Assembly (NCBI RefSeq): GCF_000422465.1
Contig: NZ_KE383842.1
Location: 1,870,710-1,934,709, forward strand
DNA length: 64,000 nt
Direction of reading: 5' to 3'
From: Paenibacillus harenae DSM 16969
Lineage (GTDB): Bacteria; Bacillota; Bacilli; Paenibacillales; Paenibacillaceae
The translations under genes and the position numbers were made by a program. The notes under the pieces are model-generated. The model saw only the letters and a program-made list of their open reading frames with translations, was not told the DNA's origin and made no database searches. Positions 1 through 64,000 of this stretch are shown here, piece after piece. Each line of letters opens with the position of its first letter. The stretch's first letter is position 1.

Positions 1-605
1 TCCGATCTTCCTACTTCGTCGGGCAGGCTGTAAGTCATCTTTGTATCGAACCGCCGCCATATCGCGTTATCCAGCTCAGCTTCCAGATTGGTGGCAGCGG
101 CAAATATACTTTCTCCTTCAAACTCATCCAAGCATTGGAGCAATGTATTAACCACCCTGGACATTTCCTTCACTTCATCGTTGTTTTCACGCGTGCGGGC
201 GATCGCGTCGAATTCATCCAAGAACAACACGCATGGCGATGCTTTGGCATAGTCAAAAATTTTGCGGACATTACTTGCCGTCTCGCCCAAATGGCTGTGG
301 ATGATAGCGTCCAGCCGTACCAGTATGAGCGGGAGTTCAAGCCGTTTAGCCATATAAAATGCGGTTAATGTTTTGCCGGTGCCTGGCGGACCGTACATCA
401 CAACTTTGTTGGGGATTGGCACATCGTAGTGCTCAAATTTCTCTTTCATGCCAAGGATGGTTATAAACTCTTCGACGATTTGTCTGTTTCTTGACGGAAG
501 CACGATCCTCTTCACTTTTTTTGCGCATTCTTTGTGTGAATAAAAAGTAGCCATGTCTATGCCCTTAGCACGGGGAAGCCGGCTGCCGGTACTACTTTTG
601 CTCAA
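1..605 (-). CDS. AAA family ATPase, 5' part (cut by window edge)
   Basis: About 201 N-terminal codons are visible and the gene runs off the left edge. The translation shows a Walker A motif GPPGTGKT, a Walker B segment VLFLDEFDAI, a sensor-like AATN and an arginine-finger-like RRFD, so it is a classic AAA ATPase of the FtsH/spastin type. I chose the TTG start at 605 because an AAAGGAG sits 10 nt upstream (616-622); an in-frame ATG at 554 is the alternative. A short AAA ATPase with a brief lead-in before Walker A is a type that can be paired with a peptidase or another effector, but the partner would lie outside the window, so the role is unknown. It is separated from the upstream MFS gene by 76 nt. 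Confidence 0.85.
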   Translation of the reverse strand, partial: MSKSSTGSRLPRAKGIDMATFYSHKECAKKVKRIVLPSRNRQIVEEFITILGMKEKFEHYDVPIPNKVVMYGPPGTGKTLTAFYMAKRLELPLILVRLDAIIHSHLGETASNVRKIFDYAKASPCVLFLDEFDAIARTRENNDEVKEMSRVVNTLLQCLDEFEGESIFAAATNLEAELDNAIWRRFDTKMTYSLPDEVGRS

Positions 606-681
606 AATGGTCAATCTCCTTTAAGTATAATTGGAGCGAACGCCCGGCTTTTCGTTAACCATACGTGATGCCTTGAATTTA

Positions 682-1926
682 CTAATCTTTCTTCATGATA
701 TAAGTTTGTAGCGGCGTACGGATTGCGATCGCGGACAACACGATCATGAGCAGCGCCATAAATGAATAAGAAGGCTGTACGCCAATCCACGCTGCCGCCA
801 TACCGCCGGACAAGGAGCCGAAAGGCGAACCCCCGTAGGCGATCATGCGGCTGCTGGCGTGCACTCGACCTTGAAGATGGTCCGGCGTCAGCTGTTGCCG
901 CAGCGTGATCCCGTTAACAATAATTAATGTGCTGCCGGCATTCCACAGCAAGTAGAATAACGAAGCGGCTATCATCTCTCCGCTTAGCGCAAAGCCAAAC
1001 AAAGAGGCGCCGCTTATCGCCAATCCCGCAATCGTAATTCGGCCCGGCATGAACCGGTTGCGAAGCTTCGGCAGGCTCAATGAAGCCAACAGAGCGCCAA
1101 GCGAGCCGCAAGTCAACAGCATGCCGAGCTGCGGCGCGTCATCGGCAAAACCGAGCACCCTTGCGCCATACACAACAATAAGACCGACCGCCGCGCCGCC
1201 GACAAAGCTGTTTCCGAATCCGAGCAGCGTCAGGCTGCGAATAAGCGGCTCGGACCAGATGTAGGACAGTCCCTCCCTGATATCCGCATGGAGCTTTTGC
1301 AGCAGCTTCGGCCGGAGTTCCGCGGCTATCGGCGTCCTTGGCGGCTGAAACGACTGCCTGATGGACCAAATCAGCAATGCGGAAAGCAAATAACAAACTG
1401 CCGTTACAGCTATCGCCCACTCCGCTCCGAACGCCGCAATAATGCCCCCCGCAATGACCGGACTGCCAATCCGGACGACCGTATCCGAAGAAATCAACAG
1501 ACTGTTTGCTGCGGGCAGCTTTTGCCTTCCCACAAGCTGAAGCAGCGCGCCATGGCTCGCCGAATCGAAGCCGACGAAGGCTGCCGCAGTCAGAAACGAT
1601 ACCGCAATCAGATGCCAGGGCGACGCGTAGCCGACGATGACGGCGGCCGCCGGTACGCTGGCGAGCACGGCGGCACAGAACAGATCGCTGGCGATCATAA
1701 TCCGCTTACGGTTGCCGCTGTCCGCAAGCGCCCCGGCAAACAGACCGAACAACAAGTAAGGAAGGCTTGTGCTCGCTGCTGCTAGCGCTGTATAAATCGG
1801 CGATGAGGTCTGTTCGTAAATATAGAACGGAAGCGCCACCATCGATAGGCCCGAACCAAAGTAACTTAGCAAATTAAAGAAATAATACCTTTTGAAGCCG
1901 CCGTCCTTCCAAAGCGAAGATCCCAT
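682..1926 (-). CDS. MFS transporter, probable siderophore exporter
   Basis: A 414-residue major facilitator protein with about 12 hydrophobic segments, beginning MGSSLWKDGGFKRYYF. The reading frame extends further upstream but that part overlaps the FecCD gene and is not hydrophobic, so the start lies near 1926. A TTG at 1935 has the better-spaced GAGGTG ribosome site (10 nt) and is a serious alternative. The gene is last in an iron-uptake operon, only some 20 nt after the FecCD permease. Similar MFS proteins in this position often export the siderophore that the ABC transporter re-imports; that role is inferred from context. A multidrug exporter is the other option. Confidence 0.8.
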   Translation of the reverse strand: MGSSLWKDGGFKRYYFFNLLSYFGSGLSMVALPFYIYEQTSSPIYTALAAASTSLPYLLFGLFAGALADSGNRKRIMIASDLFCAAVLASVPAAAVIVGYASPWHLIAVSFLTAAAFVGFDSASHGALLQLVGRQKLPAANSLLISSDTVVRIGSPVIAGGIIAAFGAEWAIAVTAVCYLLSALLIWSIRQSFQPPRTPIAAELRPKLLQKLHADIREGLSYIWSEPLIRSLTLLGFGNSFVGGAAVGLIVVYGARVLGFADDAPQLGMLLTCGSLGALLASLSLPKLRNRFMPGRITIAGLAISGASLFGFALSGEMIAASLFYLLWNAGSTLIIVNGITLRQQLTPDHLQGRVHASSRMIAYGGSPFGSLSGGMAAAWIGVQPSYSFMALLMIVLSAIAIRTPLQTYIMKKD

Positions 1927-1949
1927 TAACGACAATGCCCGCTTGCACC

Positions 1950-3011
1950 TCACTTCTTCACCAATGTTTTGCGCAGCAAATAAAGGAAAAAGGGCGCGCC
2001 CATCAGCGTCGTGACGGCACCGACCGGCAAACTGGTCACATGATGCGCCATTCCGGGCAGCGACAGCTTCAGCGTGACGCTTTGTCCCGCCCAATCGGCA
2101 GCCGTCAGAAGCACGGCGGAAAATAACGCGCTTGCCGGGAAAAGATAAAGAGGATTGCGCCCAACGAGCAACGCGGCAATATGCGGTCCGATCAAGCCGA
2201 CAAAGCCGATTGCGCCTACAACCGAAACAGACGCAGCCGTCAAAGCGGCAGCGATAAGCAGAAGCAGCAGCCGCGTGCGGTTTACCGCTAATCCAAGTCC
2301 GGCGGCTGTGGCATCTCCGAGCTGCAGCAAGGAGGCCTTTCGGCTTAGCAGCATCGCTAATGCAAGCAGCGTCAGCGCCCAAGGCCACACATAATTCCAT
2401 TGCGTCCATACCCGTCCGTTCAGGGAACCGAAGTTCCAGAGCAGGATGGAGGCCAATCCCTCCTGCTTTCTAAGCAGCAGCAGCGAGGTGACGGACTGAA
2501 GAATGGAAGTCGCAACGACACCGGTAAGCGCAAGCCGCGCGCTGCTGTTGCCGCCTTTCCTGTTAAGCAGGTAGATGACGCCGACCGTACTAACGCCGCC
2601 TAGCAGAGCGACCAGCGGAAGCCATGCATGATTGGGCAGGCCGTCCGGCATATAAAGCATGGTTAATACCACAAACAGCACCGAGCCGGAGGAAACGCCA
2701 ATCAGTCCAGGCTCAATCAGCGGATTGCGCATGACAACCTGAAGAATCGCTCCTGCCAGGCCAAGCATGGCCCCTGCAGCGATGGCGACAAGAACTCGCG
2801 GCAAGCGCAAGTTCCAGACGATATGACGCTGACCGTTATCGTCGGTCAGATCGAACAGCGCCCTTGCGACCTCTTCCATCGTCAGCGTGGTACGGCCAAA
2901 TGCGATGTGCAGCATAACAATAGCCGCAAGAGCCGGCAGCAATAAACCGATAACCAATCCGAATTTGCGCCGAATCGTGGCCGCTTTCATGATGCGGGGC
3001 CTTCTAGCCAT
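1950..3011 (-). CDS. FecCD-type iron-siderophore ABC permease
   Basis: A 353-residue integral membrane protein of the FecCD/BtuC family. It shows the family pattern RLPRVLVAIAAGAMLGLAG near the N-terminus, GAIGFVGLIGPHIAALLVG before the coupling helix, and LPVGAVTTLMGAPFFLYLL at the end. It would form the membrane channel with the neighbouring permease and take Fe(III)-siderophore from the binding lipoprotein. The start at 3011 has GGGAG about 8 nt upstream and overlaps the previous permease gene by 8 nt, indicating translational coupling. Length is close to the family norm of about 335-350. Confidence 0.93.
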   Translation of the reverse strand: MARRPRIMKAATIRRKFGLVIGLLLPALAAIVMLHIAFGRTTLTMEEVARALFDLTDDNGQRHIVWNLRLPRVLVAIAAGAMLGLAGAILQVVMRNPLIEPGLIGVSSGSVLFVVLTMLYMPDGLPNHAWLPLVALLGGVSTVGVIYLLNRKGGNSSARLALTGVVATSILQSVTSLLLLRKQEGLASILLWNFGSLNGRVWTQWNYVWPWALTLLALAMLLSRKASLLQLGDATAAGLGLAVNRTRLLLLLIAAALTAASVSVVGAIGFVGLIGPHIAALLVGRNPLYLFPASALFSAVLLTAADWAGQSVTLKLSLPGMAHHVTSLPVGAVTTLMGAPFFLYLLRKTLVKK

Positions 3012-4032
3012 GGATATCGCTCCCTCTCCTTCTTAGCAGAAACAGCAGGAAAATGGAGCCTCCAACCAGGGTAGTCCATATCCCCACCGGAATTTCCAGC
3101 GGCGCGAACAGCAGGCGGGCGATCTGGTCGGCGGCTGTAAGCAACGCCGCGCCGCACAGCGCCGAGACGGGCAGCACCAGCCTTGCATCCTGCGACCGAA
3201 GCACCGCGCGAGTCAGATGCGGGGCAAGCAATGAAACGTAGCCGATCGGACCGCATTGCGCTACCGTAACCGCGACCAGCAGAGCGCACACGATCAGAAT
3301 GGCCAGCCGCGTGCGATCCACTTTCATGCCAAGTCCCGACGCTGTCTCATCGCCCAGCTGCAGCAGATTGACCGCCCGCGTAAAAACCATCGCAACGGGA
3401 AGCATGACAACGAACCATGGCAGCATACGTCCGACATGCTCCCAGCTGCGGTTCGCCAGCGAGCCTAACAAATAGGAATAAAGCAAATTGACATCATTAC
3501 TTGTGCCCATTACGATCAACACAATGAGCAGTCCGTTCAGAATGGCGGTTACGGACATGCCGATCAGAAGCATGCCCGTCCCCCCTTTGCTTCCTCTTGC
3601 GGCCAACATAACGACGGCGCCGCCCGCAAGGCCTCCGCCGAGCGCCAGCAGCGGATGAAGCTGGAACGGAACAGGAAGGCGCAGCACCATAATCGAGGCG
3701 ACGGCGAGTGAAGCGCCCGCCGAAATGCCAAGCAGCTCGGGCCCGGCGAGCCGGTTATTCATCGCGCCTTGCATCAGGGTGCCGGAGGCGCCCAGCATCG
3801 CTCCGACCATCAGTCCCAGCGACAAACGGGGGAGCCGGATATCCAGCAATACCGTACGTTTGAGCTCATCCCCGCTTTCCTTCAGCAGAGCGGAAGCAAG
3901 TTCGCTCCATTCCAGCACGGGAGTGCCCCATTTTACGCCAACGGCAAACAAGGCTGCAAGCGATGCAAACAATATGAAAACCGGAAGAAGAATCCTTCTT
4001 CCGGTTGCATCTGACAGAGGTCCGCTCGGCAT
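3004..4032 (-). CDS. FecCD-type iron-siderophore ABC permease
   Basis: Second FecCD-family permease, 342 residues, with IRLPRLSLGLMVGAMLGAS, CGPIGYVSLLAPHLTRAV and EIPVGIWTTLVGGSIFLLF at the expected places. It pairs with the downstream permease as a heterodimer. I placed the start at the ATG at 4032 because AGGAGG lies 10 nt upstream; a TTG at 4041 is too close to that site. The gene follows the binding-protein gene by 14 nt and overlaps the next permease gene, so the three are one operon. No ATPase of the FepC type follows, so the energy-coupling subunit must be encoded elsewhere. Confidence 0.93.
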   Translation of the reverse strand: MPSGPLSDATGRRILLPVFILFASLAALFAVGVKWGTPVLEWSELASALLKESGDELKRTVLLDIRLPRLSLGLMVGAMLGASGTLMQGAMNNRLAGPELLGISAGASLAVASIMVLRLPVPFQLHPLLALGGGLAGGAVVMLAARGSKGGTGMLLIGMSVTAILNGLLIVLIVMGTSNDVNLLYSYLLGSLANRSWEHVGRMLPWFVVMLPVAMVFTRAVNLLQLGDETASGLGMKVDRTRLAILIVCALLVAVTVAQCGPIGYVSLLAPHLTRAVLRSQDARLVLPVSALCGAALLTAADQIARLLFAPLEIPVGIWTTLVGGSIFLLFLLRRRGSDIHG

Positions 4033-4046
4033 GATTAGCAAGCCTC

Positions 4047-5084
4047 CTAGAATAGGTCCGGGTATAGAATAGCCAATGATTCTTCCAGCAAAATACCGAG
4101 CGAGCGAGTTCCTCTTCCGTCACCCCAGATCGGGGAACGAACCTCAAACACCTGCTTGTTCTTGACGGCCTTCAGCTTGCTCCAGATTGGAGATTCCGCC
4201 AGCTGTTCCGAGACTGGCTTCGTACCGGGACTATAGGAATAGCTCTCTACGAAAATGACATCCGGATCCTCCGTCAGCAATTTCTCCAGCGAGTAGGGAA
4301 CGCTGCCTTCGCCATACGGGTCATCCTCCGGCTTCTCAACTTTCCATGGATAATCGGATATTTCCTTCACGACAGATCCGCCGAGACCGGTTGCCGTCAC
4401 AACAGAGAAATTTACATCCGAGCCGAAAATGATCAAAGCTTTCTTGTCCTTCGGCGCCTTTTCCTTGGCATCGGCCAGCTTGTCAACAAAACGCTGCTTC
4501 GCCGCGTCCGCTTCCGCGGTTCTGCCGGTCAGTTTGCCGATTACTTCCAAAAACGCGATAGATTCGTTATAGTCCTTCGGGCCAGCGAGGAACAACGGGG
4601 CAATGCCGTTCAGCCCTTCCCTTAATGTATCGTGAACGCCCTCCAGACCGATGACCAGGTCCGGTTCGGCAGTAACCAGATCCTCCAGACTCGGCTCGAA
4701 GAAGCTGCCGCCGATTGAAGGGAAGGTTTCTCCTTTGCTTCCGAAAAATTCAGGAGAGCTTGCAATGACGCGCACGCCGCTCTCAGCGATCGCGGATGGC
4801 TCCATTCCAAGCTCAGCCAACACATCTATACATAGCGATACGACGCAAGCTACCTTCTCCACCGGCTTGTCAATAACAAGCGACTCTCCCGTAGAGTCAG
4901 TCACCGTTACCTGCTGAAACGGCTCTGCCGTTTCCGGCATCAGGGATGTCTCGGGCGCGGAAGCATCGGGCGAGGAATCGCCCGGAGCCGCGCTTTCTTC
5001 CTTAAGCGGGCTACCGCCGCAGGCCGACAACATGAATGCAACTATTACAAATAATACGACAAAGACCATTTTCTTTTGAAACAT
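4047..5084 (-). CDS. iron-siderophore ABC transporter substrate-binding lipoprotein
   Basis: A 345-residue lipoprotein precursor. The N-terminus is a short basic segment, a hydrophobic core and the lipobox LSAC, followed by a low-complexity Ser/Pro/Glu/Ala linker. The mature part has the class III (FecB/FhuD/BtuF-like) binding-protein pattern: a first lobe with KVACVVSLCIDVLAELG, a connecting helix, and a second lobe ending RSLGILLEESLAILYPDLF. It would sit on the outer face of the membrane and pass ferric siderophore to the two permeases encoded just downstream. Gene order binding protein, permease, permease, MFS matches Gram-positive siderophore loci. The ligand cannot be read from sequence. 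Confidence 0.92.
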   Translation of the reverse strand: MFQKKMVFVVLFVIVAFMLSACGGSPLKEESAAPGDSSPDASAPETSLMPETAEPFQQVTVTDSTGESLVIDKPVEKVACVVSLCIDVLAELGMEPSAIAESGVRVIASSPEFFGSKGETFPSIGGSFFEPSLEDLVTAEPDLVIGLEGVHDTLREGLNGIAPLFLAGPKDYNESIAFLEVIGKLTGRTAEADAAKQRFVDKLADAKEKAPKDKKALIIFGSDVNFSVVTATGLGGSVVKEISDYPWKVEKPEDDPYGEGSVPYSLEKLLTEDPDVIFVESYSYSPGTKPVSEQLAESPIWSKLKAVKNKQVFEVRSPIWGDGRGTRSLGILLEESLAILYPDLF

Positions 5085-5242
5085 AATCGGTAAAAACCCC
5101 TTTCGCCTACGCGTAACTATTACGATTTAACGACGTGCTAATCATCCCGATTCTTCATCGGACACTCCTGAACCCACATTTTTCCATATGAAATCCAATA
5201 TTCATTCAATCATTAAAAGCGTAATGAATACGATTAACGAGT

Positions 5243-5275
5243 TTAATAGTAATATTAACTATTAAGAATTGTCAA
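5243..5275 (-). promoter_or_regulatory. promoter and inverted-repeat operator of the iron-uptake operon
   Basis: A perfect TTGACA -35 box (5270-5275, minus strand) is followed after 18 nt by TACTAT, a weaker -10. Lying across the spacer and -10 is a perfect 8-bp inverted repeat, TTAATAGT and ACTATTAA, with 7 nt between the arms (5243-5265). A second, shorter repeat CGTAA-CTA-TTACG lies at 5111-5123 in the leader and shares the ACTATTA core. The position fits a repressor site. It does not match the usual Fur 7-1-7 box well, so the regulator is left open. Confidence 0.55.
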
Positions 5276-5320
5276 TCGATTTTTTTCAACTTTCCTGCCT
5301 AATAGGTCTTCCTTAATACT

Positions 5321-5356
5321 AAAGACGCCATAGCGATGGCGCTATGACGTCTTTTT
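5321..5356. terminator. strong hairpin terminator after the alanine symporter
   Basis: A 15-bp stem with one mismatch (AAAGACG-C-CATAGCG against CGCTATG-A-CGTCTTT) and a 4-nt loop ATGG lies 16 nt beyond the stop of the AGCS gene. A T-run follows on the plus strand; on the minus strand the downstream side is only moderately T-rich. It isolates the symporter gene from the iron operon promoter. Confidence 0.7.
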
Positions 5357-5371
5357 GTCCGAAATTAGAGA

Positions 5372-6841
5372 TTAAGTTGTCTTTCGGTTAGGTTCAACTT
5401 GTTCAATGGGCCGATAATCCTTCTCCCAGAAATCAGCATCCTTAATGCCCAGCTTCACCGGGTCGAATACAGGATCTTTTCCTTCTTTTTTCTGTTTTTC
5501 GTAATCGCGCAATACGGTTAACGCCGGTTTTGAGAGAAGCAGTATGGCGATAACGTTTAACCACGCCATGCCTCCTACACCGATATCTCCCAATGTCCAT
5601 GCAAGCCCCGCCGTTCTGACGCAGCCGAAGAAGACAACGGCCAATATGGCGACTTTTAACATGTAATCCAACCAGACTCGTTTCGCTTTGCGGTTAATAT
5701 ACGCGAGATTTGTCTCGGCCATATAGTAATAGGCCATAATTGTCGTGAATGCAAAAAACAGAAGGGCTATGGCCACAAAGGGAGCGCCAAAACCGGGCAA
5801 AAACGTTTCGACGGCTTTTTGCGTAAATATTGGGCCGGGATCGACATCGCCCACATTCTTGACAATAGGCGCTGCGCCTTCCGGTACAACATTATACATC
5901 CCCGTAATGAGAATCATAAATGCGGTTGCGGAGCAAACGAACAAGGTATCGATATAAATGGAAAAGGCCTGAACCAGCCCCTGCTTGGCAGGATGCGATA
6001 CTTCGGCTGCGGCGGCGGCGTGAGGCGCCGTGCCTTGCCCCGCTTCATTGGAGTAAATGCCGCGCTTTACCCCCCAACTGATTGCAGCTCCAAGAATCCC
6101 CCCGAAGGCGGCATTCGAGCCGAATGCGCTCGAAAAGATAAGGCTGATCACATCCGGCAGTTCTGAAATGTTAAAAAGGATAATTAATACGGCAACCAGA
6201 ATATAACCGGCCGCCATAAACGGCACGACGAACTGGGCGACCTTTGCAATACGTTTCACGCCGCCGAAAATAATGAATGCCAGAATCACGGCGAGCCCGG
6301 CGCCGGTAATGGCGGGGCTGATATCGAATGCGTTCTGCATTCCGGAAGCGATGCTGTTTGCCTGTACGCCCGGCAAGAGCAAGCCGGTTGCGATGACCGT
6401 AACGATCGCGAACAAGACGGCATACCACTTCAGCTTTAACCCTTTTTCAATATAATAGGCAGGGCCGCCGCGAAATTGCCCGTCTTGCCTGGTTTTGTAA
6501 ACTTGGCCCAGGGTCGCTTCGACAAACGCGGAGCCGGCACCCAGAAATGCGATCAGCCACATCCAGAAAACCGCACCCGGTCCTCCATACGCAATCGCCG
6601 TAGCCACCCCTGCGATATTGCCTGTCCCAACTCTGCCAGCCAGTGCCATTGTTAATGCCTGAAAGGATGAGATACCGGCGTCAGAGCTTTTGCCTTGAAA
6701 CATTAAAGTAACCATGCCCTTCAAGTGTCTTACCTGAAGAAGGCGTGTCGCGACCGTAAAGAACAACCCCGTTGCCAGACAAAGATAGATTAATGCCGGA
6801 CTCCAAATAATGCCGTTTAACCAATTAACAAATGCCTCCAT
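5372..6841 (-). CDS. sodium/alanine symporter, AGCS family
   Basis: A 489-residue polytopic membrane protein of the alanine or glycine:cation symporter family. The diagnostic motif GRVGTGNIAGVATAI is present near residue 90, followed by GGPGAVFWMWLIAFLGAG and the conserved GIYSNEAGQGTAPHAAAA in mid-protein. Length is typical. It would take up alanine or glycine with sodium. It is a single-gene unit flanked by two strong hairpins. The nearby alanine dehydrogenase and the alanine-producing pyrimidine operon make alanine a sensible substrate, but this is inferred from family and location. Confidence 0.92.
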   Translation of the reverse strand: MEAFVNWLNGIIWSPALIYLCLATGLFFTVATRLLQVRHLKGMVTLMFQGKSSDAGISSFQALTMALAGRVGTGNIAGVATAIAYGGPGAVFWMWLIAFLGAGSAFVEATLGQVYKTRQDGQFRGGPAYYIEKGLKLKWYAVLFAIVTVIATGLLLPGVQANSIASGMQNAFDISPAITGAGLAVILAFIIFGGVKRIAKVAQFVVPFMAAGYILVAVLIILFNISELPDVISLIFSSAFGSNAAFGGILGAAISWGVKRGIYSNEAGQGTAPHAAAAAEVSHPAKQGLVQAFSIYIDTLFVCSATAFMILITGMYNVVPEGAAPIVKNVGDVDPGPIFTQKAVETFLPGFGAPFVAIALLFFAFTTIMAYYYMAETNLAYINRKAKRVWLDYMLKVAILAVVFFGCVRTAGLAWTLGDIGVGGMAWLNVIAILLLSKPALTVLRDYEKQKKEGKDPVFDPVKLGIKDADFWEKDYRPIEQVEPNRKTT

Positions 6842-6973
6842 AAACAGCCTCCTTTAATGATGATTCGTCCGTTTGGCCCGTGCTCCATCGACAAGCGCAA
6901 AAATGATACATTATCTGACATTGTACATCCTTTCAAAAAATAGACTAGTTGAAACATAAAAAATTTCTACTAT

Positions 6974-7004
6974 ATTATATCCCTTCATAGAACAAGTATG
7001 TCAA
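6974..7004 (-). promoter_or_regulatory. probable promoter of the alanine symporter gene
   Basis: A consensus TTGACA (6999-7004) and a consensus TATAAT (6974-6979) on the minus strand are separated by 19 nt, slightly longer than ideal. They lie about 135 nt upstream of the symporter start, so the transcript would carry a leader of roughly 125 nt. Confidence 0.55.
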
Positions 7005-7061
7005 CTTATTATTATTTACATGTTACATTCATGTCATTCTTAATAACATTTAAACGAAAGT

Positions 7062-7089
7062 AGGGAGATGCAGCTGCATCTCCCTTTTT
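7062..7089. terminator. perfect palindromic terminator after the EmrE-type exporter
   Basis: A perfect 24-nt palindrome, AGGGAGATGCAG and CTGCATCTCCCT, with a T5 run on the plus strand, lies just after the stop of the exporter gene on the minus strand. It closes the GntR-exporter unit and precedes the symporter promoter. Confidence 0.65.
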
Positions 7090-7096
7090 GAATATA

Positions 7097-8035
7097 CTAT
7101 TTAGGATGAGAAACATAACGATGCAAAACCATGCCGGTGATGACGAGTAACATTCCTGCACAAGCCGAAACAGAAGGAACAGGACTTCGCAAAAGCCACA
7201 TTTCGCCTGCAGCCGCGAATAAAACTTCAGCAGATTGGGTTGCTTCAACGGCTGCAAGTTTAGGCATACTGCCCCTTACCATGTCCGTTGCGCGAAAAAA
7301 AAGAACAGTAGCGATTACACCCGAACAAACGGCAACAAAGAAGGATTGGGCGATTTGGGGCGGACGGGGCAAACCAACCGTTAATAAACCATATATCGAA
7401 AGAATAAACCAGAGCGGCAGGCTGGCGATGGCCATACCTAGAACGCGCTGATAGACATCTAATCGCCCTTCGCAGTGCTCCATCATTTTCCGGTTACCGA
7501 GCGGATAAGCAATGGAGGCTGCAGCCACAGGCAAAATCCCTAACCAAATCTCCTTTGAAGCGAGCACGCTTGCATGTTCATACTGCATTAGAGCAACGCC
7601 TGCAAGAATGACGGCCGACATCGAGAGACCTTTGTAGGGTATTTTTCTTCTGATTTTGATGAGGCCGTCAGCCGTTTGAATCGATTCGTAAAAAAATGGA
7701 GCAAGCAGCGTTCCTGAAATAATGGTCATCTGCCATGTTCCGGCGGTAAGCCATCCCGGGCTATAGGCGGAAGCAAAGCATAAGGGCGCATAGAATAACC
7801 CGAAACCGACAAAGCTCCACAACAGCCAGGTCCAGGGATGCTTTCTCATCTCCTGCAGCAGAGGGCGTAAATTTTTTCTGCTAATAACAAGGATCAGGAG
7901 AAAGGGAATCATGAAGTAATACCTTAAGGAAGCGCTCCATATCCAGCTCCCTCCGGATACTTCCATCACTCTGTTCAAAACGAAGGTCGAGGCAAAGAAG
8001 AAAGCTGCGCAAATCCCTAAAATAAGAGGTCGCAT
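7097..8035 (-). CDS. EmrE/DMT-type multidrug resistance efflux transporter
   Basis: A 312-residue protein with about ten hydrophobic helices, starting MRPLILGICAAFFFAS. It resembles the multidrug-resistance-efflux branch of the drug/metabolite transporter superfamily: an N-terminal FASTFVLNRVME segment and a C-terminal VEATQSAEVLFAAAGEMWLL. The frame is open upstream, but the ATG at 8035 has GAGGT 7 nt before it and leaves a 10-nt gap after the GntR gene, so I chose it. The substrate is unknown. Co-transcription with the FCD-type regulator implies control by a small organic acid or amino-acid-like ligand. Confidence 0.85.
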   Translation of the reverse strand: MRPLILGICAAFFFASTFVLNRVMEVSGGSWIWSASLRYYFMIPFLLILVISRKNLRPLLQEMRKHPWTWLLWSFVGFGLFYAPLCFASAYSPGWLTAGTWQMTIISGTLLAPFFYESIQTADGLIKIRRKIPYKGLSMSAVILAGVALMQYEHASVLASKEIWLGILPVAAASIAYPLGNRKMMEHCEGRLDVYQRVLGMAIASLPLWFILSIYGLLTVGLPRPPQIAQSFFVAVCSGVIATVLFFRATDMVRGSMPKLAAVEATQSAEVLFAAAGEMWLLRSPVPSVSACAGMLLVITGMVLHRYVSHPK

Positions 8036-8045
8036 TAGGCATACC

Positions 8046-8723
8046 TCAATCCATTTGCTCTGAAAGCAGTTCTCCAAGGCTTAACCAGTTTTTCTCTACA
8101 AGCCGGGAGACTGCCGTCTTATCGCGGTTTTTGCAAGCCGTAATAATTTGGTCATGCTGTTCTACCGATTTCAAGCCCTTTATCGAACCGAACCGGGAGA
8201 TTTCAAGTCGATGTACTTTAGGTGAAATGCGATCCAGCGCTGTTCGAATTTCCGGATTGCCGGCCGCATTCAGGAAGATACGATGAAAGGAATCGTCTGC
8301 TTCAATGGCTTTGATAACGTCGGCACGCTCAAGCGCTATCGATAAAAGCCGATTGCATGATTCCATCGTTTCAATATCATTATCCGTTAACAAGGGAACG
8401 GCAAGCCGGGCTGCCAATGAATGCAAGGCCGCTACGACGGTAAAGGCATGGTTGGCCGCTTCTGCATCTATCGGGCTTACGCGGGTGGATGAACCGGGTA
8501 CGGATTCCACCAGCCCCTCGTCTTCAAGACGCTTTAACGCCTCCCGAACGGGCGTACGGCTGATTTCGAACTGATCGGCTAGTTCTTTGTCGTTTAAACG
8601 CTGCCCTGGCTGCAATTCCAGCATAACGATGGCTTTTTTTAATGTACGGTAAACTTCATCTCTAAAGGAGGAACGGCTGATAGGGTTTATCATTTTATTT
8701 TTCATAAAACCAATATATCGCAT
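8046..8723 (-). CDS. GntR family transcriptional regulator (FCD/FadR subfamily)
   Basis: A 225-residue regulator. Residues about 18-80 form the winged helix-turn-helix, with the signature SRTPVREALKRLEDEGLV; the remainder is an all-helical FCD ligand domain with metal-site-type residues (DDSFHRIFLNAAGN). It is transcribed with the EmrE-type exporter 10 nt downstream and probably controls it. Three ATG codons lie within the first 11 codons (8723, 8705, 8693) and none has a convincing ribosome site, so the exact start is uncertain. Confidence 0.88.
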   Translation of the reverse strand: MRYIGFMKNKMINPISRSSFRDEVYRTLKKAIVMLELQPGQRLNDKELADQFEISRTPVREALKRLEDEGLVESVPGSSTRVSPIDAEAANHAFTVVAALHSLAARLAVPLLTDNDIETMESCNRLLSIALERADVIKAIEADDSFHRIFLNAAGNPEIRTALDRISPKVHRLEISRFGSIKGLKSVEQHDQIITACKNRDKTAVSRLVEKNWLSLGELLSEQMD

Positions 8724-8792
8724 ATTAGTTATGGAATCAACAGAATAAATTAATTTCGAATGAAACCTTCCATCACCGTATTCACACGCATA

Positions 8793-8825
8793 AAGAGCGA
8801 AGCAAGGGGAACTCGCCTCACTCTT
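8793..8825 (-). terminator. imperfect hairpin after alanine dehydrogenase
   Basis: Arms AAGAGCGAAGC (8793-8803) and GCCTCACTCTT (8815-8825) pair over 11 positions, two of them G-U in the RNA, and are followed on the minus strand by a short T-rich stretch. It lies 28 nt beyond the ald stop. It is a weak terminator candidate. Confidence 0.4.
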
Positions 8826-8852
8826 CTTCCATTTGTCTGCTTATGACTTCTT

Positions 8853-9980
8853 TCACGCAATCGCGGATTTCAAACATTCCTCTGCCGCCGTATATGCCAT
8901 GCCGTGCGCGGACGCGACCTCCTCATGCGTAACGCAGCCCGCCATCACGTTCACTCCTCTGCGCAGCGAGGCGCTTCCCTGGAGCGAAGCGCGTATGCCG
9001 TTGTCCGCAATCGCCAGCGCATAGGGCAGCGTAGCGTTTGTCAGCGCGGAGGTTGCGGTGCTCGGCACCGCGCCCGGCATATTCGCCACCGCGTAATGCA
9101 GCACGCCGTGCTTCTCGAACACCGGCTCGTGATGCGTCGTGATCCGGTCGATCGTCTCTACGCTTCCACCCTGATCGATAGCGACGTCCACGATAACCGA
9201 ACCGGCCGACATCGCGCGCACCATCTCCTCCGTTACGAGCCGGGGCGCTTTGGCCCCCGGAATCAATACCGCTCCGATCACAAGGTCCGATTCCGCCACC
9301 GCTTCCGCGATTTGGCCGGCACTCGAAGCCAGCGTGCGGAGGCGGCCGCCGAAGCGGTCTTCCAGTTGGCGCAGCCGGTTCAGATCGGTATCCAGTATCG
9401 ATACTTCCGCTCCGAGGCCAAGCGCGATTTGCGCGGCGCCCGTGCCTACGACGCCCCCGCCGATAATCGTCACCCGCCCTTTCTTCACGCCGGGCACGCC
9501 TCCAAGCAGAATGCCTTTGCCGCCCTTTGTCTTCTCGAGATACTGCGCCCCGATCTGGGCAGCCATTCTGCCGGCAATATCGCTCATCGGCGTCAGAAGC
9601 GGCAGCTGTCCGCCGGGAAGCTGCACCGTCTCGTAGGCGACCGCCGTAACTCCGCTCTTCACAAGCGCCTCCGTCAGCTCCGCCTCCGCCGCCAGGTGAA
9701 GATAGGTGAATAGCAGGAGCGACTTATGAAAATAACCGTATTCCTGCGGCAGCGGCTCCTTGACCTTCATGACCATCTGACTTGACCAAACCTCCGCCGC
9801 GCTTGCCGCGATAACCGCGCCGGCGCCCGCATACTGACTGTCGGAGTAGCCCGAGCCTGCGCCCGCTCCCCTCTCGACGAAGACGCGGTGGCCGCGCCGC
9901 GATAACTCATGAACGCCTGACGGCGTAAGCGCGACCCGGTTCTCATCGCTTTTCACTTCCCTGGGAACGCCTATGTCCAT
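8853..9980 (-). CDS. ald: alanine dehydrogenase
   Basis: A 375-residue protein beginning [20 protein letters not shown], the classic alanine dehydrogenase/PNT N-terminus. The substrate-site segments [10 protein letters not shown] and [17 protein letters not shown] and the NAD-binding fold [19 protein letters not shown] are all present, and length matches the family (370-378). It interconverts L-alanine and pyruvate plus ammonia using NAD. It is transcribed away from pucR from a shared divergent promoter region. The pyrimidine operon ends in a transaminase that could produce alanine from pyruvate, so this enzyme could close that loop; this link is inferred. Confidence 0.96.
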
Positions 9981-10063
9981 CGGTTTCCCTCCTTTTTCGC
10001 TCCCTTATTTCTCCTTACTGACACCTGCCCGCTTAAATTTATGCCCGCTCAAATCGGACATCT

Positions 10064-10093
10064 AGTATAATGCTAGTAGAAGCTTTCTATCAA
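10064..10093. promoter_or_regulatory. overlapping divergent promoters of ald and pucR
   Basis: On the minus strand TTGATA (10088-10093) and TATACT (10064-10069) are 18 nt apart, a good sigma-A promoter for ald. On the plus strand TATAAT (10066-10071) overlaps the same -10 and would serve pucR, though it has no clear -35. The core CTAG-TATAATG-CTAG has short matching ends and is a possible regulator site. The two promoters cannot easily be occupied at the same time. Confidence 0.5.
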
Positions 10094-10103
10094 CCATACT
10101 CCG

Positions 10104-11735
10104 ATGTGGACGGTGATCTATTTGGTTAATACGATCTTGCAGCTGACCGTGCGGGATATTCTGCAGCGTCCGCTGTTCCGCAAAGCCGAGACGTACGCCA
10201 GCGGGGAAGCATTGAACCGGATCGTCAGATGGGTTCATATTATGGAAGTCGCGCAGGTCGGCCATCTGTTGAACGGGCATGAGCTGATTCTGTGCACCGG
10301 CATCGGCTGGCACGAGGATGAAGAGCTGAGCGTCTCCTTCCTGAGGCAGCTGATCGACTCCGGCGCTTCCGGCCTGTGCATCGAGCTCGGAACCTATGCC
10401 AAGAAGCCGTTCGACAAAATGATCGAGCTGGCGGAGCGCGAAAGATTTCCTCTTATTTTTTTCCGCGAAGAAGTCCGTTACATCGACATTACCCAGGATT
10501 TGCATGCTCACTTCATTCATCAACATCACCGTATGGTGTCCGAGCTGGAGTCGCTCTCCAAACAGTTGAATCAGCTGCTGCTCTCGGGCAAAGGCATATT
10601 CCCGCTCCTTAAGCTGCTTCACGAGACGACAGGCGCCCAGGTCGCCTTCTTCCCGCTTAACGCCGAGTCCCAGTTTGTGCCGCAAATGCCGCGTGCCAAG
10701 GCAGTTTCCTATTACGAGAAATGGATTTGCGGCGAAATCCTTGCTTCTCCCGAGAAAAATCATAACTTGGCCCACCGCCCGATCCTGGCGCTTGACCATC
10801 TGTTCGCGGACCTGCTTCTGGAAGCGAAGAACGAGCTTAGCGAGTTTCAAACCTTAGCCCTCGACCGCTGCGCCACGGCGGTTGCACAGGAAATGATGCG
10901 AACGAAATATATCGAGGAGAAGCGGCGGCGCAAGGATGACCAGCGGGTCGCCGAATGGCTCGGCGGTAAACGTACGCCAAAGGATATTGCAGGCGATATC
11001 CTCTCCATAAAGCCGTCGGCCAAGCTGAGCAGTGTCGTCGTCTGCTTGTTCGATCCGGATGCGTTGCCGGACGATCTGCAGGAGGGCGAATCGCTGCTCG
11101 TCCAGCAAAATATGGTCGCGCGGGCGATTTTCGAAGACGAAGGCTTCTACATGCTGCAGACAATGCTTCAAGAGCAGACCGTCTTCGTGCTGCTCGATCA
11201 ACAAAGCCAGGTCAAATGGAAGGATCGGCTCATGCGGGCAATCGGCAGATTGCAGAAGTCCGAACGGTACCAGGAGAATTCCCTGTTCGCCGGCATATTC
11301 GGTATCGGCGTCTGCGCGAACGATTTGAGCGGCGCGAAGAACAGCTATGAATCCGCCAGGGAAAGCGTTGCGATCCAGCGGGACATCGGCCAGGTCGCAT
11401 CGCCTTTTTTCAGCGATTTGCATGCGTACAGAATCGTGTCGGCCTTAAAAAAAACCGGCATGCTCCCTTCGCTTATTGAAGAATATATCGCTCCGCTCAC
11501 CCGGTATGACCTGAAAAAAAACGGACAGCTGCTTATAACGCTCAAAACCTATTTGGCGTTCAGCGGCTCCAAGCAGGATACGGCGCGAGGGCTGTTTATC
11601 GCCAGACAGACGCTATATCACCGCCTGGACAAAATCGCCGCGCTGCTCGGCGACGACTTTATGAAGCCCGATAAGCGTCTGGCTATCGAGCTTGCGCTGC
11701 ACGCCTATGAATACACGCACGGCATCTTCGCTTAA
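10104..11735 (+). CDS. PucR family transcriptional regulator
   Basis: A 543-residue regulator. The N-terminal PucR domain (about residues 15-135) has LTVRDILQRPLFRKAE and GHELILCTGIGW; a GGDEF-like middle domain follows; the C-terminal PucR helix-turn-helix (about residues 480-535) reads FIARQTLYHRLDKIAALLG. PucR proteins control purine and related nitrogen-source catabolism. Its gene converges on the pyrimidine-degradation operon and overlaps the 71-residue gene by 4 nt at the 3' ends, and it diverges from ald, so it is the likely regulator of both. The ATG at 10104 lacks a clear ribosome site; a TTG at 10122 is possible. Confidence 0.92.
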   Translation: MWTVIYLVNTILQLTVRDILQRPLFRKAETYASGEALNRIVRWVHIMEVAQVGHLLNGHELILCTGIGWHEDEELSVSFLRQLIDSGASGLCIELGTYAKKPFDKMIELAERERFPLIFFREEVRYIDITQDLHAHFIHQHHRMVSELESLSKQLNQLLLSGKGIFPLLKLLHETTGAQVAFFPLNAESQFVPQMPRAKAVSYYEKWICGEILASPEKNHNLAHRPILALDHLFADLLLEAKNELSEFQTLALDRCATAVAQEMMRTKYIEEKRRRKDDQRVAEWLGGKRTPKDIAGDILSIKPSAKLSSVVVCLFDPDALPDDLQEGESLLVQQNMVARAIFEDEGFYMLQTMLQEQTVFVLLDQQSQVKWKDRLMRAIGRLQKSERYQENSLFAGIFGIGVCANDLSGAKNSYESARESVAIQRDIGQVASPFFSDLHAYRIVSALKKTGMLPSLIEEYIAPLTRYDLKKNGQLLITLKTYLAFSGSKQDTARGLFIARQTLYHRLDKIAALLGDDFMKPDKRLAIELALHAYEYTHGIFA

Positions 11736-11947
11736 TTCGCGGCGGTAAACTGTTTAATGACAAGATTAGACATGTATTTCCGGCCTTCCGCCGTTAGCAG
11801 CCGCACCTCGGCTTGCCCGCCGCCCGGATGCTCGAGCTCTACCGTTGCCCCGCTTAAATTTTCCGTAATGCCGACGATTTTGAATTGCCTGCTGATATAG
11901 GCGTCGAGACGATTTTTCTCCTCCTGGAACAGCCCGTAATCGGACAT
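11732..11947 (-). CDS. small protein of the pyrimidine-degradation operon, function unknown
   Basis: A 71-residue soluble protein with a strong ribosome site (AAAGGGGGA about 6 nt before the ATG). It begins MSDYGLFQEEKNRLDAYI and has a predicted helix followed by a beta-rich half containing GATVELEHPGGGQAEVRLL. It lacks a signal peptide and a membrane segment. It lies 16 nt after dihydropyrimidinase and is the last gene of the operon, converging on pucR. I do not recognise the family. The strong ribosome site and tight packing argue that it is real and linked to the pathway, perhaps as an accessory or regulatory factor; that role is a guess. Confidence 0.75.
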   Translation of the reverse strand: MSDYGLFQEEKNRLDAYISRQFKIVGITENLSGATVELEHPGGGQAEVRLLTAEGRKYMSNLVIKQFTAAN

Positions 11948-11963
11948 AACCTTTCCCCCTTTC

Positions 11964-13391
11964 TTAAGGCTGACGCACCGTCTCCTTGCTGCCGGTCGCC
12001 GGCGCCTCAGCCGGCTTATACGCTGCGCGCTTCAGAAATTTGCCCGTTCCCGGCTTGCCGACGAACGCACGGTCGCGGATGACGAATTCGCCGCGCGACA
12101 GCACGCTGACCGGTTCTCCGGTCGCCTTCATGCCCTCGAACGGGTTATAATCGACGTTCATATGATGCGTCTCCGCCGACAAGGTTCGTTCCGCGCTTGG
12201 GTCAAAGATAACGATATCGGCGTCGCTGCCGACGGCGATGGTCCCTTTGCGCGGGTACAGGCCGAACAGCTTCGCGTTTCTCGTCGAGACGATATTCACG
12301 AACTCGTTAAGCGTGATGCGGCCTTTCGCCGCCCCTTCCGAGTAAAGCAAGGAGAACCGGTCCTCAATGACCGGACCGCCGTTAGGAATTTTGCTGAAAT
12401 CGCCGCGGCCAAGCTCCTTCTGTCCGATGAAATTAAAGGAACACTGGTCGGAGCCGATCGTCTGCAGCACGCCCGTCTTCAGCGCGTTCCAGAGCGTCTG
12501 TTGATGGGAGGATTCCCGGAGCGGCGGTGACCAGACGTATTTCGCGCCTTCAAAATCCGGCAGCTCCAAATACGATTGATCGAGAACCAGATACTGCGGG
12601 CATGTCTCGCCCCATATATCGATCCCTTGGCTTCTCGCCTCGGCGATAGCCTGCACCGCTTGCTCGCAAGTCACGTGAACGACGTACAGCCTCGCTCCCG
12701 TCAAGCCCGCAAGCTTGGCCGCCCGTCCGGTCGCTTCGCCCTCCAGTTCGGGCGGGCGCGTAAGCGCGTGGTAGATCGGTTCCGTCTTCCCTTCCGATAG
12801 TGCCTTCTCGACGAGATAGTCGATCACGTCGCCGTTCTCCGCATGCACCATCACCGTCGCTCCCAGCTCCTTGGCCGTCAGCATCGTACGGTACAGCGTG
12901 CCGTCATCGGCTTGAAATACGTTTTTGTAAGCCATGAATACCTTAAACGACGTTATTCCTTCCTCTTGCACGATGGACGGCAGTTCCGCAAGAACCTCAT
13001 CGTTTATTTCGCCGATCATCAAGTGAAAGCCGTAATCGATCGCCGCCTTGCCTTTCGACTTCGCATGCCACTTGTCTAACGAATCGCGTAGCGGCTTGCC
13101 TTTGTCCGTCAGGCAAAAATCGATGACCGTCGTCGTGCCGCCGAACGCCGCCGCGATCGTCCCCGTCTCGAAGTCATCGGCCGTGACGGTTCCTCCGAAC
13201 GGCATATCGAGATGAGTATGCGGATCGACGCCTCCCGGAAACAAATAATGTCCGGAGGCGTCGATAACCTCAGCGCCGCCCGCTTCCAGCCCGGTACCGA
13301 TTTGCTTGACCACGCCGTCTTCAATCCGGACGTCGGCCCGGTAGGTATCCGCTGCCGTTACGACCGTCCCGTTCTTAATCAGCTTAGCCAC
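11964..13391 (-). CDS. hydA: dihydropyrimidinase (D-hydantoinase)
   Basis: A 475-residue amidohydrolase-superfamily enzyme with all zinc ligands visible: PGGVDPHTHLDMPFGG, the lysine expected to be carbamylated in TSFKVFMAYKN, VMVHAENGDVI, YVVHVTCEQA and IGSDQCSFN. It opens dihydrouracil to N-carbamoyl-beta-alanine. The start is a GTG at 13391, 3 nt after the preA stop, with AAGGAGG about 11 nt upstream inside the end of preA. Operon position directly after preA supports the pyrimidine role over a pure hydantoinase role. Confidence 0.96.
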   Translation of the reverse strand: MAKLIKNGTVVTAADTYRADVRIEDGVVKQIGTGLEAGGAEVIDASGHYLFPGGVDPHTHLDMPFGGTVTADDFETGTIAAAFGGTTTVIDFCLTDKGKPLRDSLDKWHAKSKGKAAIDYGFHLMIGEINDEVLAELPSIVQEEGITSFKVFMAYKNVFQADDGTLYRTMLTAKELGATVMVHAENGDVIDYLVEKALSEGKTEPIYHALTRPPELEGEATGRAAKLAGLTGARLYVVHVTCEQAVQAIAEARSQGIDIWGETCPQYLVLDQSYLELPDFEGAKYVWSPPLRESSHQQTLWNALKTGVLQTIGSDQCSFNFIGQKELGRGDFSKIPNGGPVIEDRFSLLYSEGAAKGRITLNEFVNIVSTRNAKLFGLYPRKGTIAVGSDADIVIFDPSAERTLSAETHHMNVDYNPFEGMKATGEPVSVLSRGEFVIRDRAFVGKPGTGKFLKRAAYKPAEAPATGSKETVRQP

Positions 13392-13394
13392 TAA

Positions 13395-14690
13395 TTATAC
13401 CGCCTCCTTGGCGCCCGGCGCCTCATTCTGTCCCATGCTGCCAATCGCCTTCTGACGCTGGTTCCATGACATAGGCAGCTCCGTAGAAGGAATTTCCACC
13501 ATCGTAATCGCATCCTCGACCGGACAGACGATGGCGCACAGGTTGCAGCCTACGCAATCTTCCTCTCTTACCTTCAAATAAGAGCGCCCGTCGCTCGTTT
13601 CCAGCCGTTCGATGCATTGATGCGACGTATCCTCGCAGGCGATATGGCATTTGTTGCAAACAATGCAGTTATCTTCATGGATGCGGGCGACGACTTGATA
13701 ATTCAGGTCAAGATCGCCCCAATCGGAGTAGCGCGGCACGGATTTGCCGATCAGCTCGCTTACCGAAGCAAGTCCTTTGTCGTCCAAATAATTGTTCAAG
13801 CCGTCGATCATGTCCTCGACGATACGGAAGCCGTGGTGCATCGCCGCCGTACAGATCTGCACGCCCGTCGCGCCCATCAGCATGAATTCGGCCGCATCCT
13901 TCCAATTGGAGATGCCGCCGATGCCGGATATCGGAATATGGATATGCGGGCTCCGCGCACACTCGGCGACCATATTTAGCGCAATCGGCTTGACGGCCGG
14001 ACCGCAGTACCCGCCGTGCGCCCCCTTGCCGCCCACATGAGGTATCGTGTTCCACGAATCAAGATCGACGCCGGCAAGCGAATTGATCGTGTTAATAAGC
14101 GAAATCGCATCCGCTCCGCCCCGTGCCGCCGCGATCGCCGTCATAGTGATGTCCGTAATGTTCGGCGTCAGCTTCACGATCACCGGCGTCTGCGCCGCTT
14201 CCTTCACCCACATCGTCTGCGCCTCGACAAGATCGGGCTGCTGGCCGGAGGCCGAGCCCATCCCGCGTTCGGCCATGCCGTGCGGACAGCCGAAGTTCAG
14301 TTCAAGCCCGTCGACGCCGACCGCTTCGACCCGCTTGACGATTTCATGCCATTTCTCGCGCTTCGGCTCGACCATGAGCGATACCACTACGGCATGATTC
14401 GGGAACCGCTTCTTCGTCTCGGCAATTTCCTTCAGGTTCACCTCAAGCGGGCGGTCGGTAATCAGCTCGATATTGTTGAACCCCGCTACGCGCTGCCCGT
14501 TGAAATGAACGGCCGCGAACCGCGAAGAGGTATTGATGATCGGATCCCCGAGCGTCTTCCATACCGCTCCGCCCCAGCCTGCCTCGAAGGCGCGCTGCAC
14601 CTGGTAGCCCGTATTCGTCGGCGGCGCGGACGCCAGCCAGAAAGGATTCGGCGACGAGATGCCCGCCAGATTGATTCGTAAATCAGCCAT
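13395..14690 (-). CDS. preA: NAD-dependent dihydropyrimidine dehydrogenase, subunit PreA
   Basis: A 431-residue protein with an FMN-binding dihydroorotate-dehydrogenase-like barrel (PNPFWLASAPPTNTGYQV, GLELNFGCPHGMAERGMG, ISGIGGISNWKDAAEFMLMG) and a C-terminal ferredoxin domain with two 4Fe-4S motifs, CIVCNKCHIACEDTSHQC and CVGCNLCAIVCPVEDA. With PreT it reduces uracil or thymine to the 5,6-dihydro form. It lies 31 nt after preT and 3 nt before hydA. Length matches E. coli-type PreA (about 411) with slightly longer ends. Confidence 0.96.
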   Translation of the reverse strand: MADLRINLAGISSPNPFWLASAPPTNTGYQVQRAFEAGWGGAVWKTLGDPIINTSSRFAAVHFNGQRVAGFNNIELITDRPLEVNLKEIAETKKRFPNHAVVVSLMVEPKREKWHEIVKRVEAVGVDGLELNFGCPHGMAERGMGSASGQQPDLVEAQTMWVKEAAQTPVIVKLTPNITDITMTAIAAARGGADAISLINTINSLAGVDLDSWNTIPHVGGKGAHGGYCGPAVKPIALNMVAECARSPHIHIPISGIGGISNWKDAAEFMLMGATGVQICTAAMHHGFRIVEDMIDGLNNYLDDKGLASVSELIGKSVPRYSDWGDLDLNYQVVARIHEDNCIVCNKCHIACEDTSHQCIERLETSDGRSYLKVREEDCVGCNLCAIVCPVEDAITMVEIPSTELPMSWNQRQKAIGSMGQNEAPGAKEAV

Positions 14691-14721
14691 TCAATCCCCC
14701 ACCTTCCTTCGTCATGTTCCG

Positions 14722-16077
14722 TTATGTCGGCTCCTCCTGCAGCTCGACAAGCTGCTTATAAATCGCATAAGCCGCCTGCTTGCCCTGCTGCGCGGCGGAT
14801 ACGACCATCGCTTCGCCCTGCCCTTCCCCGAAAATAACGTCGCCCGCCGCGAACACCCGCGGGTCCGACGTCCGGTTCGTCTCGTTGTCGACGGTGACGA
14901 TGCCTCGCTTATGCGCTAATCCAAGCTGCTCGACTAGCGGAAGATGGCGGGTCTGGCCGATCGCCTTAATAACCGCGTCGACCTCCATGACGAACATTGA
15001 GCCTTCGACGGGCACCGGATGCCGCTTCCCGTCCTTCTCTTCCAGCCGCATCCGCACGCATTCCATGGCGGCAACGCCGCCATTCCCGTCTCCGATGATG
15101 CGGACCGGCGCGGTCAGCCATCTGAACTCCACCCCGTCCCGCTTCGCGAAATCAAATTCGAAATCGTATGCGGTCATCTCCTCCGATGTCCGGCGGTAGA
15201 CGATTTGCACGCGATCCGCCCCGAGCCGGACCGAGCAGGTCGCGGCGTCGATCGCCGTATTGCCCGCGCCGATAACGGCAACCCGTTTGCCTGCGATATC
15301 GGCGCGTACCGATGCTTTCGTCGATTCGACAAAATCGATGGCGTCAAAGACCCCGTTCAAGCTCTCACCCTCGATGCCGAGCATCGGCACCTTCGACATG
15401 CCGACCGCTAGCACGACGGCGTCGAACCGCTCCAGCAGCTGCTCTGCGCTGATATCGGCTCCGACCCTCGTATTGGTCACGATCCGGACCCCCAGCTTCC
15501 TTACCTGCTCGACCTCCCACAGCGAGATGTCCTGCGGGAGCCGAAACGATACGATGCCGTACGTATCGAGGCCGCCGGCCTGCTCCTTCGCCTCGTATAC
15601 CGTAACGGCAAAGCCGAACCGGGCCAGCTCCCTTGCGGCCGACAAGCCCGCGGGTCCGCCGCCGATAACGGCGACGCTCTTGCCGTTGCTCTTCCCCGCC
15701 GCGAACAGCGACTGGTCGTTCCGAATCGCCCAATCGGTCGCATAGCGCTGCAGATTGCCGATCAGGATCGGCTTCGACGAATGGTTGAGCACGCATGCGC
15801 CCTCGCACAGCTCCTCCGTCGGGCATACGCGGGAGCAAGTCGCGCCGACCGGGTTCGCGTCCATGATCGTCCTGGCGGATCCTTTCATGTTGCCGGAAGC
15901 GATTTTTTTAATAAAAGAAGGGATGTTGATGCCGGTCGGGCACGCCTTAATGCAGGGAGCATCGTAGCAATACAGGCAGCGGTTCGATTCCTCGACCGCC
16001 TCCTTCGGCTTCATGCCGGCCTTCACCTCGGCGAAATTTCTACTGATCGACTCTGCGGATATGAACGTTGGATTCAT
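14722..16077 (-). CDS. preT: NAD-dependent dihydropyrimidine dehydrogenase, subunit PreT
   Basis: A 451-residue flavoprotein starting MNPTFISAESISRNF. The N-terminal iron-sulfur helical domain has CLYCYDAPCIKACP and CSRVCPTEELCEGAC; the FAD site is VAVIGGGPAGLSAAREL and the NAD site VAVIGAGNTAIDAAT. It passes electrons from NADH to PreA. The frame is open to 16155, but the ATG at 16077 has GGGGAGGGAGG just upstream and gives the family N-terminus. It follows the nitrilase-type gene by 20 nt. Confidence 0.95.
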   Translation of the reverse strand: MNPTFISAESISRNFAEVKAGMKPKEAVEESNRCLYCYDAPCIKACPTGINIPSFIKKIASGNMKGSARTIMDANPVGATCSRVCPTEELCEGACVLNHSSKPILIGNLQRYATDWAIRNDQSLFAAGKSNGKSVAVIGGGPAGLSAARELARFGFAVTVYEAKEQAGGLDTYGIVSFRLPQDISLWEVEQVRKLGVRIVTNTRVGADISAEQLLERFDAVVLAVGMSKVPMLGIEGESLNGVFDAIDFVESTKASVRADIAGKRVAVIGAGNTAIDAATCSVRLGADRVQIVYRRTSEEMTAYDFEFDFAKRDGVEFRWLTAPVRIIGDGNGGVAAMECVRMRLEEKDGKRHPVPVEGSMFVMEVDAVIKAIGQTRHLPLVEQLGLAHKRGIVTVDNETNRTSDPRVFAAGDVIFGEGQGEAMVVSAAQQGKQAAYAIYKQLVELQEEPT

Positions 16078-16097
16078 CGATGCCTCCCTCCCCTTGT

Positions 16098-16979
16098 CTA
16101 CAAATGAATGAGCTTCTCGTACGTTTCCGGCCGGCGGTCGCGGTAGAACTGCCATACATCGCGAACCTCGCGGATCACCGCTTTATCCATGACCCCGATT
16201 ACGACCTCGTCCTTATCCCTGCTGCCGATCGCCAGGATGGAGCCCCGCGGGTCAACCAGGTACGACTGGCCGTAAAATTCCCCCATATTCCACGGTGCCT
16301 CCACGCCTACCCGATTGATCGCGGCGACGTAATAGCCGTTAGCTACCGCATGCGCCGGCTGCTCCAGCTTCCACAAATATTCGGACGTGCCGGCGACGGT
16401 GGCCGACGGATTAAACACGATCTCCGCCCCGTTCAAGCCGAGAGCCCTGGCCCCCTCGGGGAAATGCCGGTCGTAGCAGATGTAGACGCCGACCTTGGCG
16501 AATGCGGTATCGAACACCGGGTATCCCAGATTGCCGGGCTTGAAATAATATTTCTCCCAGAAGCCGCAGGAGCCTTCGCCCGCCGCAACATGCGGGATAT
16601 GATGCTTCCGGTATTTGCCGAGGTACGCGCCGTCCGCGTCGATAACCGCCGCCGCATTGTAATAGGAGGCGATGCCCTCCCGTTCGTAAATCGGGAGCAC
16701 GATAACGACGCCAAGCTCCCTTGCAAGCTCTTGGAACAGCTTCGTCGTCGGACCGTTCGGCATTTCTTCCGCGGCGTCATACCATTTGGTCTTCTGCTCC
16801 GCGCAGAAATACGGCCCGTAGAAAATTTCCTGCAGCGAGATGATCTGCGCTCCCTTAGCCGCCGCCTCGCGCACAAGGCCGATATGCTTCTCGACGGCCG
16901 CCTTCTTGTGCGCTTCAACCGGTTCGCCGCCATGCAGGTCGCTCGATGCTTGTATGAGTCCGATCGTCACCTCGCTCAT
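16098..16979 (-). CDS. nitrilase-superfamily beta-ureidopropionase
   Basis: A 293-residue carbon-nitrogen hydrolase. The catalytic triad is clear: Glu in LQEIFYGPYFCAE, Lys in YLGKYRKHHIPH and Cys in VGVYICYDRHFPEGAR. The sequence pattern FWEKYYFKPGN and the length fit the N-carbamoyl-beta-alanine or N-carbamoylputrescine amidohydrolase group. In this operon, next to hydA and preTA, the likely reaction is N-carbamoyl-beta-alanine to beta-alanine, CO2 and ammonia. GGGGG lies 10 nt before the ATG, and the start is 2 nt after the stop of the M20-type amidohydrolase, which could do the same reaction. Confidence 0.9.
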   Translation of the reverse strand: MSEVTIGLIQASSDLHGGEPVEAHKKAAVEKHIGLVREAAAKGAQIISLQEIFYGPYFCAEQKTKWYDAAEEMPNGPTTKLFQELARELGVVIVLPIYEREGIASYYNAAAVIDADGAYLGKYRKHHIPHVAAGEGSCGFWEKYYFKPGNLGYPVFDTAFAKVGVYICYDRHFPEGARALGLNGAEIVFNPSATVAGTSEYLWKLEQPAHAVANGYYVAAINRVGVEAPWNMGEFYGQSYLVDPRGSILAIGSRDKDEVVIGVMDKAVIREVRDVWQFYRDRRPETYEKLIHL

Positions 16980-16981
16980 CG

Positions 16982-18253
16982 TTAACCATCCCCCTTCCCG
17001 GATGCAATGGACAGCGCCGCGCGGTACAGCAGCTCAGCTCCGAGGGAAATATCCTCCGGCGAAGCATATTCTTCCGGATTATGACTGATGCCGTCCTTGC
17101 AGCGGACAAATATCATGCCGTAATCGCACACATAGGACATCGTCAGCGAGTCGTGAAACGGTCCGCTCATCAGCTCCGGCGGCGTCAATCCGAGCGCTGC
17201 CGCCTCGCTCCGGAGCACATCCTTCAGCCACTCCGAGCAATATCTCGGCTCGCTGTTCGTATCCTCGCGGATCGTATACCGCAAGCCGTGCTCCGCGCAG
17301 GCCTTGTCAATGACCGAACGAAGCTCCCGTTCCCGTTCATCGCGCCTGCCGAGCTCGATATCCCGCAAATCGACGGTGAACGATACCTTCTCCGGGATGA
17401 TGTTGCGCGAATCCGGAAATACGGTCAGCGAGCCGACCGTCCCGACCGTCGGGGCTCCGGGCTCCCGCCTCGCCAGTTCGTCCAGCGCGACGATAACCTT
17501 GGCGCAGCCGACGAGCGCGTCGCGCCGCATCGGCATCGGCACGGATCCGGCGTGTCCAGCGAAGCCGGTCATCTCGACCGTCCACCACAGCGGACCCGAT
17601 ATGCCGGTCACGATGCCGACTGGGGCGCCCAGCGCCTCCAGCACCGGCCCCTGTTCAATATGAAGCTCCAGGAAGGCGGCGATCCTCCCTTCCTCGAACG
17701 TATAGCCTTCAAACGCCGCCGGGTCGCAACCGAAAGCCAGGAGCGCCTGCCTGCGCGTTATTCCGTTCTTATCGGCGCGTTCCAGCTCGCCTTCCTCGAG
17801 CTTCCCCGTCATCCCTCTTGCTCCGAACAATCCTTTATTGAACCGGCAGCCCTCTTCGTCGCAGAAAGCGACCGCCTCGATGTTCATCGCCGGCACGAAG
17901 CCGTTCTCCTTCATCGTCTGCACCGCTTCGATCGCTCCCAATACGCCGATCGCGCCATCGAACCGTCCGCCGTACGGCTGCGAATCGACGTGGGAGCCGA
18001 GCATTAATACGGGCGCCTCCGGATTCCGCCCCTGCAGCACGCCGATCAAATTGCCGAATGGATCGATGCGCGCGCTCATCCCCGCTTCCTCCATCCAGCT
18101 CATCACGAGCTCTACTCCGGCCCGATCCTCCTTCGACAGCGCGAGCCGGCAGACGCCGGTCTCGCCGATTTTCCCGATTTGCGCAAGCTCCTCGATGCGG
18201 CGGTGCAGCCGCTGCGAATGAATGCTTGTTTGCGGTGCTTTGTTCATCGTCAT
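16982..18253 (-). CDS. M20-family N-carbamoyl-amino-acid hydrolase / ureidopropionase
   Basis: A 423-residue zinc amidohydrolase of the allantoate amidohydrolase / N-carbamoyl-L-amino-acid hydrolase group. Metal-ligand segments are GSHVDSQPYGGRFDG, AFCDEEGCRF, ELHIEQGP and GPFHDSLTM. Such enzymes act on N-carbamoyl-beta-alanine, N-carbamoyl amino acids or allantoate. Here it lies between the aminotransferase and the nitrilase-type enzyme, with 2-nt gaps on both sides, so it is firmly part of the operon. Why the operon keeps two enzymes able to remove a carbamoyl group is unclear; they may differ in preference for the uracil and thymine products. Confidence 0.92.
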   Translation of the reverse strand: MTMNKAPQTSIHSQRLHRRIEELAQIGKIGETGVCRLALSKEDRAGVELVMSWMEEAGMSARIDPFGNLIGVLQGRNPEAPVLMLGSHVDSQPYGGRFDGAIGVLGAIEAVQTMKENGFVPAMNIEAVAFCDEEGCRFNKGLFGARGMTGKLEEGELERADKNGITRRQALLAFGCDPAAFEGYTFEEGRIAAFLELHIEQGPVLEALGAPVGIVTGISGPLWWTVEMTGFAGHAGSVPMPMRRDALVGCAKVIVALDELARREPGAPTVGTVGSLTVFPDSRNIIPEKVSFTVDLRDIELGRRDERERELRSVIDKACAEHGLRYTIREDTNSEPRYCSEWLKDVLRSEAAALGLTPPELMSGPFHDSLTMSYVCDYGMIFVRCKDGISHNPEEYASPEDISLGAELLYRAALSIASGKGDG

Positions 18254-18255
18254 GA

Positions 18256-19632
18256 TCAGGCTCCTTCCTGCCCGGTTCCGAAAACCTCGAGCAGCGTATC
18301 CGCGATAAAGGCGATATCCTCGTCCGTCGAGGACAATGGGGGGCTGAGCGTTATAATATTCATAAAGCCGGGTACCGTATCCCCGTTTTTGCCGATCAGC
18401 AGACCCCTGCTCTTGCAGCCCGCGATAATGGCGGCTGCCGACTCCGCCGAGGCCGGCTCCTTCGACTCCTTATCTTCGACCAGCTCGATGCCAAGCGCAG
18501 AACCGAACAGACGTATCTCTCCGACCTTCGGATGCCGGGTGAGTTCCTTCAAACGCTCCTTCAGCTCTTGCCCGATATAAGCCGATCGGGCGACCAGCCC
18601 TTCTCGCTCCAATATTTCGAGATTTTTGAGCGCGACGGCGCATGATACGGGATTGCCCCCGAACGTATTCACATGCCGGAAATGATGATCCGGGCCGGCT
18701 TCCTTGAAGCTGGCATACAGCCCGGCGGATACGGCGGTCGCGGACAACGGCGAATAAGCGCTTGTCAGCCCTTTCGCCATCGTGACGATGTCCGGCTTAA
18801 CGCCAAAGTTATGATGGCCGAACTTCTCGCCGGACCGGCCGAAACCGCAGATGACCTCGTCGACAATGAGCAGCACGCCGTATTTGTCGCAAATCGCGCG
18901 AAGCTTCGCCAAATACTCGTCCGGCGGGACGATCATGCCGCCGCCGGTAATGACCGGCTCGACGATGACGCCCGCCACCGAATCGGCGCCCTCCCAGTTA
19001 ATCGCATCCTCATAGGCTTGCGCGCACTGCAGCTCGCAGGATTCCTTCGTCTGGCCGAACGGGCAGCGGTAGCAATATGGGGGCGGCACAAGCTGGAAGC
19101 CTACGCCGAGAGGCTCGTATTTCAGCTTCCGCTGCGCCTGGCCGGTCGCCCCGAGCGCCCCCATCGAGTTTCCGTGGTAAGCCCGGTATCGCGAAATGAA
19201 TTTGTGCTTCGCCGGCTTGCCGTTCTGATGATGATACTGGCGGGCGATTTTGAAGGCGACTTCATTCGCGTCCGAGCCGGAGTTGGAGAAAAAAATCCGG
19301 TATTCGCCTTCCAGCCACTCGTTCAGCTTGGCCGCAAGCTCAATGGCCGGGACATGCGACTGGACGAGCGGATAATACGCGATCGTTCTCATCTGCTCCG
19401 CAGCCGCCAACGCGATTTCCTCCCGCCCGTGGCCGACATTGACGCACCACAGCCCGGACATGCCGTCCAGGTAGCGGTTGCCGTCCGCATCGGTAATCCA
19501 GCTCCCCTCGCCGGAGACGATCACCATCGGGTTGTCGTTATGAGGAGTAATATGATGCCATAAATAATTGCGGTCCTTCTCCAGCAGCCGTTCCTTCGAC
19601 ACCGTGTCCATCGCCGCGTCGTATATGGTCAT
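18256..19632 (-). CDS. class III aminotransferase, probable beta-alanine (omega-amino acid) transaminase
   Basis: A 458-residue PLP enzyme of aminotransferase class III. The motif LLIVDEVICGFGRSGEKFG leads to the PLP lysine in VTMAKGLTSAYSPLSA, and the N-terminus YLWHHITPHNDNPMVIVSGEG is typical of omega-amino-acid:pyruvate transaminases. In the pathway it would convert beta-alanine to malonate semialdehyde, using pyruvate or 2-oxoglutarate. A ribosome site AGGAGG lies 7 nt before the ATG. The gap to the M20 gene is 2 nt. A GABA or taurine preference cannot be excluded. Confidence 0.92.
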   Translation of the reverse strand: MTIYDAAMDTVSKERLLEKDRNYLWHHITPHNDNPMVIVSGEGSWITDADGNRYLDGMSGLWCVNVGHGREEIALAAAEQMRTIAYYPLVQSHVPAIELAAKLNEWLEGEYRIFFSNSGSDANEVAFKIARQYHHQNGKPAKHKFISRYRAYHGNSMGALGATGQAQRKLKYEPLGVGFQLVPPPYCYRCPFGQTKESCELQCAQAYEDAINWEGADSVAGVIVEPVITGGGMIVPPDEYLAKLRAICDKYGVLLIVDEVICGFGRSGEKFGHHNFGVKPDIVTMAKGLTSAYSPLSATAVSAGLYASFKEAGPDHHFRHVNTFGGNPVSCAVALKNLEILEREGLVARSAYIGQELKERLKELTRHPKVGEIRLFGSALGIELVEDKESKEPASAESAAAIIAGCKSRGLLIGKNGDTVPGFMNIITLSPPLSSTDEDIAFIADTLLEVFGTGQEGA

Positions 19633-19709
19633 GGCCCTTCCTCCTTCGCTGCTCGTACCCGTATCGAACGGGCCCCCGTCTGCAACTCAATTCCTTCGGC
19701 TTCGCCTCC

Positions 19710-20807
19710 CTACTTCGCGGCATCCTCCAAAATCGATTTATCCATTGCGGCGGCAAGATCAGGCTCCTTCTTGATCAGCCCGTATTTGAGCGCAATATCC
19801 ACCGTGCGCCGCACGGCATCGTCCACGAACAAACCGACTTGACCGTCCGTGAAGCCTTCCGGCTTGATCAGCTTCGCCATCTCCATCAGCATGGTCGTCT
19901 GATGCTCCTTCGTCGTGCTGCCTTCCGTGACGGCGGCCATCACGATATCGACCGACTCCGCCTGATTCGCGATGGCGTAATTCCACCCCTTCATGGTCGC
20001 CCTTATCGCCTTCACGGCGGTTTCGCGGTTGTTCTTCAGCCAGTCCTCCTTGACGATGAGCGTATCCTCCAGCATGCCGACGCCCGCGTCCTCGAAATCG
20101 TAGACGTACAAATCCTCTTCCTTTACGCCGCTTTCCAGCACGACGTGGTACTCGTTGTAAATCGTAGATACCGCGACGTCCAGCTGCTTATTGAAGAACT
20201 GGTCCATCGTAAATCCCTGCTTCACGAGCTCGACGTCCTTCGCGGGATCGAGCCCGTTCTTCTCCATGAACGCAAGCACCTGGAACTGCTGGCTGCCCGT
20301 CCACATGCCAACCTTCTTCCCTTTCATCTTATGTGGCGAATCGATGCCCGATTCCTTGGATGCGACGAACCGGTAAGAGCTTTTCTGCAGCACTTGCGCG
20401 ACCGATACGAGCGGAAGACCGTTATCGCGGTTAACGAGCAGGCTGTCGAAACTGGTTACGCCGATATCGGCCGCTCCGTTCACGACCTGCTGCTCAATGA
20501 CGACGTCGGGACCGCCCGGTATAATTTCCACATCGAGCCCTTCTTCTTCATAAAAGCCTTTCTCTTTCGCAGTGAAGATGCCGGCGAATTGCGCCTGAGG
20601 CACCCACTTCAGCTGAATCTTCACCTTGGTCAGCGGCGCGTCCGGCTTCATCGTCTCCTCAGGCGCCTCGCTTGCGGATTTTTCGGGTTCGGTTGTCCGC
20701 TGCGCAGGCTCATTGTTCCCCCCGCCCCCGCAGGCGGCGACAAGCGTCAGCGCAACCGTCAGCGCCAGCGTAAATGCGGATCGTGCGGCTCGGCTTCTCT
20801 TTTTCAT
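19710..20807 (-). CDS. NMT1/THI5-like ABC substrate-binding lipoprotein, probable pyrimidine uptake
   Basis: A 365-residue lipoprotein precursor: MKKRSRAARSAFTLAL signal, lipobox LVAAC, acidic linker, then the NMT1/ThiY-type domain starting KIQLKWVPQAQFAGIF with ligand-side GGPDVVIEQQVVNGAADIG. Proteins of this group bind pyrimidine-like precursors or riboflavin. The frame is open upstream to 20876, but only the ATG at 20807 has AGGAGAGG at good distance and gives a signal peptide. It follows the two permease genes and precedes the aminotransferase, so imported pyrimidine bases or nucleobase derivatives are the likely ligand, by inference. Confidence 0.9.
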   Translation of the reverse strand: MKKRSRAARSAFTLALTVALTLVAACGGGGNNEPAQRTTEPEKSASEAPEETMKPDAPLTKVKIQLKWVPQAQFAGIFTAKEKGFYEEEGLDVEIIPGGPDVVIEQQVVNGAADIGVTSFDSLLVNRDNGLPLVSVAQVLQKSSYRFVASKESGIDSPHKMKGKKVGMWTGSQQFQVLAFMEKNGLDPAKDVELVKQGFTMDQFFNKQLDVAVSTIYNEYHVVLESGVKEEDLYVYDFEDAGVGMLEDTLIVKEDWLKNNRETAVKAIRATMKGWNYAIANQAESVDIVMAAVTEGSTTKEHQTTMLMEMAKLIKPEGFTDGQVGLFVDDAVRRTVDIALKYGLIKKEPDLAAAMDKSILEDAAK

Positions 20808-20900
20808 AAAACCAATCCTCTCCTTGTCCACCATTTCTATATCAAGCTTCCGCCATCTCTCGCTGCCTAATATCATGCCGGGCGGGACCGGCGATGCTGC

Positions 20901-21779
20901 CTAACGTCTGCGATGCGCCGCATGCCAGGGAATGGCAAGCCGCTCCGCAAGCTGTACGGCGTAATAGAGAATGATGCCCATGACGGCCGCTATGACGATG
21001 CAGGACCAAGCCAGCGGCATGTTCGCCAGCTTGATCTGGTCGGAGAGCAGGAAGCCCAGCCCTCGCGAGGATATAAAAAATTCGCCGACAATCGCCCCGA
21101 TAATGCTTGTGGACATATTGATTTTCAGCGCCGTGAAGACGGCTGGAAGCGCGGACCGAAAGCGAAGCTTCGCGAACGTCTGAAGCTTGCCTGCCGCATA
21201 CGAGCTCATCAGCTCGAGATAGGGCGGCTCGATGGAACGCAGTCCCTTGAAGGCGCTGACAGCCATCGTCGCCATCGTCATGACGGAGACTATCGCCATC
21301 TTGGAGGCGACGCCGTCGCCGAACCAGTTGTTCATGACCGGAGCGAGCGCTACAATCGGAATCGCGTTAAGGGAGGCCATCAGCGTAATCGCTCCTCTTC
21401 CCGCCCTTGGAACGAACGATGCAGCGGCTGCGGCGATCAATCCGAGAAGTGAACCGGCCAAGCATCCTCCTAATATTTCGGAGCCCGTGTACAGGGAATA
21501 GCTCCATAGCATGGGGGCATTGTCAAGGATTGCAGCAGCGATGGCCGAAGGAATCGGCAGCTGGTAATGCTCGAGACGGAACAGCCGGTGAAAGCCTTCG
21601 AGCTGCCAGGTCAAGAGAAACATAAGCCCGAAAAAGAAAGGAAGACAGAACGTCGCGGGAAACTTTCGCCGAGAAGCCTGACCGCGGTGGATATCCGCCT
21701 TGGGGGCCGCTGGCTCCAGCGGTTGAAGGCTGCTCTCCGGCCCGCCCGTTTGCCCGCTCACTGCGGCGAGGTCCTTCAT
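20901..21779 (-). CDS. NitT/TauT-type ABC transporter permease
   Basis: A 292-residue permease with about six membrane helices and the cytoplasmic coupling segment YAAGKLQTFAKLRFRSALPAVFTALK. The ATG at 21779 overlaps the stop of the upstream permease (ATGA), so I chose it over the longer open frame to 21818. It forms the channel with the second permease for the NMT1-type binding protein encoded downstream. Confidence 0.9.
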   Translation of the reverse strand: MKDLAAVSGQTGGPESSLQPLEPAAPKADIHRGQASRRKFPATFCLPFFFGLMFLLTWQLEGFHRLFRLEHYQLPIPSAIAAAILDNAPMLWSYSLYTGSEILGGCLAGSLLGLIAAAAASFVPRAGRGAITLMASLNAIPIVALAPVMNNWFGDGVASKMAIVSVMTMATMAVSAFKGLRSIEPPYLELMSSYAAGKLQTFAKLRFRSALPAVFTALKINMSTSIIGAIVGEFFISSRGLGFLLSDQIKLANMPLAWSCIVIAAVMGIILYYAVQLAERLAIPWHAAHRRR

Positions 21780-22591
21780 CGCGGCTCGCCTCCATTCGCC
21801 CGGAATTCCGGCTGCCAAGGCGTAATCAGCCGTTCCGCCAGACTGATCAGGAGAAACAGAACCAGGCCGATCGCTACGCTTACGAGGACGGTCGACCAGA
21901 ACATGTAGACCTGAGAGGTTCCGTAATACAGCGAGCTGATCATCAGTACGCCGACCCCGTCCGGCGCTCCCATCAGCTCAACGATAATGGAGGCGGTGAT
22001 CGCCAGCGGCCCCGACAGCTTAAGGCCGGCGAACAAACCCGGCAGCGCCGCCTTCAGCTTCAGTTTCGTATACAGCGCCCAGGTATTCGCCGCGTATGAG
22101 CGCATTAGCTCAAGCTGCTCCTGCTTGACGCTTTGCAGTCCGCGCAGCGTGTTAATGGTCACCGGGAAGAAGGTAACGTAACCGGCCATCAGCACCCGCG
22201 ACAACGCCGCGTCATGCACAATGCCGTAAACGATCGGCGCCAGTCCGATGATCGGCACCATTTGAGAAGCCACCATATAAGGCGACAGCGTGTGCTCTAC
22301 CGTCCTAGAGAGGCTCATGACGACAGCAAGCGCGCAGCCGACGGCCGATCCGATAACGAAGCCGGTAATCGAGTTGCCGAACGTTATCGCTCCTTGTTCC
22401 AGAAGCGGCCGGAAGTGCTCCCGCAGCGTGCCGAGCACCAGATGGGGGTAAGGGAGCTTGGATGCCGGGGCGGTTACCTGCGCGACATTCGCTATGTACC
22501 AAGCGGCGCCTTCCCACAGCGCCAGGAGCAGGACCATCCACAGCGCGACAACGGCTCCGCCGCTCCATCCTCTAGACCATCTGCCCGTCAA
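21776..22591 (-). CDS. NitT/TauT-type ABC transporter permease
   Basis: A permease of about 271 residues with the coupling segment YAANTWALYTKLKLKAALPG. The start is uncertain: a TTG at 22591 lies 10 nt after AAGGAG, while a GTG at 22600 is only 1 nt from it. Both overlap the 3' end of the ATPase gene by 20 nt or more, indicating translational coupling. The C-terminus overlaps the next permease by 4 nt. Homology to the second permease suggests an old tandem duplication. Confidence 0.9.
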   Translation of the reverse strand: MTGRWSRGWSGGAVVALWMVLLLALWEGAAWYIANVAQVTAPASKLPYPHLVLGTLREHFRPLLEQGAITFGNSITGFVIGSAVGCALAVVMSLSRTVEHTLSPYMVASQMVPIIGLAPIVYGIVHDAALSRVLMAGYVTFFPVTINTLRGLQSVKQEQLELMRSYAANTWALYTKLKLKAALPGLFAGLKLSGPLAITASIIVELMGAPDGVGVLMISSLYYGTSQVYMFWSTVLVSVAIGLVLFLLISLAERLITPWQPEFRANGGEPR

Positions 22592-23384
22592 GCGAATCAC
22601 TCTCCTTGTAGAAGCATTTCCTAACGGCGGCGGTCATCTCGTGAAAGAGGCCGGATTGCCGGACGAGCGAGGGGCTTCCCTCCTCCCTGTCCATATTCAA
22701 GATGGAATGGACCCTTCCCGGATGCGAGGATAACACAATGACCCGGTCGGATAGAAAGACCGCCTCCGGAATGCTGTGCGTAACGAACACGATCGTTTTG
22801 TTCGTCTTTTTCTTAATTTCAAGCAGGTCAAGCTGAAGCTTTTCCTTCGTAAATTCGTCCAGCGCCGAGAAAGGTTCATCCATGAATAAAATCGGAGGAT
22901 CGAGGGAGAGGGCTCGCGCAATCGCCACGCGCTGCTGCATGCCGCCGCTAAGCTGCCATGGATAATGGTGCTTGAATGGGGTCAGGCCGACCATTTCCAG
23001 CAGTTGATCTGATATTTTTGAATATTCTGACTTTTTAATGCCGAAAACTTCAAGCGGCAGTTCAATATTGTCTTTTACCGTTCGCCATTCGAACAGCGTG
23101 GGGTTCTGAAACACAATGCCGAACTTGCGCCTAAGCCGCATTTCTCGCGGATGCTCTTGGCCGATCGTAATGCGGCCGCTTGTCGGCTCCAGCAAATCCG
23201 CCATCAGTCGCAGCAGCGTTGACTTGCCGCAGCCCGAAGGTCCGAGCAGCGACACGAATTCATTCTTGTAAATTTCGAAGCTGACGTCGCGGAGCGCTTC
23301 GACTTCATGGTCCTTCTTGCCGAAAACCATCGAAATGCGCTCCACCGCTATTTCCGTTGACGGGACGGCTTCGTCCGATAACAT
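22572..23384 (-). CDS. NitT/TauT-type ABC transporter ATPase
   Basis: A 270-residue ABC ATPase with Walker [11 protein letters not shown]-loop FQNPTLFEW, signature [15 protein letters not shown], Walker [14 protein letters not shown] and the switch histidine in FVTHSIPEA. It is of the SsuB/TauB type. It is the first gene of the 10-gene pyrimidine operon, with GGGAGGAGG before the ATG. Confidence 0.94.
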
Positions 23385-23669
23385 AAGTTTCCTCCTCCCG
23401 GCCGATTACCGGATTTCAATTGAAGTAACGGCTTCGATACTCTTTGTGTAATATTATATAACATTCAATCTCGAATACATTATACAATGTGTTTGATTTT
23501 TTCATCATTCAATAGACATTATGTACAGTCAGTGCTTTATCACGAGCATATTTCTCTCATTAAAGTATCATATTCATGATATATATTGGTTAACAAATAA
23601 TTCACGACTGCTTTTATCGCTTCGAGACCAAAATCATGTTTTGAGATTACTGTGTTCGGAACAGTAAAT
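23385..23669 (-). promoter_or_regulatory. leader and promoter region of the pyrimidine operon
   Basis: This AT-rich stretch upstream of the ABC ATPase contains two TATAAT hexamers on the minus strand, at about 23454-23462 and 23486-23491. The second lies inside the short palindrome ACATT-GTAT-AATGT. Neither has a convincing -35, which would fit activation by PucR. No gene is seen here. Confidence 0.4.
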
Positions 23670-23696
23670 AGCCTCCCCAATCCCATTGAGGAGGCT
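23670..23696 (-). terminator. hairpin terminator after the YtkL-type hydrolase
   Basis: Arms AGCCTCC (23670-23676) and GGAGGCT (23690-23696), extended by weaker pairs towards the loop, lie 15 nt after the stop at 23711. The sequence after the stem on the minus strand is moderately T-rich. Confidence 0.5.
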
Positions 23697-23710
23697 TGAT
23701 GTATTTTTCT

Positions 23711-24400
23711 TTACAAAGTCAGCTTTTGCCCGGGTTCCAGCACCTGCCCGTTCAATCCCTTGTTTTGAAGCTGCCGAACATAAGCTTCGGCTTCCTGGCG
23801 GATAACCGGGAACGTATTATAATGCACCGGTACGGCAAGCTTCGCATTATACCACTCCGCCGCTTGCACGGCGTCATCCGGGCCCATTGTATAATGATCC
23901 CCGATCGGAATAAACGCCGCGTCGAACGCGTACCTTTCCCCGAGCATTTTCATGTCGCCGAACAGGGCCGTATCTCCCGCATGAAGAATCGTTTTGCCCT
24001 CCGCTTGAATGATAAAGCCTGCCGGCATACCGCCGTAAATAATTTGTTTCTCGCTTTCGAGCACGATGCCGGAGGAATGGAAGGCCTGGACCATTTTCGC
24101 CCTCGCGAATCCCAAATCGACGGTTCCGCCCATATTCATCCCGATCGTCTTTACTTCCTTCCAGGACATATAAGCGGCAAGCTCGAAAATCGCGATCACC
24201 GGCGCGTCGTTAGCTTTGGCAATCAAATCGGCGTCCGAAATATGATCTGCATGCGCATGCGTCAACAGGACGGCGTCCGTGCGGATGTCCTCCGGTCTCG
24301 TTACCGCCCGTTCATTCCCTCTAAGAAAGGGATCAATAATAAGCGATTTGCCTCCCGTCACGATTTGCACACAGGAGTGTCCGTGATAGATAAGTTCCAT
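23711..24400 (-). CDS. metal-dependent hydrolase, UPF0173 / YtkL-type metallo-beta-lactamase fold
   Basis: A 229-residue protein with the metallo-beta-lactamase signature THAHADH and the later metal residues HAGDTALFGDM and PVHYNTFP. Length and order match the UPF0173 family (B. subtilis YtkL). The physiological substrate of the family is not settled. It is a single-gene unit with its own promoter and terminator between the pyrimidine operon and the SLH gene; no functional link to either is evident. Confidence 0.93.
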   Translation of the reverse strand: MELIYHGHSCVQIVTGGKSLIIDPFLRGNERAVTRPEDIRTDAVLLTHAHADHISDADLIAKANDAPVIAIFELAAYMSWKEVKTIGMNMGGTVDLGFARAKMVQAFHSSGIVLESEKQIIYGGMPAGFIIQAEGKTILHAGDTALFGDMKMLGERYAFDAAFIPIGDHYTMGPDDAVQAAEWYNAKLAVPVHYNTFPVIRQEAEAYVRQLQNKGLNGQVLEPGQKLTL

Positions 24401-24447
24401 ATTACTCTCGCTCCTTTGTTAAACTTTTCCCTCCTTTAATCATCTTA

Positions 24448-24475
24448 ATGATACGGATCAAATTTGTCTAATCAA
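24448..24475 (-). promoter_or_regulatory. promoter of the YtkL-type hydrolase
   Basis: TTGATT (24470-24475) and TATCAT (24448-24453) on the minus strand are separated by 16 nt, about 48 nt from the ATG. The short leader carries two ribosome-site-like stretches, of which AAGGAGCGAG is the nearer. Confidence 0.5.
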
Positions 24476-24531
24476 CTCAAGCTTTGGGCTAGACTCGCTG
24501 TATAAAAGTTACTTGGCGGTCCGAGTGCGAA

Positions 24532-27500
24532 TCAGTTGATAAATTCAAGCGCTTGCAGCATGCGCTTCAGGATCGTTGCTGCTTGCGCTCGCGTTGCAGG
24601 CTTATTCGGCGCGAAGGCGTTATCCGGCATGCCTTGAATGAGACCGGCTGCCAGCGATTGCGAGACGGCTGTTCTCGCCCATTCGCCGATATCTGAACGG
24701 TCTGCAAACCTTTCTAATATGTCGGTATCCGCCTGGAATTCCTTGCCGCCTGCTTTCATCGCCCGTATCATCATCGCCGCCATTTGCTCGCGGGTAATGT
24801 GATCGTTTGGTCGAAAGGCGCCGTCTTCAAAACCGTTGATCAATCCGGTTTGATAGGCCGTGCCTACGGCCCCGGCATACCAGTCGCTTGGCTGCACGTC
24901 ATGAAATACATCCGCCTTCAATACATCCAATCCAAGCGAACGAACCAGCATGGCTGCAAATTCGGCGCGTGTGACCGGGAGCTCCGGTTCATATTGATTT
25001 TCGGTTTTACCGTTGATAATCCATTTATTCGCCAGCAGTTCCACATCCGCTTTTGCCCAATGCCCTTCCAAATCGGCAAAAGATTTTTCGAATTGGATGA
25101 CGGTGTATATGCTGTTGTGCGGCGAACGAATCGTAATCTCGGCAGAACCGTTCTTCGTCGTAATCACGGCCGGTATGAAGCGCAATTGGTTGTTCGAATC
25201 CAGCCATACCGCCGTAACCTTGTTCGGTTCAACCGTCAATGTACCCAAGCTGATGGTACGATTCACATACACTCCGCCGAAGTCCATGATTTCTTTGCCG
25301 TTGACCGTGATCGTAAATTCGACCGGGTTCGGTATCATTTGCTTCGCGTTCAAAAGATTCACAGCTGCCTCTACATCGTCTCCGATTTTCCCGGAAACGT
25401 TAGAAATCGCGATGCTGACGGTTGAGTCCTTCGGAACGTGAGTAAACAAACTTACAGGCAATTCATAATTTACGCCATTTGTTTGAATTTGAATAACTGC
25501 GACGCTTTTACTGCCGATTGCATGCAGGATTGCATTGCCCGGCAATTCCACGCTGACCGAGGAATCGCCGCCTTGCACCTTGATTATGACAATCGGATTT
25601 GCCAATGCTTTCTCCAGCTTATCCGCATCCACGGCGACTTTCGTTACCGTCTTTCCATCTGCCGTTGTTTCCTTCGTTACGGTCGCGTCTTTCTCAAGAT
25701 CGATGACGCCTGCATGGTCTGTTGATCCGCCGGTTGCCGGTTCATGGCCTGTACCTGGAGCTGTAGAATCAACTGCCGGAAAGGCCGGCGCCGATACCAT
25801 GAACATGCGGGAATACGGATCTTTTCCCATCGATCTTACGGCGACTTTGGATAAATCGCCCATTCCGCCCTGTAACGCATAGCTCGTTGCGCCTGCCGGC
25901 AATTCAGCAAGAACCGTTGCGCCGTCATAAACCGTAAACCCTTCGCTTGCGGCATTGGGATCCCACCTTAAAATATTCGCCGAATCTCCGGATTCAACGA
26001 TCAGATTCTGCGGAGGAGCCGGCGCATTAAATACTTGCGCTTGCGTAAGCCGCGGTGGCCCTGTAAGATCCGTGCCCGCGTTGCCGCCGGATGCGTTCTC
26101 TGCCGTCACCTTGATATATCTTGAATGATAGGTCTTGCCAAGGTCTATCGGGTATGAACGGTCAGCCGAATCGTCACCGCCATTGTGGTTGCCTGTGGCA
26201 TACGTATAACCATCGGTTGTCCGTTTATCCACTTGTGTAAACGTCATGGCGTCAAACTCGGATGCCGATGTATGGTCTCCGAAATCATCGGATACATACA
26301 CGGTTGCGCCTTTTAACCGGGTGGATTTTGCAAACAGCCTGATTTGGCTGAAATCCATGGCCTGGCCAAGGTCAATGACAAAACTGCCTTTTCTTGCTCC
26401 GTCGGTACCGAGCCACGTGTAATTCCCGATTTCATCCAAACTGCTGACATTGGTCACATCCGCGATTGCCGGGACTTGCGGTACGCCGCTGGTCAGTTTG
26501 TTTGCATTGCCATACTCATTGGCATGGGCAGATTCCCTCTGAATCGGGTTGGCTCCTTCCGTCGAACCTGCGTTATACGCTTTTTTATTAAGCGCAAGAT
26601 TTACGGGCGAGATACCTGATGCTGCCTTGCTTATGGTAATGTCGGCAATATGAAGCACAGCGTCGTAAGCAGAGTTTGCAGGGTTGGAGTTGTAGTTGGA
26701 GCTACGGTATATCCCCCACTTCGGGCGCAAATATTGGTCAAAAGCAGCCGGATACTCTGTCTCGAAGCTGCCGCTGCGTTGCGGTCTTCTCCATAAGTCT
26801 TTAACGCCGTCAACCGCGCCTTGGTCTGTAAACTCTTTAAAAACATCCTTGCTCTCCAAGATATATACTTTACCTGTCACGGTATCCGTTATCTTGATGG
26901 TTAACCAGCCCGTATCGGAAATAAGCCCGTTCATTTCAACCTTAATCCAGTGGCTGTCGATTTCATTTAACGGAATTCTCAACAGGGTCTTATCGCCGTC
27001 ATGACGGTTATGATTCACGACCAGCTCCCTGTTCTCTCTTCCGGTGATCGAAATCGCGATAAGATAAGCGCCGTTTTCAGCGCTGATGTTGCCGCCGGGC
27101 AATGTATCGGCCGCTTGAGCATTCGCAGCCTTCAATTGGAAAAGATGCCTGAAGTTCGGCTGGTTCCATTGCTCGCCATCCGGAATATTCCAGAGCCATT
27201 CATAAGAAACCAAGTCGCCTTCATATGCCGTAAAATCGCCGTTTGAATCTTCGCTTGGGCGAATTTCAATTCTTTGCCTGTCAGCGACAGACGCGCCGTC
27301 AACAACATAACCTAACTCCCGGTCAAAAACACCCTTGTGGCCGTACTCGCCGTGGCGGAGTTCTTCCAGGAATTCATTGTTCAGCCCTCGGCCGCGGGCT
27401 ACGATCTTGAACACATTTTTTTGCAGTATGCTGTCCCAGACGCTCTGGATATGGTCGTCCACCGCAGTCGACATCGGGAGATCGCCGTAAAATTCGTGGT

Positions 27501-30500
27501 AACCGTCTCTGATTCTCTTGGTCAAGCCTTCTACCGGCTCATCGGTACCCATTGCGCCGCCAAAAATGTTATAAGGAGATACGCCTTCTATCGCGCTCAT
27601 CTTGATGGTCTTATCATTCTCGCCATGTCCGCGGGCGGTTACGTCCAATGCAAATATAGACGGGTCGCCGTTGTTGAAATGAAACGTAAATTTATTTGTG
27701 CCAAGCGGCAGCTTGGCAAGGTATGAGGCTTCAAACGTAACCGTATCGCCTGATAACGAGTAATCCGTTTTCGGGCGGAGCGTAATGCCGCCATGGGATA
27801 TTCCCGTAAGCGTCTGTTCGCTTGCAAGGTTTATATCTGTCTTTATAGGATCTACCTGATCCCATGTACTGTAGGTATCCTTAGCCGGTGCCAGTGCAGT
27901 TGTGTTAACTATCGGATCTTTGCCGTAAATAGCCAAGCCGGATATACCCATCATCGATTTCGCATCATCCGTACGGCTATCGCCGGGGCCGGCCAGTACG
28001 GTGTTTACCATCACATAACGGGCCGTAAACGGGTACAAGAATGTTTTGGTATCATAGCCCCATTGTTGGCCGTTATATTCGACATAAGACCATAAGCCTT
28101 CCGTTTCCGTGCCTCCGGCCAGCTTCCAGCCGCTCGCTTGCCAGTCGTAGTTATGCGCCTTATCGGAAGCCGTGGGCGCACTTGCCCAGGAGCCGGGGTC
28201 ATCCGAGTAATAGACCTCGAATCTTCTCGCATTGCTTTGGATATTCGGGATATCATTAGGTATTTCAAGGTACAGTTTATCAATCGTTTTGGGTTCGCCC
28301 AAGTCAAGAGTTAACGCCAGCGAGGATGGCGAATAGTCGTCCATATATACGTTTGAGCTTGAATTGCGCCAGTAACCGCTGCCGTCCGATCGCAATGCGT
28401 CTGCTCCCGGATGATCCGGATGTTCCGAGCTAACCTTGAGATTCACTCCTGCTTGCGGTGTATAACGGGACGGCGCCAACAGGTTGACGGAGCCTGTTGC
28501 CGTAGGAATATCCGCGGCATCCATTACCGTAACCGTGCTCGTTTTGCTCAAGCTTCCAACTCTTGCGGTGATCACAGCCGTACCCGCGCCGATACCGGTT
28601 ACTAAACCTTTTGCATCAACAGTCGCTACCGATGGATTGTCTGATTCCCAAGTTACCGGCTTATTCGGCGCGTCGACCGGCAATACCTCGGCTATAAGAG
28701 ACTCTGTTTTGCCAATCGCAAGATTTAGACTGGTCTTGCTAAGAGTCAGCGAACTTACCGGTATTGATCCCGAAGGTTCTCCGAAGACTCTGATTACTTC
28801 GCTTTTTATTCCGCCGGCGCTGCTATCTTGCATGACATCCGATACAAGCAGTAAATATTGAGCTTCAACCGGTTCGGCCAACACGTGATCAGCCTTTTCG
28901 TTATCGCTAAGAGCGGTCGTCTTTCCCGCTCCCGGGATTGAAATCCATGAAGCTCCATGCTCCGTTTCAAGCGGTTTTCTTGTGGCATCCGAGCTTTCGG
29001 AGAGGCTGTTGCCCTCCTTCAGTTCGTCATAAGCGGAAGCATCGTTCGTGTAGTACACTTGATAATTTTTCAAAAACTTGCTATTGCTGGACCATTCGAT
29101 TTGAATTTGGCTAATATCAATTTTCTTTTCCAGTTGTATAGCCGCCCAGTATTGATAACCGTCCGTTTTTGTTAGTGAGCTGTTAGCCTGCCAGGGGGTG
29201 CCTGCCGCTTTGTCGTCAATAAAGTTGTTTTTGCTGTTGCCGCTGTGAGAGACAACCTTAATCGCAGCGCCCGGATATACCGCCCAATTCTTATATTGGG
29301 AAAGGTTCACTTCAATATAAGGCTTAATGTTTCTTGGATTCGTCAAACCCGGGCTGTCAAATTCACCATAAATCTGATAGGTCCCCGTTTTACCCGGCAT
29401 GTAGCCTTCCGAACTCCAGGTTACGTTCACCTTTTGTATATTCCCCGTACTCAAGGTTACGTCCAGCTGCGATGGTAATTCTAAGCGGCTAAACGCCGTG
29501 CCTTTGGAAGCCGTAATTCCATTTGGCCTCTCCCACGCTACAATATCCTTAGGTTGTTTACCGGGATCCCAGCCGTCAGGGAAAATATAGCTGTCTTTAT
29601 CCCTTTTAATCAAGTGTACATCAGCCAGATACATGGTTGCGGATTGGAATTCATCTGCGTAGTCCACATCTCCCGGACCGTTGTACATCCCGCGGTAAAG
29701 TCCCCACTTGGAACGATTTTGCTGACCCGATTCAACGGGAAGGTCGCCTCTTTCGTTTCTGCCGGTAGCCGGGTTAGACACTTCGGGACGTCTCAATGTT
29801 TCGGCCGTCATGCCGCCCTCGGACAGAACCTCGCCTGTTTCCAGGTCGACAAGCTTACCGTAAACATAACCGTTATCGGCTGATAAAATCGTGACTTCGA
29901 AATCAAGCCAGCGGTCAACGACTTTCTCCAATGGAATCGTGAACAACGGCTTTATTCTATCCGCATAGCCGCCATCGGGATTGTTCCTGAATTCGAGATG
30001 GCCTTTGCCCTCGCTCGTAACCAGCGAGAGGGTAGTCACCGGCTGGCCGGCCGCGTTGCCTGCGATTTCTTTCAATTGGAAGATGTGAAAAAATCGATGG
30101 GGAGCAATAAAATCGCCAGCTTGCTTATTTCCCGCATCATTCTGAAATTTTAACGTTTCCGACGGAAGCATCAGGCTCCAGCGGTGGGTCATGATGTCGC
30201 CGCCCACACTGTTTGCATCTCTATTGGATGCGCTGGTGTTGCTTTTAATCTCCAACCTCTGCCGGTCGCTGCTGACCGCGCCGCGATCGCCGTCGTCCCG
30301 GCTCACGCCTTCCGGAGTAACAAAAGGCAAAAATTCATGAAAACGCAAAATGTCGGATTTGAGTTTGCCGGCGCCCGGAATATTCTCAATCCCGTATTTT
30401 TCAAGCGAGTCTTTATCGTTTTTGCCTATGGTTTGCAAGTACATGTTATCTCCCAACCAGGATTCATTGACCGTCGAAGACAGTGGGTAGTCTCGTGAAC

Positions 30501-31134
30501 GGTCATAGACTGAATCCATCCATGCTTTTCCGCTATAAGACGAGGCGGCGCCCGGGCCTTCTACAGAGCCGGTAGTACTGCCATTGCCAATTTTAGATGC
30601 GCCCATAACATCCCATGCGTGTTCGCCGGCCCGAATATTGAGCGGCAAATATTGATCATTTGGTCCTATCGGGCTTGTTAAAGGGGGGACGACATGATCA
30701 ACTGTAACCGTAACGGTATATTTCCGGGTGTTGCCGCTATCGTTCTTATCGGTTACCGCCAAATAATACAACGTAGGCCCGTCTGTTGAAAATTGATCCA
30801 TTCTGGCATCGCCTTTGTTGATGCCGTCGGCAGCAAAAGAGATCTCCGTTGTCCCGTCGCTTCTGTAAAGTGCCGCGTCAGCTTCCGTGCTTGTCGTTAC
30901 GTTCAGCATTTGGTATAAAGTGCCGTAGGGCAATGATATATCAATCGTTGCATGCTCAAGATCAACCCGCGCATTTACCGGCTTGTTCACTTGAACGTCC
31001 AATATACCCGGGTTGTCTCCCGGCGCTGCATGAACCGTTGATGCCGGGAGAACGGATAGGCTAATAAGCGAAAGTGCAAGTGCAAATGAAAGAACCGAAC
31101 AAAGTGCCTTTTTCAGAACCTGTTGCTTAAACAT
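24532..31134 (-). CDS. giant SLH-anchored multidomain protein with two lyase/lectin-like modules
   Basis: A 2200-residue exported protein. Its signal peptide (about residues 1-36) ends VHA-AP. Approximate domain order: jelly-roll module 1 (175-510); Ig-like (530-610); discoidin-like (615-785); Big_2 (790-865); discoidin-like (880-1075); X2-like (1080-1170); jelly-roll module 2 (1175-1505); F5/8 type C (1507-1700); Fn3-like (1705-1785); beta-rich linker; three SLH repeats (2017-2195) that bind cell-wall polymer. Both jelly-roll modules share DRQR-L/I-EI, FQLK and W-G-x-YR and resemble concanavalin-A-like polysaccharide lyases. Catalysis is not proven; binding only is possible. The ATG at 31134 follows GAGGAGGC; an ATG at 31158 has no ribosome site. 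An adjacent broken alginate-lyase-family gene and GH88 suggest a uronic-acid polymer as target. Confidence 0.88.
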   Translation of the reverse strand: MFKQQVLKKALCSVLSFALALSLISLSVLPASTVHAAPGDNPGILDVQVNKPVNARVDLEHATIDISLPYGTLYQMLNVTTSTEADAALYRSDGTTEISFAADGINKGDARMDQFSTDGPTLYYLAVTDKNDSGNTRKYTVTVTVDHVVPPLTSPIGPNDQYLPLNIRAGEHAWDVMGASKIGNGSTTGSVEGPGAASSYSGKAWMDSVYDRSRDYPLSSTVNESWLGDNMYLQTIGKNDKDSLEKYGIENIPGAGKLKSDILRFHEFLPFVTPEGVSRDDGDRGAVSSDRQRLEIKSNTSASNRDANSVGGDIMTHRWSLMLPSETLKFQNDAGNKQAGDFIAPHRFFHIFQLKEIAGNAAGQPVTTLSLVTSEGKGHLEFRNNPDGGYADRIKPLFTIPLEKVVDRWLDFEVTILSADNGYVYGKLVDLETGEVLSEGGMTAETLRRPEVSNPATGRNERGDLPVESGQQNRSKWGLYRGMYNGPGDVDYADEFQSATMYLADVHLIKRDKDSYIFPDGWDPGKQPKDIVAWERPNGITASKGTAFSRLELPSQLDVTLSTGNIQKVNVTWSSEGYMPGKTGTYQIYGEFDSPGLTNPRNIKPYIEVNLSQYKNWAVYPGAAIKVVSHSGNSKNNFIDDKAAGTPWQANSSLTKTDGYQYWAAIQLEKKIDISQIQIEWSSNSKFLKNYQVYYTNDASAYDELKEGNSLSESSDATRKPLETEHGASWISIPGAGKTTALSDNEKADHVLAEPVEAQYLLLVSDVMQDSSAGGIKSEVIRVFGEPSGSIPVSSLTLSKTSLNLAIGKTESLIAEVLPVDAPNKPVTWESDNPSVATVDAKGLVTGIGAGTAVITARVGSLSKTSTVTVMDAADIPTATGSVNLLAPSRYTPQAGVNLKVSSEHPDHPGADALRSDGSGYWRNSSSNVYMDDYSPSSLALTLDLGEPKTIDKLYLEIPNDIPNIQSNARRFEVYYSDDPGSWASAPTASDKAHNYDWQASGWKLAGGTETEGLWSYVEYNGQQWGYDTKTFLYPFTARYVMVNTVLAGPGDSRTDDAKSMMGISGLAIYGKDPIVNTTALAPAKDTYSTWDQVDPIKTDINLASEQTLTGISHGGITLRPKTDYSLSGDTVTFEASYLAKLPLGTNKFTFHFNNGDPSIFALDVTARGHGENDKTIKMSAIEGVSPYNIFGGAMGTDEPVEGLTKRIRDGYHEFYGDLPMSTAVDDHIQSVWDSILQKNVFKIVARGRGLNNEFLEELRHGEYGHKGVFDRELGYVVDGASVADRQRIEIRPSEDSNGDFTAYEGDLVSYEWLWNIPDGEQWNQPNFRHLFQLKAANAQAADTLPGGNISAENGAYLIAISITGRENRELVVNHNRHDGDKTLLRIPLNEIDSHWIKVEMNGLISDTGWLTIKITDTVTGKVYILESKDVFKEFTDQGAVDGVKDLWRRPQRSGSFETEYPAAFDQYLRPKWGIYRSSNYNSNPANSAYDAVLHIADITISKAASGISPVNLALNKKAYNAGSTEGANPIQRESAHANEYGNANKLTSGVPQVPAIADVTNVSSLDEIGNYTWLGTDGARKGSFVIDLGQAMDFSQIRLFAKSTRLKGATVYVSDDFGDHTSASEFDAMTFTQVDKRTTDGYTYATGNHNGGDDSADRSYPIDLGKTYHSRYIKVTAENASGGNAGTDLTGPPRLTQAQVFNAPAPPQNLIVESGDSANILRWDPNAASEGFTVYDGATVLAELPAGATSYALQGGMGDLSKVAVRSMGKDPYSRMFMVSAPAFPAVDSTAPGTGHEPATGGSTDHAGVIDLEKDATVTKETTADGKTVTKVAVDADKLEKALANPIVIIKVQGGDSSVSVELPGNAILHAIGSKSVAVIQIQTNGVNYELPVSLFTHVPKDSTVSIAISNVSGKIGDDVEAAVNLLNAKQMIPNPVEFTITVNGKEIMDFGGVYVNRTISLGTLTVEPNKVTAVWLDSNNQLRFIPAVITTKNGSAEITIRSPHNSIYTVIQFEKSFADLEGHWAKADVELLANKWIINGKTENQYEPELPVTRAEFAAMLVRSLGLDVLKADVFHDVQPSDWYAGAVGTAYQTGLINGFEDGAFRPNDHITREQMAAMMIRAMKAGGKEFQADTDILERFADRSDIGEWARTAVSQSLAAGLIQGMPDNAFAPNKPATRAQAATILKRMLQALEFIN

Positions 31135-31325
31135 CTTAAAGCCTCCTCGTGCGATCATGGAATTAGTGTTGCTGCAGGGACAATGCCTGCGAACCGATCT
31201 TATGCCGTAAACGAATCACCTCCTTCTCAAGAATCGCTCTCCTCCCCGCATCCTGATGAGACTTCGCCCGATAGGTTACGGTCTCAGGCAATAGCCTGAA
31301 TACGCTTTCAATCTATTTCATTATT
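31135..31325 (-). promoter_or_regulatory. long structured leader of the SLH gene
   Basis: From a -10-like AATAAT at 31320-31325 the leader would be about 180 nt. It contains the stems TCAGGC/GCCTGA and GAGAC/GTCTC, and a textbook AAGGAGGTGAT (about 31230) with no start codon at working distance. I compared it by eye with the c-di-GMP and c-di-AMP riboswitch consensus sequences and found no match. It could still be a cis-regulatory RNA. Confidence 0.35.
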
Positions 31326-31364
31326 CTCGAATATGGTATTTCCTGGTATGCGTAAAGTTACGAT

Positions 31365-32470
31365 TCAGGTGTGTTTTTTTCGTATTAACCAGAGCAGCGG
31401 TTGACGTAGCGCCGTATTCCTGCGAATCTCCGAATCTGCAGAATCCGGCGTCAAGTTTTGCCACAAGCCGAGAAGACGCTCGTCTTGAAAGGCAAGTCCC
31501 TCAAATAGCATAAAAGACACCTTACCGGCCAGCCATCGAAATGCTCGATATCCGGCAGCCAAGGCCAGCTCGGCTTGTCCATCAGATAAGGAACTAGAAA
31601 TTCGAGGCCTTGGCGGATGCCCCGGCCGTCGCAAGCCGGAAGCGCCATAAATCTTCCTCAGGCGTGGAAAGAAATTGACAGAGGGTTGCCATGTTACAAA
31701 AATGGAGTACCCGTAAGGCTTTGTATGCGCCAGTTCCCGCGGGAAGCTGCCGTTCGGCGCCATCTGCGAAGGGAGCAGCACGGATTGTACCATTCGCGGC
31801 ACAGGGCCGTCACGGATGCATTGCCGGTGAATGACGCGAAAGCTGCCGCCTGCACAAGCCAGCATACCGCATGATTGTTGTTTTCGTCCCGTTCCTTCTT
31901 GCCGTACGGATGTGTAAGCATCCTTTCGAGATAGTCCGCGAACCAGCTCCTGAGCTGCCCGCAATCTCCAGCGGACAACGCCCCGGACGTTTCGATTGCT
32001 TCGACTGCCGCAGGGATGTCGATCAGGTGGAGCGTATCGATGATGCCGACACCGCGCCCGGAGCAGATGCCGGGAATCGCCTGGGCGTAGCGAAGATGCG
32101 GATTCATACGGGTCGACTCATTCAGAAAAAAAGCTCGCAGCAGCGCCGCAGTCTTGTCCGCGTACACCCGCCGGCCCGTAACGGCGTACCCCGCCGCCAG
32201 ATTGGCCGTATGGGTGCGCATCGCGCGCATCGCTTCCCGGTGCGCGGTGAACGCCCCCGGATTTGATTCACCGTCTCTTCTGATATACGGCAGCCCGTCC
32301 GGCGTATCCGGATTCGGCCACCAATAATCGCCGTTTGAATAATAGTCGTGTTTGCCGCCTTCGCTCCTCACGGATAAGAAGGCCGTTATTCCGGTCAGCG
32401 GAGCTAGCAGCGAGCGGTCCGCCTTCGCCTTGATTTCTTGAGGTTCAATCCTCCATGCTCGAACGGCTTT
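31365..32470 (-). pseudogene. alginate-lyase-family (PL) gene with several frameshifts
   Basis: The minus strand encodes recognisable parts of an alginate lyase domain protein in shifting frames. Frame 1 (about 32470-31784) carries GDYWWPNPDTPDGLPY and ends at CREWYN. Frame 2 continues VLLPSQMAPNGSFPREL and KPYGYSIF. Frame 3 gives GRGIRQGLEFLVPYLMDK. Frame 2 returns with FMLFEGLAFQDE and RQPLLWL to the stop at 31365. At least three frame changes and the lack of an N-terminal start codon (in-frame stop at 32471-32473) make it non-functional. The intact enzyme would have cleaved a uronic-acid polysaccharide, matching the neighbouring GH88. The last codons overlap the regulatory element of the SLH gene. 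Confidence 0.88.
31367..31381 (-). promoter_or_regulatory. A-rich activator element F, upstream of the SLH gene
   Basis: Minus strand GAAAAAAACACACCT. It matches the shared 15-bp pattern (A-run, then C/T-ACA-N) found at five other promoters in the window. The ACA lies 45 nt from AATAAT (31320-31325), a -10-like hexamer for the SLH gene. The element overlaps the final codons and stop of the alginate-lyase pseudogene. Confidence 0.55.
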
Positions 32471-32876
32471 TCATCGTCAGCATCGATTGCCGCCCCCTTC
32501 CATTAACATTTATTCACGGCCCGGCCGGATCGGAAAGCGTATGGCTTCAACGGTTTGGTACTGGCGAAAGATCCCGCCGGACTAGTCGCTTCCACCTTGA
32601 GAACCGTGAAGGAAAAAGGGGCTATCCCGCTAGTAGGTAAACCTACTTTTGGGCGCCCCTCTTTTTATTCAAGCGTGATCGGCCTACTTTAACGCGACTT
32701 TTAACCGGACTGAAGAAAGCAGAAGGATACAATGTACATGGTGCAGCAGAAACCTTCCGGATCAGCCCCATTCCAATGTACGAAAAACAACGCGGGAACT
32801 TATATTCAATGATTCTATCGAATAATCGGACGGTATTGGATCTTTTGGGACAGCCCCTCGATTGTCGCGCTAACGT
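32471..32876. other. non-coding stretch with a terminator and an unexplained reading frame
   Basis: The left part holds the bidirectional terminator listed separately. On the plus strand a frame without stops runs from about 32668 to 32928 and reads, for example, GLKKAEGYNVHGAAETFRI and PMYEKQRGNLYSMILSNNR; it lacks an early start codon and overlaps the end of the GH88 gene. Its composition looks protein-like, so it may be a gene remnant, but I cannot name it. A TTTTGGGACAGCCCC segment at about 32843-32857 resembles sequence often found at old insertion-sequence ends. Confidence 0.35.
32613..32666. terminator. bidirectional terminator after the glycosidase operon
   Basis: Outer arms AAAAAGGGGC (32613-32622) and GCGCCCCTCTTTTT (ending 32666) enclose an inner stem GTAGGT/ACCTAC. 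T-runs occur on both strands. It would end transcripts from the GH88-containing operon before they enter the alginate-lyase pseudogene. Confidence 0.7.
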
Positions 32877-34001
32877 TCAAAATACACGGTTCGGCCATCC
32901 GAGCAGCTTGGCTAAGGTCTCCATGTAAAAGTAGTCTCCGTAAATCAGAGAGACATTAACGTTCTGACCGGCCGGCTTATTCCCCGTTCCTTCCCGCAGA
33001 AGACCCTGGTAGTCCGGCTCATCCAGCGTGGCGTAATGCTCCGTCAGCGACTTCAAGATATTCTCGGCCGCTCGGCGGTAAATTCTGCCCTCTTCATTCG
33101 GCAGCAGGCCGGCAATCTCAAGCAGCCCGGAAGCGGCGCAGCCTGCAGCGGAGGTATCCTTCGGCTGGCTCTGCGGATCGGGCGTACGGAAATCCCAATG
33201 AGGAACATGATCCTCCGGCAGGCAGCTGATGAAATAATGGGCCACCCTCTGCGCTGCGCGCAAATAACGTTTATTGCCCGTATACCGGCAGGCAATAGCC
33301 ATGCCGTACAGCGCCCAGGCTTGGCCTCTGCTCCAAGAGGAATATGGCGCATAGCCTTGGCCCCCCAAATATTCGTCGGCCTCCCCGGTTTCCGGATCGA
33401 ACGCCACAATATGATGGACGGAGCCGTCCTCGCGGATGAAATGCTTCAACACCGTGTCTGCATGGGCGCAGGCGATCTGACGGAACCGAGGGTCGGCACT
33501 CGCCTCGGACGCCCAGAATAGCAGAGATAAATTCATCATCGAATCGATGATCGCCCAGCCGGTTTTCTCCTGATTCCAGGCGCGGAGGAAACGTCCGTTC
33601 AAATTGAACCGTCCCGCAAGGAAGTTGGCTGCAGCCAACGCTCTCCTGCGTGCGTCTTCATCGCCCGTCAGCCTATGCTTGATGACTGCCGTTGGCAGAA
33701 ACTGAAAACCAACGTCATGATGGAGGTTGTTGGCCGTGACGAAGCATCGCTCGATACGAGCGTCCCATACCCAAGCCGAGTCGCGATAACCGTCATTGCC
33801 GGTCATTTCATGCAGAATCCATAACATCCCCGGCCAGAAGCCGGAGGTCCACCAGTCTACCCGCATATCGTCATATACGCCGGATGCCGAGACATGCGGA
33901 GATGCATCACCGATATCGCGAATCATCCGGTCCGCCTTGCTTCGAACCTTTTCCCACCACAAGTTCAATTGCTCCCGCTGCAAAATAACGAGATCCGTCA
34001 T
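32877..34001 (-). CDS. GH88-family unsaturated glucuronyl hydrolase
   Basis: A 374-residue alpha6/alpha6-barrel enzyme. The N-terminal [15 protein letters not shown], the acid/base region HHDVGFQF (Asp about 96) and [15 protein letters not shown] (Asp about 153) match the two catalytic-region aspartates of unsaturated glucuronyl hydrolases, and [13 protein letters not shown] is also typical. It has no signal peptide, so it acts in the cytoplasm on imported unsaturated oligosaccharides made by a polysaccharide lyase. It is the last gene of the glycosidase operon; its ATG overlaps the GH95 stop (ATGA). This is the strongest sign that the cell feeds on a lyase-cut, uronic-acid-containing polymer. 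Confidence 0.93.
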
Positions 34002-36325
34002 TCTTTTACCCCCTTTTTTGGCTCGGCGCAGCCGATAATCCGGTATACCTTGCTTGCTTCCAATCGGAACGACACCGGCTCGGAGCCGGATGCTTCAGCG
34101 ATTCGTTCATCGCCTTTGCAGATCACTACAGGAACGTTGCCCCCCCTCAAGCGGCAATCGAAATTCTTCTTCGCAGTGATCCTCGCTTCCTTCAGGAATC
34201 CGTTCTTCCACTCCAGATCGACAGTCAGTCCTCCCCTCGCCCTCAGTCCCGTCGCCCTCCCGCCGCTCCATGCGGATGGCAGCGCCGGAAGCAGGGCTAG
34301 TTCTCCTCCGTGCGACTGCAGCAGCATCTCGGCGATACCTGCAGCCCCGCCGAAGTTGCCGTCGATTTGAAACGGCGGATGCGCGTCGAACAGATTCGGA
34401 TAGGTCGAGCCGTTCAACAGCTGACGGAGATGCAAGTAGGCTTCTTCTCCGTCCTCGAGCCGAGCCCAGAAGTTTATGATCCAGGCCCGGCTCCAGCCGG
34501 TATGTCCTCCTCCGTTGTCCAATCTGCGCGCGATCGTCCGCTTAGCTGCCTCCGCGAGCTCTGGCGTCAATCGCGAATGGATCTGTTCGCCGGGATGAAG
34601 CGCAAACAGCTGCGAGATGTGCCGATGCCCGGAATCCGCTTCATCCCAGTCTTCCAGCCATTCCATAATCTGACCGTGCTTGCCGATCTCGGGGAGCGGC
34701 AGCTTGGCAAGCGCTTCCGCCAGTTCCCGGCGGAAATCTTCCTCCGCTCCTAGCGTTTGCAGCGCCTCGATGCAAGCGCTCCACAGAGCGTAGACGATCT
34801 GGCTGTCCATCGACGGTCCCATGCAGAGAGTGCCGGCTTCGCCGTTCGATCGGATAAAGCGGTTCTCCGGCGAGAGCGACGGTCCGGTCACCAACCGGCC
34901 ATTGCCGTCTTCCGACATATAGTCGAGGAAGAATAAGGCGGCCTCCTTCATTAACGGATATGCGCGGCGCTTCAGAAACTCCTCGTCCAAACCGTACCGG
35001 TAATGCTCCCAAAGATGCATGCACAGCCACGCCGCTCCCATAGGCCATACCGAGGAAGAGAGCAGGATGCCTTCGATATGCGTATTACCCCACAAATTCG
35101 TATTGTGATGGGCGACAAACCCGCGGCAGCCGTACATTTCGCGTGCCGTTACCCTCCCCGAGGGAAGCAAGCTTTCCGCGAGGTCGAAGAGCGGCTCGTG
35201 ACATTCCGGCAGGCTGCCCGCCTCTGCGGGCCAATAATTCATCTGCGTATTGATATTGATCGTATACTTGGATTCCCACGGCGGCGTGAAGCTGGCGTTC
35301 CAGATCCCTTGCAGATTGGCGGCAAGCGTACCCGGCCGCGAGCACGAAAGAAGCAAATAGCGTCCATATTGATAATATAACGAGAACAGGCCCACGTCTT
35401 CCGCCCCTTCCGCCAGTCTCCGCAAGCGTGCGTCGGTCGGCAGCTTAGCTGCATGCTCTTCATCGGCCCGCGCATGTTCGCCGCCGCTTAGGTCAAGCTC
35501 AATCCTTCGGTAGTAAGCCGAATATTCGCTCACATGGCGCTCCCGCAGAGCGCGGTAGGATAACCTGCCCGCGGCATGCAGCTGATCCATGCACGCCCGT
35601 TCCGGGTCCGGATGCCGGAACGACGTATTGGCGGCCAGCAGCAGCGTAACGGCGTCAGCCCCTTCGATCGAGAGGAAATCTCCGATGACTCTCACGGTTC
35701 CCCCTTCCGCAACAGCCATTATTGCGGCGGCGAAGCGTACGCCCCCGGAGCCGCATTGGCCGCTCATCAGAATCATGCGATCACCGGCTGCCGCCGTCCC
35801 TTCGTCGAAGGGACGGCGCATCAGGTTGACACCGACTGTAACCGTGCCGGGCGCGTCAGCTGTCAGACGGACTGCCATGATCTGATCGGCCGCGCTGCTG
35901 AAATACTCCCTCTCATAGGTTGTATGACCGCGGACATAACGGACGCGGGCGACGGCTCCCTCCAGATCCAGCTCTCGTTCGTACGCATCAACGGCGCCAT
36001 CATGCCCTTGCATCCATATTAGCATTTCGCCGAGCGGCTGATAGGGATGAAGATATTTGGGAGCGGAAGTCAGCCCCATTCGCGCCAGATGCTCAGCCTC
36101 GCTCTGCTTGCCTTGCAGCAGCAGCCTGCGAATTTCAGGGAGATAGATCCGCGCATCGGAATTATCACCCTGTATCGAACCGCCGTACCAAATTGAATCC
36201 TCGTTCAACTGGACGGTCTCCTTCGCCACGCCGCCGAATGCCATGCCTCCAAGACGGCCGTTGCCGATGGGCAGCGCTTCCTCCCATCTGCCCGCGGGCG
36301 TATCGTACCACAGCCTCCGTTTCAT
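33998..36325 (-). CDS. GH95-family alpha-L-fucosidase or alpha-L-galactosidase
   Basis: A 775-residue enzyme starting [19 protein letters not shown], the GH95 N-terminus. The expected catalytic-site residues are present: the asparagines of [10 protein letters not shown], the glutamate of [10 protein letters not shown] and the aspartate of FQIDGNFGG. It has no signal peptide, so it is cytoplasmic. The frame is open upstream to 36391 and overlaps the GH31 end, but the ATG at 36325 has GGGGG about 11 nt before it and fits the family start. Substrate would be alpha-linked L-fucose or L-galactose residues on imported oligosaccharides. Confidence 0.93.
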
Positions 36326-36356
36326 CCTCGCATGACCCCCTTCATAGGCACTCGGC

Positions 36357-38486
36357 TTATTCGTCATGGTAACCGAGCCCCATACGGGCAAAGCTCCACT
36401 TCACGCTGCCGTATGAAGCCGGAAGAGGCGCCGGGCCCGATAATTCGCCTTTAAACCCTCCGTCCTCCGTCCTCGCCACGACCGCTCTCCACCAGCCGCA
36501 TACGCCGCATTCATGCTCCAAGGTTATTCCGTCGTCGTCGTACAGCCGGCATTCCCCTTCAGCGGTACCGAAATGCACCAATTCGAGCGGAGCCTGTTCG
36601 CCCGGCCGAAGGGCGTGCGGAAGCGCGGATGTCATTGGAATGACCGCCCCGTCCCGCACGAATACCGGAATCGTCTCGATGCCTGAACGGACCTTGACGA
36701 CACCGCCTCCTTCATAAAGCTCCCCCGTCTCGAAGCCGATCCATGAGCCGGATGGCAGCAAGACCTCCCGTTCCTTCTCTCCCTCGACGAGCGGAGCCAC
36801 GAGCAGCGAATCCCCAATCATGTATTGATCATCCCATTGCGGGACGTTTCGCTTCCCGTACGCCCCTTCCGACGTATTAATCGTCTGCGCCTCTAATCGC
36901 ATATTCTCGGCGCGCGCGAATTCCTCCGGCGTGACGGCGAACGGCATTGCCCGGAAGGGAGGCGTTCCCTCTTCCAGGTAACGGGCGAAGGCCGTGTACA
37001 AATACGGAAGCAAGCGCATTCGCAGCTTGATGTAACGTCGGATGATCGGTTCCGCATCAGGGAACGTCCAAGGCTTCGTCCCGTCTCCCCAGGCGTTCAG
37101 CATGGCAAGAGGAGAGAAGCAGACCGTTTGCATTCTTCTGACCCAATCCTCGGCGCTGCGAGCCCGGCGCACCTCCGGCGACCACAGAAGTCCGCCGAAG
37201 GAGGAATTGCACAGCGCCCTTATGAATTGCTTGTGATCGTACAGATCCGAATAAAGGACGTATGGCAGCGAAGATGCCGCCGCGTTTGACGCTCGCACAA
37301 GTCCGAAGGTTCTCCGGTTTGCTGAACGGTACATGTCGTTCGTCATTTTCTGGAACATCAGGCCGTACAACTGCCTCATCTGTTCGCCGTCCAGACCGGA
37401 CGGGAAGCTCGCATGCTCGGGGAACATCCAAGCGTTGTTCGTCAATTCGCTGCCGTCGCATTCGTCCAGCTTGTAACCGGATACGCCGATTGCGACATGC
37501 TTCTCTTGATGCTGTTTCACATACAGCTCGCGGGCTTCAGGCAAAGAATAGTCGGGCGCCAGCCCGCCCCATACCGAATAATTGCCGGAAAGCGGCTTAA
37601 GCGCGGCATAAAGCCCGCTCTCCGGCGACACGTACGGATGCTCCCACAGATTGACGCGGAACCCGTTGTCCGCAAGCTCCCGCACGAATCGCTCGGGATC
37701 GGGGAAGCGCTCCGGATCCCATTCGTACGTCACGGGGTAGCTGCTGCTGTGCCAGCCGGGTTCGAGCCCGATCACGTCGCAAGGATAATCCCTGCGGCGG
37801 AATTCCTTCGCCTCCGCGAGCGTTTCCTCCGCGCTGAACAAGGCCGGTACGCGGTGCCAGAAGCCGAGTCCCCACTTCGGCGGCAGAGTGCCTCCGCCGC
37901 AGAAGAGATTGTAGCGGCATACCGCATCGCCAAGCGCCGGACCGCCAAAGATATAGACGTCGGCGCCTTCCTCCGGCAGGCGGATCTCCGCCCGCGCCGA
38001 GGGAACGGTCGCCCGCCATCCGGCGTCCCGGTTGCGGTCCTTCGCATCCTCTTTGCCCGTCCCCTCCAAGTGAACGGACGAACCGAGATGCATCGTGAGC
38101 GCGCGCGCCGTATCGATGAGAACGCCGTAGCCGCGGTCACTGACGAAGAACGGAACAGGAGCGTGCGTCTCGCCGGTATCCTGCTTTGGATCGCTGTTCA
38201 CGCGGAGATAGCGGGTACGTCCGCGCTGGTTCGTCCGCATGAACTGCAGTCCGGTCCCATACAGCTTTTCGTTAGCCGCTAACGGCAGCACAAGCATGCG
38301 TCGCCCTCCTCCCGCCGCCTCCATGTGTACGCTATCCCGCTCGAATGGCGGATCAACCTTCCCCAACCGTTTCAGGGCATCCAACTTCGGTTCGGCTTCG
38401 ATCAAGGTTAGAGGCGTAAGCATCCGCGGATCTCCGATTCTGGCGTGCCATACTCCCGGCGCCGCTTCCGTCCATGTCATTGTCAT
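36357..38486 (-). CDS. GH31-family alpha-glycosidase
   Basis: A protein of about 709 residues with the GH31 barrel pattern. [16 protein letters not shown] opens the barrel, [11 protein letters not shown] carries the nucleophile aspartate and [12 protein letters not shown] corresponds to the later active-site strand. A C-terminal beta domain with [18 protein letters not shown] follows. I placed the start at 38486, where GGAGG lies 8 nt upstream; an ATG at 38510 overlaps the previous stop (ATGA) and is also possible. The natural substrate is unclear, since GH31 covers alpha-glucosidases, alpha-xylosidases and alpha-galactosidases. Confidence 0.92.
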
Positions 38487-38506
38487 TGACTGTCCCTCCG
38501 TTATGT

Positions 38507-39484
38507 TCATCGCAAATCCATCCGGAGAACCGGCAATTCGACAGGCATCCTTCGGCCCGATTCGCCGGACAAATTCGCATGGTAGACAAGCGCCTGCGTC
38601 AGCAGGTAATCCTTGCCGCTAGATTCCGGCTCACGGCCCGTATCGAGCGACGTCAGGAACTCGGTCAAAGTATCGGATTCGTTCACGCCGGCGAAGCCGG
38701 TAATTATCCGGGCATCCCCTTCCCCGTAAACCCGGATTTCCTTGCCTGTCAGCAGCAAAGCGCCGTGCGTGCCCTCGATCCGCCAATCGCCGCTCCATGA
38801 CGTTTCCGGTCCTCTCGACGCGATCGAAGCCGAATAACCGGCGATCATCCCGCCGTCCATCTCCAATATCGCATTTGCGTTTATCACCGCTCCTTCCTCT
38901 TCCCAGGCGCCGATCGGGTTGTACAGCCTCGCCTGAACCGCGATCCCCTCCCGTCCGGTCAAATACCGCAGCATATCGAAGTGGTGAACGCCGATATCGT
39001 CCAGAATTCGGACGGCGTACTTGCGGGTTACCTGATGATAACGGCGGAATTGGATGTCGATCGCCGAGATCGAGCCGACGGCTCCATCGTCCAGCAATTG
39101 CTTCATCTTGCGAACATAAGGGAAACGCCGATAATTTTCAGCGATCATAAACGGAATCTTCTCCCTCTCCGCTCTTGTAACGATCTCGATCGATTCCGAA
39201 TAATCGAATGCGATCGGTTTCTCGCAGAGCACGGGAAGTCTCCGGTCGAATGCCGCGTGATTTACCCGCGTATGCGCGTCCGGCGAAGTCACGTTGACAA
39301 GGAAGTCGGCCTCCTCGTTCGCGAGCGCCTCGTCCAGTGAAGTGTAGAACGGATAGGGAGCCCCGTCCATCTTGGCCTTCATGACCGGATCCGTCTCGAC
39401 GACGGCCGAGAGCAGCCCTCTGTCTCTCAAACGTTTGTACCAGCTGTAGCCTGCGCTCCCGAGGCCAACCAATATTGCCCTCAT
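38507..39484 (-). CDS. Gfo/Idh/MocA-family sugar dehydrogenase
   Basis: A 325-residue protein with an N-terminal NAD-binding fold (ILVGLGSAGYSWYKRLRD), the family lysine in LCEKPIAFDYSES and the C-terminal catalytic half with DDIGVHHFDMLRYLTG. It would oxidise or reduce a sugar or sugar acid released by the neighbouring glycosidases, or act as a redox glycosidase partner. GGAGA lies 8 nt before the ATG and the gene is 3 nt from the GH43-like gene. Confidence 0.92.
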   Translation of the reverse strand: MRAILVGLGSAGYSWYKRLRDRGLLSAVVETDPVMKAKMDGAPYPFYTSLDEALANEEADFLVNVTSPDAHTRVNHAAFDRRLPVLCEKPIAFDYSESIEIVTRAEREKIPFMIAENYRRFPYVRKMKQLLDDGAVGSISAIDIQFRRYHQVTRKYAVRILDDIGVHHFDMLRYLTGREGIAVQARLYNPIGAWEEEGAVINANAILEMDGGMIAGYSASIASRGPETSWSGDWRIEGTHGALLLTGKEIRVYGEGDARIITGFAGVNESDTLTEFLTSLDTGREPESSGKDYLLTQALVYHANLSGESGRRMPVELPVLRMDLR

Positions 39485-39487
39485 CGC

Positions 39488-40528
39488 TCAGTCTCCTTCC
39501 GTTTGCTTTAGCGGAATAACCATATTCCACGTATGTTTGGCATGCCGGAATCCCCCCGGGCCGTCGGCCGTCGCCGCGAACAGATGCGTCGGCTTCCCGT
39601 TCCGGAACAGCAGGAACGGTCTTTCAAGACTTCCCATCGTCTGAACGGTCCCGTCGTCCCAGCGAACGCTTCGCGAGTATGCTTTCGGATCATCGGACAG
39701 CTCCCAACGGATGCCGTCCCTTGAGACGGCCTGAATGCCTCCGTGCTTCTCCCCGCCTAACGTCCCGTCCATATCTTTGGCGATCAGAGCATACCCTTCC
39801 TCCGTCCGCCAAATAAACGGATCTTCAATATGGAACCGCCCGGGCGGGAAAACCGGTTCCTCCGACATAACATTGTAGGCTCCGCTCCAATGCTCCGCCG
39901 CAGCGGCTCCGATCGTCATCGGGCCGTAATCGTTGCCTTCGTAACGGCGGGCCTTGTATAGAAGCAGCACGGAGCCGTCCTCCCGTACGCAAGGGGCCGG
40001 GTTCGACGTCAGATAACTGTCGAATCGGCCGGGGCGGACCGGCAGCAGGGGAGCGTCGCTCCTCTTCCACGGGCCGAAGACGCTGTCTGCGACCGCGAGT
40101 CCTACCCGTTTGTTCGAGCGGGCGACGATGCAGCGCGGATCCCCAAGACCGAAGCCGTCGCCGGGGACCGGCTCCGTTAGCGGATGAGTCGAGCCCATAT
40201 AATAGAGTAAGTAGACGCCGTTATGCTTGACGATATGCGGATTATGAGTGCTGCGTCCATCCCAGTATCCCGCTCCCCTGGCCGGAAGCACGACCTCTTG
40301 GAAGGTATATGGCCCCTCGGGGGTGTCGGAAACGGCTCTCACGATCTCCGAAGACGACAGCCAGCCCGGATGCATGGGCAGGCTCTTCGGCCATCTGGAG
40401 GCGAACATATGGAATCGGCCATCTTCTCCTTGGACGACGGAGCCGCACCAGATCCAATAGCCTTCCATCCGGAAGCCGCCGTTTCTCGGCGCGGGCAGCA
40501 TCCTGCCGGCTAAGCCGTTTACGTGCAT
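39488..40528 (-). CDS. GH43/GH117-like five-bladed beta-propeller glycosidase
   Basis: A 346-residue cytoplasmic protein with repeated propeller blades. Recognisable segments are WIWCGSVVQGEDGRFHMF, STHNPHIVKHNGVYLLYY, TSNPAPCVREDGSVLL and HIEDPFIWRTEEGYALIA. This is the arabinanase/levansucrase/invertase-type clan. Exact family and substrate are not certain. It overlaps the upstream amidohydrolase-like gene by 10 nt; AAGGG lies 11 nt before the ATG. Confidence 0.85.
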   Translation of the reverse strand: MHVNGLAGRMLPAPRNGGFRMEGYWIWCGSVVQGEDGRFHMFASRWPKSLPMHPGWLSSSEIVRAVSDTPEGPYTFQEVVLPARGAGYWDGRSTHNPHIVKHNGVYLLYYMGSTHPLTEPVPGDGFGLGDPRCIVARSNKRVGLAVADSVFGPWKRSDAPLLPVRPGRFDSYLTSNPAPCVREDGSVLLLYKARRYEGNDYGPMTIGAAAAEHWSGAYNVMSEEPVFPPGRFHIEDPFIWRTEEGYALIAKDMDGTLGGEKHGGIQAVSRDGIRWELSDDPKAYSRSVRWDDGTVQTMGSLERPFLLFRNGKPTHLFAATADGPGGFRHAKHTWNMVIPLKQTEGD

Positions 40529-41745
40529 GGCGTTTCATCCCTTCGTTGTCCGGCCTGTCTTCCATAGCGCTTTGCCGCGCTGCCATACAACCATTGCTCT
40601 GCGGTATGCAGAGCCGTCTCCCGGTCGATCCAGCCGGATTCGAGCCTCTCCCATAAAAACTCGGCGGCCAGCTTCTTCACGAGCAAAATCTTGCCGTAAC
40701 TCCATTCCATGCAGCGGGCATCCGATACGACGATCGAGCTCTTGCTCGCGGCGAGCGCTTCGAGCCTGTACTGCATGCTGTCCCGGTAGGTGCTCGCGCG
40801 GAAGTTGAACCACCACATGCCGCCGATATGGACATTCGGGAAGTTCCAAGCGGCCTGTACGGCATCGAGGTTATTCAGTTCCGAAGCCAGCACAAGCTCG
40901 AATTCGCAGCGGTAATTCTCGAACAAAGCCGTTAGCTTCAGAATCCGTTCCGTGTCATTCGCCGGAAACGCGGTCCCGCACCATGAACGCTCAACGCCGA
41001 GGAACAGCTGTACGAGCATGCCGTTCCTCTCCGCCGCAGCGCATACGGCATGCAGCAGCTCCATCATGACGTCGTCGCGTCCGCTTCCTTGACCGATCGG
41101 CTTGCGGATATGAGCGCTCGATTCGTACCTGGGCAGCGTCGTCATGATGCCGGGCACGCCGGAAGCGCCATATCCGTCGAACAGACTTTCGATCTCATCA
41201 TGAACGGCCTTGAAATCGCCGGCCGGATCCGCCGATTGGACGACGCTGTCGACCCATTGGCCGAGTTTTCCGTCGATTCGGGGGATAAGCACGGCGTTCT
41301 CGCGCATGCGATGAAAGGCGGAATGCTCCGGATGGTTCACTACGAACCGTCTGATGTTCAAACGGTCAGCCGTCCGCTGCGCCCAGTCAGCATCGGCGAA
41401 AGATCGCTTGACGGCGGTATCCGCCTCGCTGATGGATGCTGCATCCCGTATCTCGATGCCGTACAGCTCCCGCATGATCGAAGTGAACGCCCAGTTCATC
41501 AGCGTGCCTCTCGTTGCCCGGTACGCTTCCAGGAAGGCGGCGGTACGCGCCTCTTCCGGAAGCTTATCCGCATCAGCGGGATAGCCGCCGGCCTGCAGCT
41601 CACGGAACAGCCAGAAGTAGTGCGCGATCTCCCAGAAATCGCGCGCGCACAATCTTTCGCCTACCAGATGAGTATGGGTATCGAACACCGGCAGCGCCAT
41701 GACGCAATCGATGAATTCAGCTTTCCCGTTGCCAATCAAGTTCAT
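40519..41745 (-). CDS. uronate-isomerase-like amidohydrolase
   Basis: A 408-residue protein with an N-terminal metal-binding FDTHTHLVG and a C-terminal half containing HIGGMWWFNFRAST and SDARCMEWSYGK, which resembles glucuronate isomerase (UxaC) and related amidohydrolases. It is shorter than typical UxaC (about 470). With GH88 releasing unsaturated uronic acid in the same operon, a role in uronate handling is plausible but not shown. AAGGAGATG lies just before the ATG, which overlaps the stop of the GH36 gene by 4 nt. Confidence 0.75.
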   Translation of the reverse strand: MNLIGNGKAEFIDCVMALPVFDTHTHLVGERLCARDFWEIAHYFWLFRELQAGGYPADADKLPEEARTAAFLEAYRATRGTLMNWAFTSIMRELYGIEIRDAASISEADTAVKRSFADADWAQRTADRLNIRRFVVNHPEHSAFHRMRENAVLIPRIDGKLGQWVDSVVQSADPAGDFKAVHDEIESLFDGYGASGVPGIMTTLPRYESSAHIRKPIGQGSGRDDVMMELLHAVCAAAERNGMLVQLFLGVERSWCGTAFPANDTERILKLTALFENYRCEFELVLASELNNLDAVQAAWNFPNVHIGGMWWFNFRASTYRDSMQYRLEALAASKSSIVVSDARCMEWSYGKILLVKKLAAEFLWERLESGWIDRETALHTAEQWLYGSAAKRYGRQAGQRRDETPCT

Positions 41746-43881
41746 GGATTCATCTCCTTCTTATTACTCCGGCACTCGATTCTTCTCAACCGGTACAGCC
41801 GGCTCCTGTAATCTCCCTTCCAGATCGGAAGGTTAAGTCCGACTCTCATCAGCTCGTCGCCGCCGAACAGCTTCTCTCCGTCCTCGTGACGGTCCGCATC
41901 GCATACAAGATAATCGCAATCGGGGTCAAGTCCTTTCAGCCGAAGCTTCTTCAGCGGCGCGTTCGGTTCGGACAGGACTTGAAAATAAGCGACTAAAGCT
42001 TCGGAGCCGTCCTCCATCACGAACATCCATGCCGTCTCGTTCCCTTGGAAAGGGCTTCGCAGACGGAAGAACTCGCCGTTCTGGATCAGATAACGCAGAT
42101 CCTTGTATAACGCGATCTGATGCTTCACCGCCGATTTCTCCTCCGCCGTCAGCATGGCCGGATCCAACTCGTAGCCAAGGTTGCCGGACATGGCGACATG
42201 TCCGCGCATCCCGATCGGCGTCGTCCGGTGTACCTGATGGTTCGGAACGGCCGATACATGAGCGCCCATCGCGCTGATCGGGTAGACGACGCTTGTGCCG
42301 TACTGAATCTTAAGGCGCTCGACGGCATCCGTATTATCGCTCGTCCACGTCTGAGGCATATAGTAGAACATGCCCGGGTCGAATCGTCCGCTGCCGCTCC
42401 GGAGGAAGCTGCGCTGAGCCGATTTCCGTCATGTTGCGGTTCATGTCCCACTTCACGTAGGTAATCGGACAGCTCCGCAGAATGTTCGTAACGGCCTCGA
42501 CGATATAGTCCCTTACGTCCTGACGGGAATAGTCGAGCACCAGCTGCTGCCGCGCCTCCGTTCTTCTGAGATCCGGCACGTGCAGGCACCAGTCCGGATG
42601 GGCGCGGTACAGCTCGCTGTCAGGCGACACCATCTCGGGCTCGAACCAGAGCCCGAACTGCAAGCCTAGCTTGCGCACCCGATCGGCCAGATCGGGAAGG
42701 CCCTCCGGCAGCTTACGACGGTCGACCATCCAATCGCCGAGAGAGCTCTTGTCGTTATCCCGCTTGCCGAACCAGCCGTCGTCGAGTACGAACAGCTCCA
42801 CGCCAAGCTCGCGACCCTCCCTTGCGATCGCCTCGATCGTATTCGAGTTGAACTCAAAGTACGTTGCCTCCCAATTGTTCAGCAGGATCGGACGAGACCG
42901 GTCTCGGAACGCTCCGCGGCATAAGCGGGTGCGGTATAGCTTGTGATACGTCCGCGACATCCCGCCAAGTCCTTCTGCAGAATAGACGAGGACGGCCTCC
43001 GGCGTCTGAAACGATTCTCCCGGCTCCAGCAGCCAGCTGAAGTCGAACGAATGAATGCCCATGACGATGCGGGTCGTACGATAAGGATCGACTTCCGCCT
43101 GGGCCGTAAAGCTGCCGCTGTATACGAGACTGAAGCCGTAAGCCTCGCCGCGGTCCTCGTCGGCGTCTTTCGAGAGAAGCGCCAAGAACGGATTCAGCGA
43201 GTGGCTGCTTGCGCCCCTCCTGCTCTCTATGACCGTTCGGCCGGAAGCGAGCGGGCGACGCTCGATGTGCCGTTCCCTCGCCCATGAGCCGGACAAATGA
43301 AGCATATCGAAATCGTCGTGCGGGAAATCGATGCCCATGCTCAGCGCGCGCAGCAGCTTGATTGGGCGGCCGCTCTCGTTCACATAGCGGACCGAGCGGG
43401 CAACGGCATCCGTTTCGCGGAATGCCGTATAGGTCAGGATCGCCTTCAAGCCGATCCGGGAATCTCGCAGAACGATATCGAGGCTATCGGCTTCGCTTCC
43501 CTCTATTGCATAAGTCGAGGGCAGTCCCTGAAGAGCAGGCTTTCCCGAATAGATCCGGTGCGATTCATAGATGAGCTCGCTGACCGTCGTTCCGTTTTCC
43601 AGCTGGATCTGATACGCCGGAGTCCGAAAGTCGCTCCCGCCGAAGCCGGGCAGTTCCTGCGGCAGCGTGTCGAGTGACAGCGCCAAGTCTTCCGGATCCG
43701 TCGAAGGGGAGAAGGAGCATCTGCGCCGGAAGGAAAGAAGCTGTGCGGCGTTCGTTCCGCGGATTTGGCCTCCCCAGTGAACATGGGCCAAGTATTTGGA
43801 TTTTACGAGCTGCATCATATAACTGGATGATCGGCTTCGCAGATGGAATGTCTGCGTTTCCTCGTCATAGACGATCGTCAT
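41742..43881 (-). pseudogene. GH36 alpha-galactosidase with an internal out-of-frame deletion
   Basis: The 5' part (515 codons, 43881-42334) reads as the N-terminal two thirds of a family 36 alpha-galactosidase, including LDDGWFGKRDNDKSSLGDW and nucleophile Asp479 in YVKWDMNRNMTE. The 3' part (down to 41742) supplies the acid/base region TWTSDNTDAVERL and the C-terminal domain in another frame. Between SAQLPPERQ and GRFDPGMFYYMP roughly 30-35 residues expected in the family are missing. The junction at about 42390-42410 holds TCCTCCGGAG, which could encode both the PPE-side and the CSSGG-side sequence, so deletion between short repeats is likely. It is the first gene of the glycosidase operon. 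Confidence 0.88.
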
Positions 43882-44281
43882 AGTTCTCCTCCGAAACGGA
43901 CGCGCCTTGCGTCATTTATTGTCGATTATTCGAACCGGTTCTTGCCGCGGGGTACTCCCCGCCCTGTTCGTCCACGAAATAAATCCGTGTGAGGTCATGC
44001 ATCATTTCCCGTCTCCCCGGTTAATCGAAACGCCTTCATCATACCTCCGCTTTCCGCTGCTTAACATGTCGTTTCTTCAGATCGGGATGTGTTTTCCTAA
44101 GAAGCCGTATAAGATCCGCCGCCGATCGTAAGGCACTCCAATTCGAATGAAGGAGTAACAATGGCGTCTCGCACGAACCTGAAGACGCTGTCATTCATGC
44201 CGTCGCAACGAATCAAACGACCCGCCGGTTGCCAGGGACTGCAAGTCGTTATGCGGCGGCGTGGTTCCATCCCCGGATGAG
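43882..44281 (-). promoter_or_regulatory. leader and promoter region of the glycosidase operon
   Basis: Besides element D and its -10 (TATGAT, 44038-44043) this stretch has a leader of about 150 nt. Two very short minus-strand frames with ribosome-like sites lie here; the longer encodes 29 residues starting MMHDLTRIYFVDEQ. I do not count them as genes. Nothing else is recognised between 44106 and 44280. Confidence 0.4.
44085..44099 (-). promoter_or_regulatory. A-rich activator element D, upstream of the glycosidase operon
   Basis: Minus strand TAGGAAAACACATCC. It is the most divergent of the six copies in the A-run but keeps CACA and the trailing CC. ACA lies 45 nt before TATGAT (44038-44043), a 5-of-6 match to the -10 consensus. 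Confidence 0.55.
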
Positions 44282-44352
44282 CAAAAATAACAATAGCGCC
44301 TTAGCCCGCCTACCGATCCGCATCAACGGAAAGGGGCTGCAGAGGCGCTATT
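44282..44352 (-). terminator. terminator overlapping the sensor kinase stop codon
   Basis: Perfect 10-nt arms, AATAGCGCCT (44292-44301) and AGGCGCTATT (44343-44352), enclose 41 nt with some inner pairing. A T-rich stretch follows on the minus strand (44282-44290). The proximal arm includes part of the kinase stop codon. Confidence 0.65.
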
Positions 44353-46183
44353 AAGCTTCATATTGCTTGTTAACCCGTCTGCCTTTCGGCATGAGCATCG
44401 TGATCTTCGTACCTTGTTGTTCTTCGCTTTCGATATGGAGACCAAACCGGTCTCCAAAGACCATCTGGATACGCCGGTGTACGTTCAGCATGCCGATGCC
44501 GCCCTTGTGGCCAGCATCGCCGAGCTCGTCTACGTCGGCCAACCGGTTCGCATCCAGCTTATGACGCAGTCCGGCCAATCGGTCCCCCGATATTCCGGAG
44601 CCGTTATCCTCAACGCTGACCCAGAAGATGTCATTCTCCTCGCCGCAATCGATGCGGATGTAGTGGTATTCCTCCACGCCATCGGGGAAGGCATGCTGAA
44701 ACACGTTTTCCACAAGCGGCTGCAGCGTAAGGCGTACCATCGCATGCAGCAGATATTCGGGCATTATGGCAACATCAATTTCGAATTTCCGACCGATCCG
44801 GTGCTGCATGACATTCATATAATACATGACGTGCTTCAATTCGTTCGCGACCGTAATCTCCTCCAGATTGGTCTGTACGGAGTAGCGCAGCATATAAGCA
44901 AGGGCTTGGACGATTTCAGTAATATCCTCGGAATCCTGAACGGCGGCATAACAGACGATCGTCTCCAGCGTGTTGTACATGAAGTGCGGATTGATCTGCA
45001 GCTGCAGGGACTGAAACTCGGCGCGCTCGCGCTCCATCTGGATCTCCCGGTTGCTCAGCTCCACCTGTACAACCTTGTCCACGGCATCGGACAGCCTCTT
45101 CACCATCAGATTGTAGCGAAGCATAAGCTCCGCGATCTCGTCCCGATGCTTCGGCAGCGGGATAGGGACCCAGTTCCCCTTCTCCGTCTCCCGCATTCCC
45201 GACTTGAGCGCCTGGATCGGTCTGGTAATCGACTTGCTGAAGCGGTACGCAAGCAGGATGGCAAGCAGCAGCGTAAACAGACCGACGCTGAGCGTAGAAT
45301 TGCGGATATTCGTCACAGGTTTTCTTACTTCTTCCACTGGCATTGAAACGATTAATTTCCAACGCGAATAGTCCGACATTCTCGCCGTATATATCCGCTC
45401 CTCGCCCCCGGAGTCGTCGTAGAACACGCTGTCTCCCGATTGCCCGAGCTTGCCGCGCACGGCTTCCGCCATTACCGTCCCCACCTTGCTCTCCTCCGGA
45501 TGGTAGACGATATTTCCGCTTGCGTCAGCGATGAACAGATAGCCGAGTTCCCCAAGATCGACGCCTTTCCAGAGGGCAGAGAGATCGGCCGAGCGCAGTT
45601 CGATCGCGAGCAGCCCGCTCAATTCCGGCGAGCTGTATCCGCGGATGCGGCGGACGAGCGTGACCATCTGATTTTCCTGGTCCGTAAAAATACTGTTTTT
45701 CAGAATGCTTAGCTGGCCGTTAGGGTTCGTATTGCTCATGAAATAATCCCTCTGGCGCCAGATCTCCTCCGGTGTGAACGACTGCTCGTTCGTCTCATTG
45801 AAGTAATAGACGGCGTTGCCATTGCCGTTGATCAGATAAATGGAGGCAATCTTCGGATTGCCGATAAACAAAGGATCCACGCCCGCCTCGCGTATCATTT
45901 TCCGATAATAATAATAATCATACGCCTCGCGGTCGGCCGGCAAATCCATGAATTCCATGACATAGCGGAATGTCAGCAAGGACACCATGGAACGCTCGTA
46001 ATCCCTTAGATACAGATCGGTATGATGAACGGCGTTACGGACGATTTGCTCCATCTGCTTCTTGGCCAGCTCATCCAGCTCGCGGGAAGAGGTCGAGTAA
46101 GAAATGCCTACGCCGCTAAGCGTCAACCCGATAACGACGAGAAAATAGAAGGTAAGCTTCGCGTATAGACTGCGGATTCTCAT
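44351..46183 (-). CDS. YesM-type sensor histidine kinase
   Basis: A 611-residue membrane kinase beginning MRIRSLYAKLTFYFLV. One helix near the N-terminus and one at about residue 290 enclose an extracellular Cache-like sensor domain; a HAMP segment follows; the His_kinase domain has QLQINPHFMYNTLET with His about 400; the ATPase part has VENVFQHAF and GIGMLNVHRRIQ. Such kinases sense extracellular saccharides directly or with a binding protein. The longer open frame to 46279 overlaps the regulator gene. The ATG at 46183 is 1 nt after the regulator stop, so I chose it. Confidence 0.93.
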   Translation of the reverse strand: MRIRSLYAKLTFYFLVVIGLTLSGVGISYSTSSRELDELAKKQMEQIVRNAVHHTDLYLRDYERSMVSLLTFRYVMEFMDLPADREAYDYYYYRKMIREAGVDPLFIGNPKIASIYLINGNGNAVYYFNETNEQSFTPEEIWRQRDYFMSNTNPNGQLSILKNSIFTDQENQMVTLVRRIRGYSSPELSGLLAIELRSADLSALWKGVDLGELGYLFIADASGNIVYHPEESKVGTVMAEAVRGKLGQSGDSVFYDDSGGEERIYTARMSDYSRWKLIVSMPVEEVRKPVTNIRNSTLSVGLFTLLLAILLAYRFSKSITRPIQALKSGMRETEKGNWVPIPLPKHRDEIAELMLRYNLMVKRLSDAVDKVVQVELSNREIQMERERAEFQSLQLQINPHFMYNTLETIVCYAAVQDSEDITEIVQALAYMLRYSVQTNLEEITVANELKHVMYYMNVMQHRIGRKFEIDVAIMPEYLLHAMVRLTLQPLVENVFQHAFPDGVEEYHYIRIDCGEENDIFWVSVEDNGSGISGDRLAGLRHKLDANRLADVDELGDAGHKGGIGMLNVHRRIQMVFGDRFGLHIESEEQQGTKITMLMPKGRRVNKQYEA

Positions 46184-46184
46184 C

Positions 46185-47204
46185 TTATTTGATCCCCAGC
46201 GAGGCCCGGTATTCGGAAGGCGTGACGCCGACCAGCTTCTTGAATGTCTTCGTAAAATGCGGATAATCGTCGTAGCCAACCTCCGATGCGATATCGACGA
46301 TGCGAATATGCGGTACGGCGAGCAGCTCCTTGGACCGGTCGATCCGTCTGTTGATCCGGTATTTCACGAACGTCTCGTGCGTTATCTTCTTGAACAACGA
46401 GCTGAAGTATGTCGGCGTAAGGCCGACCATCGATGCCACCTGATCGAGCGTAATCTCCTCCGAAAGCTTGCTGTCGATATAGGACTTGGCCTCTTCCATC
46501 GGATCCCGGAAGTTGCCGCTGCGCATCGATGCCAATCCGTCGCGAATACCTAGAAGCCCCGCTTCGAAGGCGTCGAGCGCATCCTTCACGGTGCCGGCCT
46601 GCTGGAATGACAGATCCGGCGAAGGGGTGAAGTTCCGGGCTCGGAACCGTTTCAGCAGCATCTCGCTGTAGTCGAAGAGCAGCTCCTTCAGTTGGGCAAG
46701 AGACAGATTGGCGGACAGGCAGTATTCCCGCCAACGCTCGCTCAGCTCAAGCAGCTCGTTTGTTTGGAGCGACCAGATATGCTGCTCCATAAGTTCGATC
46801 CATTCCATGTATCGGGAAGGCGCGATATACCCGGCCGGCTGTTTTTTGACCAACCGATCCAGCGCCTCGTGCACGTCTGTCTTCGTAACCGGTTTCAATA
46901 AATAATGCTTCACGCCGTAATTCACGCACCTCTGAGCATAGCTGAAGTCGTTGTAGCCGGAGATTACGACAGTCTTTATTTGCGGAAATTCTTCATGCAG
47001 AATGCGGCACAGCTCCAAGCCGTCCAGTTTCGGCATCCGGATATCCGTCAGTACGATATCGGGCTCCATCATCCGAATCTGCTCGAGTGCGGCTTGTCCG
47101 TTCCCGGCAGTCGTCACTTTGGCGAAGGCCGGCACATATCGCTCCGCCATCTTCGAGATCCCCTTACGAATGACGGGTTCGTCGTCAACGATGAGTATAT
47201 GCAT
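46185..47204 (-). CDS. YesN-type AraC-family response regulator
   Basis: A 339-residue regulator: receiver domain (residues 1-120) with VDDEP, phospho-acceptor Asp54 in VLTDIRMPKLDG and Lys in YLLKPVTK; a linker of about 110 residues; and a C-terminal AraC double helix-turn-helix (about 240-339) with LDQVASMVGLTPTYFSSLFK and DDYPHFTKTFKKLVGVTPSEYR. Paired with the kinase immediately downstream. The six-copy A-rich element in this window, including one upstream of this gene, is the best candidate for its binding site. Confidence 0.94.
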   Translation of the reverse strand: MHILIVDDEPVIRKGISKMAERYVPAFAKVTTAGNGQAALEQIRMMEPDIVLTDIRMPKLDGLELCRILHEEFPQIKTVVISGYNDFSYAQRCVNYGVKHYLLKPVTKTDVHEALDRLVKKQPAGYIAPSRYMEWIELMEQHIWSLQTNELLELSERWREYCLSANLSLAQLKELLFDYSEMLLKRFRARNFTPSPDLSFQQAGTVKDALDAFEAGLLGIRDGLASMRSGNFRDPMEEAKSYIDSKLSEEITLDQVASMVGLTPTYFSSLFKKITHETFVKYRINRRIDRSKELLAVPHIRIVDIASEVGYDDYPHFTKTFKKLVGVTPSEYRASLGIK

Positions 47205-47537
47205 AGATCGTTCCTCCCTGCTCGTCTTTCGGTTATGGGTGCAACCTACATCATATCGCGTCTAAAAGCTTTCTTCAACGCAAGCATTTATCCCTATCAT
47301 GGCCCATATTCCCTATCCGCGATAGGGGAAATTTCCGGTCGGTTGTGTTTTTTTACGATTAAGTGTTTAGCTGATCTTCAGAACGATTTATCCTTTCTAC
47401 GCTTCCGTTTTTGAAGTTCAACTTATTTAGATGCAAAGGAAGCTTCTCTCACAATTGGAGCTTCCCTAGCTTGACGAAGAAGCATTACGTCGCTATTATG
47501 GATATATTAAGTCTTTGATTATGATCTTCTCTTAATT
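47205..47537. promoter_or_regulatory. upstream region of the two-component operon
   Basis: Contains element A, a -10-like CATGAT (47296-47301, minus strand), a perfect 7-bp inverted repeat CCCTATC-CGC-GATAGGG (47311-47327) with a further CCCTATC at 47292, and a weak hairpin GGAAGCT/AGCTTCC at 47438-47465 between the two divergent units. No gene is seen. Confidence 0.4.
47341..47355 (-). promoter_or_regulatory. A-rich activator element A, upstream of the response regulator
   Basis: Minus strand TAAAAAAACACAACC. With element B it is nearly identical over 18 bases. ACA lies 43 nt before CATGAT (47296-47301). Its position suggests autoregulation of the two-component operon. Confidence 0.55.
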
Positions 47538-47560
47538 AAAGACATCAAGTACCTATTAAG
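47538..47560 (+). promoter_or_regulatory. Rrf2-type operator copy 1
   Basis: AAAGACATCAAGTACCTAT plus TTAAG. It shares the partly palindromic 19-bp pattern ATAGACAT-N3-TATCTAT with the copies at 47618 and 49240. TATAAT at 47573-47578 follows it by 12 nt, so a bound regulator would cover the -35 region of the MFS transcript. Confidence 0.5.
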
Positions 47561-47590
47561 TCTTTTAAACTTTATAATGGGAGGGATGCA

Positions 47591-47713
47591 ATGAAAAAAC
47601 CGTTATTTTCTTTAATAATAGACATGAAATATCTATTAAGGATGAGAACGATTGGTGAGAAACAGAGAAAGAAAAACGCAATTGTTTGGTGTGATGTCCC
47701 TTCCGACAACTGA
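47591..47713 (+). CDS. possible 40-residue leader ORF before the MFS gene
   Basis: ATG with GGGAGGG about 5 nt upstream opens a 40-codon frame starting MKKPLFSLIIDMKYLL and ending VWCDVPSDN. The first half is hydrophobic and the second basic. Operator copy 2 lies inside it, so the frame may be accidental or a regulatory leader. I do not recognise it. Confidence 0.3.
   Translation: MKKPLFSLIIDMKYLLRMRTIGEKQRKKNAIVWCDVPSDN
47618..47640 (+). promoter_or_regulatory. Rrf2-type operator copy 2
   Basis: ATAGACATGAAATATCTAT plus TTAAG, an almost perfect inverted repeat and the best match to the pattern shared with 47538 and 49240. It lies 40 nt downstream of the TATAAT, where a bound protein could block elongation, or it may serve a second promoter. 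Confidence 0.5.
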
Positions 47714-47790
47714 TAATTGAAGGACGCTACTGCCAAAGAGCCTCATGAATCAAAGTCGCGAAGGGGAATCTTTATTAGGAGGGAACAAAT

Positions 47791-49200
47791 ATGAATGAGG
47801 AGATCAATGGTCGCACGCCGCAGCAAACGCGTGCAGCATTCACTGTTTTGGCCTTCGTGCAGGCGACCTTGATTTTTACGATCGCGCTGATCATCGTACC
47901 GTTGCCCAAGATCGCCAGCGAGTTCTCGCTAAACTCGGCGAATTTGCTGCTGATGCAGGTAGCTTATGGACTCCCATTCAGCGGCTTGCTGTTGTTTGGC
48001 GGACGGCTCGCGGACCGCTATCACGGACGGCGGATGCTGGTGACGGGGCTGATTGTTTTCGGAGCGGCTTCCGTTATTGCCGCGTTTGCTCCAAACTTCG
48101 AAGTGCTGGTCAGTATGCGTTTCTTGCAAGGCGTCGGTGCGGCGATCACGGCGCCTGCCCTCATGGCAGTGCTGCGCACGCTATTTCCCGATCCTGCGGA
48201 TTTCGGCAGGGCCATGGCGGTTTGGGGCGGGGTCCCATTTCTTGGTGCGATTTTAGGATTCATTTTATCGGGAATCATAACAAACTGGATATCGTGGCGG
48301 TGGATGTTCGTCGTTCCGGTTCTGGTTGCGGCTGTTGCCCTCGTTGTGGCCCGTCCGCTCTTGCCGGCAGGCGATAACAGATCTTCCGCCCATCGGCCGG
48401 GGCTCGATCCGCTCGGAGCGGTTCTCGTCACCTTGGGCATCTCGCTGACCAGCTATGGATTGATTGCAAGCAACGACTATTCATGGTCATCACTCACCGT
48501 ATACGGTTCGTTTATCGTCGGCATCGTGCTGTTGATCTTCTTCCTGATCGTGGAACGCAAGGTGAGCGACCCTCTGCTTCCGCCCGGGTTCATTTTGGAA
48601 CCTCGCCGGATTTCCGGTCTGGCTGGCATGTTCCTGGCCGCAGCCGCTTCCATGGTGATCGAATACGTTCTCACTCTTTATCTGCAACAAATTCGGGAAT
48701 GGTCGTCGCTGGCAACGGCCATTTCATTTCTGCCTTTTGCCGTCACCATGATTGTCGCGAACCAAGTTTCCGCCCTGTTTATCGCCCGTTTCGGCGCAGC
48801 ACGCGTCATGACCGCAGGGGGACTCATCTCGGCGCTGGGACTGGGGCTGCTTGCCTGGATTGGTCGCGATACGGCTTATGCGGCCATCCTGTTGCCCGGT
48901 CAGATTATTCTCGCGGCGGGGATCTCGCTCGTCTTGTCCGCATCGGCGGTACAGTCGACGGTGAACATCGGGCAGCATCAGGCCGGGCTTGCCGGCGGCG
49001 TGATGAACACCGCCATGGAGTTGGGACCGACGGTAGGGCTTACGGTACTGATGGCGGTGGCGGCAGCGCAAGCCGATACAGTGCAAGGCTATGCCTGGGC
49101 ATTCGGTACCGCTGGTATCGGCTTCATGTTACTCGCGATTGTAGTAATTTTGCTGTTGCCTCGTAAGTCTGCCGGACAGAACAGCCAACCGGGACGTTAG
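47791..49200 (+). CDS. MFS efflux transporter (DHA2-like)
   Basis: A 469-residue major facilitator protein, with GGRLADRYHGRRMLVTG between helices 2 and 3 and SMRFLQGVGAAITAPALMA in helix 4; 12-14 membrane segments by hydrophobicity. It resembles drug-proton antiporters. AGGAGG lies 9 nt before the ATG. It heads a plus-strand cluster with an Rrf2 regulator and a flavoprotein and shares operator sequences with the regulator gene, so it is likely induced by the compound the regulator senses. Confidence 0.92.
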   Translation: MNEEINGRTPQQTRAAFTVLAFVQATLIFTIALIIVPLPKIASEFSLNSANLLLMQVAYGLPFSGLLLFGGRLADRYHGRRMLVTGLIVFGAASVIAAFAPNFEVLVSMRFLQGVGAAITAPALMAVLRTLFPDPADFGRAMAVWGGVPFLGAILGFILSGIITNWISWRWMFVVPVLVAAVALVVARPLLPAGDNRSSAHRPGLDPLGAVLVTLGISLTSYGLIASNDYSWSSLTVYGSFIVGIVLLIFFLIVERKVSDPLLPPGFILEPRRISGLAGMFLAAAASMVIEYVLTLYLQQIREWSSLATAISFLPFAVTMIVANQVSALFIARFGAARVMTAGGLISALGLGLLAWIGRDTAYAAILLPGQIILAAGISLVLSASAVQSTVNIGQHQAGLAGGVMNTAMELGPTVGLTVLMAVAAAQADTVQGYAWAFGTAGIGFMLLAIVVILLLPRKSAGQNSQPGR

Positions 49201-49211
49201 GCTCTGTCGAC

Positions 49212-49241
49212 TTGACTGAGAATGGTTCATCCCTGTATCAT
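49212..49241 (+). promoter_or_regulatory. promoter of the Rrf2 regulator gene
   Basis: TTGACT (49212-49217) and TATCAT (49236-49241) are separated by 18 nt, immediately after the MFS stop codon. The operator at 49240 begins in the -10 box. Confidence 0.6.
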
Positions 49242-49258
49242 AGACATACAGTATCTAT
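49240..49258 (+). promoter_or_regulatory. Rrf2-type operator copy 3 (autoregulation)
   Basis: ATAGACATACAGTATCTAT covers the end of the -10 and the likely transcription start of the Rrf2 gene. It matches copies 1 and 2 upstream of the MFS gene. Confidence 0.55.
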
Positions 49259-49272
49259 GATGGAGGTAAAAA

Positions 49273-49674
49273 ATGAGATTCTCAAAGGCAACGAATTACG
49301 CTCTCCATAGCATGCTCTTCATGATTGGAGAAGCGTCGAATAAGCCGGTTGGCGTCCAGTATTTAGCCGAAAAGCAGGGTGTGTCCCCGGCTTATTTATC
49401 TAAAATATTGACCAAACTGGTAAAAGCCGGACTGATCGATTCGGTTTCCGGTGCCAATGGCGGATATACGCTCGGGGCGCAGAACAAAGACGTATCGTTC
49501 CTGGATATCATTCATGCGATTGAAGGAACAGCCTCTTTGTTTAACTGCTGCTTGGATGGCAAGACGGAATGCCTGATTCAGAAAGTAATGGTTTCCGCTG
49601 AGCAGGCCATGGAAGAAAGATTGATGGTACAAAAGCTTGTTGATCTTGTGGATCAAAAAGCAGTCGGCAAATAA
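49273..49674 (+). CDS. Rrf2 family transcriptional regulator
   Basis: A 133-residue winged-helix protein with the Rrf2 start MRFSKATNYALHSMLF, recognition helix SPAYLSKILTKLVKAGLI and wing SGANGGYTLG. Cys92, Cys93 and Cys100 in FNCCLDGKTEC could hold an iron-sulfur cluster or act as redox or thiol sensors. GGAGG lies 7 nt before the ATG. It lies between an MFS exporter and a thioredoxin-reductase-like flavoprotein, and three matching operators suggest it controls both itself and the exporter. Confidence 0.93.
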   Translation: MRFSKATNYALHSMLFMIGEASNKPVGVQYLAEKQGVSPAYLSKILTKLVKAGLIDSVSGANGGYTLGAQNKDVSFLDIIHAIEGTASLFNCCLDGKTECLIQKVMVSAEQAMEERLMVQKLVDLVDQKAVGK

Positions 49675-49717
49675 TACGGACATTAAAGCACTTCAAAGTG
49701 TATGAAAGGAGGAGACC

Positions 49718-50620
49718 ATGAAAGATTGCGTAATTGTCGGCGGAGGACCGGCCGGATTGAGCGCAGCCCTGGTTCTCGGAAGAGCTAGAAGAAGTGTCAT
49801 GTTGATTGATGACAACCGTCCTCGCAATGCGGTGACCCATGCCTCTCACGGATTTCTGACTCGTGACGGTATTCAACCTGCACAGTTTAGGCGCATAGCG
49901 CTCCAAGAGGTATTGGAGTATCCGACGGTTGAGCATCGGCAAGCGGAGGTCGCCGAAATATTCAAACAGGCCGATGGGTTCGAAATTGTCATAAAGACGG
50001 GAGACCGGGTACGGGCAAAGAAACTGATTATGGCGACCGGTCTGAAGGAAGTGTTTCCCACAATTGATGGTTTGCACGATTTTTATGGAAAAAGCTTGTT
50101 CAATTGCCCGTACTGCGACGGTTGGGAATGTAGGGACAGGCCAATTATTTTGATTGCGGAAGAGCCTGTCATTCTCCATATGGCCAAACTGCTCTACAAC
50201 TGGAGTCAGGATTTGATCGTATGCACAAATGGCAAACCACTGTTGTCGACCGAAGAACGAATGATGCTGGAAACAAAACAAATTCGGATTATCGATGATA
50301 CTCCCATATCCGCATTTGAAGGAAAAAACGGCCAGCTGAAGCAAATTGTTTTGGCGGATGGCCGGCGTATAGAGCGAAGCGCGGGATTCGTGATTCCGAA
50401 ATGGCAAGCAAAGGTCGACTTCTCAAAGGAGCTTGGATATGCGGTAACGGAATTTGGCGGAATTACGACCGATACAATGGGAAGAAGTACAATTGCCGGG
50501 CTATATGCAGCTGGAGACGCGGCTTATGTCCGGCCTTCCCAACTGATTTATGCCGCGTCCGACGGCTATAAAACGGCAATCACGGTCAACACAGACTTAT
50601 CCGAAGAACTGTTTGTTTAA
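49718..50620 (+). CDS. thioredoxin-reductase-like FAD/NAD(P) oxidoreductase
   Basis: A 300-residue pyridine-nucleotide disulfide oxidoreductase. The FAD site is CVIVGGGPAGLSAALVL, the redox pair is Cys130/Cys133 in FNCPYCDGWE, and the second FAD motif is GLYAAGDAAYVRPSQL. The usual GxGxxA NADP motif after the active site is replaced by ILIAEEPVILHMAKLL, so NADPH use is doubtful and it may be of the low-activity or ferredoxin-type group. AAAGGAGGAG lies just before the ATG; it is 43 nt after the Rrf2 gene. Confidence 0.9.
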   Translation: MKDCVIVGGGPAGLSAALVLGRARRSVMLIDDNRPRNAVTHASHGFLTRDGIQPAQFRRIALQEVLEYPTVEHRQAEVAEIFKQADGFEIVIKTGDRVRAKKLIMATGLKEVFPTIDGLHDFYGKSLFNCPYCDGWECRDRPIILIAEEPVILHMAKLLYNWSQDLIVCTNGKPLLSTEERMMLETKQIRIIDDTPISAFEGKNGQLKQIVLADGRRIERSAGFVIPKWQAKVDFSKELGYAVTEFGGITTDTMGRSTIAGLYAAGDAAYVRPSQLIYAASDGYKTAITVNTDLSEELFV

Positions 50621-50696
50621 ATGGCGCAGCAAATCTGAACGGATTTATAAATATCACGAATATTGGATAAGACCGGATGAATATGATACTAAAAAA

Positions 50697-50755
50697 AGAT
50701 GCAGCCTTCCATGGTTGGCTGCATCTTCAGCCTGTTGAGAAACCTCAACAGGCTG
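50697..50755 (-). terminator. two adjacent hairpins, insertion-sequence-end type
   Basis: Hairpin 1 has perfect arms AGATGCAGCC (50697-50706) and GGCTGCATCT (50717-50726), followed on the minus strand by seven T (50691-50697). Hairpin 2 has arms CAGCCTGTTGAG (50728-50739) and CTCAACAGGCTG (50744-50755). Sequences of this kind are common beside IS1182-family elements, and here they stand next to such a transposase relic but in the opposite orientation. Confidence 0.55.
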
Positions 50756-50790
50756 TATTTATTCTTTAATTACTTCACCAAAGCTGCGCT

Positions 50791-51034
50791 CGTCACGTGT
50801 GGCAAGATAGCAAAGAGTGGGTCAAACAGAATGGGCGAAGCCGCTCGGGCAAGTATCTTTATCGATTACAATTCCAAACGGTTGAGCGAAGTTTCACGGA
50901 TGCTAAAGAGCTCTATGGGCTTGCTATTGCCGTTTGCGCGGACGAAACAAGGTTCTGGAGTAAGCATTAAAATGACCGCCGTCTGCCAGAACGTCAAGAA
51001 GATCGCCAACCGCCTGGACAAACAGGTAGGATAG
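50791..51034 (+). pseudogene. IS1182-family transposase, C-terminal relic
   Basis: The plus strand keeps about 80 codons of the transposase end. RHVWQDSKEWVKQ and TVERSFTDAKELYGL lie in one frame, then a frame change gives YCRLRGRNKVLE followed by in-frame stops, and a further change gives MTAVCQNVKKIANRLDKQ to the stop at 51034. No upstream transposase sequence remains. It lies between the oxidoreductase gene and the sugar-import operon and marks an old insertion. Confidence 0.8.
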
Positions 51035-51053
51035 GGCGATCTTCTTGTTTTTT
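50996..51053 (+). terminator. terminator at the end of the transposase relic
   Basis: Perfect 12-nt arms AAGAAGATCGCC (50996-51007) and GGCGATCTTCTT (51035-51046) with six T following (51048-51053). The left arm is within the transposase reading frame. Confidence 0.55.
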
Positions 51054-51088
51054 GTACTTTTCATCCCTTACATACGCCTTAGAAGAAA

Positions 51089-51117
51089 GACAAAGCCCTC
51101 GAGATGAGGGCTTTGTC
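51089..51117 (-). terminator. terminator after the sugar-binding protein gene
   Basis: Perfect 12-bp stem GACAAAGCCCTC / GAGGGCTTTGTC with a 5-nt loop, followed on the minus strand by TTTCTTCT. It lies about 60 nt beyond the stop at 51176. Confidence 0.7.
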
Positions 51118-51175
51118 GACAATCTGAGGAAGATCCCCTCACTAGTGGTGCTTACCGTTACAACCTGCAATCTTC

Positions 51176-52774
51176 TTACTCGATGTCTATCCGAACTGCG
51201 CCCTGCTTATTGTTCCAGCGTTCCGTGGCCTCCTTGATAATCTCGTCGCCGCCCTTGCTCTTGTATTCTTCGATCACCTTGGGCCAATCGGAGATCGGTT
51301 CCTTGCCGTAGATCATCTTGACCATATGGTCGATGATCAGCTTCGGTCCGACGTCCGGCGAAGGCGCCGCCAAATCAGGGTACTTGCTGAAGGAGCTCAG
51401 TTCCGGATAGAAGCCGATGCCCGGCAGACCTTCCTGCGACAATACGTCGTCGAATGCGGCCAATGTTGCTTTGCCGTCTTCGTTAAGATCCAGTCTCAGC
51501 TTATTGTACGTGGCGTCATGAACAGCCCAGATCGTGCCGCTCCGCCAGCCTTCTTCCTCTTGCTGCTCCTTCGTCACAGGGAATTTATAGGTGACAAGGC
51601 CGCTTGCGTCCTTCGTGTAGGTATCGCCCTCGATGCCGAACGTGAAAAATTCCTCGGCTTCCGGCGTAACCATCCAGTCAAAGAATTTCACGATTTCGGC
51701 CGCTCTCGCTTCATCAACATTCTTATTGATATAGAACGTGCGGACAACCGGCGAATAGTAGAAGTAACCGCCCTTGCCTTCGGGCCCCTTCGGCGAAGGA
51801 ATGATGTCGATCTGCGCATCCGGCACGGCGTTCCTAACGTTCGTCCGGTAGCCCGGCAGTCCGGATGCGTTCTGCGACCATATGCCCGGCTTGCCGGCAT
51901 CTATGCTCTTCGTGAAATCAGTCGATGAGATCGTGGCGAATTCCTTCGGAATAAGTCCTTCCTCATACATCGTTTTGTACGTTTCCAGCGCCTTCTGCAT
52001 GTTGTCGGTATCGAAGAATTTAGGCACTACTTGACCGTCGGCCAGTTCGAACTGATCCTTGTAAGGCAGTACGTCAAAGGCTCCGAGGATGATATCCGCA
52101 TACTTGAAGTTCTCCCGCATCTGGTAAGGCGTCTCGACGCCAAGCTCCTTGAAAGCGCGAAGCACGTTCAAGAATTCATCGACCGTCGTCGGTGCCTGCA
52201 GCCCGGTCTTTTCGAGAAGGTCCGTACGGATGTAGGTAGCGCGTCGCGACGGGCTCTTCAGAAACTCCGGAATGCCGTAGATCTTGCCTTCGTAAGATAC
52301 GGTCTCCCATGCGGCCTTCGGAATGAGCTTCATCAGATTCGGCGCGTGCTCTTTGAGCAAATCGTCCAGAGGCATAAAGATGCCGCTCTCGACCGAGCCC
52401 GACATGGACTTGCTGCCGGGACCGCCTATGCTGCCGACCACGTCCGGAATGTCGTTGCTCGCGAACATGACGCCGAACTTCGCATCCTCCATCACCTTAA
52501 TGTCCAGATCGGTGCCCGTCAATTCCTCCAGCTTCAAAACCCATTTGTCCTTGTTTAAATCCGGCACCCGTGTATGGTAGCCCGAGCTTACCGTCGTCGG
52601 CAGCAGGAGCGAGAATTCCACCGGCTCCTTCTTGCCGCTATCCGGCTGCTGCTCCCCGCCGTTATCAGGCTTCTGATTCGCCGGCTTCTGATCTTCCGGC
52701 TTGTTGCCAGCGCAGCCCGCCATCAGGCCCATAGCTAGTACCAATGACAGTCCCATGCCGATCCATTTCTTCAT
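51176..52774 (-). CDS. LplA-type ABC substrate-binding lipoprotein
   Basis: A 532-residue lipoprotein: MKKWIGMGLSLVLAMGLM, lipobox MAGC, a Lys/Gln/Pro-rich linker, then a large family-1 solute-binding domain of the LplA/YtcQ type. It would bind oligosaccharides outside the cell for the LplBC-type permeases encoded upstream. The ATG at 52774 gives the signal peptide; the open frame to 52825 does not. It has its own -10 (TATAAT, 52833-52838) and activator element E, so it can be expressed apart from the permeases. No ATPase is encoded; a shared MsmX-type ATPase is expected elsewhere. Confidence 0.92.
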   Translation of the reverse strand: MKKWIGMGLSLVLAMGLMAGCAGNKPEDQKPANQKPDNGGEQQPDSGKKEPVEFSLLLPTTVSSGYHTRVPDLNKDKWVLKLEELTGTDLDIKVMEDAKFGVMFASNDIPDVVGSIGGPGSKSMSGSVESGIFMPLDDLLKEHAPNLMKLIPKAAWETVSYEGKIYGIPEFLKSPSRRATYIRTDLLEKTGLQAPTTVDEFLNVLRAFKELGVETPYQMRENFKYADIILGAFDVLPYKDQFELADGQVVPKFFDTDNMQKALETYKTMYEEGLIPKEFATISSTDFTKSIDAGKPGIWSQNASGLPGYRTNVRNAVPDAQIDIIPSPKGPEGKGGYFYYSPVVRTFYINKNVDEARAAEIVKFFDWMVTPEAEEFFTFGIEGDTYTKDASGLVTYKFPVTKEQQEEEGWRSGTIWAVHDATYNKLRLDLNEDGKATLAAFDDVLSQEGLPGIGFYPELSSFSKYPDLAAPSPDVGPKLIIDHMVKMIYGKEPISDWPKVIEEYKSKGGDEIIKEATERWNNKQGAVRIDIE

Positions 52775-52877
52775 ACGACAACCCCGCTTCCCTTTGATTG
52801 GTTTGTAAGCGCATTCATGCTGCATGAGGCTATTATAAGAATGTTCTTGTATTTCCTGTATGTCTTAATTTAAGCCA

Positions 52878-52892
52878 GCCTGTATTTTTCTA
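52878..52892 (-). promoter_or_regulatory. A-rich activator element E, upstream of the binding-protein gene
   Basis: Minus strand TAGAAAAATACAGGC. ACA lies 43 nt before a perfect TATAAT (52833-52838), which has no good -35, as expected for an activated promoter. Confidence 0.55.
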
Positions 52893-52928
52893 CGGTGCGA
52901 TTGTTGGGCCGGCAATCGGTCGTCTATA

Positions 52929-53798
52929 TTACGACTTGATCGAGCCGACCAGCATGCCTTGTATAAAATGCTTCTGCAGGAACGGATAGACCAGCATGAT
53001 CGGAAGCGTCGCGACGACGATGACCGCCATCTTGATGCCCTCCGGCGAGAGCATGACGAGCAGCTCGGATGTCACGTCCGATTGCCCGTATTGATCGGTA
53101 AAAACAATCTCCCGCAAGCGGACTTGAAGCGGAATCCAGCGCCGGTCGCTAATATAGAATACCGCCTCGGCGTACCGGTTCCAATGCGCGACCGCGTAGA
53201 TGATCCCCATCGTCGCCATCGCAGGCTTCGAGAGCGGCAGCACGATTTTCCAGAAGATCCGAAACTCCCCGCAGCCGTCCATCTTCGCCGAATCGATCAG
53301 CTCGCCCGGCAAATTCATGAAGAATGAGCGCATAACAAACAAATTGAACGCGCTGATCGCCATCGGCAGCATTAATGCCCACAACGTATCGAGCAAGGCT
53401 AATTGCTTCACCAATAGATAGTTCGGAATAAGCGGCGCGCTGAAGACCAAGGTGAACAAAACAAATAGTAACACGGTTTTGCGGTATACATATTCCGGCC
53501 GGGAAAGCGGATATGCGAGCATCGCCGTCATGAGCAGGTTGATGAGCGTACCAAATACGGTAATCGTTGCGCTGTTGCGGAAACCGACCCAGATCGAAGG
53601 ATCCTGAAGAATCAGCTTATAGCTGCCGAGCGTAAAACCGACCGGCCAGAAGCTGACCTGCCCCGCGTTAATGGCGACCGAGTTGCTGAGCGATTGTGCA
53701 ATGATGTGAATCAGCGGCAGCACCATGCTCAGGCCAATGGCGCCGAGAAAGACGATGTTGCATATGTTGAATATTTTCTGGCCTCTTGTCATAATCAT
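52929..53798 (-). CDS. LplC-type carbohydrate ABC permease
   Basis: A permease of about 289 residues with six membrane helices and the coupling motif ELIDSAKMDGCGEFRIFWKIVLP. The C-terminus PFLQKHFIQGMLVGSIKS is typical of LplC/YtcP proteins. Three starts are possible (GTG 53810, ATG 53798, ATG 53792); I chose 53798 because GGGTGG lies 8 nt upstream. It follows the LplB-type gene by about 30 nt. Confidence 0.93.
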   Translation of the reverse strand: MIMTRGQKIFNICNIVFLGAIGLSMVLPLIHIIAQSLSNSVAINAGQVSFWPVGFTLGSYKLILQDPSIWVGFRNSATITVFGTLINLLMTAMLAYPLSRPEYVYRKTVLLFVLFTLVFSAPLIPNYLLVKQLALLDTLWALMLPMAISAFNLFVMRSFFMNLPGELIDSAKMDGCGEFRIFWKIVLPLSKPAMATMGIIYAVAHWNRYAEAVFYISDRRWIPLQVRLREIVFTDQYGQSDVTSELLVMLSPEGIKMAVIVVATLPIMLVYPFLQKHFIQGMLVGSIKS

Positions 53799-53828
53799 AA
53801 CGATTTCCACCCCGTTTCACCAATAGCC

Positions 53829-54782
53829 TTAGTACAACCCGTCACCGGTTACCTTCTTGCTGAATTTATTGCCGATCATGATAAGCGCAAGGCCTACGAT
53901 CGATTTGAACAAGCCGATGGCGGTCGTGTAGCTGTATTGACGGTCGACGAGACCCGCACGGTACACGTACGTATCGATGATCTCCCCGTTCTCGCTGTTA
54001 AGCGGATTGAGGAACACGAACACGCGCTCAAAGCCGAAATCCAGGAAGTTGCCTATCTGCAGAAGGAACAGGATGACGATAGTCGGCAAAATGCAGGGAA
54101 CGGTAATGGAGGCTACCTGCCGGAACCGGCTTGCGCCGTCCATCTGCGCCGCCTCGTACAAGTCGGGATTGATTCCCGCGATCGCGGCCAGATAGATGAT
54201 CGTTCCCCAGCCGCTATCCTTCCAGATGCCCGAACCGATCAGGATGGAGCGGATATAGGAATTTTCCCCGAGAAAGTAGATCGGTTCGATACCGAACATC
54301 GACAGCAAGTGGTTGACGATTCCCGTAGATGGAGACAGCACGCCGACTACGACCCCGCCGACGATAACCCAAGAGAGGAAGTGCGGCATATAGACGACCG
54401 TCTGAACGATTCGTTTATAGGCCATGATCCTCAGCTCATTGAGCAAGAGCGCCAGAATGATTGGCACCGGGAACGCAAAGCAGAGATCGTAAAGGCCGAT
54501 TAGAATCGTGTTTTTCAATATCGGAAGAAATTCCGCATACTCCAACATTCGCTTGAATTGATCGAGCCCGACCCACGAACTGCCTCGGATGCCTTTGAAA
54601 ATGTTGTAGTCTTGGAACGCTATGACCGATCCGAACATCGGAATATACCGGAATATTAGGAAAAAGATGATGCCCGGAATCGACAGCACGTATAGCGGCC
54701 AATGCTTGCGCATGAATTTTATTTTGTGGCCCGGCGTCGTAAATTGGTACATCATCCGGTCGGAAGTCTCGACCTTAGCCAT
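53829..54782 (-). CDS. LplB-type carbohydrate ABC permease
   Basis: A 317-residue permease with the LplB/YteP pattern: WPLYVLSIPGIIFFLIFRY in helix 1, FGSVIAFQDYNIFKGI, VYMPHFLSWVIVGGVVVG and coupling motif DLYEAAQMDGASRFRQVASI. It forms a heterodimer with the LplC-type protein for oligosaccharide uptake. AAGGGGAAG lies 5 nt before the ATG. Element B and a -10-like TAAGAT lie upstream. Confidence 0.94.
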   Translation of the reverse strand: MAKVETSDRMMYQFTTPGHKIKFMRKHWPLYVLSIPGIIFFLIFRYIPMFGSVIAFQDYNIFKGIRGSSWVGLDQFKRMLEYAEFLPILKNTILIGLYDLCFAFPVPIILALLLNELRIMAYKRIVQTVVYMPHFLSWVIVGGVVVGVLSPSTGIVNHLLSMFGIEPIYFLGENSYIRSILIGSGIWKDSGWGTIIYLAAIAGINPDLYEAAQMDGASRFRQVASITVPCILPTIVILFLLQIGNFLDFGFERVFVFLNPLNSENGEIIDTYVYRAGLVDRQYSYTTAIGLFKSIVGLALIMIGNKFSKKVTGDGLY

Positions 54783-54872
54783 GCTCTCTTCCCCTTTCTT
54801 CGTTTGATTGTTGTCTTGTCCTTATCATCTTAACCAGGGAATAAGCAGGAGGACATGGCGTATTTTAGAGGG

Positions 54873-54887
54873 AGCTGTGTTTTTTTA
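54873..54887 (-). promoter_or_regulatory. A-rich activator element B, upstream of the permease genes
   Basis: Minus strand TAAAAAAACACAGCT, beginning at the stop codon of the upstream galactosidase. ACA lies 44 nt before TAAGAT (54827-54832). Confidence 0.55.
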
Positions 54888-56690
54888 TGATTGCTCGATT
54901 TGGATTATGGCGATCCCTGACGGAGGAATCTGCAGCTTATGCAGGCCTGGCGCGACAAAGATCCGCTGTTCGCTAACGACGTCGCCGGAGCAATTCTTAA
55001 TCGTGACGCCTGCCTCGCCGAGCGCGTCTATCGTCTCTGCGTAAATCCCTTCCTTCAACCGGCCGTTTACAATCATTATCTCACGGACCGTTCCTGTCCC
55101 TGATTCCGCGGCTAACGGTACGATCGCGTCGTGGTAGGTGGCGATAATCGCCTTATGTCCCTTGGATGCGCGAACGAACGGATAGAGCAGCTCCGGACTG
55201 CACGGCTCGAGTCTGCCGTCTTGCAGCACATCATGGTGCTCGTTGCAAAATCCGAGCCAAAAGCGCAGCATCCGCAGATGCTCGCCAGGCAGCGATTGAA
55301 GAGGCATTGAGATCTGCGGCACTGCGAACAGCAGGTTAATCAGCTGCAGCGCTGCGCTCTCAACGGGCTCTTCCGGGTGCCACATGACCATATCGGCATG
55401 CGCGGCGGTATCGCCGCACAACTGCCGGATGTCCAGTGTGCGGACACGGTTCTGGATGCCGTCGTACGGACAGTCGGATGCCCGGAACATATTCCCGTAT
55501 TTGCGCATTGCTGGCCCAATATAAGGCTGGCGGAACTCGATCATAATATCGGGCTTCAGTGCCCTCAACCTGCTGATCGAGTCGGTTAACAGCTGATCTA
55601 CGGCAGCGGGAATCGACTCGCGGTCACGGCCGTCCGCTTCCGGAGGAAGCTGCATTTCGGGTGAATAAAAGGCATCGATGAAGTCGAGCTTGAAGCCGTC
55701 AAGATCCCATGCCTTCAAGGCCTTCTCATAGGTGTTAATGATATACTCCCGCACGTCAGGATACCGGGGATCGAGCACGCCTGCCTTGCTGTTCTCGTTA
55801 AAGCGGACGAGCTTACTCTTGAAGCGGTCCCATGCCTTGCTTTGAATGCCGACATAAGGGACAGCGTACCAGAGCACGAACTTCATGCCGAGCGTATGAA
55901 CCGCGCGGACATGGCGCGCCATATCGGGAAACTTGCTCTCGCAAGGTTCCCAGTCGCCCGTATACGCATACCCTCGGCGGTTATCTTCGGTCTGCCAGCC
56001 GTCGTCGACGATGACGGCGCCCATTCCGAGGGAACGGGCAAGCTCGCATTCCGCTTCTACGCTCTCCGCCGTTACGTTCTGATGCATGCTGTACCAGGTG
56101 GAGTACATAGGGCGTTTCGCCGCATCCGGCACGTTGGCCGGCTCGTAAGCCGGCATCCCGCTCCACCAGCGCTGCACGTTCCGCAAACTCTCATGATACG
56201 GAACATCCCTTGTGTCCACGAGCAGGGTCGCCTCATAGGACCGGAGCGGCGCCGACGCTTCCTTGAACAGCTGAACGCTGCACCCGAACTCGGCCGTCTC
56301 CTCGCGAATTCCCCCCGAGTAGTGACTCGTATGCAGCGCGTCCGAGAAGGCGAACGTCATCTTGTTACGTCCGTTCGTATTGAATAGCGAATAGACCGGC
56401 GCGGACGTCGCGGCATTGGCGCGAAGGCCGCGCATCCAATCGGCCTTGAAGCTTTTGTTCCGGTCTTGAGCGGGATGCCAGCTCGCCTGAATGTCATCGG
56501 CCGGATGAACCCAGCGCAGCGTCAGAACGGGCGGCATCCGTTCCTGTTCCGACATCAGGACGAGACGGATGAGATCGATGCCTTCCTCTTTGCGCTCTGC
56601 GGTAAGATAGATTTGGAACCCTTGCTTCTCCTCTTCGCAGCGTTCACTCTCCAACGTAAAACAATGCTTATTCGTTGATAAGGTGATCAA
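54885..56690 (-). CDS. GH36-type alpha-galactosidase (melibiase superfamily)
   Basis: A 601-residue cytoplasmic glycosidase with a beta-sandwich N-terminal part and a catalytic barrel. GMGAVIVDDGWQTEDNRRG opens the substrate site, the nucleophile lies in DLDGFKLDFIDAFYSP and the acid/base aspartate in MFRASDCPYDGIQ. It is shorter than the classic GH36 enzyme found broken at 41742-43881 and only distantly similar, so it belongs to another GH36 subgroup. It follows the cupin gene by 12 nt and could partly replace the lost galactosidase. Confidence 0.9.
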   Translation of the reverse strand: MITLSTNKHCFTLESERCEEEKQGFQIYLTAERKEEGIDLIRLVLMSEQERMPPVLTLRWVHPADDIQASWHPAQDRNKSFKADWMRGLRANAATSAPVYSLFNTNGRNKMTFAFSDALHTSHYSGGIREETAEFGCSVQLFKEASAPLRSYEATLLVDTRDVPYHESLRNVQRWWSGMPAYEPANVPDAAKRPMYSTWYSMHQNVTAESVEAECELARSLGMGAVIVDDGWQTEDNRRGYAYTGDWEPCESKFPDMARHVRAVHTLGMKFVLWYAVPYVGIQSKAWDRFKSKLVRFNENSKAGVLDPRYPDVREYIINTYEKALKAWDLDGFKLDFIDAFYSPEMQLPPEADGRDRESIPAAVDQLLTDSISRLRALKPDIMIEFRQPYIGPAMRKYGNMFRASDCPYDGIQNRVRTLDIRQLCGDTAAHADMVMWHPEEPVESAALQLINLLFAVPQISMPLQSLPGEHLRMLRFWLGFCNEHHDVLQDGRLEPCSPELLYPFVRASKGHKAIIATYHDAIVPLAAESGTGTVREIMIVNGRLKEGIYAETIDALGEAGVTIKNCSGDVVSEQRIFVAPGLHKLQIPPSGIAIIQIEQS

Positions 56691-56702
56691 GCCGCATTCC
56701 CC

Positions 56703-57068
56703 CTAAGTTTGATTATGATGGCGGTTCGGACCGGCATGTAACCAGAGCGTAATAATCGGATCCTGCTCGCTTGAACAAAGATGATGATCCTCTTCCGGCT
56801 CGACGATCACGATATCGCCTGCCTCTACAGGATGATGCTTCCCGTTGATCTCCATCGTCCCGTTTCCTTGCAGGATAATGAACGCTTCCCGATCGCGATG
56901 AACATGATAATCTTTGCCGTCCGGCCCGTCGTTCGTATGGCTCCGGTCGCCACGTCCGGCAAACGCGAGTCCGCCGGAAGAGAGAAAAGCGCCGGGAAGC
57001 AGGTCACCGAGCACATGGTTCTTCTGGTCTACACGCAATGGCAGCTCACATAATCGGATGCGGATCAT
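56703..57068 (-). CDS. cupin-domain protein
   Basis: A 121-residue single cupin. Motif 1 is DYHVHRDREAFIILQGNG, with metal-ligand histidines and glutamate, and motif 2 is VEAGDIVIVEPEEDHHL. Single-cupin proteins beside sugar genes are often sugar isomerases, lyase-product binders or sensors; no specific role can be read. It is the first gene of a two-gene unit with the GH36-type enzyme. Confidence 0.88.
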   Translation of the reverse strand: MIRIRLCELPLRVDQKNHVLGDLLPGAFLSSGGLAFAGRGDRSHTNDGPDGKDYHVHRDREAFIILQGNGTMEINGKHHPVEAGDIVIVEPEEDHHLCSSEQDPIITLWLHAGPNRHHNQT

Positions 57069-57190
57069 GACGCTTCACCCTCCCGGAATTCGCGCAAGTT
57101 CGTGTATTTCATGCCCTTCCTCCTTGTTCCAATGATTTCACCCCATTATAAATAGCTGCTATAATCTCCGGTATGGCAAAACTTTGGTTG

Positions 57191-57205
57191 GGTTGTCGTT
57201 TTTTA
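57191..57205 (-). promoter_or_regulatory. A-rich activator element C, upstream of the cupin-galactosidase unit
   Basis: Minus strand TAAAAAACGACAACC. ACA lies 44 nt before a perfect TATAAT (57145-57150). Confidence 0.55.
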
Positions 57206-57246
57206 CTGCAAAATAGGCCCATGCGCCATTGCATGGACCACTCAAA

Positions 57247-57288
57247 AATCAGAAAGCCACGCTTCCAATGCCGCGTGGCTTTCTGATT
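57247..57288 (-). terminator. terminator after the MATE-like gene
   Basis: Perfect 16-nt arms AATCAGAAAGCCACGC (57247-57262) and GCGTGGCTTTCTGATT (57273-57288), with a T5 run on the minus strand immediately after. It lies 26 nt beyond the stop at 57315. Confidence 0.85.
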
Positions 57289-57314
57289 ACTTCTATAATT
57301 GGTAAACGATTAAA

Positions 57315-58649
57315 TCAGCCTTCATGACGTATAGATACGGGATCTGCCGGTTTAATAAACCGCAGCGCCAACGCGATAAATAGAAGCTCTGCGGCCATCC
57401 CGACCGATTGCGCCCAGGCCCCGATCGTTCCGTTCCATCCCGGCGAGAGTCCGATGCAAATAATCAATGTGGCGAGAGTAAAGCTTAAATTAGCGATTTG
57501 GGAGCCGATAATGAGCTTCGTCTGCCCACGTACAAACACAAGCCCGTTCATCACATCGAGCCAAGGCATCACAAGCGCAAAGAGCATAAAGCCCTGCAGA
57601 ACCCTGATGCTCTCCGCCTGCAGGCGGCCATGAACGCCTATGACATGCTCCAGCAGGAAAACACCTATGTCCGTGAAGGCAATGAGCCCCATTAACAGCG
57701 CGGGAACGAATCCAAGCATCAGTGTGAATTTACGGACGGCAGCCGGATCGATCCGATAGAAATTGATAACGATCTGATGAAAATAACTAAAAAAGCTGCT
57801 AAGCAGCATGACGAGACTAGCCCCGATCGCATAGGAAGAGATGGCCAGCTGCGCATCCCATGTCTTGCCCAGCATGGCATTTATGCCCGGACCGATCCAT
57901 ACCGAAATAAACGAGGAGAACAGCAGCGGCCGATAAAAGGAAAAAACATGCCTTTTGTTCTCGATCGCATGATTCTCCGCCTTATCCGGCATCTTCCGAA
58001 CCAGCAAACGTCCCTCTGCGAAGCTGACGGCCGCTTCGATTATCATCCCGAACAGGAAAATGATCGCACCGACAACCCCGCTGGTAACTCCTGTATGCAC
58101 AAAATAAAGAGATAGCAAATACATGCCGGCAAGCCGGATTCCCATACCTATAGTTAACCATTTCGTGCGTAAATTGTAGATAATAACGCCTTGGTAAAAG
58201 CAACGTATACCGGAAAAAAGGCTGACGAACATCAGCACTTTATAGACAAGAAGGACATCGCCGACGTTCTCTTCGCCGACTCCGAACACCCCTTTAAAAA
58301 TGAGGGTCCCAAGCGGCGTATAGCTGATCATTAAGCCCATCGCCATAATGCTGGCGAACACAAGCTGCGCAACCGTCAGTGTCGATTTAAAGGATCGCTT
58401 GTCCCGAACGAGCGTGGAGGAGGTCTGCCGCAGCAAAACGGCAGGCCGCTCCGTAATCGCGAGCAGACTCATCGCAATCGCGTAGCTGGCGATGATGCGT
58501 TCGGGGTCTTCGGCCTTGCTTAGCGTACTGTTAATAATAACGTGCGAAATCGTAACTAAACTTGCCGAAATCCCTAACGGCAGAAAAAAAGACCATAATT
58601 TCTTCATGCTAACCTCTTGCTGCTTCGGCTGTGACAATGACTGGTTCAT
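57315..58649 (-). CDS. polytopic membrane protein, MATE/flippase-like
   Basis: A 444-residue protein with about 12 hydrophobic helices and no soluble domain. The helix spacing and segments such as FFLPLGISASLVTISHVIIN and NGLVFVRGQTKLIIGSQIA resemble the multi-antimicrobial extrusion / polysaccharide flippase (MOP) superfamily. The substrate is unknown. Two starts have good ribosome sites: 58649 (AAGGAG, 7 nt) and 58607 (AAGAGG). It is a single-gene unit with a strong terminator and a TATAAT about 56 nt upstream. Confidence 0.75.
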   Translation of the reverse strand: MNQSLSQPKQQEVSMKKLWSFFLPLGISASLVTISHVIINSTLSKAEDPERIIASYAIAMSLLAITERPAVLLRQTSSTLVRDKRSFKSTLTVAQLVFASIMAMGLMISYTPLGTLIFKGVFGVGEENVGDVLLVYKVLMFVSLFSGIRCFYQGVIIYNLRTKWLTIGMGIRLAGMYLLSLYFVHTGVTSGVVGAIIFLFGMIIEAAVSFAEGRLLVRKMPDKAENHAIENKRHVFSFYRPLLFSSFISVWIGPGINAMLGKTWDAQLAISSYAIGASLVMLLSSFFSYFHQIVINFYRIDPAAVRKFTLMLGFVPALLMGLIAFTDIGVFLLEHVIGVHGRLQAESIRVLQGFMLFALVMPWLDVMNGLVFVRGQTKLIIGSQIANLSFTLATLIICIGLSPGWNGTIGAWAQSVGMAAELLFIALALRFIKPADPVSIRHEG

Positions 58650-58794
58650 GCGCTGGCTCCTTCAAAGCTGTTGATCTATCTGAGTGAGACTTTACAGTAC
58701 AATTATAGCCCTATTTCGCGGTTAGTGCCTATAAACATCTCAACTATCCAGCATGGGAGCATGAACGGATGACAATGTTTTTTATCGCATAACG

Positions 58795-58835
58795 AAAAAA
58801 CAACCGTTCTGCCGAATGCGGCCGAACGGTTGTTT
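58795..58835 (-). terminator. terminator downstream of the PadR operon
   Basis: Perfect 12-nt arms AAACAACCGTTC (58798-58809) and GAACGGTTGTTT (58824-58835) with further pairing in the loop and a T6 run on the minus strand. It lies about 240 nt beyond the padR stop, after the large inverted repeat. Confidence 0.75.
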
Positions 58836-58888
58836 ATCATCTTAAACGGACTGAAAAAAAAGAATTTATATTAGTGAACGAAAGAAAT

Positions 58889-59037
58889 GCTAGCGCGGAG
58901 CGGAGAGAGCAAATCGTTCTGGAGAAACGAAGTGGTCGCTTTTTGCAGTCCAAATGGTTACCCTAACAGGGGTTACCTATTCAAACCATTTGGCTGCAAC
59001 AGCGATCGTAAGAATGATTTACTCTCGCAGCGATAGC
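58889..59037. repeat. large imperfect inverted repeat between genes
   Basis: Outer arms 58889-58920 and 59011-59037 pair over most of their length (AAATCGTTCT against AGAATGATTT, GAGAGAG against CTCTCG, GCTAGCG against CGATAGC). Middle arms TCGCT (58936-58940) and AGCGA (59001-59005) and perfect inner arms CCAAATGGTT (58950-58959) and AACCATTTGG (58984-58993) also pair. The centre carries the repeated GGTTACC. The whole could fold as one rod about 150 nt long, in RNA of either strand. No open frame fits. It is a MITE-like element or a structured RNA. Confidence 0.65.
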
Positions 59038-59071
59038 AGCTTATGTAAATCATTTATTCAACTTCTATAGC

Positions 59072-59632
59072 CTAGTTGCAATCCTGTGAATCCGCCAGAT
59101 TGCCTGAACGAGCGTCGATTAACACATCTTTAATCCAATCCCGCTCCGCTTCGCTGAACCGGATGATCCCTTTGATCAGATGGATAGCGCCAAGCGGAAG
59201 AAAGGATTGTTTCAGCTGCAGTACCGCGCCAAGCTTCGTAATACGCGTTTCGGAATCGGCAAGCTGCTTCTCCAGCAGCTCGCACACCTTCTCCGTCTCT
59301 CCCCTTCGAACGAAAGGAAGCCCCGGAAATAACGGATGATAAGGATATGCCGTTTGCTCAAACTGCTTATACAGCAAATCCAGAAAGGCCGAGTTCCCCT
59401 TTTCCGTAATCCGGTAGATCGTTTTATCGGGCCGGTTATCCCCTTGCGCATGGATGATTTCCGCAGCTTCGATCAGACCTTTCTCACGCAGCTGGTCTAC
59501 AGCGTAATAGAGCGAGCCGTCCCGTATTTTGAAGGCCGTATGCCAATTCCGCTCTTTGATCGTCTGCCGGATCTCGTACGGATGCCGGTCGCTTTCCATC
59601 AACAATCCGAGAATGAGCAGTTTCATAGACAT
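59072..59632 (-). CDS. PadR family transcriptional regulator
   Basis: A 186-residue regulator with the PadR winged helix (MKLLILGLLMESDRHPYEIR and GSLYYAVDQLREKGLI) and a C-terminal helical dimerisation region, the type-1 length. It is the second gene of an operon behind an MFS drug exporter, 6 nt apart. PadR proteins of this arrangement repress their exporter until a drug binds. Two perfect CTCAAATTTGAG palindromes in the operon promoter are its likely targets. Confidence 0.94.
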   Translation of the reverse strand: MSMKLLILGLLMESDRHPYEIRQTIKERNWHTAFKIRDGSLYYAVDQLREKGLIEAAEIIHAQGDNRPDKTIYRITEKGNSAFLDLLYKQFEQTAYPYHPLFPGLPFVRRGETEKVCELLEKQLADSETRITKLGAVLQLKQSFLPLGAIHLIKGIIRFSEAERDWIKDVLIDARSGNLADSQDCN

Positions 59633-59638
59633 GGGAAA

Positions 59639-61207
59639 TCACCCCCTGTTCACTGACGGATCCGGCTTAACCGTACTCTCGCTTTGATTCTCTCTCTGGC
59701 TGCCCTCTTCCGTTTCCAGACGGGCGCGTCCCATTAGAATAACGAATACGATCGCAACAATGGGCAGCAGAACGGACCACTGGTATATAAATACGATGGA
59801 GTCCGCCAGCTTGCCGATCAAACCGCTTACCAATTCCTCGGACAAGCCCATTTGCGCTTGCACAGCCGGGTCCAGCAGAGCCTGGCCTCCCTTGATTTGC
59901 TCCAGCGCCTGCGGCGGAAGATTGGACTCCTCCATAATGTCAGCTTGGAACGCATGCTTCTGAAGCGCTCCGAATACGGTAACGCCGAGCGCGGATCCGA
60001 TGGTGCGGAAGAAGGTAATAAGCGATGAAGCTGAGCCCTTGTACTGCGGAGGTACCGAGCTCAGCGTAGAGATGTTCAGCAGCGAGAACGATACGCCGAT
60101 CCCTAAGCCGACAATGACCATATACAGCGTAATCAGTCCGCGGCTCGTAGAGCTGTCCATCGCGAAACCGAGAAGGATCGTGCCCATCACAAGCATGAGC
60201 GCCGAGATCATCATCACATTGCGGTAGGCGAATTTGATCGCGACCCGCCCGCCCAGCTGCGCGCTGACGACGACGCCCAGCATCATCGGAATAAGTACCG
60301 TACTCGTCTGCGTCGCGCTAATCCGAAAGACGCCTTGGATGAAGATCGGAATATAAGTCGCGCATGCGATCATAATTGCGCCGTACAGAACGCTGATCAT
60401 CATGCTGCTTGTGAATAAACGTTCCTTGAAGAGGCTTAGCTTAATAATCGGATCCTTCGCTTTCCTCTCCGCCAGCAGGAATCCGATCAGAAATACGCCT
60501 GAGCCGATGAACAAGGAGACGGTTTGGAGCGAGCTCCACGCCCAACCTTCCGAGCCCCCCAGCTCCAGGCCAAACATAAGACAAAGAATGGCTGCGGTCA
60601 GCAGGATAGCACCGGTCCAGTCGATATGCTGCTTCTTCTTGATCAGCGTCTCGTGATACGCCCGCATAATAAATAGGATCGCAACGATTCCAATAGGCAC
60701 GTTGATGTAGAAAATCCAGCGCCAGCTGATGTTATCCGTAATCGCACCGCCTAATATCGGTCCGAACACGCTCGATATTCCGAATACGGCTCCGAATAAT
60801 CCCATCATTTTTCCGCGTTTCTCGGCTGGGTACAAATCAAAAATAATCGTAAACGCGATCGGCAGCAAAGCGCCGCCGCCGATTCCTTGAATGGCGCGGA
60901 AAATAATCAGCTGATCCATATTTTGCGCCATGCCGCACATGACGGAGCCTGCAATAAATAAGACAAGCCCCATCAGGAAAAACCGCTTGCGCCCGTACAT
61001 ATCCGACAGCTTGCCTAAAATAGGCGTTGATACGACCATAGCGATCATATAAGCCGAATACACCCATATAAAGCTTTCCATGCCTCCAAGCTTCTTAATA
61101 ATGGTGGTCATTGCCGTTGACACTATGGTCTGGTCAAGCGCCGACATGAATAATCCGAGAAGCAGCCCGGCTACGACGAGCTTAACATTGCTTTTTGCAG
61201 CGTCCAT
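59639..61207 (-). CDS. MFS drug efflux transporter, DHA2 / EmrB-QacA type
   Basis: A 522-residue, 14-helix transporter. Motif A is [14 protein letters not shown], motif C-like segments are [18 protein letters not shown] and the family signature [14 protein letters not shown] is present. It exports toxic compounds in exchange for protons. The ATG at 61207 has AAGGGG 8 nt upstream; the GTG at 61216 overlaps that site and is unlikely. It is first in the operon and precedes the PadR gene. Confidence 0.95.
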
Positions 61208-61233
61208 ATGTAACACCCCTTTGAAATCACTTG

Positions 61234-61284
61234 CTCAAATTTGAGTACAATACTACATTATACTCAAATTTGAGTAAATGACAA
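61234..61284 (-). promoter_or_regulatory. PadR-controlled promoter with twin perfect operators
   Basis: On the minus strand TTGTCA (61279-61284) and TATAAT (61257-61262) are 16 nt apart. Operator 2, the perfect 16-bp palindrome TACTCAAATTTGAGTA (61261-61276), fills the spacer. Operator 1, CTCAAATTTGAG (61234-61245), covers the start-site region. The two centres are 29 nt apart, nearly three helical turns, so two dimers would sit on the same face of the DNA and block polymerase. Confidence 0.85.
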
Positions 61285-61299
61285 TATTGGCAAGCAAAC

Positions 61300-61332
61300 A
61301 AAAAAAACCAACGTTAGATTAGACACTAACGT
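61300..61332 (-). terminator. terminator after the FAD oxidoreductase gene
   Basis: Arms ACGTTAG (61311-61317) and CTAACGT (61326-61332), followed on the minus strand by GG and a T8 run (61300-61308). It separates the sugar ABC operon from the PadR-controlled promoter. Confidence 0.75.
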
Positions 61333-61405
61333 CAGCTTTTATACTTTTCATAACAGTCCGATTGCTTGCTGTCAATTGTTCTTCACGAATATGAGCCTGA
61401 ATCAT

Positions 61406-62749
61406 TTATTCCAATAATGCGCCTTGCTCCCGCAGCCTCTGCTTTAGCAAATGAATATCAAGGTCGCCCGGCGGCGCGCCGTGCTGAACCGATAAGCCGG
61501 CCGCCGTTCCGGCCGCTTGCCCCGTAGCCATGCAGCTGGGGCTCAGCCTTGTCGTAGCGAGCGCTTCATGCGAGGTCGAGATGCATCGCCCCGCGACGAG
61601 CAGGTTAGACAGGTTCTTCGGCAGCAGACAACGGTACGGAATGTCATAAGCACCGTCCCCCCGCACCCAGGCGGCTTTGACACCCTTGCCGGATGGATCA
61701 TGGATGTCGATCGGGTATCCGCTGCGGGCGACACAATCGTGAAATCTTCTCCCCGACAGCACATCGTCGACCTGCAGCGTATATTGCCCGTCTATCCGTC
61801 TCGTCTCCCTTACGCCGATTTGCGCTCCAACCTGCGAAATGGTTGCGTTCTCGAAGCCAGGCAAGCTTTTTCTCATAAAATCGGCTACCATCATCACCTG
61901 CTTGCGTCCTTGCTCCTCCGCTTCGGTCAAGTCCTCCACATTCGTTCCGTCCAGTCCCTGCACTCTCGTTGTGTTAACGAGAACTTCATCGTCCTCCGGC
62001 CCCGTAAAGCACAGCACCTGATCCCTGTTTATCGGAAGATTCGCCTCCTGCCAATGCTTATAGAAGCCTAGTATGCCGGTCAACGGCAAATCAGCCAATT
62101 CGTCAAACGGCGTTTTTTCATAAAATTCATTCGGATGCTCAAGCATATATTGCTTCACCTTCGCCAGATTGACGCCCCGCATGCGAAACTTCATGGTCAT
62201 CGGCTGCGTCAGTTGATCCCGGTCTCTGCCCTGCAGGCAAGGAGCGCCGGCAAGATTGGCAACATCCGCGTCTCCGCTCGTATCGACAAATATTTTCCCT
62301 TTTACTTCGATCCTGCCCGATTTCCCTGTTAGAATGACGGATTCAATCCGTTCGTCCTTCGTTCTGACCTCATCGACGAAGCTGTGGAGGATAAGCTTCA
62401 CTCCCGCTTCCTTGAACATATCCAGCACCAGAACCTTGTAGGCTTCGGGATGGAACGGAGTAATCGTCCGGACGAACCCGACCGTATCCCGCAAATGACC
62501 CGGCGAAGCGCCTCGTGCCATTAACCGGTCGACAATCTCTTGCGCGATCCCTTTGATCACTTGTTTTCCCTCCAAGGTATGGAAGGTCATCCATGGATAT
62601 ACCAATGCCGCCGTCGTCATTCCGCCAATAAAGCCGTAGCGCTCGATAAGCACCGTACGCGCCCCTTGCCTTCCCGCGGCAATGGCCGCATTGACGCCGG
62701 CAGGGCCTCCTCCTATTACAACAACATCCACATCCATCCATGTACTCAT
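61406..62749 (-). CDS. FAD-dependent oxidoreductase
   Basis: A 447-residue flavoprotein of the FAD-dependent oxidoreductase type seen with sugar transport genes. The FAD site is VVVIGGGPAGVNAAIAAG; GKIFVDTSGDADVANLAG is the typical mid-protein strand; the C-terminal FAD loop is NLLVAGRCISTSHEAL. The substrate is not known; sugar alcohols, polyols or sugar acids are possible given two carbohydrate permeases upstream in the same operon. It is the last gene, 27 nt after the permease. Confidence 0.88.
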   Translation of the reverse strand: MSTWMDVDVVVIGGGPAGVNAAIAAGRQGARTVLIERYGFIGGMTTAALVYPWMTFHTLEGKQVIKGIAQEIVDRLMARGASPGHLRDTVGFVRTITPFHPEAYKVLVLDMFKEAGVKLILHSFVDEVRTKDERIESVILTGKSGRIEVKGKIFVDTSGDADVANLAGAPCLQGRDRDQLTQPMTMKFRMRGVNLAKVKQYMLEHPNEFYEKTPFDELADLPLTGILGFYKHWQEANLPINRDQVLCFTGPEDDEVLVNTTRVQGLDGTNVEDLTEAEEQGRKQVMMVADFMRKSLPGFENATISQVGAQIGVRETRRIDGQYTLQVDDVLSGRRFHDCVARSGYPIDIHDPSGKGVKAAWVRGDGAYDIPYRCLLPKNLSNLLVAGRCISTSHEALATTRLSPSCMATGQAAGTAAGLSVQHGAPPGDLDIHLLKQRLREQGALLE

Positions 62750-62776
62750 TTGCTCACCATCCTAACGTCGTTTCGT

Positions 62777-63619
62777 TTATTTGATGCCTGTCATGGCAAC
62801 GCCTTCAATAAATTTCTTCTGGGCAAAGAAGAACACGATCAGGAGCGGAAGCGTAGCCAGAACGGATGCCGCCATCAGAAGATGCCATTCCGTTCCGCTC
62901 TGATCCGTGAAGAGCGACAGCGCTAAAGGCAGCGTATACAGCTTGCTCGAGCTTAAGTAAATTAACGGGTCGAAGAACTCATTCCAGCTATGCAAGAATA
63001 CGAAAATGCACAGCGTAGCAAGAGCAGGGACGCATAACGGAAACATAATCCGGCAGAACGTCGTCCACGGCGTACAGCCGTCGATTTTCGCCGCTTCATC
63101 CAAATCGGACGGAACGGTGATAAAGAATTGCCTTAGCAGAAAGACGCCGAACATTCCGTAAGCGCCCAGCATCGGCGGAACGATAAGCGGAAAATGCGTG
63201 TTCACCAAATGCAGTGCGGACATCCACTCGAACAAGGGAATGGCTGTGACTTCCGTTGGGATCATCATGCTGCTGAGCAGAATAAGAAAAATAGTGTTTT
63301 TAAACGGAAATTTGATCTTGGCGAATGCGTAGCCTGCCAATGAGGCAAAAAGACAGGTACCTGCCGTCACCAGAACGGCAATGTAGGTACTGTTGAAAAA
63401 ATAGAGATGGAACGGCTGTCTCGAAAACACCTCGATGTAATTTCCCCATACAATCGGACTCGGAATCCACTGCGGCGGGAACAAAAAGATTTTCGTCTGA
63501 TGCTTCAGGGACGTCGTCACCATCCAAAAGAACGGAACGAGTATGATCAACGTCACTAACGTTAACAGCACATACGCGATTGTATTGGAAAGCAGGCTTC
63601 CCCGGCGATTACTCCTCAT
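62777..63619 (-). CDS. MalG-type carbohydrate ABC permease
   Basis: A 280-residue permease with six helices. The coupling motif is DLDEAAKIDGCTPWTTFCRIMFP and the C-terminus FFFAQKKFIEGVAMTGIK is typical of the family. GAGGTG lies 8 nt before the ATG, which overlaps the end of the partner permease gene by 11 nt. It forms the channel with that partner. Confidence 0.94.
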   Translation of the reverse strand: MRSNRRGSLLSNTIAYVLLTLVTLIILVPFFWMVTTSLKHQTKIFLFPPQWIPSPIVWGNYIEVFSRQPFHLYFFNSTYIAVLVTAGTCLFASLAGYAFAKIKFPFKNTIFLILLSSMMIPTEVTAIPLFEWMSALHLVNTHFPLIVPPMLGAYGMFGVFLLRQFFITVPSDLDEAAKIDGCTPWTTFCRIMFPLCVPALATLCIFVFLHSWNEFFDPLIYLSSSKLYTLPLALSLFTDQSGTEWHLLMAASVLATLPLLIVFFFAQKKFIEGVAMTGIK

Positions 63620-64000
63620 GATGCACCCACCTCTTTCGAACGCTCCACTGCAGCAATGTCAGCAGAAATACGATAAAAAATAATATAAATGCGATAGCGG
63701 AAGCATATCCAAACTCGTACAGCTTGAACGCTTGCTGGTAAATATAGTAGACCAGCACATAGGTGCTTGTCCCCGGGCCGCCGCCGGTCATGATATAGAT
63801 TTGGCCGAATACTTTCAGCGAGCCGATCAGCGTCAGAATCAAGGCCAGAAACACGGAAGGCGAGATGAGCGGGAGCGTGACGTTCGTCAATGTCTTCCAT
63901 CTTGAAGCGCCGTCCAGACTGGCTGCCTCGTAATACATTTTGGGTACGTCATGCAGCGCCGCCAGGAAAATGACCATATTCAACCCGACGTTTTTCAGTA
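63609..64000 (-). CDS. MalF/UgpA-type carbohydrate ABC permease, 3' part
   Basis: The gene runs in from the right edge; about 130 C-terminal codons are visible, in frame through LKNVGLNMVIFLAALHDVP. The coupling motif MYYEAASLDGASRWKTLTNV and GGPGTSTYVLVYYIYQQAF identify a first-permease (MalF/UgpA-like) subunit. The binding protein and any regulator would be upstream, outside the window. Confidence 0.92.
   Translation of the reverse strand, partial: LKNVGLNMVIFLAALHDVPKMYYEAASLDGASRWKTLTNVTLPLISPSVFLALILTLIGSLKVFGQIYIMTGGGPGTSTYVLVYYIYQQAFKLYEFGYASAIAFILFFIVFLLTLLQWSVRKRWVHHEE

Follow-up and report, generated by a model that had tools for sequence, protein, structure and literature searches.

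Known regulators of this type

To our knowledge, the operators of AraC-type response regulators have seldom been defined. Escherichia coli AraC, acting at araI1-I2, is an example of class II activation: its direct half-sites lie about 21 bp apart and the downstream one overlaps the -35 region. AraC is activated by its ligand, not by phosphorylation, and it also loops DNA. The Paenibacillus sites described here resemble it in having direct half-sites about 21 bp apart with the downstream one at -35.

Caldicellulosiruptor bescii has two-component regulators with AraC DNA-binding domains in sugar-use loci, with tandem-repeat operators upstream. According to the accessible part of that report, tandem-repeat sites precede promoter elements linked to mapped starts for four of four one-component and three of five two-component AraC-type regulators, which are taken as activators (PMC8579813). 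C. bescii belongs to another bacterial group, however, and its motifs were set beside ours by description only. In Clostridium cellulolyticum, the AraC-type response regulator of XydS/XydR activates a hemicellulase cluster as well as a single unlinked gene. According to the accessible text, XydR has 532 residues, its shared sequences are listed without an operator consensus, and it is not autoregulated (PMC3572039); the Paenibacillus regulator has 339 residues, and its predicted sites, one of them in front of its own operon, show a clear bipartite consensus. CuaD/CuaS/CuaR of Ruminiclostridium cellulolyticum likewise ties a YesN/AraC-type regulator, a kinase, and a solute-binding protein to an ABC importer, but there the regulator has 538 residues in the portion consulted, not 339 (PMC10384115). 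Pneumococcal YesN and RR07 belong to two-component systems annotated as YesN/YesMN, with roles in carbohydrate/glycan use and candidate operator motifs. In the available part of the source, these motifs (CTWWWWWWAG for RR07; AATTC with C/T stretches for YesN) read as unlike the Paenibacillus element (PMC11034029). No description of our operator was found in the open-access literature consulted.

The regulator and its candidate targets

Within a 64,000-nucleotide stretch of Paenibacillus harenae DSM 16969 (the window), six promoters carry a common element. From the sequence, the AraC-type response regulator encoded nearby very probably has its operators at these six sites and would activate a single polysaccharide-utilization regulon (Table 1).

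Table 1. Proposed regulator, candidate target genes, and the six operator-promoters (window positions; E from the genome scan with the relatives-only model).
Feature	Coordinates	Strand	Half-site 1	CAT block	-10 box	E	Remarks
AraC-type response regulator, 339 aa, proposed binder	46185-47204	-					Pfam Response_reg, HTH_18, HTH_AraC
Cognate sensor kinase	44351-46279	-					dCache_1, HAMP, His_kinase, HATPase_c; H-box QINPHF
Solute-binding lipoprotein (candidate target)	51176-52825	-					without Pfam match
Two ABC permeases (candidate targets)	52929-53810, 53829-54782	-					Pfam BPD_transp_1
Cupin and melibiase-like glycosidase, GHmel (candidate targets)	56703-57068, 54885-56690	-					Pfam
Glycosidase operon (candidate target)	32877-43881	-					Pfam, NCBIfam
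SLH surface protein, 2208 aa (candidate target)	24532-31158	-					Pfam
Operator-promoter, cupin and GHmel	57145-57209	-	57194-57209	57173-57175	TATAAT 57145-57150	1.2e-5	ACA 57194-57196
Operator-promoter, permease pair	54827-54891	-	54876-54891	54855-54857	TAAGAT 54827-54832	1.3e-9	genome's best site
Operator-promoter, solute-binding protein	52832-52896	-	52881-52896	52860-52862	TATAAT 52832-52837	3.3e-7	
Operator-promoter, two-component operon	47296-47359	-	47344-47359	47323-47325 (CTA)	CATGAT 47296-47301	1.0e-6	predicted autoregulatory
Operator-promoter, GH36 ... GH88 operon	44038-44103	-	44088-44103	44066-44068	TATGAT 44038-44043	1.1e-7	
Operator-promoter, SLH protein	31320-31385	-	31370-31385	31348-31350	AATAAT 31320-31325		weakest of six

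The regulator combines a receiver (Response_reg, residues 3-115) and an AraC-type helix-turn-helix (HTH_18, residues 257-334) in one protein; Asp54 of the receiver was assigned by counting. It is accompanied by an adjacent sensor of the His_kinase family with an extracytoplasmic domain, and by linked genes for ABC sugar import and glycosidases. The binding-protein gene adjoins the permease genes in many relatives. Its start codon is likely ATG 52774 and not the ATG 52825 given by the ORF finder; from the former, the protein has a lipoprotein-like signal and the Shine-Dalgarno-like GGGAAGCGGGG lies upstream.

The glycosidase operon, the membership of which was assigned from strand and spacing, contains GH36, u40519, u39488, a GFO/IDH oxidoreductase, GH31, GH95, and GH88. 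The only match of u40519 was to glucuronate isomerase (NCBIfam, below the cut-off), and u39488 matched no Pfam or NCBIfam family. The GH36 gene is present as two ORFs in different frames. Residues 290-520 or so of the SLH protein (about 29584-30291), which matched no Pfam family, were modeled as a jelly-roll domain like that of polysaccharide lyases (pLDDT 63, pTM 0.70). VIA-align gave this model a Z of 15.2 against heparin lyase I (rmsd 2.5, 176 aligned), 13.9 against PL7, and 13.4 against glucuronan lyase; Foldseek TM values against the top lyases were about 0.35-0.42. The substrate may be a uronic-acid-containing polysaccharide. An Rfam scan of the window found no family.

Architecture of the six sites

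Each site reads, on the minus strand, ATCGTAAAAAAACACA, then about 21 bp on C..TAA....CCAT, and 25 bp further a -10 box. The A-rich elements and the -10-like hexamers of the original prediction all lie where it placed them. It had described a 15-bp element with its ACA 43-45 nt from the -10. That element is present, but forms one half, the upstream one, of a bipartite operator of about 38 bp; the second (CAT) block had been missed. The spacing is nearly constant as claimed, but the gap from ACA to the -10 is 42-44 nt (46, 46, 46, 45, 47, and 47 nt from start to start). The CAT block (CTA in the promoter of the two-component operon) is found 21-22 nt downstream of ACA. The distance from CAT to the -10 is exactly 25 nt in five of the six sites and in 42 of 54 when 48 sites from relatives are included.

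The two halves form a 21-bp direct repeat, with the second copy in the -35 position. The alignment profile, compared with itself at the level of sequence, matched best at a 21-bp shift at each of the four widths tried. The absence of an obvious -35 was confirmed by hand comparison of the six window sites: the hexamers at a 17-bp spacer (TACCGG, TGTCCT, TACAGG, TATCGC, TGTTAA, and TACCAG) match TTGACA at two of six positions at most. Columns in which A is not the commonest base hold 21.9 of the 45.3 alignment bits (-10 included), and between the conserved blocks the aligned sequences appear unrelated. Judged by its direct half-sites, the downstream half at -35, and the fixed distance to the -10, the predicted layout is that of an AraC-type class II activator site.

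Specificity in the window and the genome

The constant arrangement had been judged hard to explain by chance. By themselves, the A-run and ACA are unremarkable: the pattern matched eight times in the window, Markov-resampled sequence gave 2.6 ± 1.7 matches, and two of the eight lie outside the six promoters (32879, plus strand; 23707, minus strand). The whole arrangement does exceed chance. With matrices built from the other five sites, the left-out site ranked 6, 6, 6, 6, 7, and 7 of 127,820 positions, ranks that count the other five sites among the positions ahead. A model built from the 48 relatives' sites, with no window site, put the six ahead of all other window positions (50.7 to 24.8 bits); apart from off-register copies of them, the best other position scored 13.3.

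The matrix check proposed at the outset was run on the whole genome and on relatives. A covariance model of the same 48 sites, with which 150 of 1111 first-look candidates were scored, returned the six as the best in the 6.97-Mb genome, all within 26 kb and ahead of every other place scored. Five sites had E values of 1.3e-9 to 1.2e-5, and no scored place outside the cluster came near their level. The SLH site had an E of 0.31, or 3.5e-4 with all 54 sites; it lies at the 3' edge of a broken alginate-lyase-like gene. A looser pattern (AAAAANACA, gap, and CAT) was discarded. It found 24 places in the genome against 17 in a reversed control, and its matches are thus mostly chance.

Conservation with the regulator

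The six-site model matched in 48 of 52 Paenibacillaceae loci with a regulator orthologue (E<=1), a conservation that is partly inherited among near relatives and not independent. There were 109 matches: 106 were on the strand of the regulator, in 99 a conserved cluster gene followed within 330 nt, and 36 preceded permB. No R1 match (E<=1) was found in the four orthologue-bearing loci L071, L077, L078, and L080; the regulator gene of L080 is frameshifted. The recognition region YDDYPHFTKTFKK is near-invariant across 51 intact orthologues. Where regulators are 43-50% identical, 12 of 12 loci matched (E<=1) ahead of a gene for a permease or a binding protein, and five of these loci had been picked for the regulator alone.

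Selection of sites by the A-run/ACA block alone gave 110 matches on the plus strand and 16 on the minus strand. Among 57 non-redundant plus-strand sites, a CCAT-like block peaked at +21 to +23 (30 counts) and a -10 at +45 to +48 (44 counts); among 13 on the minus strand, one of which is a true divergent site of L067, no offset exceeded two counts. This histogram was used in place of a two-block matrix. At a threshold of 12, that matrix gave 169 plus-strand and 78 minus-strand matches, against means of 61 and 64 (maxima 98 and 90) for 30 column-permuted matrices, with many matches on the minus strand. At 14, the right gap gave 137 plus-strand matches and wrong gaps still 85-107, since most of the score comes from block 1.

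Within the genus, the motif and the regulator tend to be found in the same genomes (Fisher p=1.1e-7; 36 of 45 matches within 30 kb of a regulator relative). This test is partly circular, since model R2 draws some of its sites from these genomes. When the six genomes that contributed training sites were left out (G040 with L031, G028 with L032, G001 with L067, G004, G030, and the window's own G000), p was 8.2e-5 and eight of 14 matches lay within 30 kb; seven genomes had both, two the motif only, three the regulator only, and 33 neither. Leaving out G043 as well gave p=2.9e-4. Across 295 family genomes, an R2 match at E<=1e-3 occurs in 14 of the 54 that have a regulator relative (E<=1e-60), and in at least three of these 14 (G068, G138, and G243) a match lies away from the regulator. 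The relative is absent from 11 of the 25 R2-matched genomes; lysA promoters account for the match in five of the six inspected.

Sites away from the regulator

The notion of a local regulon agrees with these computations, although not in its strict form: in this genome the sites are local, but unlinked sites occur elsewhere. They precede the SLH orthologue on another contig (G043:C75), secreted lyase-like or lyase-domain genes (G040:C56:49205 and G030:C36), and a binding-protein operon in G243. Other two-component genes lie within a few kilobases of the unlinked lyase-gene sites L165 and L166, and a phmmer search of PDB sequences with the lyase-like protein of L165 returned nothing at E<=0.1.

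Of 54 genus matches at E<=0.05, 16 had no regulator relative within 30 kb. These 16 include the sites just named at G043:C75, G040:C56:49205, and G030:C36; downstream of others are lysA (G026 and, by coordinates, G044), binding proteins of other systems (G024, G012:C125, and G015), a sensor kinase (G023), and other ORFs (G006 and G034), while at G003, G020 (twice), G040:C56:85026, and G030:C31 there was either no ORF or a hairpin. As counted with a broader regular expression, all 19 same-genus genomes examined and one of 11 others have a look-alike before lysA (a tighter first form found four of the 19). Four lysA-bearing loci were scanned with Rfam, and none showed a lysine riboswitch at the gathering threshold. 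In the P. harenae genome, paralogous two-component/ABC units are preceded by weak forms of the element. The motif class is therefore not exclusive to the local regulator.

An A-run/ACA, 21 bp, CCAT, 25 bp, and a -10 without a -35 could be an operator-promoter grammar common to the AraC-type response regulators of Paenibacillaceae. Small base changes would then set specificity, and some unnamed member of this regulator class would control lysA, a core gene, throughout the genus. Forty 12-kb intervals around other AraC-type regulators (taken from at least about 100 listed places) held four R2 matches, and 40 controls (on a grid, contigs C1-C4 only) held none. The comparison is not independent, because the four are among six sub-threshold places seen before the intervals were chosen. 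Four of those six lie in the neighborhoods of listed AraC-type/receiver genes; these neighborhoods make up 17.6% of the genome (post hoc binomial P 0.011). Three of the four interval matches resemble proper promoters (binding protein, kinase, and permease); the fourth, L205, does not. Regular expressions gave 0 versus 0 (strict), 7 versus 0, mostly poor (mid), and 8 versus 3 (direct repeat only). This enrichment is suggestive, not proven. As the interval test is not independent and the expressions were unconvincing, we lowered our estimate of this family-wide grammar, which we now hold to be tentative and on the unlikely side.

Alternative explanations

Another AraC-type protein could bind these AraC-type operators, or several paralogues, the local regulator not alone among them, could share them. 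This is quite improbable, although the genome encodes many AraC-type response regulators, weak versions stand before paralogous units, lysA look-alikes occur even in genomes that lack the local regulator, and L165 and L166 have other two-component genes nearby. Presence of the element nevertheless tracks the regulator across the genus, even where the adjoining regulator is only about 45% identical, and this genome has no rival to the five strong sites among the places scored outside the cluster. That the regulator binds but represses, or binds unphosphorylated, is compatible with the sequence and yet very unlikely; against repression, the downstream half-site stands in for the -35, upstream of the -10, and the C. 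bescii regulators with comparable sites are taken as activators in the accessible part of that work (PMC8579813).

We give equally little credence to a promoter feature bound by RNA polymerase with no regulator involved (an A-tract UP element, or curvature with an unusual -35). Upstream A-runs at a near-fixed distance from the -10 would fit it, but much of the information lies outside A columns, the pattern repeats at 21 bp, and a general feature would be expected genome-wide, not confined to one cluster. Chance or copied promoter DNA is the least credible reading and can practically be set aside: the A-run/ACA alone is common, but the leave-one-out and relatives-only scans single out the six sites, and the sequences between their blocks look unrelated. 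Control by the local regulator, as the original prediction had proposed, is favored by the element before its own operon, the co-occurrence across the genus, and an AraC-type geometry in which a half-site replaces the -35.

Proposed mechanism and implications

Under control by the local regulator, the Cache-domain kinase would detect an extracytoplasmic sugar, possibly in concert with the binding protein, and would phosphorylate Asp54. Each operator would present its 21-bp direct repeat at about -71 to -35 (with the start assumed 7 nt after the -10), and one phosphorylated regulator dimer may bind both halves on the same face of the DNA. The downstream subunit, in the place of the -35, would recruit RNA polymerase, as in class II activation, to a promoter with a -10 alone. 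The regulator would thus raise its own operon, the ABC importer, the glycosidase operon, the cupin-glycosidase pair, and the surface SLH protein together.

One regulator is thereby matched to a precise predicted operator, a promoter geometry, and a list of targets that recurs in relatives. Should the weaker versions before paralogous systems prove real, this grammar would offer a means of assigning regulons to many systems by sequence, and, were it common to the family, the regulons of many such systems in each genome could be read from sequence.

Results

The six A-rich elements of the original prediction are present in the window, upstream of the cupin, permease, binding-protein, two-component, GH36 and SLH units. 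Counted from the first ACA base, the -10 starts 46 nt downstream in the cupin, permease and binding-protein promoters, 45 nt in the two-component promoter, and 47 nt in the GH36 and SLH promoters. The A-run/ACA pattern is unremarkable by itself. As a regular expression it matches eight times in the window (2.6 ± 1.7 expected), and two of these matches fall outside the six. It is the joint arrangement that is notable. The original description lacked a second block, which reads CAT or, in the two-component promoter, CTA; it lies 21-22 nt past ACA and, in five of the six sites, exactly 25 nt ahead of the -10. Comparison by hand at a 17-bp spacer confirmed that the six have no TTGACA-like hexamer; part of the second block occupies the -35 position.

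A search with the regulator against genome contigs gave 56 loci, of which 52 Paenibacillaceae loci (L031-L082, 53-87% identity) were kept and four remote ones (L083-L086) excluded. The scan of related Paenibacillaceae suggested with the original prediction was made using a model of the six window sites (R1). It gave 109 matches at E<=1 in 1.07 Mb, 106 of them on the regulator's strand, with at least one match in 48 of the 52 orthologous loci. In 99 cases a conserved gene follows within 330 nt: permB (36), SBP (35), GFO (10), RR (7), u39488 (6), u40519 (4) and GH36 (1). In L067, two back-to-back sites face divergent SBP and u39488 genes. As a check on circularity, sites were picked by A-run/ACA alone, ignoring the second block and the -10; 110 picks were on the + strand versus 16 on the - strand. 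In the 57 non-redundant + sites, counts of a CCAT-like word peak at 30 for offsets +21 to +23, and those of a -10 word at 44 for +45 to +48. The 13 non-redundant - sites show no peak, with at most two counts at every offset; those at the peak offsets come from L036, from L067, where it is the genuine divergent site, and from L069, where it is a genuine site of the - strand.

Near-copies among the 109 matches were collapsed; three matches lacking a clear ACA anchor were dropped, as were those cut off by a locus end. The resulting 48 relatives' sites were aligned with the six window sites (A3). In these 54 sites, ACA lies 21-23 nt from the CAT-like word, which is 25 nt from the -10 in 42. The self-similarity of the profile peaks at a shift of 21 at all four widths tried (10 to 16); therefore, the two blocks form a 21-bp direct repeat, with halves of about CGTAAAAAAACACA and C--AAGTTT--CCA. 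With a start site assumed 7 nt past the -10, the element extends from about -71 to about -35. In the class II layout of AraC, dimer subunits bind direct half-sites two helical turns apart, with the downstream half-site at -35. The predicted operator geometry is this layout.

Leave-one-out PWMs of five sites ranked the left-out site 6, 6, 6, 6, 7 and 7 among 127,820 window positions, counting the other five sites as well. A PWM of the relatives' sites, without any window site, places the six at the top of the window (24.8-50.7 bits; next position 13.3, off-register copies set aside). The matching sequence-only covariance model (R3) was run on the 6.97-Mb genome; in the own-genome scans, the best 150 of 579-1111 first-look candidates were scored. 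Among these, the six sites outrank every other place, and no strong site lies beyond the cluster. The E-values of five sites are 1.3e-9, 1.1e-7, 3.3e-7, 1.0e-6 and 1.2e-5, and the SLH site is weak (0.31). With R2, which is built from all 54 sites and so includes the six, the SLH site reaches 3.5e-4 and the next place beyond the window 0.36.

The predicted binder combines a receiver domain with an AraC-type HTH region, and the adjacent gene encodes a Cache/HAMP/His_kinase sensor. Among 51 same-genus genomes, motif (R2 match, E<=0.01) and regulator relative (E<=1e-60) occur together in 13, the motif only in 2, the regulator only in 3 and neither in 33 (Fisher p=1.1e-7). Of 45 R2 matches, 36 lie no more than 30 kb from a regulator relative. 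R2 includes sites from six of these genomes, without which the counts are 7, 2, 3 and 33 (p=8.2e-5), with a regulator near 8 of the 14 matches; with G043 also removed, p=2.9e-4. In all 12 loci with regulators 43-50% identical, at least one permease or binding-protein gene is preceded by an R2 match (E<=1). Seven were picked for a known nearby match and five for the regulator alone (best E-values: L147 0.034, L152 7.9e-4, L155 5.7e-5, L160 0.017, L161 0.014). The 51 intact orthologues share a nearly invariant second recognition region, YDDYPHFTKTFKK. Linkage, geometry and conservation agree with the proposed regulon of the local AraC-type regulator.

L080, where the orthologue carries a frameshift, yielded no R1 match. 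Some loci carry a tandem second response regulator, 43-44% identical. Orthologue and tandem regulator are a natural pair for probing operator specificity.

Coordinates of features in the window, the own genome (G000) and related loci
Feature	Location	Strand	Remark
Regulator	window 46185-47204	-	
Lyase-like domain, SLH protein residues ~290-520	window about 29584-30291	-	also L056, L068, L165, L166, L169
Alginate-lyase-like gene	window 31400-32450	-	Pfam PF05426 over 31694-32371
GH36 alpha-galactosidase	window 41742-43881	-	two ORFs, different frames (42334-43881, 41742-42371)
Binding-protein ORF	window 51176-52825	-	called start 52825
Frameshifted regulator gene	L080:10001-11013		
Tandem second regulator	L057-L063, L066, about 12884-13929 (L061 12612-13631)		adjoins orthologue
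Tandem second regulator	L079:15014-17808		own kinase and permeases
lysA look-alike, own genome	just upstream of G000:C1 740075-741394 (L266)		
lysA upstream regions with look-alike	L265-L287, L151, L156-L158, L162, L163, L183		
Paralogous two-component/ABC units with weak element	L206 (G000:C2:157001-169000), L211 (G000:C3:532001-544000)		

Other evidence speaks against an exclusive link. In 295 family genomes, an R2 match (E<=1e-3; 17 candidates scored per genome, stricter filters) occurs in 25, a regulator relative (E<=1e-60) in 54 and both in only 14, of which G068, G138 and G243 have a match not adjoining the regulator. Six of the 11 motif-only genomes (the others being G100, G193, G227, G235 and G278) were inspected: in G065, G120, G152, G159 and G292 the match is the lysA promoter, and in G020 it resembles a terminator hairpin. 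R2 matches at lysA promoters also turned up in G063 and G138. The L163 copy was identified as lysA by NCBIfam TIGR01048 (502 bits, cut-off 298) and the others by homology to it. The look-alike, with the same geometry, precedes lysA in all 19 same-genus genomes examined, the own genome among them, and occurs in 1 of 11 genomes from other families. Its pattern is [AG]CAAA...ATCCAT, then TATACT 25-26 nt from CAT. No lysine riboswitch was found in the four lysA loci searched.

In the own genome, the R3 matches just under the six (E 0.75-1.06, best 150 candidates scored) precede permease, binding-protein and kinase genes of paralogous two-component/ABC units; one element is a near-perfect 21-bp repeat, CTTAAAAAAACGCATT / CTTAAAAAGACTCATT. 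R2 has four matches in forty windows around other AraC-type regulators, all of them among six sub-threshold R2 places known before the windows were picked, versus none in forty control windows. Four of those six places fall inside neighbourhoods covering 17.6% of the genome (P 0.011, post hoc). The weak paralogue versions and the window counts are suggestive, not proof, of an operator grammar common to AraC-type systems.

Sites also occur away from the regulator in relatives. In G043, one lies on a contig other than the regulator's, ahead of an SLH-protein orthologue with 60% identity, and another, 8.7 kb from the regulator, precedes a secreted-protein gene. G030 and G040 have sites upstream of secreted-protein genes on contigs other than the regulator's; other two-component genes lie within a few kb, and a different regulator may therefore act there. 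G243 has a site upstream of a binding-protein and u40519 unit, again on a different contig. The secreted proteins of G030, G040 and G043 share a domain with SLH-protein residues ~297-518 (25-28% identity), and lyase-domain genes likewise follow a site in L056 and L068. This domain (signature DRQR.E...HIFQLK...RPKWGIYR, alignment A4) had no match in Pfam. Its model, of middling confidence (pLDDT 63, pTM 0.70), resembles jelly-roll polysaccharide lyases, with VIA-align Z of 15.2 for heparin lyase I, 13.9 for PL7 alginate lyase and 13.4 for glucuronan lyase; the Foldseek TM to top lyases is low (about 0.35-0.42). From this domain, GH88 and an alginate-lyase-like remnant, we infer that the substrate may be a uronic-acid-containing polysaccharide, whose side chains GH36, GH95 and GH31 would trim.

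Frame changes disrupt the alginate-lyase-like gene, whose 3' edge holds the SLH-gene operator. The GH36 frame is unbroken at the matching point in four relatives (L031, L032, L033, L036); therefore, the window copy reflects a deletion with a frame change, or an assembly error. The called binding-protein start is at about the predicted transcription start, and ATG 52774, with a lipoprotein-like product and a Shine-Dalgarno-like sequence, is the more likely start.

Discussion

The sequence evidence bears on the operators, on how they are laid out and conserved, and on their link to the regulator; we infer each biochemical step. An extracytoplasmic sugar would be sensed by the kinase, and phosphotransfer to Asp54 would let a regulator dimer occupy the 21-bp repeat and touch RNA polymerase at a promoter without a -35. 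The importer, the glycosidases, the surface lyase-like protein and the two-component operon itself would be induced.

According to the available part of PMC8579813, tandem-repeat operators lie ahead of promoter elements for four of four one-component and three of five two-component AraC-type regulators of C. bescii, and these regulators are regarded as activators. XydR (532 aa; PMC3572039) and CuaR (538 aa; PMC10384115), in the accessible portions of these reports, are of the same general kind as the window regulator but longer; for XydR, that portion gives shared sequences without a consensus. The pneumococcal candidate motifs in the available part of PMC11034029 are, by eye, unlike the window element. 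The window system is probably a known kind of regulon with an unusually clean predicted operator. The larger interest lies in a possible family-wide operator grammar and in the lysA element.
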